A DNA stretch of 64,000 nt from Onthophagus taurus. Taxonomy: Eukaryota; Arthropoda; Insecta; Coleoptera; Scarabaeidae. Both the position numbers and the translations under genes were made by a program. The notes under the pieces were generated by a model, which saw nothing but the letters and a program-made list of their open reading frames with translations, ran no database searches and had not been told where the DNA came from. Positions 1 through 64,000 of the stretch are shown here, piece after piece (positions within the stretch are counted from its first letter, which is position 1; the number at the start of each line of letters is the position of its first letter). The DNA lies in assembly GCF_036711975.1 (NCBI RefSeq), contig NC_091973.1:7812001-7876000 (forward strand). Reading direction: 5' to 3'.

Positions 1-540
1 ATTTGATAAAATTGCGATTTAAAATACTATATCTCAAGAACGAATTGAGATATCGCCATGAAATAAAATCCATTTTAAAGCAAATTTAATTCATATTTAA
101 TGAGTTAAAAATAATTTCTTTATTTCTACAATTTTCCACTTAATGATTTTTTTAATTCATCCCCCTATGACAAATTAATAAATATTAAATAAAAAAAATC
201 ATATTTCAAAAAATAATTGAGATATCACGATGATTTAGCAACCATTTTATAGCAAATTTAATCTAGTTTAAACTCGCCAAAAATATTTTCTTTGTTCCTA
301 TAAATCACGCCGATACGATATTTTTAATTCAACCCTGTAATTATTGAGGTTAATTTGATAAAATTGCGATTTAAAATGTTGTATCTCAAGAACGAATTGA
401 GATATCGCCATGAAATAAAATCCATTTTAAACCAAATTTAATTCATATTTAATGAGTTAAATATAATTTCTTTATATGACTAAATTTATAAATATTAAAT
501 TTAAAAAACTCATATCTCAAAAAATAATTGAGAATTTAAT
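1..540. repeat. AT-rich tandem repeat, dimeric unit of about 355 bp
   Basis: The opening sequence recurs almost unchanged about 355 bases later (the segment starting at 1 matches the one starting near 356). A diverged half-unit begins near 180, so the array looks like a dimer of two ~178-bp monomers. Each monomer carries a phrase close to CGAATTGAGATATCGCCATG. The array is cut by the window edge, so copy number is unknown. It holds no gene. Remnants of the same phrase recur at 56.9-57.0 kb. Confidence 0.8.
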
Positions 541-618
541 TACTAATGTTAATGTGTTATTTAATTAAATTAATAAAATTTATTTAATAAAACAAATTAT
601 TTATATTTTTAAATTTTT

Positions 619-624
619 TTTATT
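619..624 (-). terminator. Probable vitellogenin poly(A) signal
   Basis: AATAAA on the minus strand, 75 bases after the vitellogenin stop codon. A second AATAAA lies at 583-588. The surrounding A/T-rich sequence makes chance matches likely, so the position rests on distance and context only. Confidence 0.4.
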
Positions 625-698
625 ATTTTTGGAATGCTTCAACTATCTACAAAAAATTAAATACATATAAAAGCTCTTAATATCATTTTTAACTCCTC

Positions 699-3600
699 TT
701 ATTGTTGACAATGACTGTGGATTTTGGTTTCCATGTGATCGTTTGGTTGACGATGTTGGAAGTTTAAGTAATCACCGGCTTCAGCTTTGCGTCTCCATTG
801 TTGGGTGGCAGAGCTTTCATCTAAACAGATGATATCGACCTTCTTGCTGACTTCTTCTTGTGGGTGGCATCCTGGTTTGCAAGCTGGGTAAGCACGGACG
901 GTGAAACAATCTTTGTTGTTCTTTCTGAAATAAAGAGTGCGGTGTCCGGTGCAAGAGGAAGATTCGTGTTCATCAACTTGTTGTTGGCTTAATTCTTGGA
1001 TCCTTTCAAAGGTTGGGATTCTGACGTAACAATTTTCTCTTTGGACATGTTGTTGTTGGTTTTGGTGAGATCCAATGGTGTAAGCGGCTACAAAGCTTTG
1101 TGGTTTTTCAACACTGACTTCTCCGTTGGGAAGGAGGAAATCATCTGATTCCATTCCGTTGAAGTTTCCGCAAAGACCTCTGGTGGAGTTGGCGAAGAGG
1201 GAAGATGTGGCAGTAAGTTTGACGCGTTTGCCATCGGCGATGACGTAATATCTTCCGCTGACTTCAACTTTAACTTCATCGTTGGGGAGTGAGTAAACTC
1301 TGATTGCTCTGTTGTAGAAATCTTGAGATTGTTGTTCGCTGCAATGAACTTCCTTTTTGTCAACGAGGACCTTGACCTTGGGGCTGGATTGACCAGTTGG
1401 TCTCATTTCAACTTCAACTAATTTTTGTTCGGTGCTAGGGGAGCGAAGAGTGATCTTAACAGCTTTGCCTTGGTTTTCTTGGCGGACCAACACTGCGTGT
1501 TCGCGGATTTGGTGTTGTTTGCGGTATTTCAAATCGGAGTGATGGCTTTGGTTGGAGAATTGTGGGAGGTAATGAAGCATAACTGCCCAGCTCTCGGATA
1601 ATTCAGCGTCGTATTCTTTTCCGTCAAAGGTAGCAGCCCTGGTTTTGTCGACAACACAAATTGCTGCAATAAAAAATAAAAAAATTAGACATTGAATTCG
1701 ATTTTACTCTAGATTTAAAACATACGTCTGTAGGTGTCGATACTGAAAGCTTCGGCAGATAATCTGGTAGTGACTGGGAAAACTGGGTGAAGAACGAAGA
1801 GTTGTCTTTGCCATCCGTTAACTGGGATGCGTTCGCAGGATTGTCTGAATCTGCTAGCTAAGGTTCCATCGAGAGTGTAGTTGGCGTGCTCTAAGTTTGG
1901 AGTGAAACGAACGTTGATTCTGATTTCTCTATCTTCTTGTTCGCGATGTTGCTCGAAATCGCATTCGATGGCTCTGCATGGACGGACGAGAGATGCGATT
2001 TGTTGGATGATATGCCTGCAATGTTGGGAAAGACCTTCATGTTTGATTCTGATGGAGATATCGTCAAGAAGATTGGCTCGGGCGGTCATGTTAGCGCAAG
2101 ATGGCATGATGCGATTGCCTTCTTTAATTTCTTCAAGACATCTATGATGTTCAGGTTGCTTTTGCAAATGTTCAACACGTTCGTGCGATTTTTGGAATTC
2201 AGCATCAATTTCAAAGCGGCTTTGTTCACCTTTAGGTCCAAGAGAAAGCTTGGTGTGAGCTTTGACCTTAGGGTTCATCTTGAGAGCGTATTCGTAATCT
2301 AATCCGTTGGTGTTTGGTGATTCACCGTTGTGAAGGAGAGCAAGGTGCCATGGTTTGCTTTCGGCATGCTTGGATTCGGCGTGAACGTAGGCAATGACAC
2401 GGGAGTGTTTGTCTACTGGTCCTCTGGCGTCAGCGACACCAGCGTGGATGGTAGCTTCTTGTTGACCAACGAATTGGATTTGGATATCACCAGCCATAAC
2501 GTGGACACTGTGGATGCCAGCGCCAGCTTTTTCCATAGCTTGTTGGAGGCGGCTTTGTTGTTCGGATGGAAGGTTCAAGATGTCTTCGATTGATGGAGCG
2601 GATCCTTGTTTATCATGGTGTCTTTGACCGTATCTAATTTGCATTTTTACTTCGCGGTTAGCACATTCGCTGCCTCTGTACCACAATTCGGTTTTGGAGT
2701 ATTTGATTTCATCGTTGAATAAGAGATGCATGGCGCTTTCGACGGCTCCTCTGCGTTGAACACGGTGGAGGAATCTGTTCAAGTTGAAGCGTTCTTGGTC
2801 GGTTTCATAACGGAGTTGGAATTGCATGCCAGTGTGTTTTCTTCCGAAATCTAAGACTTGCGCTTGTGGTTTTTGTTCATGCAAGACGGTGTAACCTTGG
2901 TGGGTTTCAACTGGTTGAATAGACAAGATATCATGGTTAGCGCAGTATGGGTGGGTGCTGTGATGGAAGATTTTGATGTCTTGTTCAGCTTCCAAGGGTT
3001 TGATGTCGGTGAAGATTTTGTTGTCCTTAAGATCAACTTCAACTTTAGCGGAAACTGGTACATGAACTTGCATTTTCTTGTTGTATCCACTAACGTAGTC
3101 GTGGTGTTCGAATGGAGTGTAGAAACGGATGCTGCCTTGCATTTCGTTACCGTAGAGGGCACGTACTTCAGCGTTAGCCTTGATGTGTTCTGGTGCGCGG
3201 AGGGTTTCTCCGTTGCAGAATTCTGGTGTAGTTTCAGCTTGAATCTTTCCGTCCAAACTCAAAAGGCTTGGGGTGGCGGCGGTCAAAGAGTATGGGAGAC
3301 CCAATTCGGTTGGAGCAGATAAAACGGCTTCGTGGTTGATGGTCCATTTGGAGAAGCTGAATTTTTGACCCTTCCTCAATTCTTCTTGCCAGTGACGGGC
3401 GACTTCAGTGATGCTGTCAACGGTGTAGTTATTGACTGGGAAGTGACGGAAAGCGTCGGCAAGTCTGACATGAATTAAACCTTCCAATTGTTCACGTTCT
3501 TCGATGTTAATTCCTAAAGCTTCGTAGATCTTGTTGGTGGAGTGAGCTTCATCTCTGCTTTGGGATTGTTTCTTGTGGACTTGATCATGGTGGAATTCAG

Positions 3601-6107
3601 TTTGTTGTTCAACTTGTTCGAGGGTTTCTTCTAAGCTGGAGACCAAGAAATCGTAAGCTCCTAAGGTGAATTCGGCATCACCAAGGATGACTTGAAGTTC
3701 GCCATGGGCTCCGTTGGGGAGCATGTGATCGCCGGAAGAATAGGTTCTGTAGGAGTGTCTCAATTCAGCATCCATTTGTTCACGAACGTATCTGTGGATT
3801 CCGTTTTGTGGGTATTCCGCGCCATATTCTTCGTCGTTTAAGAACCTTTCGGCTTGGATGGCTGGTTCGTACTCCATATCGACAAGTTTGCGGATGGTGG
3901 ATTGAACGGCTGAGTTGACGTATTCGTCGTTGTCGATGTGGGTGTTTTGAGCCATGGCAGCTAAGATGGAGACTTCGGGTTCGGTGTAAGCCATAAGGTA
4001 AGCGGCTAATGCGCGAACTTCTTGTTGTTCGGAGGAGCTGAAGTAGAGGCTCTTCAAAAGATCTCTTGCGGCTTCAGGGTACATTTCGGCGAATCTTCTC
4101 AAAGCGCTAACCATAACGAATCTTTGGAATTCGGTAACACGTTGTTCTTCTGGAAGTTGATGGCGTTTCTCCGGGGTTTGTCTAATGTATTTTTCTAAAG
4201 CCCTGTAGATGTCTCTGTGTCCAACACGGCCGAGAGCGATGGAGAAGATGAGAATGTCTTGGCTTTCGGAGTGAGCGACCGCTTTGTGGAGGCGTTGTTC
4301 CAAATACCTGATGTATTCTTGGGCGATGTTTTGGCATTCATTGGTGTAGAAGCTTCCGTAAGCGTGGAAAGGATATTGTTGGTAAGATCTTTCTTTGTCG
4401 ACGCAAACTTTGTGTAACAAATCAGCGTATGCGACCACAGAGGTGTTATTAAGAGTGTGTTGTTGACGTTCGACGGATTCTTCGGCCAATTTTTGGAAGG
4501 TTCTGAGGTATTTGGCGGTTGGGTGGCGAGCAGCTACGGCCATTCTTGAGACAAGTTGAGCAGCTTCGTAATTTCCAACTTTTTGATCCTTGATCCATTG
4601 ACGGATGGTGAGAAGGGCGGGTCCGTTTCCAGATTGAGCGATGGCGTCACGGAGAGCTTTCCAGCTTTCAACTTTTTGTCCGCTGTGTTCTTTGGTGTAG
4701 AGTTCTTCAGCAACCTTATTCATTTCTTCCCTGTTCATTTGTCTGCAAAGACGAACCAAGATGACGAATTTAGAGATGGTGGCCCTCTTGGGGAGTTCAT
4801 TGGGGTGTTGGAGATCTTGTCCAATTTCTTGTGCCAATTTCTTAGCTTCTTCGGCAATGTTGATTTTGTCGGAGTATTTGATGGATTTGCCGTGGTATCC
4901 GCTGGAGTAGAAAGACATGGCGGAAGATGGTTGATCTAATTCTTGTTTGCTTTGGTCGAGATGGTATTGTCCATGAGATTTTCTGGAGCGGAGTTGGTTC
5001 AATCTTTGGTAACCTGGTCTGTTGTAGGTACTTTCTTCATCGGCAACATGGTATGGTTTGTGGGCGGATTCAACTTGGTTGTTTCCGTGGGAGTTGTCGT
5101 ATCTGTACAAAAGGCCGGCTTCGACGGGTTCGGAGGGGCTATTGAAACATTTACCGGGTTGCATGTTCTTAAGAACCAAAGATACTCTGCTGGCAATAAT
5201 TCCAGATTCGCCGTTATTGAACAAGGGGCTGAAGGAGACAACGTTGGAGGTGTTTGAGGCTTTGATGACGTAGTCTTCGAGATCACCATAGATGACAGCG
5301 TGGGAAACGGAGGTCCTGTTCATGAAATTGCCCATAGAATCGGTGTTGGGTTCTGAAGTTTCCATTTCGCCGAAACCGAAGTGGTAGCCGACGAAAGCAC
5401 CGTGGTTGGTGAAGTTTTTGGATTTTGAGATGAGGATGTTTTCGTTAGAGTCTTCTTGAGATTCATGGGCAAGGACGGGCCATACGTTGTCTGGTTCCGG
5501 TTTCATGGTGTATATGGTTTCGAATTCACCAGTAACGGTCTTTTCCATAACTTTGTAAGCTCCAACTGGGTTCTTTTTGTGCGGTAAGATGGTGATTTCG
5601 CTGTCGATCGGATGTTTAGCGTTAACGTTCAATTGTAATTGGGAGACAAATGATTTGATCATGTTAGCTTCCCAGTTCTTCAACGACTTGGAAACAACGA
5701 CGTCCTTGATGATGCCATCTTGGAGGTGGATTTCGAACGGCTCTTCGGAGATTGCCAAAGGTTTGTATTGGCATTCGGATTCTGGAACCGGTTCTTCCCA
5801 GCTGTCCCTGAATTTCATTTGGATTCTGCTGTATTGGGATTGCTGGAGTCTGGCGGTGAGGACTTCGGGTGTCTTAGGAACGATTTTAAGTTCGGATTTT
5901 AAGAGAATTCCAGTCATCGTGGGGTCGTGGTCCGGTAAACCGCTGAGGGTGCGACCGGCAACCCTGTAGGTGTATTCGGTGTTTGGTTTCCAGGCATAGT
6001 GCGAAGCACTAGCGTAACTGACTATAAATAGCAAAAAAATTAATTTTAAGAAAAATTAAGGAAAATTTTGTCTTACCGAGAAAAACTAGGAGTAACTTGG
6101 CCAACAT
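699..6107 (-). CDS. Vg: Vitellogenin (yolk protein precursor), three exons
   Basis: CDS = complement(join(699..1663, 1726..6021, 6077..6107)), 5,292 nt, 1,763 codons plus stop, normal for an insect vitellogenin. Vitellogenin is a secreted lipid-transfer lipoprotein made in fat body and taken up by oocytes. Exon 1 encodes a signal peptide (MLAKLLLVFLVSYASA, cut probably before SHYAW). Both introns have GT..AG ends and the joins keep frame. The long exon 2 holds the lipoprotein N-terminal domain (about residues 20-750) and a DUF1943-like region. Exon 3 holds a von Willebrand D domain (from CVVDK near 1445) with the GLCG motif near 1605 and a Cys-rich tail. A basic LRSRK site near residue 354 could be the furin cleavage point. 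Long polyserine tracts are absent. A TATA box lies 51 bases upstream of the start. The start was chosen because it gives the signal peptide. A partial inverted copy lies at 7.1-12.3 kb. Confidence 0.97.
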
Positions 6108-6157
6108 CTTCAAGACAACTCTTCGTTTGAGTGTGCCGATTGATGAAATTATTCAGG

Positions 6158-6165
6158 CTTTTATA
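6158..6165 (-). promoter_or_regulatory. TATA box of vitellogenin
   Basis: TATAAAAG on the minus strand, 51 bases upstream of the vitellogenin ATG. With usual spacing, transcription would start near 6130, giving a short 5' leader. The match to the TATA consensus is seen directly; function is inferred from position. Confidence 0.65.
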
Positions 6166-6774
6166 CAATTAATTCTTCATGTCAGCAATTTTTAGGTGCA
6201 AATTTTGATTGATAACGGAGTTCATTCATGATTTGAAAACGCATACTATTACGTTTTGTTGTAAAAATCTAGTTATCGGCTCAACTCTGTTACTAACGAG
6301 ATAGCCCAATGCTGACTATAGCAGGTTAGTTTGAAATTGACGCGAATTAATATTAAATATTTTATGTTAATATTTTGGGAATTTTCCAGAATATGTTTTG
6401 GGCCGTTGACAACAAAAAATATTTTTGTAACATTTAAATTTAATTTTTATTTAGATAATTTACTATTTTTATAATACACAATATTTATCGTTTCGTTATA
6501 GAGTTATGGTTTTTAATTAAACATTTCATGCCGATTTATCTCATGTATTTCGAAGAAGTTTTATTGCGTTTTACTGTTAAAAGTTTAAAAACCTTGCAAT
6601 CATGTGAATAACATTCATCTTTAACAACAAACGATTATTATTATCTTTTCTGGTTCTCATATCTTGCTCGTATTACCGAGGGGTATGAACTCAAAAATTT
6701 ATTGGCTCATTATTGATTGTATTTGCCACAAACAAAAATTATTTTTTTAATATACTTTACAAGATTTTTTTAGA

Positions 6775-6910
6775 AATTACTTCATATGCCATTTTAAAAT
6801 AATAAGTGCTGACATCTCTTATTTAATTGATTCATTTAAATTTGTAATTTTACCTAATAGATGGCGTTAGTAATGGCGTAAAATGTCATTTAATTTGGTT
6901 AAAAAATTAC
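6775..6910 (+). repeat. Dispersed ~140-bp repeat upstream of vitellogenin
   Basis: The segment containing CTCTTATTTAATTGATTCAT and, about 40 bases on, ATAGATGGCGTTA recurs in the same orientation at 16440-16585, upstream of the S28 peptidase. The rest of 6170-7084 is AT-rich with no gene recognised, and includes the proximal upstream region of vitellogenin. Confidence 0.75.
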
Positions 6911-7646
6911 ATCCCGGGAACAGGTGCACAACTCGACGGTCCGTTCGTGACGTCACTCATGTGTAGGTAATTACTATTTCACACGTTGAATTAGGAAATG
7001 CTTAATTTATTCTATTCGTGATTTTGTAATGTTGTTAGCTTGGAACTTAATAAGGTTTATAATCTTGATCGAGTTTAGTTGTGTAACACCGATTCTATGG
7101 GCAATTTCATGAACAGCACCTCCGTTTCCAACGCTGTCATCTATGGTGATCTCAAAGACTACGTCATCAAGACCTCAAATACCTCCAACGTTGTCTCCTT
7201 CAGCCCCTTGTTCAATAATGGCAAATCTGGAATTATTGCTAGCAGAGTGTCTTTGGTTCTTAAGAACATGCAACCCGGTAAATGTTTCAATAGCCCCTCC
7301 GAACCCGTCGAAGCCGGCCTTTTGTACAGATACGACAACTCCCACGGAAACAACCAAGTTGAATCCGCCCACAAACCATACCATGTTGCTGATGAAGAAA
7401 GTACCTACAACAGACCAGGTTACCAAAGATTGAACCAACTCCGCTCCAGAAAATCTCATGGACAATACCACCTCGACCAAAGCAAACAAGAATTAGATCA
7501 ACCATCTTCCGCCATGTCTTTCTACTCCAGCGGATACCACGGCAAATTCATCAAATACTCCGACAAAGTCAACATTGCCGAAGAAGCTAAGAAATTGGCA
7601 CAAGAAATTGGACAAGATCTCCAACACCCCAATGAACTCCCCAAGA

Positions 7647-7912
7647 CCCAGCTGGGTAGCCGTGGTGTTAAGCACTCGACTGGCCAGTCTGGGGGTCACA
7701 GGTTCGATTCCCGCCGTGGCACTGTTTACGGAATACAAATTGTGTTTATGTGGTGATGGTCTATCCTTTGTTTCTTCTGTGTTGTCCATCCCCTTTCTGT
7801 AAGGGAATCATATCCTGAAATATTTATAAATATACGCAGTAACTGGGCAATAAAGACTAAGTTTCCAAAGCCCAAATCCATCCTTCCTAGTTTATCAAAT
7901 CCAATCCAATCC
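7647..7912 (+). mobile_element. tRNA-derived SINE with 12-bp target-site duplication
   Basis: A 266-bp insertion in the vitellogenin pseudogene, flanked by AACTCCCCAAGA at 7635-7646 and 7913-7924; the intact gene has this string once. The head resembles a tRNA: a loose A-box (TAGCCGTGGTG near 7656) and a perfect B-box (GGTTCGATTCC near 7691) about 35 bases apart, as for internal RNA polymerase III promoters. The body is unrelated to tRNA and the 3' tail is a short AATCC repeat. An isolated tRNA gene is unlikely because the 3' half lacks an acceptor-stem partner. Movement would have needed a LINE-encoded enzyme in trans. Confidence 0.88.
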
Positions 7913-8057
7913 AACTCCCCAAGAGGGTCACCATCTCTAAATTCGTCATCTTGGTTCGTCTTTGCAGACAAATGAACAGGGAAGAAATGAATAAGGTTGC
8001 TGAAGAACTCTACACCAAAGAACACAGCGGACAAAAAAGTTGAAAGCTGGAAAGCTC

Positions 8058-9506
8058 AGCTCTGTGAACCTGGAACCCGAGTTTACGATATTTTGGTTTT
8101 ATTAGTACCATTCGATAGAGAATCGTTTCTTCTCGTTTCTACCACCTTTAATTTCGTTTGTACCTCAGGACCTAGATATAAAAAAAATTTGAAAAATTGC
8201 CGGAACCCCACTTTTTGATATTCTAATTTTATTAATACCATTCGGTAAAGAATCGTTGGTACCCGTTTGTACCACTTTCGATTTCGTTTGTACCTCAACC
8301 GGTTCCAAAATACAGCGATTTTTTGATCTTTCAGAATACCGCTGAAAGTGTGTATCTCCGTTATTAATAGGAGTTGTTATTGAAACTTTTATTTTTATTA
8401 ATATGACATTTTATATTTTTTTAAGTAAATTAATAATGCGAGTTTTCTTTTCTGTTGTAATTTTCTTGCTGTGGCTAAAACGGTTTTTTTTATCAGCACA
8501 TAAATCATTGTGGACCTCCCATCGCCCATTTATTCGGTGAATGTACGCGATATAGTGTCCCACATACGCCGCATCAATTACCAACATATTCTATTACGGA
8601 TTTTAGATGATAAGTTAACTCGCCAAACATTAATGTACAAGGAATATCTGAAATGCAGAATACCCCTGGCCAGTTAGTATAACCCATATTTTCTGCAAGC
8701 CGTACCAACTGTAAACATTCAATGTCAATGAAAAGATGATTGCCGCCCGTGACATGTGACGTTACGTTGTTACATATACATTGAACGCAGCTTTTGTGGT
8801 GCGAATCAGATATCTTTTCATTGATGGCACTTTCAAGAGCCTGTATATCCTGCTGGTTGAAAAGTTCGGTGTTTATGTCAACAATGGGAACATTATGAAC
8901 AATGTAGTTATTGCAGTCATTACATTGCTGACTGATTTGGTATAATGGTTCGTCAATTAGCAATTTTTGAGCAATCAAATCACTGATATTGAAGTGACAA
9001 TCAATTTGATTGCTGTGCAAACCAAATATATTGCTCAATAACTCCGATCGATTTTTATAGGTTTCGCCATAAATTGAAAATGTTTTTTATGAAATCATAA
9101 AATTCATTTTTTGAAGCGGAAATATATTCATGATAACAGACCCATTCTCGGTATCCTGCCAACACGGATTGTGCAAGCGACTCAAACAAACATGTGTTTG
9201 TAAAAGTCACATCTTTTTTTGCTATACGAACTCGTCCGAATAGTTGTAAAGTCGCTGTATTCTGCAATCGGTTGAGGTACAAACGAAAACAAAAATGGTA
9301 CAAACGGGTACAAACGATTCCCCATCGAATTCCATCGACCTTTTGCGATATCTGTATTAATAACTGATAAAAAAATCTTTTTATCTCTTTAGGTCCTGTG
9401 GTACAAACGAAATTAAAGGTGGTACAACCGAGTACAAACGATTCTCTATCGAATGGTACTAATAAAACCAAAATATCATAAACTCGGGTTCCACGTTCAC
9501 AGAGCT
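8058..9506. mobile_element. Long-inverted-repeat DNA transposon (MULE/fold-back type) with 9-bp target duplication
   Basis: A 1,449-bp insertion in the vitellogenin pseudogene. Its ends begin AGCTCTGTGAAC and continue as imperfect inverted repeats of some 250-290 bp. Each arm holds two related subrepeats, with phrases such as GGTACAAACG and TTTCGTTTGTACC recurring. The target GGAAAGCTC is duplicated at 8049-8057 and 9507-9515. Long subrepeated TIRs with 9-bp duplications are typical of Mutator-like elements, including the NOF/Rehavkus fold-back group. No Mutator transposase is visible inside. Instead there is a broken ubiquitin-protease-like gene on the minus strand. The element is therefore probably non-autonomous or internally rearranged. 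Confidence 0.85.
8470..9240 (-). pseudogene. Transposon-borne ubiquitin-specific-protease-like (C19) gene, frameshifted
   Basis: Three minus-strand reading frames line up as one degraded protein of about 250 residues. The first (about 9240 to 9060) has TNTCLFESLAQ, resembling the Cys box of USP peptidases. The second (9038-8574) has two CxxC pairs (CNDC, CVQC), a possible zinc knuckle, and ends with YHLKSVIEYVG. The third (about 8580 to 8470) reads VGHYIAYIHRINGRWEVHND, which matches the USP His box (GHYxAY then W..xND). The order Cys box, zinc fingers, YxLxxVIxxxG, GHYxAY is that of ubiquitin-specific proteases. Two frameshifts, near 9060 and 8580, break it. It lies wholly inside the long-inverted-repeat element, so it is cargo or an element gene. 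Assignment is by motif recall; overall similarity could not be scored. Confidence 0.6.
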
Positions 9507-10485
9507 GGAAAGCTCTCCGTGACGCCATCGCTCAATCTGGTAACGGACCCGCCCTTCTCACCATCCATCAATGGATCAAGGATCAAAAAGTTGGAAATTA
9601 CGAAGCTGCTCAACTTGTCTCAAGAATGGCCGTAGCTGCTCGCCACCCAACCGCCAAATAGCTCAGAACCTTCCAAAAATTGGCCGAAGAATCCGTCGAA
9701 CGTCAACAACACACTCTTAATAACACCTCTGTGGTCGCATACGCTGATTTGTTACACAAAGTTTGCGTCAACAAAGAAAGATCTTACCAACAACATCCTT
9801 TCCATGCTTACGGAAGCTTCTACACCAATGAATGCCAAACCATCGCCCAAGAATACATCAGGTATTTGGAACAACGCCTCCACAAAGCGGTCGCTCACTC
9901 CGAAAGCCAAGACATTCTCATCTTCTCCATCGCTCTCGGCCGTGTTGGACACAGAGACATCTACAGGGCTTTAGAAAAATACATTAGATAAATCCCGGAA
10001 AAACGCCATCAACTATCAGAAGAACAACGTGTTACCGAATTCCAAAGATTCGTTATGGTTAGCGCTTTGAGAAGATTCGCCGAAATGTACCCTGAAGCCG
10101 CATGAGATCTTTTGAAGAGCCTCTACTTCAGCTCCTCCGAACAACAAGAAGTTCGCGCATTAGCCGCTTACCTTATGGCTTACACCGAACCCGAAGTCTA
10201 CATCTTAGCTGCCATGGCTCAAAACACCCACATCGACAACGATGAATACGTCAACTCAGCCGTTCAATCCACCATCCGCAAATTTGTCGATATGGAGTAC
10301 GAACCAGCCATCCAAGCCGAAAAGTACTTAAACGACGAAGAATATGGCCACAAAACGGAATCCACAGAAACGTTCGTGAACAAATGGATGCTGAATTGAG
10401 ACACTCCTACAGAACCTTTTCTTCCGGCGATCACATGCTCCCCAACAGAGCCCATGGCAAACTTCAAATCATCCTTGGTGATGCC

Positions 10486-11303
10486 CACGGTGTATAAAGG
10501 AGAGGTGGATAAACGACTGTTAGTGAAGCGCAACGCTTAAATCGACTGGAGTGGTGGGGGTAATGGTGGGGGTCGTCTAATTTATTTTTTAGATTTTCAA
10601 TGTGTTTTCTTCTTTCGGATATATTGGTGGTTTTAGAAAATATTTCCGTGTATTCTCTAAATTCAAATTTAGGTGGTTTAACTAATTTATACACTGACAA
10701 CATTCTGTAAAGTTGTAAAAATGTTGCTAAGGTATGGTGGTCATTACATCCTCCAGCTTGGCGTATGCTTCCAAAAAATCGCTATAAACGTTTTATGTAA
10801 AAATTAAAGTTGTGTTGGATTAACACCTACCTCTAATGGATCTTGATTCATTTTTGCAGTCAATACATATTTAAAATCACATTTTTCTAACAAGTCTTGT
10901 TAGATCTAGTGTGGAGTGTAATGAAACACTTTTATTTATTTGTCCATTTATTATACGACATGACATGATCGTTTATACCGAATTTTTTGTCAGCACGTGG
11001 TATAGCTTTAGCCCATTGAGGCAGCAAGTGTGTATTTTTACACTTAAAGAGGCTAAATTTTTCAATGCAGTAAGTATACCCAGAAGTACAATTTGGTACA
11101 AAACATTTATTAACCATTTTTATTTATAAAATATTTAATTATGCGGTAGAACAGTCGAAAAAAAGCAACTTGTCGTAGCGTGCCCGCTTGCCAACTAAGC
11201 CTTTTACCCCCACTATTCTATGCCACTTACGCGTTGCCGCTCGAGCCATATAGAACACATACGCCAGGCCAGTCGATACACCACCTCTCTTTTATACACC
11301 CTG
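10486..11303. mobile_element. P-element-like DNA transposon with 8-bp target duplication
   Basis: An 818-bp insertion in the vitellogenin pseudogene. The ends form imperfect inverted repeats: CACGGTGTATAAAGGAGAGG on the left, CAGGGTGTATAAAAGAGAGG read inwards from the right. The 8-bp target GTGATGCC is duplicated at 10478-10485 and 11304-11311, and the intact gene has it once. Ends starting CA, 8-bp duplications and an internal THAP-domain remnant all fit the P superfamily. Most of the transposase is missing, so this is an internally deleted copy. Confidence 0.8.
10932..11117 (-). pseudogene. THAP-domain fragment of a P-type transposase
   Basis: A 61-codon frame starting MVNKCFVPNC with a central WAKAIPR, the layout of a THAP C2CH zinc finger (CxxxxC, then a conserved Trp and AIxR). 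The distal Cys and His of the finger are not at their expected places: the segment reads HVMSYNKW where a VCSxHF-like string is usual. The finger is therefore probably inactive. P-element transposases carry such a DNA-binding domain at the N-terminus. The rest of the transposase is absent. Confidence 0.62.
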
Positions 11304-12322
11304 GTGATGCCGAATTCACCTTGGGAGCTTACGATTTCTTGGTCTCCAGCTTACAAGAAATCCTCGAACAAGTTGACAACAAACTGAATTCTATCAAGAT
11401 CAAGTCCACAAGAAACAATCCCAGAGCAGAGATGAAGATCACTCCAACAACAAGATCTACGAAGCTTTAGGAATTAACATCGAAGAACGTGAACAATTGG
11501 AAGGTTTGATTCATGTCAGACTTGCCAACGTTTTCCGTCACTTCCCAGTCAATAACTACACCGTTGACAGCATCACTGAAGTCGCCCGTCACTGGCATGA
11601 AGAATTGAGGAAGGGTCAAAAATTCAGCCTCTCCAAATGGACCATCAACCACGAAGCCGTTTTATCTGCTCCAACTGAATTGGGTCTCCCATACTCTTTG
11701 ACCGCCGCCACCCCAAGCCTTTTGAGTTTGGACGGAAAGATTCAAGCTGAAACAGCACCAGAATTCTGCAATGGAGAAACCCTTCGCGCACCAGAACACA
11801 TCAAGGCTAACGCTGAAATACGTGCCCTCTACGGTAACGAAATGCAAGGCAGCATCCGTTTCTACACTCCATTCGAACACCACGACTACGTTAGTGGATA
11901 CAACAAGAAAATGCAAGTTCATGTACCAGTTTCCGTTAAAGTTGAAGTTGATCTTAAGGACAACAAAATCTTCACCGACATCAAACCCTTGGAAGCTGAA
12001 CAAGACATCAAAATCTTCCATCACAGCACCCTCCCATACTGTGCTAATCATGATATCTTGTCTATCCAACCAGTTGAAACCACTCAAGGTTACACCGTCT
12101 TGCATGAACAAAAACCACAAGCGCAAGTCTTAGATTTCGGAAGAAAACACACTGGCATGCAATTCCAACTGCGTTATGAAACCGACCAAGAACGCTTCAA
12201 CTTGAACAGATTCCTTCACCGTGTTCAACGCAGAGGAGCCGTGCATCTCTTATTCAACGATGAAATCAAATACTCCAAAACCGAATTGTGGTACAGCGAT
12301 AACACTAGCCGTCTTAAAAGCA

Positions 12323-12540
12323 GTGATGAGCGGGTAGGTATTTCTAAAATGGGTATTTATCCGGGTATTTAGCCCGGCCCAGGGTAAATACTCAAACAGT
12401 GGGTATAAAAGTGATACCAGTAAAAATATATCGATTCCAATAAAAATGAAGAGGAAGACGAGGAATTGTCAACAATCAAAGACGTATTATCATTAGACGA
12501 ATCTGCCGTAATTTAGATTAGATCAAGTTATTATGATTAT
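12323..12540. mobile_element. Possible hAT transposon terminus
   Basis: Directly after the vitellogenin pseudogene breaks off, the sequence runs CAGTGATGAGCGGGTAGG, then several GGGTATTT repeats. Many hAT elements start with CAGTG followed by subterminal repeats. The partner end was not found and no transposase is recognisable, so this is a weak call. 12297-12322 is unassigned. Confidence 0.35.
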
Positions 12541-12559
12541 TATCACCAAGCAGCCCTCT

Positions 12560-13470
12560 GCGTCCATTGTTGAACATAGACCTTCCCTATTCTGTGCTGT
12601 TTGAATCCAATTGTTGTTCATTTTTTTGACGTCTACTTCGTCTGTTCGCTCGCGGTCTTCACTCAAGCAACCGTTTTGTCCACTGTTCATTCTTCATTCG
12701 CACGACATGACCCGTCCAGTTCCACTTAAGCTTTGCCACAATGTTGACCACATCATTTACGCCAGTTCTTCTTCGTAGGTCTTCATTTCGTATGTAGTCC
12801 CTCAGAGTTAGACCCAGGATCGACCTCTCCATCTATCTTTGCGCTACTTGGAACCTCCTGGCAGTGGTTACCGTTAATGTTAAAGTTTCGGAGCCTTATG
12901 TCATAACCGGAAACACGCATTGATTGAAAGCCTTTGAAATCCCTCCGTTTAGTTCGCTTGTTTGATTATCTCTCGATACACGAACCTCATAGCCAAGATA
13001 TACATAGCTGTGAACCCTCTCAATCTCATTATCCCCAATGTTGATGTTAGAGCTGGGAACAAAATTTATCATAAATTTTGATTTCTCCTTGTTGGTATTT
13101 AGCACGACTCTTGCACACACCTCCTTTAAGTCGTTCATCAATAGTTTAATCTCTCCAAGGCTATCAAATATAAGAACTATATCGTCCGCGTAGCGCAAAT
13201 TATTTAAGCATTTGCAATCAATGTTTATGCCTTTTTGGGTCCAATCCAGTTGTTTAAATGCACTCTGAGGACTGTGATGAACAATTTGAGTTCAACAGTG
13301 TCCCGCCTTGTTTTACTCACAATCAGTACTTTACTACTTTTACTCTCTTCAGTACTTTCATGCAACTTTACCGTCATTGTAGCATTCTTGTAGATGTTAT
13401 AAATAAGTTTGGTATGTCGATAAGCGACTCTGCATTCTTGAAGTGCTTGCAAAACTGCCATCAACTCAAT
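12560..13470 (-). mobile_element. RTE-type non-LTR retrotransposon fragment (reverse transcriptase C-terminal part)
   Basis: On the minus strand a reverse-transcriptase core reads NNLRYADDIVLI, followed by a thumb region with YVYLGYEV. Further down is a degraded stretch reading KWNWTGHVVRM (near 12690-12730), like the C-terminal W.GH..R motif of RTE/BovB proteins. Frames are broken by shifts and stops. Only the 3' half of the element is left and it is inactive. Confidence 0.75.
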
Positions 13471-16215
13471 TTAAATTAAATTTATAAATACCTCAAAATA
13501 CTCATCTTGGATAAACTGCGACCCAAAAATCGAGAATCTGATACGGTTAACGGCAGGGCAGTGGCATAAAACATGCTCAACCGTCTCTGCTTCCTCCGCA
13601 CATAGTCGGCATTCAACATCGTCGGCTAAACCCAACAAGTTGAGGTGTGCTTTTAATCGACAGTGCCCAGTAAAAACACCCATTAGAACTTTTATGCTAC
13701 TACGGGCAAGTCCTAAAATATTCCCGGGTTTGACAGTGGCGATGTTAATAAACACCTTAGCATGTCTCATTCCAGGAGAACTGGTCCACAGTAGGCGAAG
13801 TCTCTCTTCAGCCCACAGTCCAATCCTATATTTAGCCATCGCAAATGATACACCAACTGCTGGTTCCGGTCCCACAAACGCTTCAGCGCTGCCATCTCGT
13901 GCTAGCTTATCTGCCGCTTCATTGCCAGTAACACCAGAGTGACCCGGGACCCAGATCAGAGAGACTCTGTTATCACAACTCAGTGTGTTTAATGTTCTCT
14001 TACAATCATTAACCAGAGCCAACACCGTTTTCACGGCTTGCAGCGCCTGGAGAGCGGCTTGACTGTCTGAGAAAATTCGTACTGTCATGTTCTTCACCCC
14101 TCTTTCAAGAAGGATTTTAGCACCCATGTCAATAGCAAATACTTCCACCTGGAATACAGTACAGTACGTACCCAGGCTGTAGGCTTGCTTAATTCGAGGT
14201 GTCTGGCAGTATACTCCTGCTCCTACCCCTTCAGGCGTTTTTGATCCATCTGTGTACAAGCAAATGTCTGCCCGAACCAGAGAATTTTCATTTTCGATCC
14301 AGGACTGCCGCTCAGGCAGTACAATCTGGTATCGAGCATTAATCACTGATAGTGATACCGCCAAATCTGACGGCATTGATAGCACAGTATCAGTGCTTAT
14401 AATGTCTTCCGCAGCCCATTGGTAGGACATGTCGGAACAGTTTTGAGCATATTGCTTAAATCTGTAAATGGTTGTTCTAGCCACTTTCTCTATATGCAAA
14501 TGCAGAGGAGATAGGCCAAGCAGAACCTCCATTGCTAGAGTTGGCGTTGTGCCTATCGCACCAGAGATTGCCAATCCAGCTACTCCTTGAATTCGTGAAA
14601 GTTTACTGATAACTGAAGTCTGTCGGACTTTCCTATACCAGGCTGCTGCTCCGTATGTGATCATAGGTCTAACCACAGTCACATAGAGCCAGTACAGTCT
14701 TTCAGGGGTAAGACCCCAATTTTTTCCACAAAGACTGCGACAAGTCCAAAGGATAGTCTAGCTTTGTGCAAAACTCCCTGCAAATGTCCATTCCATGACA
14801 GGGTTTTGTCTAGGATTACTCCTAGATATTTGACTTCCTTTGAGAAAGGAATTTCTTCACCTTGGATAGTTGGGCGGATTAGTCCATCCAACTTTCGCTT
14901 CCTGGTGAAGGGTACAACAATTGTCTTTTGCGGGTTTATTGAGAGGTTCTATCCCTTACACCAAGCGCAAATGGTATCTAGGGTCACCTGGAGGACCTTA
15001 GATATCCTCGGCAAACAGGTTCCTTTGACCATAACGACAATGTCATCAGCATAAGCTTGTATTTCCACACCAACGGCTTCGACTATCGCAATCAGATCGT
15101 CAACTAGGAGGGACCAAAGCAGGGGAGATAACACCCCTCCCTGCGGGCAGCCACCTCCCGGCCTGAAGCGTATCGTATCACCGTGGAGTGAAGTAGAAAC
15201 TATTCTACTATCTAGCATATTGCGGATCCAACCCGCTATAGTTGCTTCCACTCCCCTGTCAAGAGCAGCTCTTTCAAGAGATTGTGGTATTGCGTTGTTG
15301 AACGCTCCCTCTATATCCAGAAACGCACAAACCAAGATTTCTTTATCCTGCAGCGTCCTGGATACTCTACCAACTAAGTTGTGTAAAGCCAATTCTGCTG
15401 ATTTTCCCGCTTGATAAGCATACTGGTGGCGACTCAGTGGACCAGATACCAATGGCACCGTACGGATATACCGTTCCAGAACTTTTTCAAGGGTTTTCAG
15501 CAGAAATGACGTTAAGCTGATGGGTCGAAAGGCATTAGGAGTAGGGACCGAACGGCCCGCTTTGGGTATGTAAGATACCCGTACCTTAGTCCATTCTGCC
15601 GGCACATATTTCCAGGCGACACTCGCTCTGAAAATTTTTACCAAAATTGGCAACAACAAAGACCTCCCCTGCTGTAACAAAGCAGGAAAGATATTGTCTT
15701 CTCCAGGCGATTTGAACGGCTTAAACGTTTGAATTGCCTGGTCCACGGATGTGTAAGTGACGACTTTTCTAGCCACACTCCAATCCGTATTTGAGGGGCG
15801 CTTTGCCTTGCAGGAATAGCCCGCTGTGGCATTATCGGCCCTCATCATCAGGCTTCCTGGGAAGTGAGTCTGCATGAGAAGCTCCAACGAGGCTCTGCTA
15901 GAGTCCGTAAAACTACCGTCAGGCCGCCTAAGTGAGCCCAGGGGTAGTGCCGGATCTCTAGCGAGAATCTTGTGAATTCTTGCACTGCTGGGTGTGTCTT
16001 TCACTCCCTCACAGAACCTTCTCCAAGACTCTCTTTTTGCCCTACGTATGTTTTTGGTGTAATTCGTTAGAGCTTGTTTATATTTCTCCCATTCACCTAA
16101 TGTCTTGGCCCGGTTGAAAAGCTTTCGGACCTCTATGTTTAGTGTTACTTCTGCTTTTAGTTTACACCTAGAACTAGAAAGTTTCGAATATAGTCTTGCA
16201 TCTTCAGACAGGTTT
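13471..16215 (-). mobile_element. I/LOA-like non-LTR retrotransposon: reverse transcriptase plus RNase H, nearly open
   Basis: The minus strand encodes a reverse transcriptase (14949-16004 and upstream) with PNAFRPISLTSFLLKTLEK, GCPQGGVLSPLLW and AYADDIVVM, and downstream an RNase H domain (13471-14682) with ICLYTDGSKT, IFSDSQAALQAL and WVPGHSGVTGNEAADKLA. All four acidic RNase H positions seem present. The C-terminus has CRLCAEEAETVEHVLCHCP, a CCHC-like knuckle. The frame is broken by one TAG near 14949 and one frameshift near 14700-14740. No endonuclease or ORF1 is left, so the copy is 5'-truncated near 16215. RNase H plus this layout suggests the I/LOA group. The few breaks suggest a fairly recent insertion. 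Confidence 0.85.
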
Positions 16216-16439
16216 TTATTTACCCGTATTGTATATACAACATTTCACAAGTATTAATATTTATTAGAATTGTTATTATTGCCTGTCAACAATCGAACAT
16301 TTGTATTCATTTAAATATTGTCATTTGAAACAGCCAGTCAACAAAAGATGGCGCTAATGTGAAATTAGAAATTGAAAGGATGTATTGATCCAATATTGAC
16401 GTCATTTTTTGGATTATAAATGAACAAAGGATATAGCAA

Positions 16440-16585
16440 TCAAATTATTTCAAACGCCGTTTTAAAAGAATGTGGTGCCATCTCTTATTTAATTGATTCA
16501 TTTAAATTTGTAATTTTGTCGAATAGATGGCGTTAATAAAAAAAATCTTGTTGAATGTAATTTAATTTGATTAAAAAATTAGTTT
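16440..16585 (+). repeat. Second copy of the ~140-bp dispersed repeat
   Basis: Matches 6775-6910 in the same orientation, sharing CTCTTATTTAATTGATTCAT and ATAGATGGCGTTAAT. It lies about 200 bases upstream of the S28 peptidase start. 16216-16440 and 16586-16781 hold no gene and probably include the peptidase promoter. Confidence 0.75.
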
Positions 16586-16781
16586 TTATTGGCCAGCTAT
16601 TATTACTGGTGTTTACATGATAGGCTAAAGTTACGTTAATATCATCGGTAAATGTAAATATTTTTTCATATTGGAATGCCGTTTTTTTTACATCAACTGG
16701 ATTGTTATCGTCTTAGTTCAAAAGTCATGATAACGCATTAGTGATCCAGTTAAAGAATAACCTTACGTGAACAAACAAACC

Positions 16782-18243
16782 ATGGTTATATTCTACACCT
16801 TATTCTTATTTTTAACCATACTTTTCAACGTTTCTAATGGAGAATATAAATTCCAAACGAAATATATTAATGTGCCCATCGATCATTTTAGGTAGGATTT
16901 TTTGCAAGAAATAGATTACTTTACTAAGCATTTTTGTTTTTAGTTTTGTTAAAAACGATGTTTATAAAATGAGATATTTAGTGAACGACAGTTATTGGCA
17001 GTCGGGAGGTCCAATTTTCTTTTATACTGGAAATGAAGGCCCAATCGACGTTTTTGCTCAAAACACCGGGTTTTTATGGGAAATTGCACCGAAATTTAAC
17101 GCTTACATCGTCTTCGCCGAACATAGATACTACGGGGAATCTCTTCCTTTCGGAAACACGTCTTTTTCATCACCAGAAAAGTTGGGTTATTTAAATTCTC
17201 CACAAGCATTGGCCGATTATGCTTATTTAATAAAAAACATCCAAGAAGATCTATCGCAAAAAAATGAAGGTTGGCGTTCCAAAGTGATTGCTTTTGGTGG
17301 CTCATACGGAGGAATGCTTTCTGCTTGGATGAGATTAAAGTATCCAGGATCTGTGTATGGAGCTTTAGCCTCCTCGGCCCCGATTTTTGAATTTAACGGC
17401 TTAACAAAATGTGATAAATTTAATCAAGTTTTAGCAAGTGTTTTCCAAACGGCTGATTACGAACCATTTTGTGTAACAAATATTAAAAAGACCTGGTCAA
17501 CTATTCGCGAATTAACCAACAACGACGATGGAAAATCCTGGCTTTCTTCAACTTTAAAACTTTGCAATCCTTTGAAATCGTCGGGTGATGTCAAAAAATT
17601 GATCGACTGGCTTAAAGATGTTTATGCAAATTTAGCCATGGTCAATTATCCTTATCCAACTAGTTTTTTAGCACCACTTCCCGCATATCCAGTCAAAGCG
17701 TTTTGTGAAAAGCTATCAAGAGAATATAACGGAAAACCTTTAATACAAGAATTAACCAAAGCTTTATCAGTTTACACAAATTACACTGGAACAACAAAAT
17801 GCGTAAATATCAACTCAACATCTTCAAACGTTGATGAAACAGCTTGGGATTATCAAGCATGCACAGAAATGATAATGCCAATGTGTGTCCAAGAAAACAA
17901 AATGTTCGAATCTTCCCCATGGAATTTCACCCAATACGCCGAAGATTGTTTCAAACAGTTTGGTGTTAAACCTTCAAGAGATGATTTAGCCATAATTGAA
18001 TATGGAGGAAGAGACGCTACATACACAAACGTTATTTTTACAAACGGCTTATTAGATCCTTGGTCAAGCGGAGGATTTTGGCCTTCAACATCAACTGCTT
18101 ACGCCATTTTAATTCCCAATGCCGCCCATCATTTAGAATTGAGAGCTAGCAATGCTAATGATCCCAATGAAGTTGTTTACGCCAGAAAACAAATCCAAGA
18201 TATTATTAGCGCTTGGATTACACCTTATTCAAAGTTTAAGTAA
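16782..18243 (+). CDS. S28 serine carboxypeptidase, lysosomal Pro-X carboxypeptidase-like, two exons
   Basis: CDS = join(16782..16891, 16944..18243), 469 codons plus stop. The small intron has GT..AG ends; the join makes a Ser codon and yields VPIDHFSFV, the usual S28 N-terminal motif. The start gives a hydrophobic signal peptide (MVIFYTLFLFLTILFNVSNG), so the enzyme is secreted, lumenal or lysosomal. S28 enzymes remove residues after proline from peptide ends. The catalytic triad is visible: Ser157 in GGSYGGML, Asp408 in NGLLDPWSSGG, and a His in AHHLELR (432/433). TGNEG and VFAEHRYYGESLPFGN are close to prolylcarboxypeptidase rather than to DPP7. Several Cys and NxS/T sites fit an extracytoplasmic glycoprotein. 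Insects use such enzymes in gut digestion as well as in lysosomes, so the exact role is open. AATAAA follows at 18336-18341. The gene appears intact. Confidence 0.95.
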
Positions 18244-18483
18244 TTTTATTAAATAATAATATAATAATGATCGTTCATTTTATTGTTTTAAGTGAGTCAT
18301 CAGAAAATAGGTTGTGATGATCTTTTTTTGTTGGTAATAAAATGAATTGTAAAGGAATTTTTTTTAATAAAAGAAATTAATTAATATTTTGTAATTTTTA
18401 TTACAACAAATTTTCCTAAAAACTTGAAAGCTTTCTAGAAACCTGAAAACCTAAACAACCCTGTTAGAAATGCGGTAGACAAC

Positions 18484-18880
18484 TCGTATGGATAGCAAGG
18501 TTGGGCGCGGGCCAACAACCTCGCCATATAAAAACACACCTGTTACCAAACCAAAACCAAGCCTCGGAACTAGGATTGATGTGCAGAGACGACTAAGGCG
18601 AGAGAAGGGACGAGACTTAAGAATATGGATGGCGACATGGAACGTGCGCATTCTTCTCAGAGCTGGAGTGCTGAGAAACCTAACATGGAGCTTCAAAAGT
18701 AGAACACTGGGAACAGCATTTGCGATTAAAAAGGCGAAGTAAGTCCACTGCCACAGTTCTTTGTGTGCATGTCCCAACTGATCAAGCACATAATCAGGAT
18801 AAGGATACATTTTATGACAAACTAGAATGAACCTATGAAGCCGCGCCACAACACGATGTAAATTCTGGGAGAAATACTTG
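18484..18880 (+). mobile_element. RTE-type endonuclease fragment
   Basis: Plus-strand reading gives IWMATWNVRILLRAGVLRNL, the typical start of the apurinic-type endonuclease of RTE/BovB elements. After frame breaks follows VLCVHVPTDQAHNQDKDTFY and then DKLE, another endonuclease block. No reverse transcriptase follows. It is a short decayed 5' coding fragment. 18881-19190 is purine-rich sequence in which I see no gene. Confidence 0.6.
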
Positions 18881-19589
18881 GCGGAATTTGCAGTGAGTAA
18901 GCGAATGATGAAAGGGTGAGGGAAAACTTCGTGAGAGAACTGCAAAGGAGATTGGAAGGAAACCGGAATAAGTAGTGAGTGAACGGCAATAAGCGGAGGC
19001 ATCCCACATAGTGAGGAGAAAGAAGCGGAAAAATAGAAGTAACAGAGGAGATGGAAGAGAGGAGAGAGGTAAGACAAATGTATGGAATGATAAAGGAGGA
19101 AAAGAGAGAGTTTTAGGCCAGAGCAGAGATATTTCTATAACTGGAAGAAACTGAAGTATGAAAAATCACAAGACACCAGGAGAATGCACTAAAACAAGAA
19201 TAGTCAGAGTTACTTCAGTTCAAGTTAGAGTCAGTTCCAGTTGATGGTAGAAATGAACAAGAGTTCCAGTTCCAGAACATGAGTGAGTTTACTCATGAGT
19301 TGAAGTTCCTAGAATGGAGTTCGATGGAAGATGAGAGTCCGGTAGAGTTTTTCCAGTGCAGTTCAGAGAAATACGCCAAAAATTAGGCAGAGCAGAAATG
19401 AATTAAACAATACTTTTTGGCTTGCTCGCGTAACTCAATGTCCACTAATAATGGAAAAGTATGTGTGCGAAAAGAAAAACTACAAAGAGCTTGTTAAGTA
19501 AACCAGAACAAGGTTATGTAAAAAAGTAGGGTGGCTAATTCGGACAATAGTTCTAAGGGTATAGTTTAAAGACTCTAGGACCCCGAGTT

Positions 19590-20875
19590 TCCTTATCTTT
19601 TTGCCCAGTAGCAAAAAGTAGCGTTGGTTATAATGAGGTGTCTGTAAGAGCTGTGCGTCATGAGATTACGAGCCTGTGATCTAGTATGACCAACTTTTAT
19701 AAAATTATAATGTAATTTTATAAAGGACTTTTTTATTGACCTCTTGTCTTGTTGTTTTACATTTATATTCAACTTTTTTATTTTTGTTTTTTGTATAATA
19801 ATTAGTTGGCGTGCCATAGACGCTACACTTACTTCCCCTACGAGAAAAGTAGTTCAGTACAGTTCTTTTCTGTATTAAGTCGGCATCAAAATGAGAGGTT
19901 ATGTCATCGTTAAAAATGAATGCTGGTTTCAGCAAGTCGAGGTTTATATTTATTTCTTTATTGTCTTTCAATATAACGAAAAATTTTGAATGTTTCTTAA
20001 TCACTCTGAAGGGACCTTCATACCTAGGAGACAAGGCAGGTTTAATACCACTGATTTTAACAAATACAAAGTTCGACCTGAACAATTCTTTGTGTATAAA
20101 AGGTTTTTGGCTAGAATGTAAGGTTGACTGAACTGGTTTAATGTCAGCAAAAGATGTTCTTAAACTTGATAATAATGGTTCAGTTTCAATTGATGGTTGG
20201 GTACGTATAAAGAATTCTCCCGGTAATCTGTGTGGCTGACCATAAATCAATTCAGAGGATGAACAACCTAAGACCTCCTTCAGAGATGATCTGAGACCAA
20301 GTAGTATTAAAGGTAAGTTATAGTTCCACCTAACCGAATTACCTCGGGCAATAATCGCTGATTTCAAAGTACCATGAAATCGTTCTATCATACCGTTGCT
20401 TTGTGGGTGATAAGCAAATGTGTGTATTTGATGAGTACCTAAAAGTAATTGGAGTTTTGAAAATAATAGTGATTCGAATTGTTCTTGATCGTGAGTGATT
20501 GTGGTAGGAATACCGGAACGGCTGAAGTAACGCCTAAAAAGAGTATCCGTAATAGAGGCTGCAGAGATATCTTCTAGAGGAAAAGCCTCTGGCCACCGTC
20601 TGAAACGCTCAATGGCCGTGAGCAGATAAGTACATTCAAGAGATGGAGCGAGTAGGCCAACAAAATCAATGTGTATGTGTTCAAACCGAACTGTTGGAAC
20701 TTTGATTTTGAGAATTGGCGATTTTGTATGCCTTTGTATTTTTACTTTCTGGCATTGCAAACATGATTTTGTCCAAATACGAATTTGTTTCGACATATGA
20801 GGCAATTTTGTTTTTATTAAATGAATGGTTGCTTGTATGCCAGGGTGAGATAAACCATGAAAGTGGTTTATTCAT
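19590..20875 (-). mobile_element. Ty3/gypsy retrotransposon fragment: integrase and start of 3' LTR
   Basis: The minus strand encodes the end of a gypsy-class Pol protein. HPGIQATIHLIKTKLPHMSK resembles the integrase zinc-finger region; the core has HIDFVG, then THDQEQFES, then MIERFHGTLKSAI, giving the DDE triad. A GPF/Y-like module (SPRYEGPFRVIK) follows. The frame is open to 19705. A purine tract (GGGGAAGTAAG) is followed at 19827, reading down, by TGTAGCG, a typical LTR start, so the 3' LTR overlaps the Pol C-terminus. The LTR lower end was not fixed and may lie as far down as about 19.2 kb. Protease, RT and 5' LTR are missing; the fragment is cut near 20875. Confidence 0.85.
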
Positions 20876-20899
20876 GTAAGTATAGCGACCTGATTGTTT

Positions 20900-22131
20900 T
20901 CCGCTCTCTCGTATTGAATCAAACAATATGTTAAATTCGGGGCAGTTTGGCTTCAGAAGGAAAAAATCAAGTTTTGAACGACGAGTGCCGTTGCGAGATT
21001 GTTTTGAAGCCAACAATTATTTACAAGCCGTATTTTACGATCTAACGAAGGCGTTTGACTGCGTGTCTCATGACTTACTTATTAACAAACTAAGTAATTT
21101 AATATAAAGGCGGATAAGGTACGCTTATAGAGTCGTACTTGACTGATAGACTTCAATTTACCAATCGTACATGGTGTCCCCCAGGGCTCAGTGCTGGGTC
21201 CACTTCTATTTTTAATTTTCGTCAAAGACCTGCTCAAAATCATTCCGAGGGATTCAAGTATGATTCTCTTTGCTGATGATACAGTAGCCACGGTTTGCGC
21301 GAATGATGCCGATACATTGCGCGATCATCACGAACTGGTTTCAAAAAAATAGACTCAGTATGAACGAGAGGCCAAGAGGCAAGCCTTAAATTTTTCCCTT
21401 AGACGTCTAGATACTTGCACGGCGCCTGTTAAATATCTGGGAATCTACCTTGACTCGGGCCTTACATGGGAATCACATGTTTCACATTTAATAAAAAAAC
21501 TGAATACCGCGAATTTTTGCAATTCGCACATTACGTGACTTGGCCCCTTTCCATGTACTGTTTGGTATATATTATGGTTATTTCTTTAGTCATGCCACCT
21601 ACTCCTTATTAGCTTGGGGTCATTCTGCCCATACTAATCGAATTTTTACAGCGCAGAGAAGATGCGTCAGAGTGATGGCAAACTTGGGATTCCAGGATTG
21701 CTGCAGAGTTAAAATGATTAAATTTGGACTGTTAACAATTCCATGCCTTTACATCTTCCACTGCCTTCTCTACATTAAAAATAACATTACCCAATATAAA
21801 ACGGTTAGTTCTGGCCATAACTATAATACGCGGGCGAATTACTAACTATTTTCGAACGGCGAGGGCGAGGGACGGTGTTAATTACGTGGGCATACAATTT
21901 TATAATGTCTTGCCAGATCGTGTCGTTTTAGAGACGAATTTGTTTAAACGTAAAATTAGGAATTATTTGAGAGAAAGCCTTCTATAGCGTGGAGGAATTT
22001 CTAAGTAATAACTTTGACGTGTGTCGCCCCTCGTATTTTGATTTTTGTTTCGTGATTTTGCTGTAGTTTCTATATAATTATACATGTGTCTGACTTGCGT
22101 CAATAAAGTATTATTATTATTATTATTGTAG
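20900..22131 (+). mobile_element. Jockey/CR1-like non-LTR retrotransposon fragment
   Basis: Broken plus-strand frames give successive reverse-transcriptase blocks: [59 protein letters not shown], then VKYLGIYLDSGLTWESHV. The 3' end is a TTA/ATT simple repeat at about 22109-22131, the usual tail of CR1/Jockey insertions. Many stops and frameshifts make it inactive. Its 5' end abuts the gypsy fragment. Confidence 0.82.
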
Positions 22132-22139
22132 TCACCTAC

Positions 22140-22425
22140 ACCTCTTTCCGCTTCCTGGCCATGAGTATGAAACGAGAAATAATAAATTATTTGTTTTTAA
22201 GCATCATTCCACAGTGAAGTGTTTTGTTAAATTATATAATAAACTGCCTACCTCCATTAATGCAGCAACTAAATATGAAAGTTTTAAAGAGGAGTTAAGG
22301 TTTTTTTAATAAATAAGGCGTATTACTCGCTATAGGAATACAAGGAGGTCTCACATGTTTGTAATATTTTATAGTTGTTTGTTAAGATGATGGACTGCTG
22401 GTTGAAATAAATTATTATTATTTAG
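22140..22425 (+). mobile_element. 3' tail of another Jockey/CR1-like element
   Basis: Reads as a degraded reverse-transcriptase C-terminus (a VKLYNKLPTSINAATKYESFK-like stretch in broken frames) followed by untranslated sequence that ends in TTATTATTATTT. Its coding content is short, so the family call is tentative. Confidence 0.5.
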
Positions 22426-22530
22426 ATTAGAGTTGAGAAGTGAGATCTTTGATCAAGAGAAGCCCGCTGCAAAAATGAGATTTGAAACACTTTGTAATTT
22501 CAATTAACTATTGTATTAATTGGAGAAGGC

Positions 22531-24243
22531 GGTAAGAAGAGCATATCGACAAAAACCCGAGGGTCGTTATAAGTATGGTATCATCAGCATATTTATGCGT
22601 TTGAACAGTTACTCTTTATTCTCCTTTTTTGGAACATTCTCTTCTGTAAGAACAATCAAATTAGTTCTATCATACAGAATGAAGATGGTGGCTTCGTATA
22701 TTTTTAAGAACACACTTTTCAAAGACTGGTCACGTCAAGGAATATAGCTGAATTAATACCGCTTGCATACCTCGATAATGTATTAAATAAGATTGGGTAA
22801 GCTTGTGTCGTGAGGATGATATTCTTGTTCTTCCACTTGTTTTCATACACAACGTAGGATATTAAGCAGGTTGAATTTGATGATGTTTCTACTTTCTTTT
22901 AGAATCTAATTCGCTACTTCAAGTGCATCGAGCTAAATTAGGAAAAGATCCCTGGAAACCCAAGGACTATATAGGATGGACAGTTTTTGTTGGAATAATA
23001 TATACTTATCAGGAATCATAGTGGACCAAGAACGTCCATAAACATAATGTATTTTTTTTCCTCTAGAGATGGGGTTACTTTGAGTGCTCCTATATTTAAT
23101 ATATTAGCGGTAAGGAGAGCACATCGACAGAAATCCGAGGGTCGTTATAAGTATGGTATCATCAGCATATTTATGCGTTTGAACAGTTACTCTTTATTCT
23201 CCTTTTTTGGAACATTCTCTTCTGTAAGAACAATCAAATTAGTTTTATCATACAGAATGGAGATGGTGGCTTCGTATATTTTTAAGAACACACTTTTCAA
23301 AGACTGGTTACGTCAAGGAATATAGCTGAATTAATACCGCTTGCATACCTCGATAATGTATTAAATAAGATTCGGTAAACTTGTGTCGTGAGGATGATAT
23401 TCTTGTTCATCCACTTCTTCCCATACACAACGCAGAATATTAAGCAGGTTGAATTTGATGGTGTTTCAACTTTCTTTTAGAATCTAATTCGCTGCTTCAA
23501 GTGCATCAAACTAAATTAAGAAAAAATCCCTGGAAATCCAAGGACTATATAGGATGGACAGTTTTTGTTGGAATAATATATACTCATTAAGAATAATAGT
23601 GGACCAAGAACGTTCATAAACATAATTCATTTTGTCTTCCTCTAGAAATGTTACTTTGAGTGCTCCTATATTTAATATATTAGCGGTAAGAAGAGCACAT
23701 CGACAGAAATCCAAGGGTCGTTATAAGTATGGTATCATCAGCATATTTATGCGTTTGAACAGTTACTCTTTATTCTCCTTTTTTTGAAACATTCTCTTCT
23801 GTAAGAACAATCAAATTAGTTCTATCATACAGAATGAAGATGGTGGCTTCGTATATTTTTAAGAACACACTTTTCAAAGAGTAGTCAAGTCAAGGAATAC
23901 AGCTGAATTAATACCGCTTGCATACCTTGATAAGGTATTAAATAAGATTCGGTAAGCTTGTGTTGTGAGGATGATATTCTTGTTCTTCCACTTTTTCTCA
24001 TACACAACATAGAATATTAAGCAGGTTGAATTTGATGGTGTTTCTTTTAGAAGCAAATTCGGTACTTCAAGTGCATCGAGCTAAATTAAGAAAAGATCCC
24101 TGGAAATCCAAGGACTATATAGGATGGACAGTTTTTGTTGGAATAATAAGAACCATAGTGGACCAAGAATGTTCATAAACATAATTCATTTTTTGTTCCT
24201 CTAGAGATGGGGTTATTTTGAGTGCTCCTATATTTAATATATT
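22531..24243. repeat. Three tandem units of about 580 bp next to XPA
   Basis: Three near-identical units start at about 22531, 23111 and 23691, each beginning GGTAAG(A/G)AGAGCA. The third is cut just before the XPA 3' end. Units share GTATGGTATCATCAGCATAT and end with GTGCTCCTATATTTAATATA. Read on the minus strand each unit contains HKYADDTILITTL, like a reverse-transcriptase active site, so the unit may derive from a non-LTR fragment that was then amplified. No open gene remains. Confidence 0.85.
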
Positions 24244-24266
24244 TATTTTATTCAATTAAAATTATT

Positions 24267-25123
24267 TTACATTTTTTCAAAAGTTTCTTCATAACCACAA
24301 CTAACACACTTATGAGTATAATTATCTTCCTCTTCATTATAAGTTTCTTCCCCAAATTCATGAGTGTGTGAAGCAGAGGTAGTTTTATCATACAAGCTGC
24401 TTCTAACATTCATTCTTAATTCTTTCATTTGCTTCTGGTACTTTTTAGTTTTAGCCATAACCTTTTTCTCTTCCCGTTTTTCAATCTCCTCTTGTAACTT
24501 CTCTTCACTCTCCCATATTTCCAATGCTCTTTTCTCAACCTGAACCTGCAGGTAAAGTTTCATCTCGCCCCACCGCGAATTGTGTGGGTTCTTCTTTGAA
24601 ATAAATTTAAGTGGTGTACCACGTTTTGTAAAATCACAATCTTTGAGTAGATAAGAAGACATAGCTTCACTTTTTGTGATAAGTTTATGTTCTTCTGGAT
24701 CTTTACATTCATCGCATACTTTTAAATCGAATGTTTCGAATAGCCAAGATTTGGCGAAAATTTTTTGGCATTTTTCGCATGTTGGGCGGTCTGGTTCGAT
24801 TATTACAGGATTATCTTCTACTAATTTAACAGGTTCTGGTTCTTTTTCGGGGTGTTCTTCTAGCAAAAACCCACCACCTGTATCTTTGTATTTAACAGCA
24901 CCAATTGAAATTGTTGTTTTATCTATTGAAACCACTTCTCTAAAATTGATAAGAAAATATTTGGTTTTTATTTGGTATTAAAGAATTTAACTTACTGTTT
25001 TGCATAGGGGTGAGTTGTTAGCCTACTCTTTTTTAATAAAAGTGCTTTTTCACGATTCTTTTTGATTCTTTGTTTTTGTTGCTCTGTTAGCTCCTCTTCA
25101 GTTAAATCATCCGATTTTTCCAT
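24267..25123 (-). CDS. XPA: DNA repair protein XPA, two exons
   Basis: CDS = complement(join(24267..24939, 24996..25123)), 266 codons plus stop (human XPA has 273). The 56-bp intron has GTAAGT..TTTTAG ends and the joined codon is Gln. XPA is the nuclear damage-verification and assembly factor of nucleotide excision repair, binding DNA, RPA, ERCC1 and TFIIH. Exon 1 encodes the acidic/basic N-terminus with KSRLTTHPY, like the conserved N-terminal block of XPA. Exon 2 has GGFLLEE (ERCC1-binding motif region), a C4 zinc finger (Cys97, 100, 118, 121), then HKLITKSEA, YLLKDCDF and KKNPHNSRWGEMKLYL of the DNA-binding domain, a long basic helix, and a Cys/His-rich C-terminus ending YEETFEKM. The gene looks intact. 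AATAAA signals lie just past the stop at about 24242-24252. Confidence 0.96.
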
Positions 25124-25930
25124 AATTTGGAATGTTTTTAGATCTTAAAGCGGGATTGCTAGAAATTTAACGGAAATTTTAACCTAAAATTAACCGGTTT
25201 GTTTACAAACATAGTATAAGTTTTGTACTTTCAATCATAGATGGCAGGATATGCTTTATAATATAAACTTTATGCCTAAGATTGGTAAAAACTTTTAGTT
25301 CAATAAAAAATATTGTTCAAACGCACGGCTAAATCTGAAACTTTCTAAAATAACAGTCTTACTTTATGCCTATATAAATATACATATATAGTGATTAAAA
25401 TGTATTAATTTTATACTAATTTCATATTTAATTAAGTTTGTTATTAAAGAATTTAATAAATTAATTCAATGGAAATAAACCTGTAAACATCAAACACCGT
25501 AACTGTTTAAGGCATGCATTTACACGAAATTATTTTAATGAACACACATGTTTCGATGAATATATCCAATTTTAAACGTATTATATTACAGTGAGTGAAC
25601 GTAATTTTATCTATATTGTTGAAATAAATAGATGGGAGGATGTAATGATCCGCTAATGATTCCGAATAATCAGTTTATTCGGGTTGAGCTTAAATTACTT
25701 GATGATAATTAAAGTAATTAAGTTAAACAAGTATAAAAACATTTTAATCAATTTTTTTCCTCGAAGACTGCGATATTTTTTTTATGGCGTAGAATGTTGA
25801 GCTGATTCTGAAACTGTCTTCAGTTTTTCTCCATCACGTCCAGTTTTCGAAATATCACCAAAAATGTGAAAAAAAAAACATAGTAACAATTCATGTTAAT
25901 TTGATGACTTACATTTCTATGTTTTTCAGG
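25124..25930. other. Intergenic AT-rich DNA with a dispersed repeat
   Basis: No gene is seen. The stretch includes the presumed XPA promoter. About 25754-25885 is an inverted relative of segments at 28378-28480 and 31770-31875: the phrase GGACGTGATGGAGAAAAACT, or a close variant, is shared by all three, suggesting a short interspersed repeat. Confidence 0.5.
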
Positions 25931-25935
25931 TAGTT

Positions 25936-26560
25936 GCTGTGGTTACTGGCTTACATGGCGGTTTTGCAAAATATTGCTGGTTTCTTTGCTTGTGGGATAG
26001 CCGAGCGAGAGAGCAGCAGTATGTGCGCAAATACTGGCTTTCTAGAGAATGTTACGATACTGGTGCTTTCAATGTCTTAAACAAGCCTCTAGTGAGGCCA
26101 GAATCTGTATTATTTCCTCCACTACACATCAATGAAAAACTTTGTGAAAACGTTGAATCCAGAATGTCCAGCATTTAAATATCTTACCGAGCTCTTTCCA
26201 CAACTATCGTACGCTAAACTAAAAGAAGGCATATTTGTTGGCCCTCAAATGAGAAAATTAATAACGAATTTATTTCAACATTAACAACAAAAGAAGCAAC
26301 GGCGTGGATTAGCTTCAAACTGCCAAGCCATGGATTTTTAGGAAACCATAATAGTATAATATTACAACTTATTGCGTAATTACCATGCAAATATGTCGCT
26401 TAAAATACTTAGATTTTTTTCCAAGCAATTTTGGAGCAGAAAGTGACGAACAAGGAGGTATCATTTAATGACATTGGAAAGACGTGCTCAAGGTTATTGG
26501 GACGCAGGGATTATATCTGGAGTGTCATCACAAAAACCGATCCAAAAACACACAAAAAAT
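25936..26560 (+). pseudogene. Fragment of a transposon-associated protein family of unknown function, copy 1
   Basis: The first open part (to 26178) reads KYCWFLCLWDSRAREQQYV and later PPLHINEKLCENV. After a frameshift comes YAKLKEGIFVGPQMRKLI (near 26211-26262), then further broken frames to about 26560. A second, independent fragment of the same family lies at 43190-43705. I recall such proteins as repeated, uncharacterised genes in arthropods but do not know a function. The Cys pair and PPLHIK-type motif are the only recognisable marks. It is a pseudogene here. Confidence 0.5.
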
Positions 26561-27024
26561 TGTTGAAAACTAATCATAACTCCGCACTATACCAATAATA
26601 AGTAAAATGCTGTATATTAAACATAAAAATTAATTCCATAAAAGTTCCAGAAAACTGTCATATAAACCTGTGATATAATCTATAATATAAACCTAGACTG
26701 TATAATCAAAAAGACAAAAAAAGTTTGGCCAAAACCAAATCCTCATGACCAATTAATACAATGAATACAAAATGAAATTTTGCACGATTCTGCCATGGTG
26801 TCTAATGCTTCGATATTTAGAGAATTAAATATTCCTCAGCAGTGTTTCCCAACCTTTTTCATCTTTCATCTTAGTTGTTACTTACAGCTAAGAAAAAATA
26901 AAATGTTATAGATTTTCTTTTTATTTTCCATGTTATACAAGACAATTTTAATTCATACCTAAAAACACAAACTTTAATAGAATAATAGATACAAGAAAAT
27001 CAAAACTCAAAATTGACACAACAC

Positions 27025-27470
27025 TCTTAATGAGATACTTGCGCTTGTTTGCCAAAACACAGAAATTCAAAGTTAGGCTCAATGTCTGACAGTTTCAGTC
27101 TTAAATCAGGTTCTGCATATAATCTGTTTCTGTATTTATCTTACAAGTAAGTATATGTGGAAAATCCTTTCTCACATAGATATGTTGTGCAAAAAGATAA
27201 TAAAACTTTGATAGATTTTTCTGACAAAATAGCGTAAAAATTGATTTTAAGGAGTAAAGTTTTTCCTTTTGCAGTAAAGTTAGAAAGATCTCCAAGTTTA
27301 GATCTTTTTGGAAAGGACTACATATCCAATTACTGTACATACTGGACTAATTATCTTCTTTACCAGTGCCACAAAATCAGAAAATTTTCCTATCATTGAT
27401 TTTGCACCATCTGTGCACTCACCCACACAATAAGACCAGTTTATTCCATTTTTTTTCAAAATAACCATAT
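27025..27470 (-). mobile_element. hAT (ZBED-like) transposase fragment, C-terminal region
   Basis: The minus strand has NWSYCVGECTDGAKSMIGKF (27310-27440), the block of ZBED/SCAND3-type hAT transposases around an acidic catalytic residue. Nearer the C-terminus it has YLCEKGFSTYTYL and EPDLRLKLSDIEPNFEFLCF (27020-27170), the hAT dimerisation region. The middle is deleted and frames are broken. Part of it (27291-27445) is repeated at 28488-28641. Confidence 0.75.
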
Positions 27471-27489
27471 CCAATATTGCTTCTCAACA

Positions 27490-28141
27490 AGGTTATTTAG
27501 GTCAATGGCGGGTTATCGATAACACACAGGTCAAAGGTCACACGCTGTGTAAATAAGTTCTGAATCTTCAAACGAAACTACAACCAAAAGTTGTAAATCT
27601 CCAAGCGAAATCAAGATGAATAGTAAGTTTTTTCATTGAAGTAATAAATTCTCTACATAATCTCGTCTTTTAGAACAAATCGTACAAGAAATTAAAATTA
27701 AGCAAACAGAGATGAGTAGTAACTTTTTTTTCATTGAAATAATTGATTCTCTACATAATCTTTTGTTTTATAACAAGAAGAAGAAGAAGAAAAAAGTTGG
27801 GATACTAGGAATGTTGTACCATTCCCAGTACCCCAGGTGTGTTGGAGATGTTTGCAGCCTGATCATTGGCAAAAGCGATGTCCAATGCCAAGGATAAAGT
27901 GTTGTTCCAAGTGGCCAGCACTCAGAACAACAACGAGAAACTGTTTGAATTGTAAAAGCCGGCGGCCAACTACTAATTGTATAAAGTATAAATAAAAAAA
28001 ATATTGTAGAAGCTGGCGGTGAGAAATTTTTCATAACCTTATCAATTAACATATTAAATTTTATAAATATCAATTAAATGCAGCGTGTGACCTTTGACCT
28101 GTGTGTTATCGATAACCCCGCCATTGACCTAAGTGTTGACC
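27490..28141. mobile_element. TIR DNA element with TTATCGATAA in its ends
   Basis: Inverted repeats of about 55 bp bound this ~650-bp unit. Each contains GGTCAATGGCGGG, the palindrome TTATCGATAA and CAGGTCAAAGGTCACACGC. The left arm is about 27494-27545, the right about 28081-28130. The interior has two ~90-bp direct repeats (near 27600 and 27690) with TTCTCTACATAATCT and no transposase, so it is a MITE-like element. Family and exact target duplication are undetermined (a TTA or TA site is possible). Confidence 0.78.
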
Positions 28142-28487
28142 TCTGCTAGATAAACGTTGTGACGTCAGAGTTACAAGTAAAATCAGGTAAGTTCTTCTTT
28201 TTCAGGGTAGCTCTTCAGCAGCTAAGGGTACCAACTACAAGAACTACCCTTCTGACGAGCATCCAGTATGCCATCGAGAATTTTCGGTCCCAGAAGAATT
28301 TTTAATTTCATGTCCATATAGCTACAGAAGCACACTATGCAAAATAAAAAATATACTGAACATGAACCCTTACTATGTTTTTTAATTTACGATTTTCCAC
28401 ATTTTTTGGGGATATTTCGAAAACGGACGTGATGGAGAAAAACTAAGGACAGTTTCATGGTCTTCGAGATTTTTCTTGTAAATTGAT
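28142..28487. repeat. Gene-free segment with a dispersed repeat
   Basis: No gene is seen. 28336-28480 closely matches 31483-31512 joined to 31759-31880, i.e. the same repeat as it stood before the 31512-31758 insertion. Shared text includes ACTATGCAAAATAAAAAAT and TTTACGATTTTCCACATTTT. Confidence 0.6.
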
Positions 28488-30690
28488 CTCCAAGTTTAGA
28501 TCTTTTTGGAAAGGACTACATATCCAATTACTGTACATACTGGATTAATTATCTTCTTTACCCGTGCCATAAAACCAGAAAATTTTCCTGTCATTGATTT
28601 TGCACCATCTTGTCACTCACCCACACAATAAGACCAGTTTAACTATATTAACCCTAGGATGCATAACATGTGTCTGAAAGACACATTCTTTTCTTTATTT
28701 TGAAATGGTGTATACTAATTTCTTGCCCTATTAAGAGTGCTTCTGGACAACCTTTGAGCATTGAAATTTTATTGTTCATGGAACAATGGAGATTTGTTAC
28801 GTCAGCCACACAGCACCGGCGTCGCTCGGTCACCCCCGTAGAAGTCCGCTCCTATTGGCTCTAGATTCTTCGAGGACTCGGACGAAAAGAACGATGGGGA
28901 TTCTATGGGACAGGTATTAAAGGGGTTGATTTGACTCAGCAAGTCAGTCACCGTCACGACTTGTAAATTGTACATTGTGCAACCACGATGATTGAAAATA
29001 CGACAAAAAATAGAGTGTTTTCTATCTTTCGTAAGTTTCAGATTCATGTATACTCAAAGTAATTCTTCAAAAATGTGCATATATTATTTGTAGATATTGA
29101 TGAAAATGGCATCGTGCAACAGAAAGAGAAGCGTTCGAGTAGGCCACCCCGATTTTGAAGACGTTCTGTTACAATGGTACAACGAAGTTGACGCAGATAA
29201 TGTTTCAGTTACAAGTTAAACTTCTGAGCCAGATGCTGAATATGTGCCGCCACCTGAAGCTGAGGAGGACTCATACTAGTCGGATATTTTATCAGACACT
29301 GAATCAAGCGATATTGAACTTAACGCCCAAAACAGCTTTCTTGGTCGAAACAGTTTCAATAATTTTTTGTGGATATGCGAAAGCGATACTGGCTATGCGA
29401 TTGATGGTCAAGTATATTTAGGCAAATAGCCGGGTGAAAAAATAACGAAGAATGTTTCACAAAATGTGGTAAGGACCTTAGTATCATCTATAAAGAATAC
29501 CTCCAGAAACATAACATTTTACAACTACTTTACCAGTGTACCATTAGCCTACTTTGCAAAAACAAGCGAGAAATTCCAACCGGTTTTCTACCAAAGAAGG
29601 ACAGGCCCGTTTATTCTTCAGTTTTTTGACTTTCTGCCGATCTGACACTAGTCAGTTATGTGCCAAAGAAAAATAAGTCCGTTCTCCTCTTGAGTTCTAT
29701 GCACCATGATGATCAAATTTCCATAGAAGACTGTAGAAGAAAACCGGACATAATAACATTTTATAATAAGATGAAAGGATTATATGGACCAAATGCTTGG
29801 AAATTACACATGCAAGAGACAGACTAGACGTTGGCCGTTTGCAGTTTGGTCAAATATTATGGATGTTGCAGCCATGAATATATGACTATGCTGCTGGGAA
29901 CAGTCATAAACGAAGGATATTTTTGGAAGAATTAGCTCAGGAGTTGATACTCCCGTTTATGAAAGTGAGATCACAAAATCCAAAATTACAACGACACATA
30001 GTAGATGGCATGAAAAAATTGATAGAATTTCCTTCACCAGGTACTTTTGAATCCACCACATCACCCAAAAAGAAGAGATCTAGCGTGTATCCAGTTAAGA
30101 TTAGTCGCGCGAGTACTTTGCGATGCATAAAGTGCAAAACACCTACCTGCAAAAAACACAGTGTGGTAATTTGCAAAAAATGTGTCACATAAACTGTGTT
30201 ATATTATCATATAACAAATTCTTTTCAATATATAGAAGTGTCTTTGAGAAACATGCTATGTATTTAGCTAGGGTTAAATATTGCTTCTCCAGTTGTATAC
30301 GTTTTTAAAGGTTTTTCAAAAAGCACATCTTCCTGAATGCAATTCTCATAAGTGTATCTAACATACACAAGCAATATTGTAGCAAAGGCTGCAATCGGTA
30401 GACAAAAGCTCATTTTCTACATTACTTGTCATATCATAAATTTTACGCGATACTGTATTATTTGATAAAAAAACAAGGTCAAATTGTTTTTATGCCTTTT
30501 CTCCAAGGATACACTTTGCAATATCTTTTACACATGGTCCAATCAAATTTACTGCAATTGTATGTCCATAATATTTTGCAATTCTATAGCTTACTCGAAA
30601 TGATGTCTCAAACGCCATTTTAGTATCTTCCTTTGAAGGTGACAGAAAATAAGACACTACTCTTTCTATAATCAACCAATTGTCTTCTAA
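28488..30690 (-). mobile_element. hAT (ZBED-like) transposase remnant split by a piggyBac insertion
   Basis: Two minus-strand pieces belong to one transposase. 30278-30690 encodes ETSFRVSYRIAK and LIGPCVKDIAKCILGEKA, a ZBED-type hAT N-terminal block, then a degraded stretch to TTGEAIF. 28488-28647 resumes with the TDGAKS block also seen at 27310-27440. Between them lies the piggyBac unit 28652-30273, whose TTAA target falls in the hAT sequence. Both hAT parts have frame breaks. Confidence 0.72.
28652..30273 (+). mobile_element. piggyBac-family transposon, complete ends, decayed transposase
   Basis: A 1,622-bp unit flanked by TTAA at 28648-28651 and 30274-30277. Both ends start CCCTAG and share a subterminal AAAGACAC. 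The plus strand holds pieces of a piggyBac transposase: near 29640-29850 VSYVPKKNKSVLLLSSMHHD, then YNKMKGLYG, and near 29923-30192 a C-terminal part (EELAQELILPFM) with the Cys-rich finger RCIKCKTPTCKKHSVVICKKC. The middle is deleted and many stops occur, so the copy is dead. It inserted into an older hAT remnant. Confidence 0.88.
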
Positions 30691-30877
30691 AATACTCGAC
30701 AGGTTTGAAACTTCGCTGTTAATCGCCTAGATACTCTCTAGATGGCGCACACATCTAAAAATGGTAAACTTTATTCATGAATCTTTTATCATCTTTGGGA
30801 ACTTTTTTCTGCGATACCTAATAATTTTTCTGGTAACAATAACTTTTTATATCTATGCAACTTTATAATATTGTTGT

Positions 30878-31179
30878 ATATAATTGAAATAAAACTATGT
30901 GTATTTATAGATGGATGGTTTTTTTAATATTCAGCTCTACCGGTTTCGATCGTTACATTCAATCATCCTCAGGAGCAACGTCATTAAACATATTTTTAAA
31001 AAACAAATTTGTTTGTTATTTAAGCTGTTATCTTCTTAATCTTGATTACTTAATAAACAAGGTAACAAAGAAAAGAAGAATTAAGTGAGGATGATTGAAT
31101 GTAACGATCGAAACCGGTAGAGCTGAATATTAAAAAAACCATCCATCTATAAATACACATAGTTTTAGTTCAATTATAT
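30878..31179. mobile_element. Small fold-back element with 94-bp arms
   Basis: Nearly perfect inverted arms at 30878-30971 and 31086-31179, each about 94 bp, separated by a 114-bp AT-rich loop. Arms contain ACTATGTGTATTTATAGATG and CAGCTCTACCGGTTTCGATC. No coding sequence is present. The left arm, read on the minus strand, carries a hammerhead-like motif; the right arm has lost a core base. A target duplication was not identified. Confidence 0.85.
30934..30976 (-). ncRNA. Hammerhead-ribozyme-like motif 1
   Basis: Read on the minus strand from 30976: GCUC (stem I), CUGAGGA, one U, GAUUG..CGAUC (stem II), GAAA, the palindrome ACCGGU, then GUA and GAGC closing stem I. This is the hammerhead order CUGANGA / stem II / GAAA / NUH. 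The tiny palindromic stem III fits hammerheads that act as dimers. One extra U lies between CUGANGA and stem II. Activity is untested; the fold was judged by eye. Confidence 0.5.
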
Positions 31180-31511
31180 TAAAATTGAGATGGAAAGAAA
31201 TAACCAAATAAATATTTATAATATATATCTTATAAGTTGTTTTAAATCTTTTAGTGGTAAACTTCTACAAAATTCCGCCATTATAATATTATTATTACGA
31301 ACCACCGTTCTACAGGATAGAATAGCAAACTTTTTTGTTCATATATATATTTTTTTGTTACAGTGCGATGAAGTGTATGAAAAGTGCCAAAAAATCTGAT
31401 TTTGTTGAGTTGTTTTAGGGTGTATCAAAATAACGGAGGATCCGATTAATACAATGAATATCTCAAAATGCAAAAAGAAGTATACTATGCAAAATAAAAA
31501 ATCGTTACTAT

Positions 31512-31758
31512 TTAAACTAAAACTAGAACTAACACTAGCACTATCACAAGAACTAACACTAGACTTAGAACTAGAATCTTTCGGGTTAAGCCGTGCGTTT
31601 TTTGAAAAAATGTTTGACGTTTCGGATGCCATGTTGCAACCTTCTTCAGAAACAAGTTCGAACTTGTTTCTGAAGGTCTAGTGTTAGTTCTTGTGATAGT
31701 GCTAATGTTAGTTCTAGTTTTAGTTTAATTAATATCGGCCGTGAAAGCCTTCGTACTT
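31512..31758. mobile_element. 247-bp fold-back insertion with 13-bp target duplication
   Basis: Flanked by AAATCGTTACTAT at 31499-31511 and 31759-31771. The related segment at 28336-28400 lacks the insertion, giving an empty site for comparison. Inverted arms of about 52 bp (31512-31563 and 31677-31728) are built of ACTAGAACTAACACTAG-type units. Inside lie a perfect 32-bp palindrome (31644-31675, centre TTCGAA) and a hammerhead-like motif on the minus strand. No protein is encoded. Confidence 0.8.
31611..31656 (-). ncRNA. Hammerhead-ribozyme-like motif 2
   Basis: Read on the minus strand from 31656: UGUUU (stem I), CUGAAGA, one A, GGUUGC..GCAUCC (stem II with one mismatch), GAAA, palindrome ACGU, cleavage triplet GUC, then AAACA closing stem I with five pairs. 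GUC is the classic hammerhead cleavage triplet. It has the same layout as the motifs at 30934-30976 and 53597-53642, though the sequences differ outside the core. Confidence 0.5.
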
Positions 31759-31879
31759 AAATCGTTACTATGTTTTTTAATTTACGATTTTCCACATTTT
31801 TTGGGGTAATCTCGAAAATTGGACGCGATGGAGAAAAACTAAAAATAGTTTCATATTCTTCGAGATTTTTTTTGTAAAC

Positions 31880-33720
31880 TGTAGTATAATTAATGTAATT
31901 AAGTTAAAAAAATATAAAAAAATCGTTATGTATAAATAATTGAAACGATAAGACCTTGTTAGGATTTAGGGTAAATTTTGTTAAAGGAAAACAAGATGTA
32001 GAGGATAATGGGGATGGTCGTTTTGTAAAAACTTATAATTAAATGGTAGCGTCGAGGTTACAATGGACCCTCCAGACTCGGCCCAGATTGGCCATTTAAT
32101 ATTAATGCGAAACTGGGGTGGTTTTGGAGATGTTTGCTGGGCCCCCTTCCGACTCGACCACGTAACAGACCTTTAAATTGTTACGGTCGACGCGAACATA
32201 GCGGTGATGACCGCGACAAAAGAGAGCCATTTATCACGATTACAATCGAACTGAAAAATGATCGGCGAATTTACGTGGAAATTTGCACGACATCCACCCC
32301 CATAGGTAGTACGCATAAGATGGGAAGTTGGTGACTATTGGCGGAGCGCGGCAGCGTCTGTTATCCTTGCTTACATAATGAGACACTCAAGTTAGACGGG
32401 AGGAAGTCGAGTGTTCCTCACATTCAAATCGCTGTTACTCCCAGAAATGGATGTGCAACCACCCCCACCCTGACGCTCGCCTAAGAACGAAGGGAATCTA
32501 TCTGTACATCAGGGACGATAAAAAGTTCGCTTTCCGCTTTTTGTTTCTCATTCTAAGTTTTCGGATCAAATTTATGGCCGCCTTTTTGTCAATTTTATCC
32601 CAAAACCCCTCGCACGTATATTTTATTGTTAGTGTTTTCATTTTATCATCCCCGTATCCTTTTAAGTCCTTAGTGGGATTATAATTAGTGTTGAAAATTG
32701 AAACGTGGGAAGATGAAAGATAAACTGGTTGACCTTGGTCGATTCATCGGTATTAACACGTATAACCTGATGATCTGATGGGAATACTTGGGGCAGATCG
32801 TGTAGTTGTATGCAAAGGGGTACTCCGGGATACTTTACACAAAGTTCAAGTTGCCGCTATGTAAACTTACGTCAGTAAACTCCGACCGTGTACTCTGCGC
32901 CCGCTTTGGTCGAAAAGCGATACAATCAGGTGAGCTTGCTTAAGGGATGAAGTAGCTAAGTTTTGAGGTAAGACTGTTTATTAGCTAAATTAGGAGCAGG
33001 GCTTTTGAAAACATTCTCCCAGCCGACGGTGGGTTAACGTCGTTAAGTTAAATATGTTCGGGTCCACCCTCGACGAAATTAGTACCTGCCGGCGATTCCA
33101 AAGTTAAAAAAGAATTAACCTATCAGATAACTCATTCAAACTTGAGCCATCGCCATTAGCATATCAGACCGGAGCTGAATCTCCAACTTTTACAGCCTCT
33201 CCGCGGCCCGACTTGTAAATATGTCTCCTAGTTGCTACTGACGTTTAACAATTTAAGTTTTTTACGCCCCCCTTATCTCGCTCGGGTCGTTTTTTTTATT
33301 TATTTCACCCTCGCAAACAATCCTCCGCGGACTCACCGCGCTGCGACGTCTCCCGACAAACTCCCACGATTCCGACGACTCCGGGAAGGAAATAAGTTTG
33401 TATTGGTTTGAATTCGCTCAATACGTATTCAATTAAAAGTGGAGGGATACTCGACTTTTTAAGGGGAGTTTTACTTCGGAAGGGCTTGTTTTCAATGAAG
33501 TCGCTCTGTCGACAAGACCCTTTAGAAATCCTACAGATTAAACAACCTAGAACACAGGATTTCACTAATGCAACCTATACACCACTATACAAAATCCTTT
33601 AAACCTTTTTCTAAATCATTTGCGAACTTTCCACCGACAAACATTATCGATAAACGGAAAGATAGTAAGATAGCTCTACAACAAAAAATTTTTATAATAA
33701 TAATAATAACAAGCCTTTAC
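31880..33720. other. Higher-GC, apparently unique DNA without a recognised gene
   Basis: From about 32000 to 33560 the base composition is more even than in the neighbours and no transposon motif or tandem repeat is apparent. Short open frames exist on both strands (e.g. 32134-32334, 33305-33565), but none has recognisable motifs or convincing splice context. It may be intergenic or intronic host DNA, possibly regulatory. Confidence 0.4.
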
Positions 33721-33723
33721 TTA

Positions 33724-36700
33724 CAAGGGAAGTGTCACAACTGTGTCTCACCGATTTCGATGCAATTTGGTACAGTCATAGAATGGGCCAAAATAAGGTT
33801 CGCACATTTTTTTATACGTGCGGTAAAAGCCCCTGGGGCGAGTTATAGGGGTTGAAAGTTTGGAGAAAAAGTACGTTTTCACTTATATTTTGAAAACGAA
33901 AAGTGCTATCAAAATTTGGTAAATTGTAACTGATATTCATTTTAAAAGAGCTTTCTTTTGATGTGTCACACATATAGCAGAGGGTTAAAAAGGGCGAACT
34001 ACCCCTATTTTTTTGGAATTATTTAAAAACCACCCTATCGATTTTGGCGGCATTAAGTATACTTCTAGTGCGTTCAAAAATATTAGTTAAGGGTTTTTTC
34101 CCATTCGCCCTAGATCAACCCCAGCGAAGTTACGGGGGTTAACATGTAAGCACTTTTCGTAAGAATGATGTGATAAAATTGTCAGGTATTTTGAAAATAC
34201 TTTAAACAAAACCGTAAATTAGTCGCACAATAAAATGTTTAGTGTAAAATAAGGCATAATACACCATATAGGGGTTGTTGGGGTTATCCACCCCCTTAAA
34301 AATTAATTCTATCCCGGGCGTTATTTGTCGATTACGGCGAAATTTGGTACTGTGTTTGTTTTATATTTGAAGTAAAAATTTTTGAAAATGGTTATAAGGG
34401 TTACAAATTAGGGGTAGTTTTTTGTTTATACCTCGAAGATGAAAACTGCCATCGTAACTGTGGTATTGTTTTTTAAAAATCTATCTATCGATGTTCCACG
34501 AGGTAAACTACCCTCATTTTCTTTAAATAATAAATATAAAACTACTAGATAAATAAGATATTTTATTTATTTATGAGTTAAAAAGCAACTGACAAAAAAA
34601 ATAGTTCAATATACCAAAGAAGTTTATTCTACATTACTAATTGACGTTTTTTATGTATTATATTAATTTTCAATATTAAATTTATTTTTATTCTACGTAG
34701 TGTTGGCAAAAATGAAAGTCGTGGAAAAAATGTTTTAAACATAAGGATTTTTTACACCATGCACATGTTATGACCGCTATATCCCCACAGATATCACACG
34801 TTGGCTTCTCACTCGAAAAGCAAACTTCCACGGGATTTTCAAAATGGTCTGGTCTCTCCTCTATATAGCCACTTGCAAACCATGCGTATTTAAAAACATT
34901 TATAAACCGAGGGGAAGCCAACTGGTTATGCGTCAACGATTGCAATTTTAATATGTTATCCCTCTGATGTAAATTGACATCATACTGGTAAAGAATAATC
35001 TGATCAGAGAATCTTCTAATAAAATTTTTCCATATTCTGAAACCAAATACATCTAGGGGCTGTATTTGACCTGTTGTCCCTGCAGGTATAGATAAATGTT
35101 TAAAATTAGTACCTGATGGAGTTATTTCACTAATAACTTCAGGACAATGGCCACTCCAAGAATCTAATAATAATAATGATTTAGAACCAGTATTTGGAAA
35201 ATATACATTTTGGAGCCAATTTTTCATGTGTTCTGAAGTTAACTTTCCAGATTTTGATGCCAAAACGTATATATTGTCTGCTTTAAACATTGTATTTGCT
35301 ACCCTCGGTCCAAAGCTGCCAGAGGGTTCTTTTAAAACAATAAAAAGTGGAGAAAGAAGTTTCCCATCAGCAGATATTACGGGTTGAATTGTGTAACTGT
35401 GCGTTGTAGATGACACCGACTGGACCACACTTTCTACGGTTTTAACTCCTAAATCGCTTAATGTTCTTCCCGAATGGAATTCCAAGTTAAAACCGCTCTG
35501 ATCCGAATTGTAGGTGTTTTCAGGTCCATATATTTGGATTTGTAGCTTTGCCTCTTTAACGAAATCTTTTGCTAAAGTTTTTACTCGATCAACATTTCCA
35601 ATTTGTTTTTGGGATAGAAATTTTGGTATTTTTCGGCTTACTAACCGATTTGCTTTCTTAAAACGTTGCACCCAGCTATGAGATGCTTTGAACAGTTGAG
35701 GAGATAAATTCTTTTCATTTCTAGCTTGTATAGCCCATCTGCGTATATCAATATCATGTAGTGGCAATTTATTATCTACGGCGGCTCTCGCTTGATTAAT
35801 TACAAATTCGGTAATTTCTGCTAATTTTTCTTTGTATGTCCCTCTTTCTTCAATATATTTAGACCATCTGTGCAATTGGGTCTTTGACGTTACTTTTCGG
35901 TATTTGTTTTTTACGGTTTCTAGTTTCAAATAACCTTTCTTCCCACTTGTCCAGTAATTTACCGCCTCTAATTTGTACTCGTAGTCGATGTCATCCTTCA
36001 ATGGACAATGAGCATCAGTATCTTCTACAAACCTGTCAGTTGTATCCTGGTCTTCAATAATTTGCTGACCGTCATTGATGCCATTGGATGAATCGAAAAT
36101 TAATACAGTTTCGTCTTCAATTTGCATATTGTAGTCTTCCATACTTTCCATTAAAATACGCTGTATATTTTCTTTTAAACTAACTTCTGCTTCATTTACA
36201 GGAGTCTGGGGAATATTCATAACAGTAAAAACTGTCATTAGCAAATTTAAAACGTTTATTGGGTTTATTGTAACCATTGCTTCTGTCAGTTGCTCTGAAA
36301 CTAAAATCTACCCACTGGGCACACGTTCTTTTATACTAGAAAAAACTATTTTGAGAAATGACCTTTAGCAAGCGGCACTAAAAAAACAAATATTGTGCCA
36401 AAATTTTTTTGGTAGGTGTATTTTTGGCAACATTATGTAGAATAAAAATAAACTAATAAACTATATAAAACAAACACAGTACCAAATTTCGCCGTAATCA
36501 ACAAGTAATGCCCGGGATAGAATTAATTTTTAAGGGGGTGGTTAACCCCAACCACCCCTAAATGGTGTATTATGCCTTATTTTACATTAAACATTTTATT
36601 GTGCGACTAATTTACGGTTTTGTTAAAGTATTTTCAAAATACCTGACAATTTTATCACATCATTCTTACGAAAAGTGGTTACATGTTAACCCCCGTAACT

Positions 36701-37104
36701 TCGCTGGGGATGATCTAGAGCGAATGGGAAAAAACCCTTAACTAATATTTTTGAACGTGCTGGAAGTATACTTAATGCCGCCAAAATCGATAGGGTGGTT
36801 TTTAAATAATTCCAAAAAAATAGGGGTAGTTCGCCCTTCTTAACCCTCTGGTATATGTGTGATACATCAAAAGAAAGCTCTTTTAAAATGAATATCAGTT
36901 ACAATTTACCAAATTTTGATAGCACTTTTCATTTTTAAAATATAAGTGAAAACGTACTTTTTCTCCAAACTTTCAACCCCTATAACTTGCCCCAGGGGCT
37001 TTTACCGCACGTATAAAAAAATGTACGAACCTTATTTTGGCCCATTCTATGACTGTACCAAATTGCATCGAAATCGGTGAGACACAGTTGTGACACTTCC
37101 CTTG
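33724..37104 (-). mobile_element. Complete DNA transposon with ~640-bp terminal inverted repeats
   Basis: A 3,381-bp unit whose ends start CAAGGGAAGTGTCACAAC and run as inverted repeats for about 640 bp (33724-34365 and 36463-37104). The TIRs remain very similar along their length. The flanks are TTA on both sides (33721-33723, 37105-37107), suggesting a 3-bp target duplication. One intact transposase gene sits between the TIRs. Ends, target duplication and open frame are all present, so it may be recently active. Confidence 0.88.
34688..36277 (-). CDS. DD36D transposase, pogo/Tigger-related or a sister family
   Basis: Uninterrupted 529-codon frame. Residues about 99-215 look like a two-part helix-turn-helix DNA-binding region (YKLEAVNYW, then WAIQARNEKN and SWVQRFKKANRLVSRK), as in CENP-B/Tc5-type domains. 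The DDE core has Asp259 (YNSDQSGFN), Asp372 (LLLDSWSGHCPE) and Asp409 (GQIQPLDVFGF), with 36 residues between the last two. The C-terminus has a Cys/His cluster (Cys494, 497, 505, 508, 513, then His and Cys to 526), probably a zinc finger. The N-terminal ~95 residues are acidic. Pogo elements usually have short TIRs and TA duplications, whereas this one has long TIRs and TTA, so it could belong to another family with a DDE_1-like core. The first ATG is used; a later Met near 43 is possible. Confidence 0.8.
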   Translation of the reverse strand: MVTINPINVLNLLMTVFTVMNIPQTPVNEAEVSLKENIQRILMESMEDYNMQIEDETVLIFDSSNGINDGQQIIEDQDTTDRFVEDTDAHCPLKDDIDYEYKLEAVNYWTSGKKGYLKLETVKNKYRKVTSKTQLHRWSKYIEERGTYKEKLAEITEFVINQARAAVDNKLPLHDIDIRRWAIQARNEKNLSPQLFKASHSWVQRFKKANRLVSRKIPKFLSQKQIGNVDRVKTLAKDFVKEAKLQIQIYGPENTYNSDQSGFNLEFHSGRTLSDLGVKTVESVVQSVSSTTHSYTIQPVISADGKLLSPLFIVLKEPSGSFGPRVANTMFKADNIYVLASKSGKLTSEHMKNWLQNVYFPNTGSKSLLLLDSWSGHCPEVISEITPSGTNFKHLSIPAGTTGQIQPLDVFGFRIWKNFIRRFSDQIILYQYDVNLHQRDNILKLQSLTHNQLASPRFINVFKYAWFASGYIEERPDHFENPVEVCFSSEKPTCDICGDIAVITCAWCKKSLCLKHFFHDFHFCQHYVE

Positions 37105-37299
37105 TTAGATAATGTAGGTAGGAGACCAACTGGCGAAGTTTAGCCCAAGGCTATTTCGTACTTAACCAGTTACTCTCCCAAACAAAAGGAATAATAACAT
37201 GTCAAGCCTCTTCTATCAAATAAAAGTTTAACACTCTAAAGAAATAAAACACAATACACAATATTATTACTTATTCACATCTATGGATCATATCTCAGG

Positions 37300-37620
37300 A
37301 TGCTGGTTTGGATTTTTATGCATCTGTGGTGGAGGGTCTGGATGCTCGGTCTGCCTGTTGTGGCCTATTCTTTGACTTGTCTAGAGCGTTTGATACTCTA
37401 CATCACCAAATACTCTTCGAAAAATTGATATGGTATTTGAGGCCCAGCCTTAGAGTGGATTCAAAGTTATCTGTCTGGTAGGCAGCAGCTGGTAAAGTGG
37501 TCAAAGAATACTAGTACTGTCTATTCGTCTCTCCTCCCAGCGCAATATGGAGACCTTCAGGGGAGCATATTGTTGCTTTTCATTTTGTACATAAACGATG
37601 TCCCTTTATCTTGTATGGAC
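37300..37620 (+). mobile_element. Reverse-transcriptase fragment of a Jockey/CR1-like element
   Basis: Plus-strand frames read GLFFDLSRAFDTLHHQILFE, then IILLFILYINDVP-like text after shifts. These are the catalytic-aspartate and GSxLGPxLF regions of a non-LTR reverse transcriptase. Only about 300 bp survive. Confidence 0.65.
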
Positions 37621-39600
37621 CAAGGATCCTCGCTGCATTTACAACAGGGATCAAACTGCCTGCAATAACAATATTTGAGTTTTCGGAAAGAAACTCAAGA
37701 GCTTTCTTGTTACCAAAATATAGTATGGATGACTTGTCTGGATTGATTTGCAAACAATGCTGGTAAGAAATCAGAGCCACCAACTTCAAATCACATTTAA
37801 CCTTAATCATAGCTTCATCAAATTCAGACAATCTAAATTTAGAATAAATCTGATTGTCATCGGCATATGTTTGTCTACTTGATATCTGAGATATCTGTTG
37901 TGTAAATTGAAAACAACAACGGTCCCAGAATGGAACCTTGGGGAACGCCTGATTTTATTAAGATGGAAGGAGAAATATTATTATTATATTTAACAGATTG
38001 GGTTCTATATGACAAATACGACGTCATTTAAATCCACAATATTTTAGTTTTGCCAGGAGTAGCTCATGATTAATTTTATCAAATGCCTTGGAATAGTCCA
38101 AGAGCACAAGAACCCCACACATATCAGCATCACGAGCAGAAAAAAGATCCGTTATGACCCGTGCCAACACTGTCCCAGTGCTAAACCCGTTTCTAAAACC
38201 AGCCTGATTATCTGATAAGAGACTATTACGATCTACATATGCATTAAGTTGATTATATAATACTTTTTCAAACATTTTCGAAACAAGAGGAAGGATACTA
38301 ATTATACGCAATGCAGTATCGCGTATTGCAATACCAATACTGTGATATTGGTTGCATACTTGCAATGATGACGTCGGGTACGATAATTAATTAACACACT
38401 GTACTGCTGTTGGATACAGCAATTAATAATGTGTGATATATTTATCAATAAATGAGCTACACAATTTTAACATTTTCACTGTGATACCATCATGACCACA
38501 TGATGATGAATTAAATTGTGCCAATTGGTCAGATATTAAATCAGCCGGTAAAGTACCAGAACTCATCACCAAATCATCACAAGACACCAATATGGGATCA
38601 AGCAAGGCGCCCCCACTACCACACATTCTCATTGGCTCTGTAATAACCTGATGAAGATGATATGATGAGAAACACTCACTAAGCGGGTTACTAATATTCA
38701 AAAGATTAACGTTAAAGTCCCCTATAAAAATACACTCATCCGATATTCTTGTAGCATACGACATAAAATTATCAAAACCTTCTATTTGTTGATTAATATT
38801 AGTCTTATATCTATAAACTGAGGTCTGTCTCTGCGAATCAACCTGTATCCGGGAATGTCCACCACATTATTAGGAATGTCCTCTCTAAGCCACGTTTCAG
38901 TTACCATAAATATATCAAAGTTATTGTCTATAACTAAAGACACAAATTCATCAAATCCAGCAAGCAATGATCTAACATTTAAATGACCAATTTTCATGTT
39001 AGAAAAAGAAATGGCAAAATAAATAAAAATAACAATAAAAGAAACAAAAAGATAGAAATGCTATAAACTTATTATGCCATTAGGCAATTTCATCATGATG
39101 CAAGCATCCGAAGTCCAAAAATTTTCTTGTCCAAACTCTTCCTTGACCTCTCTGAGCAACTGCAATCTCCTCCTTGACAATGACTCATTAATAATGACCT
39201 TAGTCCCTTTTAAATTCTTTTTAAACTTCCAAATCTTATCCCTGAATCTGTAAGCTACAAACTTGACGATAACAGGACGATTGTAGCTTTTAGCATCACC
39301 TCCGTCATTCTTCTTTAGCTTCAATCGATAGCAGCCATCGATAATAGAACTGTCAATAACCAAATCTAGGATACGCAGTTGATTAATAATGCCAATCACC
39401 TTATTCTCAACATCCTCATCCCTACCTTCAGGAATTCCATGGAATACGAGGCAATTGCGCCTATTATAGTTATCCAAGTTTTCGAGATGATTAGTGATAT
39501 CTTTGCAAATTGTTATGTTTTCAAATGCCCAGATTACGAATATATTTATAAAAGTACTGAACTTAGCAGACCGGTGATGTGGAATTGTCATCACAAATCT
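37580..39600 (-). mobile_element. CR1/Jockey-like non-LTR element, decayed, ORF1 to reverse transcriptase
   Basis: In minus-strand order: an ORF1 piece (39061-39594) with NRRNCLVFHGIPEGRDEDVE and an RRM-like region; an endonuclease start MKIGHLNVRSLLAGFDEFVS and VTETWLRE (38782-38997); endonuclease end IFIGDFNVNLL (38423-38764); and reverse transcriptase with QAGFRNGFSTGTVLARVITD, LLDYSKAFDKINHELLLAKL (38024-38365) and LQINPDKSSILYFG (37580-37831). Internal deletions and frameshifts separate the pieces, and the YADD region seems lost. Confidence 0.8.
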
Positions 39601-39671
39601 ATGCCTCTATGAAAAAAATCATTGTGATCAAAGCAAAAATGGAGCACTTCTCTACTCCATAGAAAATTCAG

Positions 39672-40490
39672 ATGGTATTAGCTTACGGTGAAAGTCGTGA
39701 AAATTTCGCTGAGGTCCATCGCATTTATGTTCGAAAATTTCCTGGAGAAAGAGCGCCTTGTCCTAAAACTTTACATCAAATAGTTACAAAATTTCTGGAA
39801 TGTGGTAACGTGGAGGGAAAAAAACGAACACGTGCAAGATCGGTTACAAATGAACAGAATCAAATAGCTGTTTTAGCAGCTTAATCCTTATGTAAGTTTC
39901 CGTCAACTGTCAAAAGATTCAGCCATTTCGTTGACGAGTGTAGATCGGATTTTGAAACTTAATAAGTTTCATCCGTATCATGTCTCTCTACACCAACAAT
40001 TACAAAAACCTTAGTCAGTTAATATCCGGTGCGGCATTGTTTTCAATAAAATAATTGGACCTTTTTTTATTGATGGCAATTTGAATGGCAGAAAGTATCG
40101 GAATTTTTTGTTCAACGATTTACCGGTTTTGTTGGAAGACCTTACTCTGGAGCGAAGACTTGCGCTATGGTATCAGCATGATGGATGTCCATCTCATTAT
40201 GCTCTAGCCGCAAGAGAAGTTTTAGACGAAATGTTTCCTGAAAAATGGATAGGACGTAATGGACCGGTGAATTGGCCAGCTAGATCACTCGACTTAACTA
40301 CCCCGATTTCTTTCTTTGGAGTTACCTCAAAGAGAAAGTTTACAACCAGGTTCAAACAACACCAAACGATATGAAAAACCGTATGCGAATCAATAACTGA
40401 AGAAATGCTTGGCAATGTGCAGAGAACGTTTTCAATGAGAATTCAGAAATGTTTAGTAGATCCTGATTTTGAGGATTTAATCGATGTATA
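39672..40490 (+). mobile_element. Tc1/mariner-superfamily transposase remnant
   Basis: The start (39672-39884) reads EIQMVLAYGESRENFAEVHR and KTLHQIVTKFLECGNVE, a helix-turn-helix. The later part (40081-40374) has NGRKYRNFLFNDLPVLLED, WYQHDGCPSHYALAAREVL and WIGRNGPVNWPARSLDL, the second and third catalytic regions. Stops and a central deletion remove the first catalytic Asp. It is related to the copies near 44.8, 59.6 and 60.2 kb. Confidence 0.75.
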
Positions 40491-40679
40491 AAGGTAACTT
40501 TATAAATTCTACTCAATGTTCTAAGGTGATTTCAAAAATGAAGAAGAATTTTAGTACTATTTTACGATTAATGAAATCGTTTTTTTATTAATTAAATTTT
40601 TTTAAGTACACTTTTAACTGTGATGATAGAACCATTCACCTTAGCCCGAACTCTCCCATCACTGGTCGAACAATTCCCG

Positions 40680-41640
40680 GATCCATACTTTTCACGTAAA
40701 AATAACAGAAAACTGGAGATGGGAAGGAAAGGAGATCGAGGAAGTTAGGGAGTATACTTACTTGGGGTATGTGTTTAGGGAGGATAACAGGGAGGGGTCG
40801 CATGTGATAGCTATGACAAAAAAGGCGAATAAGGTGATGGGACAAGTATGGGGTTGGGGGAAGAGAGTCTTAGAAGGAATGTGGCAGCGAGGAAGATTAT
40901 GTTTGAAGGTCTGGTTAGCAGTGTGATTATGTATGGGGCAGAGGTATGGAGATGGAGGGAGCAGGGAATGCAGGAGGACGTGCAAGCTAGATATTGGAGA
41001 TGGGTGCTTGGGGTGGCGAGAGAAACACCGGGGTATATAGTGAGGGAAGAGGTAAAGGTGGATAAGGTCAGAGTGGAGGTCAGTGAAATATGAAAAAACT
41101 GCGGGATCTTTGGGGAGTGTTGGAGGGAAATTAGAGAGGAAAAGGTCAGATATGGGAAAGGAGACAGAGACAACTATTATAGACGAGCGGGTACTCGGTA
41201 ACTGAGATAAATAGTAGACGAAGGGTGGGTAGGGAGATGTGGAGGGAGTCGAGAGATAGGGACCGAGATGTGCAGAGACAGGAAAGAAGGACACAAATAA
41301 AAGAGGGAAGGTATAATGAAAGGTACAGGGACATTATTACGGAGGGGCTGCCTGGATACTTGTTATTGGAAGGAGATGAGGAAGGGAAAAAGTTGGTGGC
41401 TAGGTTCCGTTGTGGAAACGAGGAAAGAGCTAACAGATACTGGATGGCCGATGAGGAGAGGTGGTGTAGGCTGTGCAGGGAGGAATGGGAAACGTTGGAA
41501 CATATGTTGAATGGGTGCAGTGAGTTGAGGGAGGAGAAGATGGACCGATGGCAGATCTTAGGAGAGGGGGGAGAGGGGAAACGATGGATGAGAATGGTTG
41601 TGGGGGTGAGGAGACAAAGGAATGGATGAGGGGATGATTG
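40680..41640 (+). mobile_element. C-terminal part of a non-LTR reverse transcriptase, purine-rich
   Basis: Plus-strand frames give GLVSSVIMYGAEVWRWREQG, YWRWVLGVARETPGYIVREE (40848-41093) and later FRCGNEERANRYW and CRLCREEWETLEHMLNGC (41225-41629), the thumb and zinc-knuckle parts of a retroposon polymerase. The strand is strikingly rich in A and G. Catalytic palm motifs are absent and several stops occur. Confidence 0.68.
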
Positions 41641-41734
41641 GGCCGAGGAGTCGAGGGTGTGGAAATCGAGGAAGAGGGTAGAGGGTGAAAATAATATTTT
41701 AATAATGTAAAGAATTGTAGACAGATTGTTGTAT

Positions 41735-42640
41735 ATGTTCTATACAATACCTAGGCAACTTATAAAATACCTAAAACGTTTAGGTAATATATGAAATATT
41801 ATTAATTTTATACTTTGCCTAGGTATTCTATAAAATACCGAATGCGAAGCCGGCAATGTGTGTAAAAGGCGAGAATAGGGAAGGAGAAAGGTATGGCAGA
41901 AAACTATGGTTCTCTTTAGCTGTAGTTCCAATGATAATTTAACAGAGCAAGCTCAGAAAATGCTTAACACTTCTGGAAAAAAATTTCCCCATATGCCATT
42001 AGGTACCACTGTAAAAAACCCTGTTCCGGAAGTCGACACAGAGTCTTACAAAAAATGACGAACTTTATAAAATAGGAACAAAGCAAGGTGTTGTAAAGAA
42101 TTTGTATTTAAGACAACAATTTACAGTTTGTCGTCAAGGATTACTGAAAAAAGAAGATCTCTTTAATCAAGAAACGACGCTCCATACAGTTGCGAATCTG
42201 CAATCTACGGGGACATGTCAGGGATTTATTAAATGTACTTGCAAAAAACACTACTAAACGATACTAAAAAGTGTTCATATCGCAAAAGTAAAATTTTATG
42301 CACTTCAAAATGACTCAATTCTGAGAGGCCAGTATAACTACGTCTTGTTTTTACAGAATTATTTCGCTTCCTAAGTTTTTATTACTTATTACTTGATTTT
42401 GTACAATAACTTATAGATTATAAAAAAGTTTATTATGGGTAAAAATTGATAAATACAGACCAAAATCTATTTATTTTACACATTGCCGGTCGACCAACAG
42501 GTACTGTATGTAATCCCTAAGAATTGTATACATTACCTAGGTAAAGTATCTAAGGGACAATAATCTTCATAATGTTTCATACATTGCCTAGATACCCCAG
42601 GTATTTTATACATTACCTAGGCATTGTATAGAGCACCTGA
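41735..42640. mobile_element. TIR element with CTAGGTA repeats and a Ginger-like protein tail
   Basis: Imperfect inverted ends of about 130-160 bp (41735-41865 and 42490-42640) hold repeated phrases like ACCTAGGCA and TATAAAATACC and end inward at GCCGGCAATGTGTGTAAAA or its relative. Inside, the plus strand has degraded coding text: VKNLYLRQQFTVCRQGLL, then VANLQSTGTCQGFIKC and CTCKKHY. This resembles the Cys-rich tail of Ginger/KRBA2-type integrases as I recall them. The integrase core is gone. Confidence 0.5.
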
Positions 42641-42692
42641 ATTATACAGATTGACGGTAACATAATAATATACAATAAACTCTTAATACTTT

Positions 42693-43185
42693 TCACGTGT
42701 TGAAAAGATTGTAAGTGGAAGTAGTTAGGTCTTCCTGTATAGATATCTTCGAACTCTTAAGTTTACTTCGAACCTTGATTACCGAGTTTCGAGATTTATA
42801 ACTTACGAATTTGATTACATGATGACATCTGTCGATGTGATCGGCCGTGATTGGAACTTGTAGCGTGTTATTAAATAGTGAAATAACTTTCTTTTCAACA
42901 TCTTCTTGATTTTCTACATTTAATCCGAAAATATGAACATTATTTCGTCGTGTATACTGCTCAAGGTCATTCGCCTTTTCACGGAGCAACTGGCTTTCTT
43001 TATGTAAATCATTGTTTACATTTTTCAGCTCCTCAATTGCCGCAACAAAATGTTCCTTCACAATGTTTATCACATTAAAAATGAACGTATCACTCTTCAA
43101 CAGGTCATCAATAGAATCTTTGAATAAGTTTTTTAATTCACGTAAATTTTCACTATTTTTTACTTGGTCAACAAAGTGGATACAC
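42693..43185 (-). mobile_element. ORF1 fragment of a non-LTR retrotransposon
   Basis: Minus-strand frame with a coiled-coil stretch (LKNVNNDLHKESQLLREKAN), then DLEQYTRRNNVHIFGL and IDRCHHVIKFVSYKSRNSVI, the RRM-like ORF1 layout of CR1/Jockey/L1-type elements. No endonuclease or polymerase follows. Confidence 0.7.
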
Positions 43186-43189
43186 GAAA

Positions 43190-43705
43190 TACCCTTGCTT
43201 CATTTGCGAGTGAGCAGAGACAAAATCATACTTCCACCATTACATATTAAGTTAGGAATGATAAAGCAATTTGTAAAAGCGTTGGACAAGGAACGAAGCT
43301 TCCGAAGCTTAGTATGGAAAAGTTGAAAGGTGGAATATTTGATGGTCCTCAAATACGGCAATTGATGAAAGACACAGATTTAATTAAAGTTATGACTGTT
43401 CCGGAAAGTAAAGCTTGTAAAAGTTTTGTGGTGGTAGTCGAAAGTTTCATAGGTATCATAAAGCACCAAATTATGAAGAAATTGTACAAAATATGCTGAC
43501 AAACTTTCAGAATCTAGGAGCAAATATTAAATTACACTACCTCCGCAATAAATTGGATAAATTTCCGGATAATTTAGGAAATTATAGTGAGAAACCAGGA
43601 TCTAAAAGTGATGGAGGAAAGGTATCAGAGTCGATGGGATTGTCACAAGATGGCAGATTACTCCTGGTCTTAAAGAGATTGTTCCCTGAAAAATTAAAGT
43701 AAAAT
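43190..43705 (+). pseudogene. Fragment of the unknown transposon-associated family, copy 2
   Basis: Plus-strand frames read LPPLHIKLGMIKQFVKALDK (to 43326), then MEKLKGGIFDGPQIRQLMKD (43314 on), then NFQNLGANIKLHYLRNKLDK with FPDNLGNYSEKPG (43493-43702). The block KLKxGIFxGPQxRxL is shared with the fragment at 25936-26560. Frames shift between blocks. Function is unknown. Confidence 0.5.
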
Positions 43706-44840
43706 GAAAATAAAGATTTCATGAATTGTGAGCATAAATATATCCAAAATCAATCTTATATCTAGAGCAATAAAACCACTGTGGACCAGTGTAATAATAA
43801 GTTTCAGAGTTTTATAATTAGTATTTTAGAACAGTTAGAAACTTGGCGTTTAGCGATTGTTTCGTGGTTGGGAAGGAGGGTCTAGTCTAAATGGGAATTC
43901 ATAATTAAATTTGGCAACTATTGAGTCGAAGTGATGTATCAAGAAACGGGTTATTATCGGAGCGCGTGCAGATCCGGGAGGCATTAATATCGTCCGAATT
44001 TAATTTGGGGGAGTGCGTTCAGTGATTTTGCTCTAAACTTTGTGAACACGACCGGTTCACTATGATTAAACGAATCGGCGGAAGTACACATTGGAAAGTT
44101 TTCTGTTTATATATTACCATGTTCGCTAATGCAAACGAACGGCCGAATGCTATCCTGTTACACGGAATCCCAAATGAAAACTTGCTCCAAGTGTCGGCCA
44201 CGACGGCCCATCGATTTTTACTACAGAGGGGTAGGCGCAGATGTCTTGTTAAATATGCAAATTTTCGTTCTGGTATAAAAAAGGAAATCGCGTCTGGCTA
44301 TCAGTAAAATTTTGGCTCCACCGTTCCTACTGATTCTATTAAGTTAGTTAACGAGGGTGATACAAAGTACACCAAAAATAATATCATCTCTTTTCTAACT
44401 GAATACTGAAACCCCCGTTATCGCGTCCCGTCTAAAAGCAGATTTTACCGTTTAGCTAATTAAGTTGGGTTACCGCTTCGCCGTCGACAGCGACACCTAT
44501 GGCCAACCAAACGCCGTACCAGAACTAAATGAATCCCATCACACTGGAAAGTATGCCGAAACAATCCGATATGAGCTCTAACCACTGATGTAGCGGCAAA
44601 TCTGTGCATTACATTTCGCACCATCGCAAATTAGGGCGAGAGGGGTTCGCGATGCCCAGCGTGGTGGTGTAAATGCGGTCCATTGTTGCAGGATTTCGGA
44701 TTACGTCCCATTATGTAATATAGCAACTCCTGATTTGGCGGTTTTAAGGAATGCATGTTGCTATTCAATAACTGACGTGATGTTTATAATATATTCACAT
44801 CTATTTTGCCGTTTTTATTTACAAAAAATATTTTTATAAA
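43706..44840. other. Unique-looking DNA without a recognised gene
   Basis: More balanced base composition than the neighbours, especially 43900-44760. The short open frame at 44062-44307 shows no recognisable motif. No repeat structure is seen. It could be non-coding host DNA of the intergenic or intronic kind. Confidence 0.4.
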
Positions 44841-44842
44841 TA

Positions 44843-45165
44843 CAGGGTGATTCTCAACCTATACGCATAAACTTCGGGATTTCCTCCTCATGGCGAATAA
44901 TGACTAATAAGCGAAAAAAATTTCTGTTTCATAGATATCCGTGCTATTTACTTTCAAATCAAGAATACATAGAACATTTTAAAATAACATCACAGTAAGT
45001 GTTTAATTGGGCTCCCCAAATCCACAATCTTCCACTAGCACAGCCTAAACCAGGGTGTTGGCAGATTGTCTGGGCAGCAGCATGTACCTGATTTTGCAAT
45101 ATTTGCTCAGTATTAACTTCTATGGAGCACACTATGCTTTTTAAGTGACCCGAAAAGTCTTGACC
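44843..45165 (-). mobile_element. 3' end of a mariner-like element
   Basis: TA followed by CAGGGTGATTCTCAACC at 44841-44859, a terminal repeat like the CAGGGTGAGTCGGG end at 60070. Read from 45165 downwards the minus strand gives a degraded transposase C-terminus (NQVHAAAQTICQHPGL and following). The other end is missing. Confidence 0.5.
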
Positions 45166-45179
45166 TATCCATCGGGTGG

Positions 45180-45600
45180 TCGCGCTTATTATATGTGGTT
45201 GGGATTGGAACTGTTTTGGTATGGATTAGCTAGGCTTGATGTTGGTTGGAATTGCTTCTGATGTGGATGAGCAGGACACTTCTTACACTTCTTTCGATTT
45301 TATCTGGTTTCGATGTGTTCTAAATGTGTTCTAAATCAACTAGATTTAGATATGGATGGGTTCTGTATGGATACGGATGACTTAGGTTTTATTTGCGTGA
45401 TTTGGGTTGGGTCTGATTTGGGAAATAAGATTTAGTTGTGAATCAGATTGATTCTTTCGGTTTGGGTATGGATAAGATGGATACTTTTTGATTAATTGTT
45501 TTGGTATGGATTAGCTGCGTTTGATTTGGTTTGTAATTGCTTTTGATTTGAATGAGCAGGACTTATGGACTTATGGACTTAATGAGCATGGTTGTACTCG
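45180..45600. repeat. GT-rich tandem repeat, left block
   Basis: Long G/T-rich strings such as GGTTTGGGTATGGATAAGATGG recur here (shared 20-base core GTTTGGGTATGGATAAGATG) and again at 47230-47810. The unit is about 390 bp. The two blocks are separated by an R1-like fragment, as if it had inserted into one array. No gene. Confidence 0.65.
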
Positions 45601-47108
45601 TCAGAATCACTAAACAAATTAGAGATAAACTTCCTCAAAGAGGTGATGGGGATAAGAAGCCCGTACCCCAAGATACTGGTGGACAAAGGAAATAGGTAAA
45701 GCAAGAAGAGTATGTGTGATGAAGCGAAGAGTATTGCAAAGAAATAGAAAAAGCAACAAAAACCAGAGCAAATAGAACAACTACTTACGGATTACACACC
45801 AGCAAGAAAGTTCTTGAAGAGACTAATTAATGAATCCAAAGAGAAGAAGTGGAAAGAACCCTGTTTGGAGCTGGAGGAAAACATATGAGGAATAGCATAC
45901 CAGGTTGTTACCAAAACACTCGGGGTAAGAAAAAGAGAAGCAATGGATTACAAGACAGCAGAGGAACAATTCAAGAAACCGTTTCCACAAGTCGAGGAAG
46001 ATCAGGAGAGAGCACAACAACTGGAAGAGCAGGAGAAAGAACAACTTGCCAGCCCGTTTACCATCGAGGAATTAGAGCAGACCATCAAACAGCTTAAATT
46101 AAGATAATCTCCTGGAGAAGACAGAATTACAAATGAAATTCTGCAGGCCTGCGTAAAATCAAATGCTTAACAGTAGGAAATTTTCCTGACATTTGGAAAA
46201 AAGCGGTTCTAGTGCTGGTACCTAAACCCGCAAAACATAATCAAGAAAAATCATACAGACCTCTTTGTATGCTTAGCGCAGTGCACAAACTTCTTGAACG
46301 CCTGATTAATAACAGATTGGTAGCATTTAGAATAAAAAGCCATTAACAACAGAAGTACTGTAGATGCAGTAATGACTATAGTTAAAGAAGCAAGAGGAAG
46401 ACAAATAGTGTTATATGCCCGTGTTAAGGACCGAGTTTGGGAAAGAGAAGGATACTGGCAACGGTGATACAATCGGTCACACTGTATGCAGCATCGGTTT
46501 GGGAACTGGCACTTCGTCATATCGACGGAGGCGCTAACTGGATGTCACCCATATGACCTGCTGGTATGGAAGAAGGCAAGAAATTGGGAGAGGGGTTTCC
46601 AGAAAGAGAGGAGAACCATACCGAAATGCTTAAGAGATGGCAAAAAAGATGGCGAGTGTATACAGGGTGGGCCAGTACATTTGTTAGGGATGTCCGGGTA
46701 TGGACAGACTCTACGATGAATACCGAGTATTATGCAACGCAAGCCATAACTGGACACGGCACGTTCGATAGCTATCCCAGAAACATCCGGAAGATAGAAT
46801 CAGATCTCTGCTGGTTTGGGTGCAATGAATCCGATACACCGAGGCATACCGTCTTTGAATGTAGAAAATTTCAAGAATATAGGAGAATTGCGGAGGAAAG
46901 ACAATATCTCCGTTGTGATAATGAGTGGAAGGGAGAAAGGAGAGATAATTATGAACCTTCTACGATCCATAATGAGGAGCCACGACGAAAGTTTGGAGGT
47001 GAGAGCAATGAGGTCGCACACTCAGGTATGAATGAAATAGTTAATATGTTAAAAATTAATGGATTTCTATGTTTTGAGCTGGGATACCATCCAAGCCGAG
47101 TCGAATGA
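45600..47108 (+). mobile_element. R1-like non-LTR retrotransposon fragment inside the GT-rich repeat
   Basis: Plus-strand frames give SPFTIEELEQTIKQLKLR with SPGEDRITNEIL (46060-46140), the start of an R1-type reverse transcriptase, then degraded text. The C-terminal part (46566-47108) has WQKRWRVY, TQAITGHGTFDSY-like TGHG, and CWFGCNESDTPRHTVFECRK, the typical CCHC knuckle of R1 proteins. The polymerase core is deleted. Confidence 0.75.
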
Positions 47109-47229
47109 AGAAGAGGAGAACAGTAAAAGTATTCAACAACATTGAGGCCAGTAGGATTGTCTCAAACTCCCGATCGTATCAGTTGCAGGCGTCATATCCG
47201 ATTGGGGCTCAGTCATAAAGATTTTCTCC

Positions 47230-47810
47230 TCCTCTGTGCCAAAGTTGGGTCTGATTTGGGGGCTAACGTTTAGTTGTGGATCAGATTGGTTCTTTTCGAA
47301 TTGGGTATGGATAAGATGGGTTCATATAACGTGGGGCCTCGTTTCGATGTGGACGGACACTTTTTGGTTTGGTGTGGTTAGGGCTGAATTTAGTTTGATA
47401 TGGATGAGTTGGGTTTGGTTAGGTTAGTTTTTAGTAGGAGTCATTAATATTGAAAGATCTTCGTTATTGATTTGGACGATCGTGCTTATTTTACATGATT
47501 ATGGTTGGATCTGTTTTGGGTGTGGGTGAGCTGGACTTGATTACATTGGTTTCGGTTTGCTGATGATCAAATGATTTGATTTAGATGTGAATGGATTGTA
47601 TTTGAGTGTGGATGACTTAGGTTTTATTTGCATGATTTGGTTTAGGTCTCATTTGGGAGATAAAGTTTAGTTGTGGATCAGATTGGTTCTGTTCGGTCTG
47701 GGTATGGATAAGATGGGTACATATAAAGTGACTTGGGTTGGGCCTGGATTCGATGTGGATGAATACTTTTTGGTTTGGCATGGTTAAGGTTGAATCGATA
47801 CCATGTCCAT
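47230..47810. repeat. GT-rich tandem repeat, right block
   Basis: Two units about 390 bp apart (near 47240 and 47630) share TTTAGTTGTGGATCAGATTG and TGGGTATGGATAAGATGGGT. They match the left block at 45380-45480. No gene. Confidence 0.75.
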
Positions 47811-48354
47811 ACCTGGTGTTTTTAGTTTTTTATTGTTTTTTTAATTAGAAATCTTTTGGCAATAAACGCAAATTTTAAAAATCTGAATTGCTCAGCGAGC
47901 GAACGAGCTAGAAAAATAAAAATTGGTATAGATTCTCCTTGGATATCCTCAAATGGAGCGACATTATAGGGTGTTCAAAAATACAACTACATATTCGATT
48001 AGCTTATCAGATAGAGAATTTAATTCTCTACAAATCTTCTGTACATGTCCCTATACCTATCAGCTGCAGTTTTGATATCGCGGAATTAATCAAAACTGTT
48101 TATCTCCTTAATGTCATTTATGTACTTTGCCTCTTAGTGGGACATTCTGTTATGTTCATCAATATTGAGAACATCAAACATTGAGAAAATCTACTGTGAC
48201 TGTATGTAGTGTCATGTTCTTATCATTTCTGGAAATAGATTCCAATATTACTAGTTTTAAGAATATACATAACTTAAATTAATGGTTTGTGTGTAATGAA
48301 ATAAAACTAGATGTCATTAAATGGTGTTCCTTTACTATAATCTACTGTTGATAC
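47811..48354. other. AT-rich spacer, nothing recognised
   Basis: Contains only a short open frame (47939-48184) with no known motif, one end of which lies near a decayed repeat. I see no gene or mobile element. Confidence 0.4.
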
Positions 48355-48975
48355 TGCTTGCAGAAGACTACTTACGCTTATAAAAGAGTAGATACTGCCG
48401 AGGATAGACTAGATACTGCTGGCAGAAGACTATACTAGCAATGGAAGACTTGATACTGTTTACAGAAGACTACTTACCGCTTGAAGGGATAGATACTGAT
48501 GAGAAAAGACTAGATAATGTTGACATAAGTCTAGAATAGTCTAGATACTGGTAATGGAAGATTTAATAGTGCTTATAGAAGACTACTTACTGCTTGTATG
48601 AGTGGATATCGCTGAGAAAAGGTTAGATACTGCTGGCAGAAGACTAAAGACTGGAAATGGAAGACTTGATACTGCTTACAGAAGACTACTTACTGCTTGA
48701 AGGGGTAGATACTGATGAGAAAAGACTAGATAATGCTGACATAAGTCTAGAATAGTCTAGATACTGGTAACGGAAGACTTAATACTGCTTATAGAAGACT
48801 ACTTACTGCTTGTATGAGTAGATATCGCTGAGAAAAGCTTAGATACTGCTGGCAGATGACTAAAGACTGGAAATGGAAGGCTTGAGACTGCTTATAGAAG
48901 ACTACTTACTGCTTGATGGAATAGGTACTGCTAAAAAGGACTAGATACTGTTGGCAGAAAACTAAATACTAGTAA
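48355..48975. repeat. Higher-order tandem repeat (AGATACTGCTGGCAGAAGAC units)
   Basis: Short related motifs (AGAAGACTACTTACTGCTTG, AGATACTGCTGGCAGAAGAC, CTGATGAGAAAAGACTAGAT) alternate. The AAGACTACTTAC phrase recurs about every 95-120 bases, and pairs of these form a larger unit of about 220 bp that occurs at least twice with high similarity (for example 48480-48600 versus 48700-48815). No gene. Confidence 0.8.
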
Positions 48976-50289
48976 ATATTAATAGTTTTGAGTTTATTAA
49001 AAAGTTAGTTTTGTTTATGTAAATTTTTTGGATAATTAGAAGATGATTAGTTGGTTGGTGATATTTGAATCGTTCTTAAATGGATCATGATATACGTTAT
49101 ATTATCCTCCGATTGTACCCTACTAACAAATGACGTCAATTTGCATGTAGAGTAACCCGCAGCGATGTACAAGATATGCATTCATCGATTTCCACTGTCA
49201 TGGATGACATTAATACCGGATTCTCTCGTGGCAATTAACTATGGAAATGTGAGCCGGACGATGGTGTGTTCTTGAAAACAAATTGACAGAATGTTAATGA
49301 AAGTTTTGAAAAGGTTTGGGTGGATTAATAAATTTGAAAGTTGTCTATAGAACATTTTATTATTTACACATTGGTTTACATTGTATGTTACGCGATAAAT
49401 AATATAACATCTGGAGTATCTACACCGACATTATGTTAAAACTATAGTACAGTTCAAACGGAAGTTATACTTAAGTTAAGCTCATGGTTAAATACTTGAT
49501 ATTTAGTCGTACCTTAAGTTCCGTTCGCAACAAGAGGAAATTTAAAATACGATTATTTATTAAGAAATGCTACTAAAGTTTTCCCTAATACCCTGTTAGT
49601 GTTAAGGTAGCGAGACTTTTGTTTTCCTAAAGTACAAGCTGACTGCTAGGATAGAAATTTCCTTTTATTGCAAACTGTATTTACAGAGATTTTTTTCCAT
49701 TCATTTATATATGGACGCTACAAAAGCTACATTGAGTTGATATATTTTTTTTTCGTTATAATTTCGCTAGACCCCCGTTTTAAAAATATTAGCTCCCAGC
49801 CATTCGGTATATTTTTGCGATATTCAACGCAAAAAACATCAGTAATAAACTAGACAATTTCGGTTAGCTTGCTCAATTTATTTGAATGCGTGGGTTACGT
49901 ATCAGGTATTTCAAATGCAATTAAAATGAGAAATTGTATCTTCGTAAATATTTAACAATTATTTAGAAACATTATTATAGACGATATGTAAAATTTTAAC
50001 GACTCATTAATTTTTCCGGCTGCAAAATATTAAAATTACGGTTTCTATTTGGCACTCATTGCTCTAAAGCTCTTGTTGGTAAGCTTACAACGTTGGCTTG
50101 TTTGCTATTCATAAATTGAGCAAACTCTTCACGGTTTACATTAGTTTCTTTTTATTATTTAGGATACATGCATTTAGCTATGCTATTAGTACAATAGACC
50201 TAACCGTTCAGTCTTCGTTTAAATACATATAAACAATTGTACATTTATGCCTCTTTTAAAGCGCTCTCTCTCGTGTTCTCTTTTATAAT
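48976..50289. other. AT-rich DNA, 3' flank of the IgSF gene; no gene seen
   Basis: No open frame with a known motif and no clear repeat. As it lies downstream of the minus-strand gene ending at 50352, it is presumably intergenic. Confidence 0.4.
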
Positions 50290-50295
50290 TTTATT
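50290..50295 (-). terminator. Possible poly(A) signal of the IgSF gene
   Basis: AATAAA on the minus strand 57 bases past the TGA at 50352. Such hexamers are common in AT-rich DNA, so this is only consistent with the model. Confidence 0.35.
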
Positions 50296-50351
50296 CTTAA
50301 TATATACTTATTAGTTTACTACAGAATAACATATCCATTTTCCAAAACTGT

Positions 50352-53300
50352 TCACCGTAACTGAAGAACCAAGGAGGGCAGGAAACACAACGGCGAGATA
50401 ACGTAGAAAACCCCTGCAAATAATAAATAAAAACAAAATATAATAGTTATAACAATATAATTAATTAAAGTTTGACTGACAGCTAGCTGTAATCAACTAA
50501 AAGTACTTCCATTTGGGGCGCCTTTAGCAAAAATATCAGATAAGATTGTATCCCAATGGAAAGGGCACGTCAAAGACGGCAAAAGGGAAAAGAGCGCGTT
50601 GGAAAATAACTAAGGGTGGAACATCAAACGTGTCGGACATTCATATACACTCAATGGCGGTAATAGGAAATTGAGAAAATTCTATTTCCGACAAGTTCGG
50701 CCTCGGAGGGCCTTAGTATAATGTAGAGGGGGTTTTAACTTATTTAGACGAGTTGCCCACGTCGGGATTGCAAAAAAAAACACGAATTGTCGTACAAATT
50801 GAAATAAGAAGTGTTCGTAATTTGCAAGAACGATAGCACGGGACGCTCTCCTGTTAGAAGTGCGCTGAATTTTAAAGTGGATGACCTCCCGAAAGAGAAT
50901 ATTATATGTGTGCCAACAAGGGATGCAGACAATATCCTTTACACTGTACCGTTACATCTCATCGTATACCTGCACAGACATTTTATTCGAAGAATTTAAA
51001 TTACGACAAACATTTTCATTCAAAGAAACTTTAAATTTCAATTCAATTTACGATAGTTTACTACAGCATACCGTTAATTTAAAATCGATATATTTGCATT
51101 ATTCATCACGTATTTATTTATTTAGCGATACCGCGAACCCGTCGCCCCGGTATTATATATGATTAATTGTGCGGCAGCCTTTAATGGCTAAACTAGAGAC
51201 TTTTTGACTTTATTGTCCATAAACGGTTCGAAATGTACCGCTTGCTATCGATCGTACTATCACGCGCCCCATTCATATGCAACAAGCGTCAATGCGTATG
51301 ATATCGGTACATTGTTCCCTGTTTATAAACAATACCCTCTCATGACATCACATTATCGACGTATACCGCTTGCATAATTCGGTTTACACTCTTTGTTTTT
51401 ACTTGTAACTATCATCATACTTCACCACGCAAATATCTCCCATGCTAATATTTTATTTTATACACGAACATTAAAAAATTTTTTTTAATTAATTTCATTA
51501 TTTCTAAACAAAATCAGAAAAGAAAGGGGTGAATGAATGAATTAATTTCGCCTGATTAAGCTTTTCAATTAACATAATAAATATTTTGAAAAAACATATT
51601 GCGTCTAATGGGATATTAATTACAGTCAGTATACAAACATACAGTCGATATGATTTTTTGAAAATTTCTTCTTTAATAATTTTTTTCTGGAAATTTCAAT
51701 AATATTATCTTCTAGTTTTTATATCATATTATAAACTAGAATCTTTAAGCTTCAATTTAACATATATATCATATCATGATTCTTAAAAATACACTCGATG
51801 TGATTTTTTGAAAATTTCGGGTTATTTTTAGATTTATAAATTTCACAATTTCTGCTTTAATGATTTTTACCTGGAAATTTCAATACAATTACGATATAGT
51901 TTTTATATCATTTCATAAACTACAAACTTTAAGCTTCCATTTAACATACACATCATATCATGATTCTTAAAAATACACTCGATACGATTTTTAAATTGTT
52001 ATATATTCGTCTTTAATAATATTTTCCTGGAAATTTCAATAATATTACCTTATAGTTTTTGTATCATTTCATAAACTAGAATGTTTAATCTTCAATTTAA
52101 CATACAAATCATATTATGATTCTTAGAAATACGCTCGATATGATTTCTTGAAAATTTCGGGTTTTTTCACATTTTCTAAATTTTACAATTTCATTTTTAA
52201 TCATTTTTTCCTGGAAATTTCAATAATATTATCTCATATTTTGTATATCATTTCATAAACTAGAATCTTTAAGCTTTAATTTCACATACACATCATATCA
52301 TGATTCTTAAAAATACACTCGATATGATTTTTTGAAAATTTCCGGTTATTTTTAGATTTATAAATTTTACAATTTCTTCTTTAATAATTTTTTCATGAAT
52401 ATTTCAATAATATTACCTTATAGTTTTTATATCATATCATAAACTAGATTGTTTAAGCTTCAATTTAACATACACCTCATATCATGATTCTTAAAAATAC
52501 AGTTGATATGATTTTTTGAAAATCTCGCGTTATTTCTGATTTATAAATGTTACATACTCTTCTTTAATATTTTTTTTCTAGAAATTTCAATAATATTACC
52601 TTATACTTTTTATATCATATCATAAACTAGAATCTTTAAGCTTCAATTTAACATACGTATCATATCATGATTCTTAAAAATATAGACGAAATGAGTTTTT
52701 AAAAATTTCGTATTATTTTTGACTTATAAATTAGTCAATTTTATCATTAATAATTTTTTTCTGAAAATTTCAATAATATTATCTTATAGTTTTTAAATCA
52801 TTTCATAAACTAGAGTATTTAAGCTTCAATTTAACGTACACATCATATCATGATTCTTAAAAATACAGTTGATATGATTTTTTGAAAATCTCGCGTTATT
52901 TCTGATTTATAAATGTTACATACTCTTCTTTAATATCTTTTTTCTGGAAATTTCAATAATATTACCTTATAGTTTTTATATCATATCATAAACTAGAATC
53001 CCTAAGCTTCAATTTAACATACCCATCATATCATGATTCTTAAAAATACACTCGATATGATTTTTTGAAAATTTCCGGTTATTTTTAGATTTATAAATTT
53101 TACAATTTCTTCTTTAATAATTTTTTCATGAATATTTCAATAATATTACCTTATAGTTTTTATATCATATCATAAACTAGAATATTTAAGCTTCAATTTA
53201 ACATACATATCATATCATGATTCTTAAAAATACAGTCGATATGATTTTTTAAGAATTTTCCGTTATTTTGGATTTATAAATGTTACAATTTCATCTTTAA

Positions 53301-56300
53301 TCATTTTTTCCTGGAAATTTCAATAATATTATCTCATAGTTTTTTTTATCATTTAATAAACTAGATTTTTTAAGCTTCAATTTAACACACACATCATATC
53401 ATCATTCTTAAAAATACACTCGATACGATTTTCAAATCGTTACATATTCTTCTTTAATAATATTTTCCTCCAAATTTCAATAATACTACCTTATAGTTTT
53501 TATATAATTTCATAAACTAGAATCTTTAAGTGCGAAGGTAATTAAATTTAATATTCTTAGTATTGTACTTTTGAAACTGGTTTTATTATTTATTTAATTA
53601 AGTCTTACTAGTTTCGGCCCATGGCCATCTTCAGAGACTAATGTCATAAGAGTTAACTAAGATGTCATATTGCAAAGTATTAAGTGTAATTGTAAATATT
53701 TTAAATAAAATTACTTTGAGGTTACGACAAACAACAGATCGACACGTTAAAAAGAACGTTCTGTTTCAAACCAGTTTCAAAAGTACAATACCAAGAATAT
53801 ACTGGATATGATTTTTTGAAAATTTCGGAATTCTTTAGATATATAAATTTTACAATTTTTTCTTTAATATTTTTTCCTGGAAATTTCAATAATATTATGT
53901 TATAGTTTTTATATCATTTCATAAACTGGAATCTTTAAGCTTCAATTTAACATACACATCATATCATGATTCTTAAAAATACACTCGATATGATTTTTTG
54001 AAAATTTCGGGTTTTTTCACATTTATAAATTTTACAATTTCATTTTTAATCATTTTTTCCAGGAAATTTCAATAATATTATCTCATATTTTGTATACCAT
54101 TTCATAAACTAGAATCTTTAAGCTTTAATTTAACATACACATCATATCATGATTCTTAAAAATACACTCGATATGATTTTTTGAAAATTTCCGTTTATTT
54201 TTAGATTTATAAATTTTACAATTTCTTCTTTAACAATTTTTTCATGAATAGAAATATTCTTGAAAAAATTATAAAATAAATAAAAAATTATATTTATTAT
54301 TGAAAAATAATATTATCTTATAGTTTTTATATCATATCATAAACTAGATTGTTTAAGCTTCAATTTAACATACACATCATATCATGATTTTTTAAAATAC
54401 AGTCGATATGATTTTTTTAGAATTTCCCGTTATTTTGGATTTAAAAATGTTACAATTTCTTCTTTAATAATTTTTCTTTGGAAATTTCAATAATATTATC
54501 TTATACTTTTTATATCATATCATAAACTAGAATCTTTAAGCTTCAATTTGACATACGTATCATATCATGATTCTTAAAAATATAGACGAAATGATTTTTT
54601 GAAAATTTCGTATTATTTTTGATTTATAAATTAGTTAATTTTATCATTAAAAATTTTTTTCTGAAAATTTCAATAACATTGTCTTACAGTTTCTATATCA
54701 TATCATAAACTAGAGTCTTCAAGGTTCAATTTAGCATACATATATCATAACTCATACAAATACACTTGATATGATTTTTTAGAAATTTAGTTTTATTTCT
54801 GATTATAAAATTAACAATTTCTACTTTAATAATGTTTATCTTGAAATTTCCATAATTTTATCTTATTGTTTCTATATTATATCATAAACTAGAATCTTTA
54901 AGCTTCAATTTAACATACACATCATATCATGATTTTTAAAAATACAGTCGATATGATTTTTTGAGAATTTCCTGTTATTTTGGATTTATAAATGTTACAA
55001 TTTCTTCTTTAATAATTTTTTCCTGGAAATTTCAATAATATTATCTGATAGTTTTTATATCATTTCATAAACTAAAATCTTTAAGCTTCAATTTAACATA
55101 CACATCATATCATGATTCTTAAAAATACGCTCGATAAGATTTTTTGAAAATTTTGGGTTATTTTTAAATTTATAAATTTTACAATTTCTTCTTTAATAAT
55201 TTCTTCCTGGAAATTTCAATAATATTAGGTACCTTCTACTTTTTATATCATTTCATAAACTAGAATCTTTATCTTCAATTTGATATATATATATCATATC
55301 ATGATTCTTAAAAATACGCTCGATATGATTTCTTGAAAATTTCGGGTTTTTACATTTATAAATTTTACAATTTCATCTTTAATCATTCTTTCGTGGAAAT
55401 TTCAATAATATTATCTTATAGTTTTTATGTCACTTCATAAAATAGAGCTTTAATTTAACATACATATCATATTAAGATTCTCAAAAATACAATCGATACG
55501 ATTTTTTAAAAATTCCGCGTTATTTTTGATTTACAAATTTGACAATTTCTTCTTTAATCATTTTTTCCTGGATATTTCAATAATATTGCCTTATAGTTTT
55601 TATATCATATCATTAACTAGAATCTTTAAGCTTCAATTTAACAAACATATCATATCGAAATTCTTAAAAATACGATTGATATGTTTTTTGAAAATTTCGC
55701 TTTATTTTTGATTAATAAGTTTAACAATTTCTTCTTTAATCATGTTTTTCTGGAAATTTCAATAATATGATATTATAGTTTTTATATTATATCATAAACT
55801 AGAATCTTTAAGCTTTAATTTAACATACATATCATATCAAAATTCTCAAAAATACAGTAGATACGATTTTTTAAAAATTCCGCGTTATTTTTGATTTACA
55901 AATTTGACAATTTCTTCTTTAATCATTTTTTCCTGGATATTTCAATAATATTGCCTTATAGTTTTTATATCATATCATTAACTAGAATCTTTAAGCTTTA
56001 ATTTAACATACATATCATATCGAAATTCTTAAAAATACGGTTGATATGTTTTTTGAAAATTTCGCTTTATTTTTGATTAATAAGTTTAACAATTTCTTCT
56101 TTAATCATGTTTTTCTGGAAATTTCAATATTATGATATTATAGTTTTTATATCATATCATAAACTAGAATCTTTAAGCTTCAATTTAACATACATATCAT
56201 ATCGAAATTCTTAAAAATACGGTTGATATGTTTTTTTGAACACTGTGCTATATTTTTGATTAATAAGTTTGACAATTTTTTCTTTAATCATGTTTTTCTG

Positions 56301-59187
56301 GAAATTTCAATAATATGATATTATAGTTTTTATATCATATCATAAACTAGAATCTTTAAGCTTCAATTTAACATACATATCATATCGAAATTCTTAAAAA
56401 TACGGTTGATATGATTTTTGAAAATTTTGCTATATTTTTGATTAATAAGTTTGACAATTTCTCCTTTAATCATGTTTCTTTGGAAATTTCAATATTATGA
56501 TATTATAGTTTTTATATCATATCATAAACTAGAATCTTTAAGCTTCAATTTAACATACATATCATATCGAAATTCTTAAAAATACGGTTGATATGTTTTT
56601 TTGAATATTGTGCTATATTTTTGATTAATAAGTTTGACAATTTCTTCTTTAATCATGTTTTTTTGGATATTTCAATAATATTGCCTTATAGTTTTTATAT
56701 CATATCATTAACTAGAATCTTTAAGCTTTAATTTAACATACATATCATATTAAGATTCTTAAAAATACAGTCGATATGATTTTTTGAAAATTTCACTTTT
56801 TGATACTGTATATAGTGTTTGCGAAAATATCGATCTCTAAATGTGACTTTTAGCACCGATAATTAATAATTTCTTATTTTCCATAAATTTTTAACCCCAT
56901 CTCTGCATATTTCATCAGAACCAATTGAGATATAATGATGAAATAAAAATCTTATCGAGATTTTATGATTAGAAATTTACATAATCGTACTTAAGGACGA
57001 ATTGAGATATAACGGATGAAATGATTGGACGAAGATATGGGAGATACGATAAAACGAATGGTTGAATTAAAAACGAATTAGTGTTCGATTGACGTGTTAA
57101 GTAAATGGGTTTGTTCGAATTTCCATTGGAATAAACCCAGCGACTATCTTGATTGACGTTTGAACGTCAGGGGACGAGTTTCGTCCGTCATATCATGTCG
57201 CATAGGCGACCCGAAGCTACGATGTGGTTTCAGATTCTCTTATGCATGTTGTACGTCGCCGGTATAAGATAACTCGGTCCCCGAGGGCCGCCTTTATGAA
57301 AAAGGGACACACCGCACCGACTGGGGCCCGGCTGAGGTCAATCTTCTAAATTGAGGGGTTTTTATTTCAAATTATTTACATATTAAGTGGATCCGCGAAA
57401 GTTTTATTTGCTGCGCAATAAAACTTTATCGAATTGAAACGCTGATATTTTATTATAACGGGGATTTATGCGATGGTCGCCCTGATAACTTTTCTTTGTG
57501 TTTTATGTCACAGTAAAGGTTTTATACACTCCCGAGCTGCTTGTTCTCGTCCCGGTATAATGGATTTAAGTTGGGGGCAATTTTATTCGTGTTTGTATCG
57601 GATTGCAACATTTCGTTCTTAAAATTGGAAATTGGAAAATTAACAACGCACTCTATTCAGTGATATTTAAAGTTTATTACACACCGTGAATTATTAAGCG
57701 ATGAAATAATTATTGTAGAGTGTTTTAATAGGTCAATTTAATGATATGAACAAGCGATGAGCGCTTTCAATATTAATAGGTTGTTAATAAATTTTGATAA
57801 AATCCAATTTCCGCATTACAAAGCATAAAACTTTTCACTTACCAGCTGACGTGTCATCTGATGACGGCCAATCGAAGCTAGCACCTTTTCCGTCGGAGCT
57901 GGAAGCGGATTTTTGCTCGAACTTATCAATTTCGTTCAGATTTGACTGGTATTTGGAGCCTAAAAAGGAAAATACATGTACCTACTAGCTAAAAAATCTA
58001 ATTATTGTCCACCTGAGCTCGAGCAAGATTTAAAAAAATTCAGAGCAATTAATATAAAGTGGTGTACAAAATGACTTTTCATTAAAACGTCAGAAACTTC
58101 CGAGTCCTCTTTATTAGCGACATCCTGTTTCCAAAAAAGGACAGCCCGCCCTGAATGCACAACTCCAAGTCCGGGGATTGTTAAGAAATTTTAAAACGGC
58201 GAAATAAAAACTCTCCGGTGAAGTTCTAGCCTTTTGAGTTCCCCGTAATTCGTATGGAGTGAATGCAAACCCAATTTTACAGCGGAATCTGTTTCGAGTG
58301 GCCGTGTTATAAGTGCTTCCGGTCTGGGCAGAAGTGAACTGACGCTTTAAATGAACTCGTTAATAATAAATTATAAAATACACGAATCATCTCGTAAGAT
58401 GTCTTCGTTAGAAATAATTTTGAAAAACAAAAAAAATTTTGAGATAAAATAAAATTTTTATAAGGCCACCAAAAGAGGTTATTTAATCTGGAAGCATCCA
58501 CCTTAAACTCTGCACCCTGACAAGACAGCTAATTCAATAACTTGATTCGACATCCGACATCCACAATTCTTTTCCACGCTTTGCTGAACTCTTTCATAGT
58601 AATTGTAGAGCAAATATGCCCTTTTTGCTGCTGCAAGGAAGCCCCAGCGTCGGCCAGTTTAATTCTATTGATTATTTATACATAAATTTCACCCTCGGAA
58701 TCTAGTAGCTCCAGTGTTGACCCATTCAATACCCCGCACGTTCTCTATCGAATAATAATAAATAATGGTTCGCGGTGCCATAATATAATTCAATGGGTGT
58801 CACTGCTTCCTATAAGTTCGAGTAAATACGTCTAACGTTTTATATTCATGACCCTCGGATGCGAGAGAAACAGAATTAACCCACGTTCCACGTTTCGCAG
58901 TCAAACAAACGCGACGTCTACGGCAATTTTGCGACGTCACCGTTTCACCGTTGAGCCGTCCCTCGGCAAAGCTGTGTGGCATGCTTCTTGCGGTGTGAAA
59001 GATGGAAATTAAACGAAAAAGGAATAAAGGCGAACGTATCCGGTACCTTTCTCCGAGAGGTGTGTGGTAAGCGATGAAGGGTTCCCGTAGACTGAATTAT
59101 TGAAGTCCCCGTTTCCCCAAATGTCCTTCATTCGGCTCGGAGTCTCTGTCGTTGTCGACTTTGGCATTGTCGTCGGAGGCGAAGAAG
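50352..59187 (-). CDS. C-terminal exons of a GPI-anchored IgSF adhesion protein (lachesin/DIP-like), partial
   Basis: Three minus-strand exons: 59047-59187, 57843-57959 and 50352-50413 (stop TGA). Each has AG before it, and the first two have GT after them (GTACCG, GTAAGTG). Phases agree throughout (2+n+1 nt), so they join into one frame of about 105 residues. Exon 1 encodes SSPPTTMPKSTTTETPSRMK, a Thr/Pro stalk like the one after the last Ig domain of lachesin/DIP proteins. Exon 2 has SKYQSNLNEIDKFEQKS, then a Ser/Asp-rich stretch. The last exon encodes VFYVISPLCFLPSLVLQLR, a short hydrophobic tail ending the protein, as in a GPI-attachment signal. The Ig-domain exons must lie beyond 59.2 kb or outside the window. 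The last intron (7.4 kb) contains the 181-bp satellite. The family name is by analogy; the splice consistency is direct. Confidence 0.6.
50414..51639. other. Intron sequence, nothing further recognised
   Basis: Lies in the last intron of the proposed IgSF gene. Small open frames at 50811-51162 and on the other strand show no motif. Composition is mixed, with no clear repeat. Confidence 0.4.
51640..53530. repeat. AT-rich satellite, ~181-bp monomer, left block
   Basis: Monomers of about 181 bp follow head to tail. Each has AAGCTTCAATTTAACATACA, CATATCATGATTCTTAAAAA, CTCGATATGATTTTTTGAAA and GGAAATTTCAATAATATTA. About ten copies occur before a small fold-back insertion. Copies differ by scattered changes and small indels. 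No gene. Confidence 0.93.
53551..53800. mobile_element. Small fold-back element inserted in the satellite
   Basis: Inverted arms of 33 bp with one mismatch (53551-53583 and 53768-53800) containing TATTGTACTTTTGAAACTGG. Satellite text stops near 53530 and resumes near 53797. The interior is non-coding and carries a hammerhead-like motif on the minus strand. Confidence 0.8.
53597..53642 (-). ncRNA. Hammerhead-ribozyme-like motif 3
   Basis: Read on the minus strand from 53642: AUUAGUCU (stem I), CUGAAGA, one U, GGCC..GGCC (stem II), GAAA, the palindrome ACUAGU, triplet GUA, then AGACUUAAU closing stem I (4 pairs, one bulge, 4 pairs). It has the same order and the same single extra base before stem II as the two motifs near 31 kb, with different stem sequences. 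Confidence 0.5.
53801..56795. repeat. AT-rich satellite, ~181-bp monomer, right block
   Basis: Continues the array with about 16-17 further monomers. From about 55450 to 56750 copies share variants (TATCGAAATTCTTAAAAATA, GATTAATAAGTTTAACAATT) not seen earlier, so this part forms a distinct, more recently amplified subfamily. One unit near 54240-54300 has extra sequence. Open frames here are chance. Confidence 0.93.
56796..57842. other. Intron sequence with remnant of the window-start repeat
   Basis: 56900-57030 has two phrases close to CGAATTGAGATATAACGGATG, resembling the tandem repeat at 1-540. From about 57060 composition becomes more even; no exon other than the proposed one at 57843-57959 is recognised. 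Confidence 0.45.
57960..59046. other. Intron sequence between two proposed IgSF exons
   Basis: About 1.1 kb of unique-looking DNA. An open frame at 58800-58982 lacks a known motif and splice support. No repeats seen. Confidence 0.4.
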
Positions 59188-59619
59188 CTACGACAAAAAC
59201 ATGCATCAATTCAGCCGCGGCCGAAATCGGGGCACGTCCGCGCGATTGTGCGACAAAGTGAGCAATTTGGTGCTTTCGGCAAAAATTAAATTGGAGTTAC
59301 CCTTCCGTTTTCCACATTTACAACCACCCCTTTTATCCCCACACGCTGGACGTCGCACATAAATTACTTCTCTAAGACATCCAAACGTTATACAGATACC
59401 CACCAAACAAAAGCACCAAGTATTATACGAACTACTTATCGTACTACTTACCATTTAACACAACAACTTCTTACCTTCATTATATTTAGACAGCATCCTA
59501 AACTTCATTAGACTAAGCGATTTTGAGGTCCGTACAGCTACACCCCCCTTTCAAGATTATGTGCTAATTTTGTACTACATTAAACATTTTTGTACTAATT
59601 TATTACATGAAACTTGTGA

Positions 59620-59935
59620 TCACCATTCAATCGCGTACTTCGTTATGCCAGTGAGGTGCTGCACCATTTTGCTGCCAAATGAAGTTATTTGGTTAGTCTT
59701 GTCATAGTTGTAGAGCATCAAGATAGGAAATACCAGTTACAGTTACTTCTCCAAAAAAAGAGGTTCATACATGTTCCGCCGAGAGATGACACAAAAAACA
59801 TTCAATTTAATCTCGCGACAATTTTCTGAGCCCATTATGAGTGCTCACATGTCCACTGATGTGAAATGTGGATTCATCACTGAAAACAATTTGATCCAGA
59901 AAATCATTTCATGTCCAAAGTTGGCACATTACAGG
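59620..59935 (-). mobile_element. Mariner-like transposase fragment
   Basis: Minus-strand reading gives FLDQIVFSDESTFHISGHVS (first catalytic Asp) and further on NNFIWQQNGAAPHWHNEVRD, where the second catalytic Asp of QQDGAPPHW-type motifs is replaced by Asn. Stops and deletions are present. It is a different family member from the unit starting at 60070. Confidence 0.65.
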
Positions 59936-60069
59936 CTTTTTTAATTAAATTTATTTATTTATGGCTTTGTGGGATCCTAGCCCATCAGCCTCTATATTCT
60001 ATATCATGGTTATGTAATATTCACCAATACATCAGATCGCAATATTAGACCTGACCAAAAATTCATATA

Positions 60070-61225
60070 CAGGGTGAGTCGGGAGGAACGGACCAAACTT
60101 TAGGAGTGTATATGTTCATATGTTGTTATCCGATTTTCATTTGTTTTCAATTAATTGCATAACTACAGTTAAACATTTAACGTAGATTTGACAGTTTGAT
60201 TTGCATTAAGTGCTATAAAATGCCAAGTACTTATTCACATTTAGAATATACAGACATGTTATTTGTATATGGTATTTGTAACGGGAGTGCTACAGCTGCT
60301 GCAGATGAATATCGTCAACGGTTTCCAAATCGCAGACATCCTAATAAAAACGTTTTTATTAGGGTTATCAATAAACTGCGCGAAACCGATACACTTCCCA
60401 GCGTTAAAGTAACATCTGAACGAGCTACGCGTCAATGTTTAAATGAAGTAGAACATATTTTGGATCTAGTAGAAAAAGATGCAACGACCAGCTCACGCAG
60501 AATTGCTGTTCAATTAGACATCCCACAAAAGAGAGTAATAAACACACTCCACGAGCAATGCTTATATCCATACCATTTAGGTAAGGTACAACATCTACTG
60601 CCGGAAGATTATGTTAAACGAGTCGAATTTTGTCGGTGGATAAATAATGATCATCGTGTTGTATCGCATATTCTTTTCACGGATGAAGCAACATTTACCC
60701 GCGACGGCCTACATAATACTCGCAATAGTCACGTATGGTCCGATGAAAATCCCCATGCAACAATCGAAAACAACTTTCAACACAAGTTTTCGCCTCACAG
60801 GAAACCATTACCTAGAGTTTTTACAAAATGAATTAAATGATTTACTGCAGGATGTTCCTCTAAACATTAGAAGGCAAATGTACTTTCAACACGATGGAGC
60901 TCCGGCGCATTTCGCTCGTCAGGTCAAGCAACATTTGGACGAAAGGTTTCCAGGGCGTTGGATTGGTCGTGGTGGTCCTATTAGTTGGCCTCCAAGATCT
61001 TCAGATCTCACAGCACTTGATTATTGTTTGTGGGGATGGTTCAAAAGTGAGGTATACAAAGTCAAAGTTGACACTAGGGATGCACTTCTTAGGCGCATTC
61101 TAAATGTTGCAGTTAATATTAAGGAAAATCATGCAGCAATTAGGAAAGCAACAAGAGCTCTTAGTAAACGAAGCCGGAAATGTTTAGAAGTTAATGGCGA
61201 TATTTTCGAACAATTACTAAAATAA
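60070..61225 (+). mobile_element. Tc1/mariner-superfamily element with a nearly intact transposase
   Basis: TA, then the terminus CAGGGTGAGTCGGGAGG, at 60068-60086. The transposase begins at 60196 or the ATG at 60220 (MPSTYSHLEYTDMLFVYG). It has an N-terminal helix-turn-helix, HILFTDEATFTRDG (first Asp), then after a deletion of roughly 60 nt and a frame change (near 60780) YLEFLQNELNDLLQDVPLNI, YFQHDGAPAHFARQVKQHLD (second Asp) and RGGPISWPPRSSDLTALDYC (third Asp). The end is NGDIFEQLLK. A matching 3' terminus is not seen: an A-rich tract follows at 61300-61315. One deletion is the only evident lesion, so the copy is fairly young. Confidence 0.82.
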
Positions 61226-61330
61226 CGCTGATGACCAATATTTAATGTTAATGTATAAGATTTTGTTTAATAGAAGTTATGCAGTAAGAGTTATGCAATA
61301 AAAAAAAAAAAAATATAGTGGCATATAGTG

Positions 61331-62100
61331 TTATTCTTTTATTATAGTATGCCCTCCAGTGTGAAATCCATCCCTCTCTCTCTTCTTTATTTCTGTAGAG
61401 GGAAAGAACTTCTCCAGGATGGAGTCCACATTAATACGCTTACCATCCTGTATCGCCTCCTTAGCTAACACGTCAACTAGTTCGTTGTGCGTTATACCGC
61501 TATGTGCTTTCACCCATATAAATGTGCATGAAATTCCTTGTTCCGACAATGCCACAAGAGGTGGAGTATAATGTTTTTTGTTTTCAACGGACTAACAAAA
61601 CATATCGCAGGGCCTCAAGGATTGCATATGCTTCCGCAGAGAAAATGCTACTATGAGGGTCTAACTTTAATTTTATGTGATACCCAGTGCTGAGTACTAA
61701 GAAAGCACAACTGCAACCGTCAGATGTCTTAGACGCATCTGTGTAAATAATCAAGCTGTCTTTAACCTCATTCATTAACTGATTGAATATTCCTTTATTG
61801 TGTAATGTGTTATCACTAAAATAAGGGAATATAACATGTATCGGTTGAATATAATCAAAATATCGAATGGCAGGGAATATAGATCGACGCAGCACCCTGT
61901 GCAATTTTGGGAAGAGTTGTCTGTAAGCAACAACAAGGGGAGGTAAAGATTTCCTTCTCCAAAAACGAGTCTATGGACATTACAGGCTTTAGAGCCTGTA
62001 ATAACTGAAAACGGTACGGACGTAGTTGTGCGTTTTTGTAAACGTTTCCAAACCATCGTCACCGGAATTGACTCTCTCACTCGCTCAACACTTTCTTCAC
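61331..62100 (-). mobile_element. RNase H fragment of a non-LTR retrotransposon
   Basis: Minus-strand frames: SLIIYTDASKTSDGCSCAFL, IFSAEAYAILEALRYV (61584-61904) and FIWVKAHSGITHNELVDVLA (61331-61555) are the three RNase H blocks with their acidic residues. Upstream (61775-62080) is decayed polymerase C-terminal text. It belongs to a group with RNase H (I-like). The insertion abuts the mariner-like unit. Confidence 0.75.
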
Positions 62101-62399
62101 TAACCCTTGGTCGTTCTGTACTCTTCTCTTTACAACGGAAGCCGGTATTTTCAAACTGACTGTTATCTTTTGGGGATCACATCTGAACTTGATCCGGAAC
62201 GCACGTTGCATAGTAGCTACAAATTCGGAGTTTGCAAACTGCAGAACACAAAAAGCTATTAGTCGCTATTTTTGCTACTACAGGTTTTTAGCGCATGAGC
62301 AGAGACGCTAGCTTACAGGCTTTCTAGCGCATGCGCGTACCTACAAACACAACAGTTTGAGTTGCTTTTTTTTGTGGCACTTTTGTAGGCAGTGTAAAT
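62101..62399. other. Short spacer, nothing recognised
   Basis: No coding motif. Two similar phrases with GCGCATG(A/C)GC near 62291 and 62326 form a minor direct repeat. Confidence 0.35.
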
Positions 62400-64000
62400 G
62401 ACATTATTAAAGATTTACAGGCTTCTGACCTTGATCTGTACTGTTCTCCTATTTATAGTAGTGAGTTTTCATTTAAGACTGTGGAAATCTTTCTCGTTTT
62501 TGACGTGATTGCATCTATTACATCTTCTGCTATTGGTACTGATGGAATTTCCATTGAGATGATCAAACTGTGTTGGCCCACCATTTTGCCATATTTAACC
62601 CACATACTCAATTGTTGTTTAGTTGACTATGTCTTTTTGAGCAGAGGTTATTCCTCTGCTCAAAAAGGATAACCCACGAGAGTATAGTGACTTGCGACCG
62701 ATAAGTATTCTCCCTGTTCTTTCTATAGTTTTAGAAAAGGTTATGAAGGCTCAATTGGTTTAGTATATGGAGACCAATAGTTTGCCCCATTCAGAACAAT
62801 CGGGTTTTCGATGTGGGTATAGTTGCACAACATCAATGTTAAATCTAACTGATGATATATTGTCCGCTGTTGACGTAGGAGTACTGCTGTGGTTTTTTTA
62901 GACTATTCAAAAGCATTTGACACTGTTAACCACACCATTTTGAGCAAACTACTTCGTTATCTGGGTTTTGGTGAAGGCGCAGTAACATTATTGAGTAGCT
63001 ATCTTAGTGATCGCACATAGAGGGTGAAAGTTGATGATGCCATGTCTGGTGAACTCGCACTTTGTAATGGTGTTCCCCGAGGATCTGTGCTGGGACCTAT
63101 TTTATTTTCTATCTATACGTCAAAATTTAATAAAATTATTCAATTCTGTAAAATGAGTACATATGCGGATGATACCCAGCTTTACGCTTCATACGCGACA
63201 GCGGGCAGTGGTATTGCTGAGGCTGGTATTAGCGGTGACCTTGATACGATTTTTGAATTAGCAACATACCACCAGCTTAAAATAAATCCTGACAAATCTA
63301 TGTTGATGAGTTTAATGGGCAACAGCGCAACCCTACTTCGCACTTAGCCATTAAGATGAATAACACCTTAATTAAAAAGGTCTCTGAAGCTAAGTGTCTT
63401 GGTATGATTTTAGATACTAGCCTAAGATTTAGAAAACAAATTCAAACATATATTCAGAGATCATATTTTTTTTTGCGTTAGCTGTACCCGCATCGTTCAT
63501 GTTTACCTTTGAAATTAAAAGTGCTCCTCTGTGATATGATTGTTCTTTCACAATTTAATTATATGTCTGCTGTATATCATAGGGCTATAGATGCAGTCAC
63601 GTCACGAAGTATACAAAAGGTTCAGAATAGTTGTCTCAGATTCATTTATGGGATTCGCAAATTTGATAGAGTTTCTTATAAACTTAAGGATGCTGGGTGG
63701 CTGAACATGAGCTCTCCACGGGAGTTTCATAATTTGTCTCTCTATCATAGAATCGTTACCTCTGGAGTCCCGGAGTACCTGCATAATAAAATTAAATATA
63801 AACCACAGTGCGAAGGAAGGCAGACAAGGTCAGGTATTAGTTTCTATCCTCCAAATTTCGAATAAAATTGAGGAATATGATTTTTCAGCAGTCAACGGGT
63901 CTTGTCTGATGATTGTTATTCTTTGTTTCTCTGTGATTTTTTTGTGACCTTTTTTTGACCTTATTCTTATTGATATAAAGTCATTGTTACGATGTTAACA
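62400..64000 (+). mobile_element. Jockey/CR1-like reverse transcriptase, decayed, runs off the window
   Basis: Plus-strand blocks in order: [89 protein letters not shown] and a thumb/C-terminal region with QKVQNSCLRFIYGIRK (63509-63865). Frameshifts and stops occur, so it is inactive. The 3' end of the element is near or beyond the window edge. Confidence 0.83.

Follow-up and report, generated by a model that had tools for sequence, protein, structure and literature searches.

The window analysed here, a 64,000-nucleotide stretch of the Onthophagus taurus genome, carries a vitellogenin gene on the minus strand (699–6055; Vitellogenin_N, open beta-sheet, and VWD) and, about 5 kb from it, a second vitellogenin-like fragment on the plus strand (11377–12372). 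It also carries XPA, a serine carboxypeptidase S28 gene, and a 539-aa open frame with Tc5-type transposase domains (34688–36307, minus strand). A satellite array with a unit of about 183 bp, in up to 22 diverged copies, occupies 51515–55998 and is the host of one of the three small fold-back elements described below.

Three hammerhead-like motifs lie on the minus strand, each within a separate small fold-back. The earlier note had placed them from the letters; a model built from the three window motifs plus other copies (R1) finds them at the same places, and inverted arms are present around all three. They share one layout (stem I, CUGARGA, a one-base insert, stem II, GAAA, a palindrome of 4–6 nt, and GUH), and their families are named here by the position of C3 (B, 30972; C, 31649; A, 53634). 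Hammerhead B (30930–30980, minus; 62.6 bits with R1) consists of stem I GCUC/GAGC, CUGAGGA, an inserted U, stem II GAUUG/CGAUC, GAA, and the palindrome ACCGGU; the predicted cut follows GUA and is expected between 30938 and 30937. Hammerhead C (31608–31657, minus; 50.1 bits) has stem I UGUUU/AAACA, CUGAAGA, an inserted A, stem II GGUUGC/GCAUCC (with one U.U), and the palindrome ACGU, and would be cut after GUC. Hammerhead A (53598–53642, minus; 58.5 bits) has stem I AGUCU/AGACU, CUGAAGA, an inserted U, stem II GGCC/GGCC, and the palindrome ACUAGU, with a predicted cut after GUA. The palindrome starts with A15.1 and ends with U16.1, and H17 is A, C, and A in B, C, and A, respectively.

A second model (R2) was built only from 21 copies of families other than those of the window motifs, hand-picked from the list for the U-insert pattern described below, an alignment that leans towards good pairing (the unselected count is that of the 95 lettered places of that list). 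R2 matches 53607–53634 (E 2.5e-6) and 30939–30972 (E 3.9e-6), with no match at 31608–31657. A structural descriptor (CUGANGA, a 1-nt insert, at least four stem II pairs, GAAA, a 4–6-nt palindrome ending in U, H, and at least 4/5 of stem I) has three matches in the window, against 0.013 expected from the two found in all across 150 first-order Markov windows; a stricter first scan caught two of the three motifs, because stem II of hammerhead C has one U.U mismatch. The Rfam hammerhead models, which had been suggested as a check, do not call the three window copies. A scan of the whole window at the gathering score gave no hammerhead match; with lax thresholds on short stretches, RF00008 aligned at 53606–53643 with 16.1 of the 48.5 bits required (E 0.87), and no hammerhead was reported at motifs B and C. 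A search of the whole genome with RF00008 matched nothing, and 14 controls were equally silent. Element B also gives Rfam matches of miRNA type, for which its long inverted arms seem to be the sole cause.

The elements themselves are given without strand. Element B (30878–31210; scored as locus L031) is made of two inverted pseudo-LTR arms (30878–30971 and 31086–31179, 99% identical); its left end (30878) lacks a tail, and its right end carries one, from 31180 to 31210 or a few bases further. A 10-bp flank repeat, TTTATAATAT, is offset from both ends, so the target duplication of this element is unsure. Its other arm holds a damaged fourth copy on the plus strand (31081–31127), absent from the earlier note, in which C3 and most of stem I are gone at the arm junction (R1, 39.0 bits with stem I unpaired; R2, 25.8 bits).

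Element C (31512–31758; locus L050) is flanked by a 13-bp target-site duplication, AAATCGTTACTAT, at 31499–31511 and 31759–31771. It has a tail at the right end only, arms that are 94% identical (31503–31564 and 31676–31737), and a palindrome at its centre. An open reading frame on the minus strand (31512–31632), beginning MASETSNIFSKNARLN, has its ATG at 31632–31630, inside hammerhead C, and runs through the arm. Element A (53536–53800; locus L070), inserted in the satellite array, has arms of merely 33 nt (53551–53583 and 53768–53800, 97%); its left end lies at the no-tail site, and its right arm stops short of that site and has no tail. Each element holds one intact ribozyme, any second copy being in the other arm in opposite, outward orientation, and many copies of all three families exist elsewhere in the genome.

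The 291-Mb assembly was searched with the pattern CTGARGATGN{6,16}CGAAACNNGT, which specifies no more than the core and the inserted U, the opening pair of stem II, and the A-C...G-U frame within stem III; it occurs at 2122 places, and the reversed pattern at one. Copies with an inserted A, C, or G instead of U number 168. A pattern with stem II directly after A9 gave 11 places, a count that covers only copies whose stem II begins with G, and at least five of these also match the pattern with inserted A, C, or G. The insert after A9, mostly U, is the rule among the forms searched: the one extra base that had been noticed after CUGANGA is present in all three window motifs and in nearly every genome copy found. 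The inserted U (2122 places, compared with 11 for the insert-free form) is possibly under-described so far. A core pattern for family A occurs at 206 places, with none for its reversed control.

Pairing was assessed on the U-insert places listed (100, all on contig C1), of which 95 were printed with letters, 73 of them distinct. Stem II pairs 2, 3, and 4 are standard in 91, 93, and 85% of the 95, against 50, 51, and 39% after shuffling; genome copies are kin, so these counts are not independent events, and many pair types occur nonetheless. For stem I, 97 of 104 pairs form, against 79 shuffled. An alignment of 11 sequences with flanks from five families A–E (D taken from L046, E from L082 and L093) gives a covariation score of 0.512, compared with 0.294 for shuffles and at most 0.183 for slid partners; of the five measures of covariation, the count of pair types is not above shuffles in this alignment. 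The covariation proposed earlier from three motifs thus extends to the genomic relatives, where stems I and II around the CUGANGA...GAAA core pair in excess of shuffles, as in the small hammerheads of Penelope-like elements (PLEs). The elements might instead be MITEs or DNA transposons of the fold-back kind, with a chance likeness to hammerheads, as inverted repeats with target duplications would allow; this is very improbable, given covariation over many differing stem II sequences, the 2122-to-1 ratio of pattern to reversed pattern, the presence of the same motifs next to PLE reading frames, and two ends that differ by the PLE tail.

The link to PLEs suggested in the earlier note is borne out by related motifs that flank RT/GIY-YIG frames, open ones included. 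Family A copies in two loci (L013 and L014) flank pieces of PLE frames with RVT_1 (E 1.3e-4) and GIY-YIG (E 4.6e-4) matches that score under the Pfam cut-offs (22.1 versus 29.6 and 20.9 versus 22.6, respectively). At L090, a related piece downstream of a family A hammerhead reaches RVT_1 at E 2.7e-12, and a search with this RT piece gave 13 open frames longer than 800 aa among the 150 matches listed of 1852 candidates. At L093, which covers two of the listed RT matches, a truncated PLE copy open for 692 aa is followed by the beginning of another, whose frame is open for 846 aa. About 90 nt ahead of this 846-aa PLE frame is a family E hammerhead, with an inverted hammerhead of the same family on the other side. 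In families A and E, then, the hammerhead is found in a PLE pseudo-LTR beside an RT/GIY-YIG frame. Among the matches listed, 195 hammerheads (100 with inserted A, C, or G and 95 with inserted U) were compared with 99 RT places on contigs C1, C2, C3, C5, C6, and C7: seven of the RT places have a hammerhead within 3 kb, against 0.48 after random shifts.

None of 46 family B tail matches lies, by eye, within 3 kb of an RT match among the 150 listed of 1852. The family C ribozyme overlaps the start of an open frame, and an N-terminus like that of the family C frame has at least 150 genome matches; of those listed, one is in an open frame of 468 aa (C2:30076752) and most are in frames of 50–130 aa. 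A locus considered as the RT partner of family C (L058) was rejected: its element C has its own target duplication, and the PLE-like pieces nearby look by eye like a separate decayed copy. Families B and C are probably of PLE parentage too, judging from their ends, their tail, and their fold-back form.

Paired copies tend to face outward. The U-insert list contains 19 neighbour pairs within 5 kb, 14 of them of the same family by stem II sequence (judged by eye): 12 are minus-then-plus, that is, outward, one is plus-plus, one is minus-minus, and none is inward. Opposite-strand pairs of one family are therefore outward in 12 of 12 cases, and the three inward pairs in the list each join differing families. 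In the list of copies with inserted A, C, or G, all 10 opposite-strand pairs within 3 kb, of whatever family, are outward. Nine of 10 pairs within 5 kb among the family A core matches listed are outward and none is inward, those on C1 partly overlapping the U-insert set.

The two ends of an insertion are not equivalent. Among loci L001–L089, end words are readable on both sides in 39, and 38 of these have a tail on exactly one side; the other 50, window element A among them, were unscored for tail. When overlapping or duplicated loci are merged (L032/L036, L042/L044, L066–L069, L002/L072/L077, and L010/L011/L075/L080), one tail is found in 28 of 29 distinct loci (13 B, 11 C, and 5 A), and in the exception, L051, the left side shows a sequence close to the tail. 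From end word to end word, tail lengths are 31 nt for B, 30 for C, and 36 for A. The insertions in fact extend past the end words, by a few bases in B and by more in A, where the flank repeat begins about 9–20 nt past the last end word, so the family A tail is longer than 36 nt. This one-tail rule is possibly under-described so far. Because the flanks are AT-rich, flank repeats were judged against mismatched pairs: repeats of 9–15 bp occur in 21 of 27 loci, with repeats of at least 9 bp in 12 of 272 mismatched controls, and repeats of at least 12 bp in 15 of 27 loci, against 1 of 272; the modal length is 12 bp. Inverted arms, a tail on one of them, and a target-site duplication are thus combined, the exceptions in the window being element A (no tail) and element B (duplication unsure).

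Central junctions differ among copies. Ribozyme-to-ribozyme distances in family B are 163, 313, 264, 240, 395, and 344 at individual loci, and the family C junctions printed all differ, save those of the duplicated L066–L069. The latter belong to a group of at least 22 family C matches spread over about 1 Mb (C8:13.31–14.25 Mb); several share their flanks, suggesting that an insertion was multiplied by a large tandem duplication. Since junctions vary from copy to copy, each fold-back was probably made at its own insertion and is probably not itself the replicating unit.

The same PLE identity could be kept with a different origin for the fold-backs, namely self-priming on an antisense template or snap-back of the cDNA (Arkhipova et al. 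2013). Self-priming on antisense template is the route those authors favour for inverted PLE junctions, and head-to-head junction palindromes are common in PLEs (PMC3846280); element C likewise has its central palindrome. Varied ends or a copied tail would be expected from such events, whereas the second end here stops at a family-specific site inside the tail end (by 30, 31, and 36 nt in C, B, and A), and with the purified Anolis enzyme, cutting and extension take place on both strands (PMC11167929). That the no-tail end keeps a fixed position speaks, short of proof, for two independent starts, and we regard self-priming or snap-back as possible but unlikely.

The earlier note went further and proposed that these are non-autonomous elements moving through self-cleaving RNA, which the elements do not support. 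In a retrozyme cycle, transcripts of the fold-backs would self-cleave, circularise, and be reverse transcribed with PLE help; the three window cores are intact, copies are many, and PLEs/Terminons have been put forward in a review as likely helpers of animal retrozymes (PMC7761336). Such a cycle would, however, require two or more same-sense ribozymes bounding a unit, and the window elements have inverted arms and no same-sense ribozyme pair, so no unit RNA could be released from one element. When the element B transcript is folded, its ribozyme is buried: 41 of 47 bases pair with the other arm, and no pairs form inside the ribozyme region; the ribozyme fold survives in part within the transcripts of element C (12 bases paired within, 18 outside) and element A (8 within, 13 outside). 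The varying junctions, and ends that match PLE tail sites and target duplications, also speak against retrozymes, a reading we consider improbable. Elsewhere in the genome, six same-sense small hammerheads at exactly 468-bp spacing (C6:1655499–1657870, with an inverted one before them at C6:1654904) could release unit-length RNA; this is the sole array seen that could form a retrozyme-like unit, and it counts in favour of a retrozyme cycle.

The reading we prefer, with a probability of roughly 0.83, is that the motifs are hammerheads of three PLE families and that the fold-backs are short two-ended PLE insertions; they look like end products of PLE insertion. The pseudo-LTR would hold the PLE ribozyme, which would either overlap the start of the RT/GIY-YIG frame or lie shortly ahead of it, and a tandem PLE transcript would offer two same-sense ribozymes for double-hammerhead pairing. 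The target DNA would be cut on both strands, and each DNA end would prime reverse transcription from a site shortly past a ribozyme: one end from the distal tail site, the other from a site closer in by about 30 nt or more. The two cDNAs would end prematurely and be joined centrally, so that the product is a pair of inverted pseudo-LTR arms that face outward, with a target duplication on either side. Two-ended priming is suggested by analogy: PLE reverse transcription starts downstream of the hammerhead and the Anolis enzyme extends both strands, so the fold-backs may be read as two-ended target-primed insertions. Within the ORF of the Anolis PLE, the main RT start falls at 111–118 nt and the cut of the ribozyme at 26, a distance of 85–92 nt (PMC11167929); in element B, the short end lies 60 nt past the predicted cut and the tail end about 91 nt or slightly more. 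According to the Anolis study, the start site does not differ between the strands (PMC11167929); this alone does not predict one tail per pair. The motifs may be able to cleave.

The self-complementary stem III points to pairing between copies. Its two central bases are Watson-Crick complementary in 79 of the 95 listed places, against 36 shuffled, and since neighbouring bases have no way of pairing inside a single molecule, this points to pairing between molecules; the suggestion that such a stem III suits dimers thus gains support. With stem III cut down to a palindrome of 4–6 nt, as in PLE-type small hammerheads, a stable three-way fold should need two same-sense copies. Folding of single and dimeric RNAs, another of the checks proposed, gave a divided answer: the double hammerhead is favoured over two hammerhead monomers for A (−23.8 versus −16.8) and B (−22.9 versus −12.2) and not for C (−13.7 versus −15.4), and in all three the lowest-energy two-strand fold is another duplex (−28.1, −25.4, and −24.7). 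Double-hammerhead pairing between copies may occur. That the palindrome is a dimer-linkage signal, joining two PLE RNAs as a double hammerhead for two-ended priming, seems rather doubtful. Were it so, a PLE protein dimer would use the two ends of the cut target to prime one RNA each, outward-facing paired insertions with exactly one tail would be explained, and selection on the ribozyme would favour RNA pairing during insertion no less than cutting.

PLE hammerheads and inverted pseudo-LTRs are already published (PMC3846280, PMC7761336), and what PLE hammerheads do in vivo, in activity and in role, is termed a mystery in a 2020 review (PMC7761336). With its more than 2000 copies, its many open PLE frames, and its short, clean insertions, this genome provides statistics that bear on the matter: the palindrome stays self-complementary, and an insertion has two ends that are not equivalent. 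The Anolis element Poseidon resembles the families described here in that its ribozyme lies where the ORF starts, its tail is defined by two RT start sites, and its targets are AT-rich; it differs in being reported in tandem arrays and in a ribozyme that cuts only with protein present (PMC11167929). In vitro, insertion is normal for the Anolis ribozyme mutants, and public RNA-seq showed no RNA ends at the cut site (PMC11167929); with the protein-dependent cut, these findings count against the reading preferred here.

Animal retrozymes also contain type I hammerheads, some of which need dimers, but they are described as same-sense tandem repeats of about 150–300 bp that give circular RNA, whereas the window elements are inverted (PMC7229834, PMC7761336). 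PLE insertions of Adineta vaga share the inverted pseudo-LTR, the target duplication, and the head-to-head junction, and have an optional 31-bp tail on one of the two pseudo-LTRs, as here (PMC3846280). Unlike those insertions as described there, many copies here consist of two arms only, without a reading frame, and flank repeats have a modal length of 12 bp, compared with 8–10 bp or none in A. vaga (PMC3846280).

The closest counterparts are the minimal PLE hammerheads (Cervera & De la Pena 2014; Lunse, Weinberg & Breaker 2017), which have the same core and a near-absent helix III; they lie in PLE pseudo-LTRs, number thousands per animal genome, and are expected to act as dimers (PMC7761336). 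Set against the review passages that describe them, the copies found here stand apart in that nearly every one has a single inserted base, mostly U, between A9 and stem II. The ORF of the Anolis PLE begins at the start of stem II (PMC11167929), which, by analogy, hints at an insert there too.
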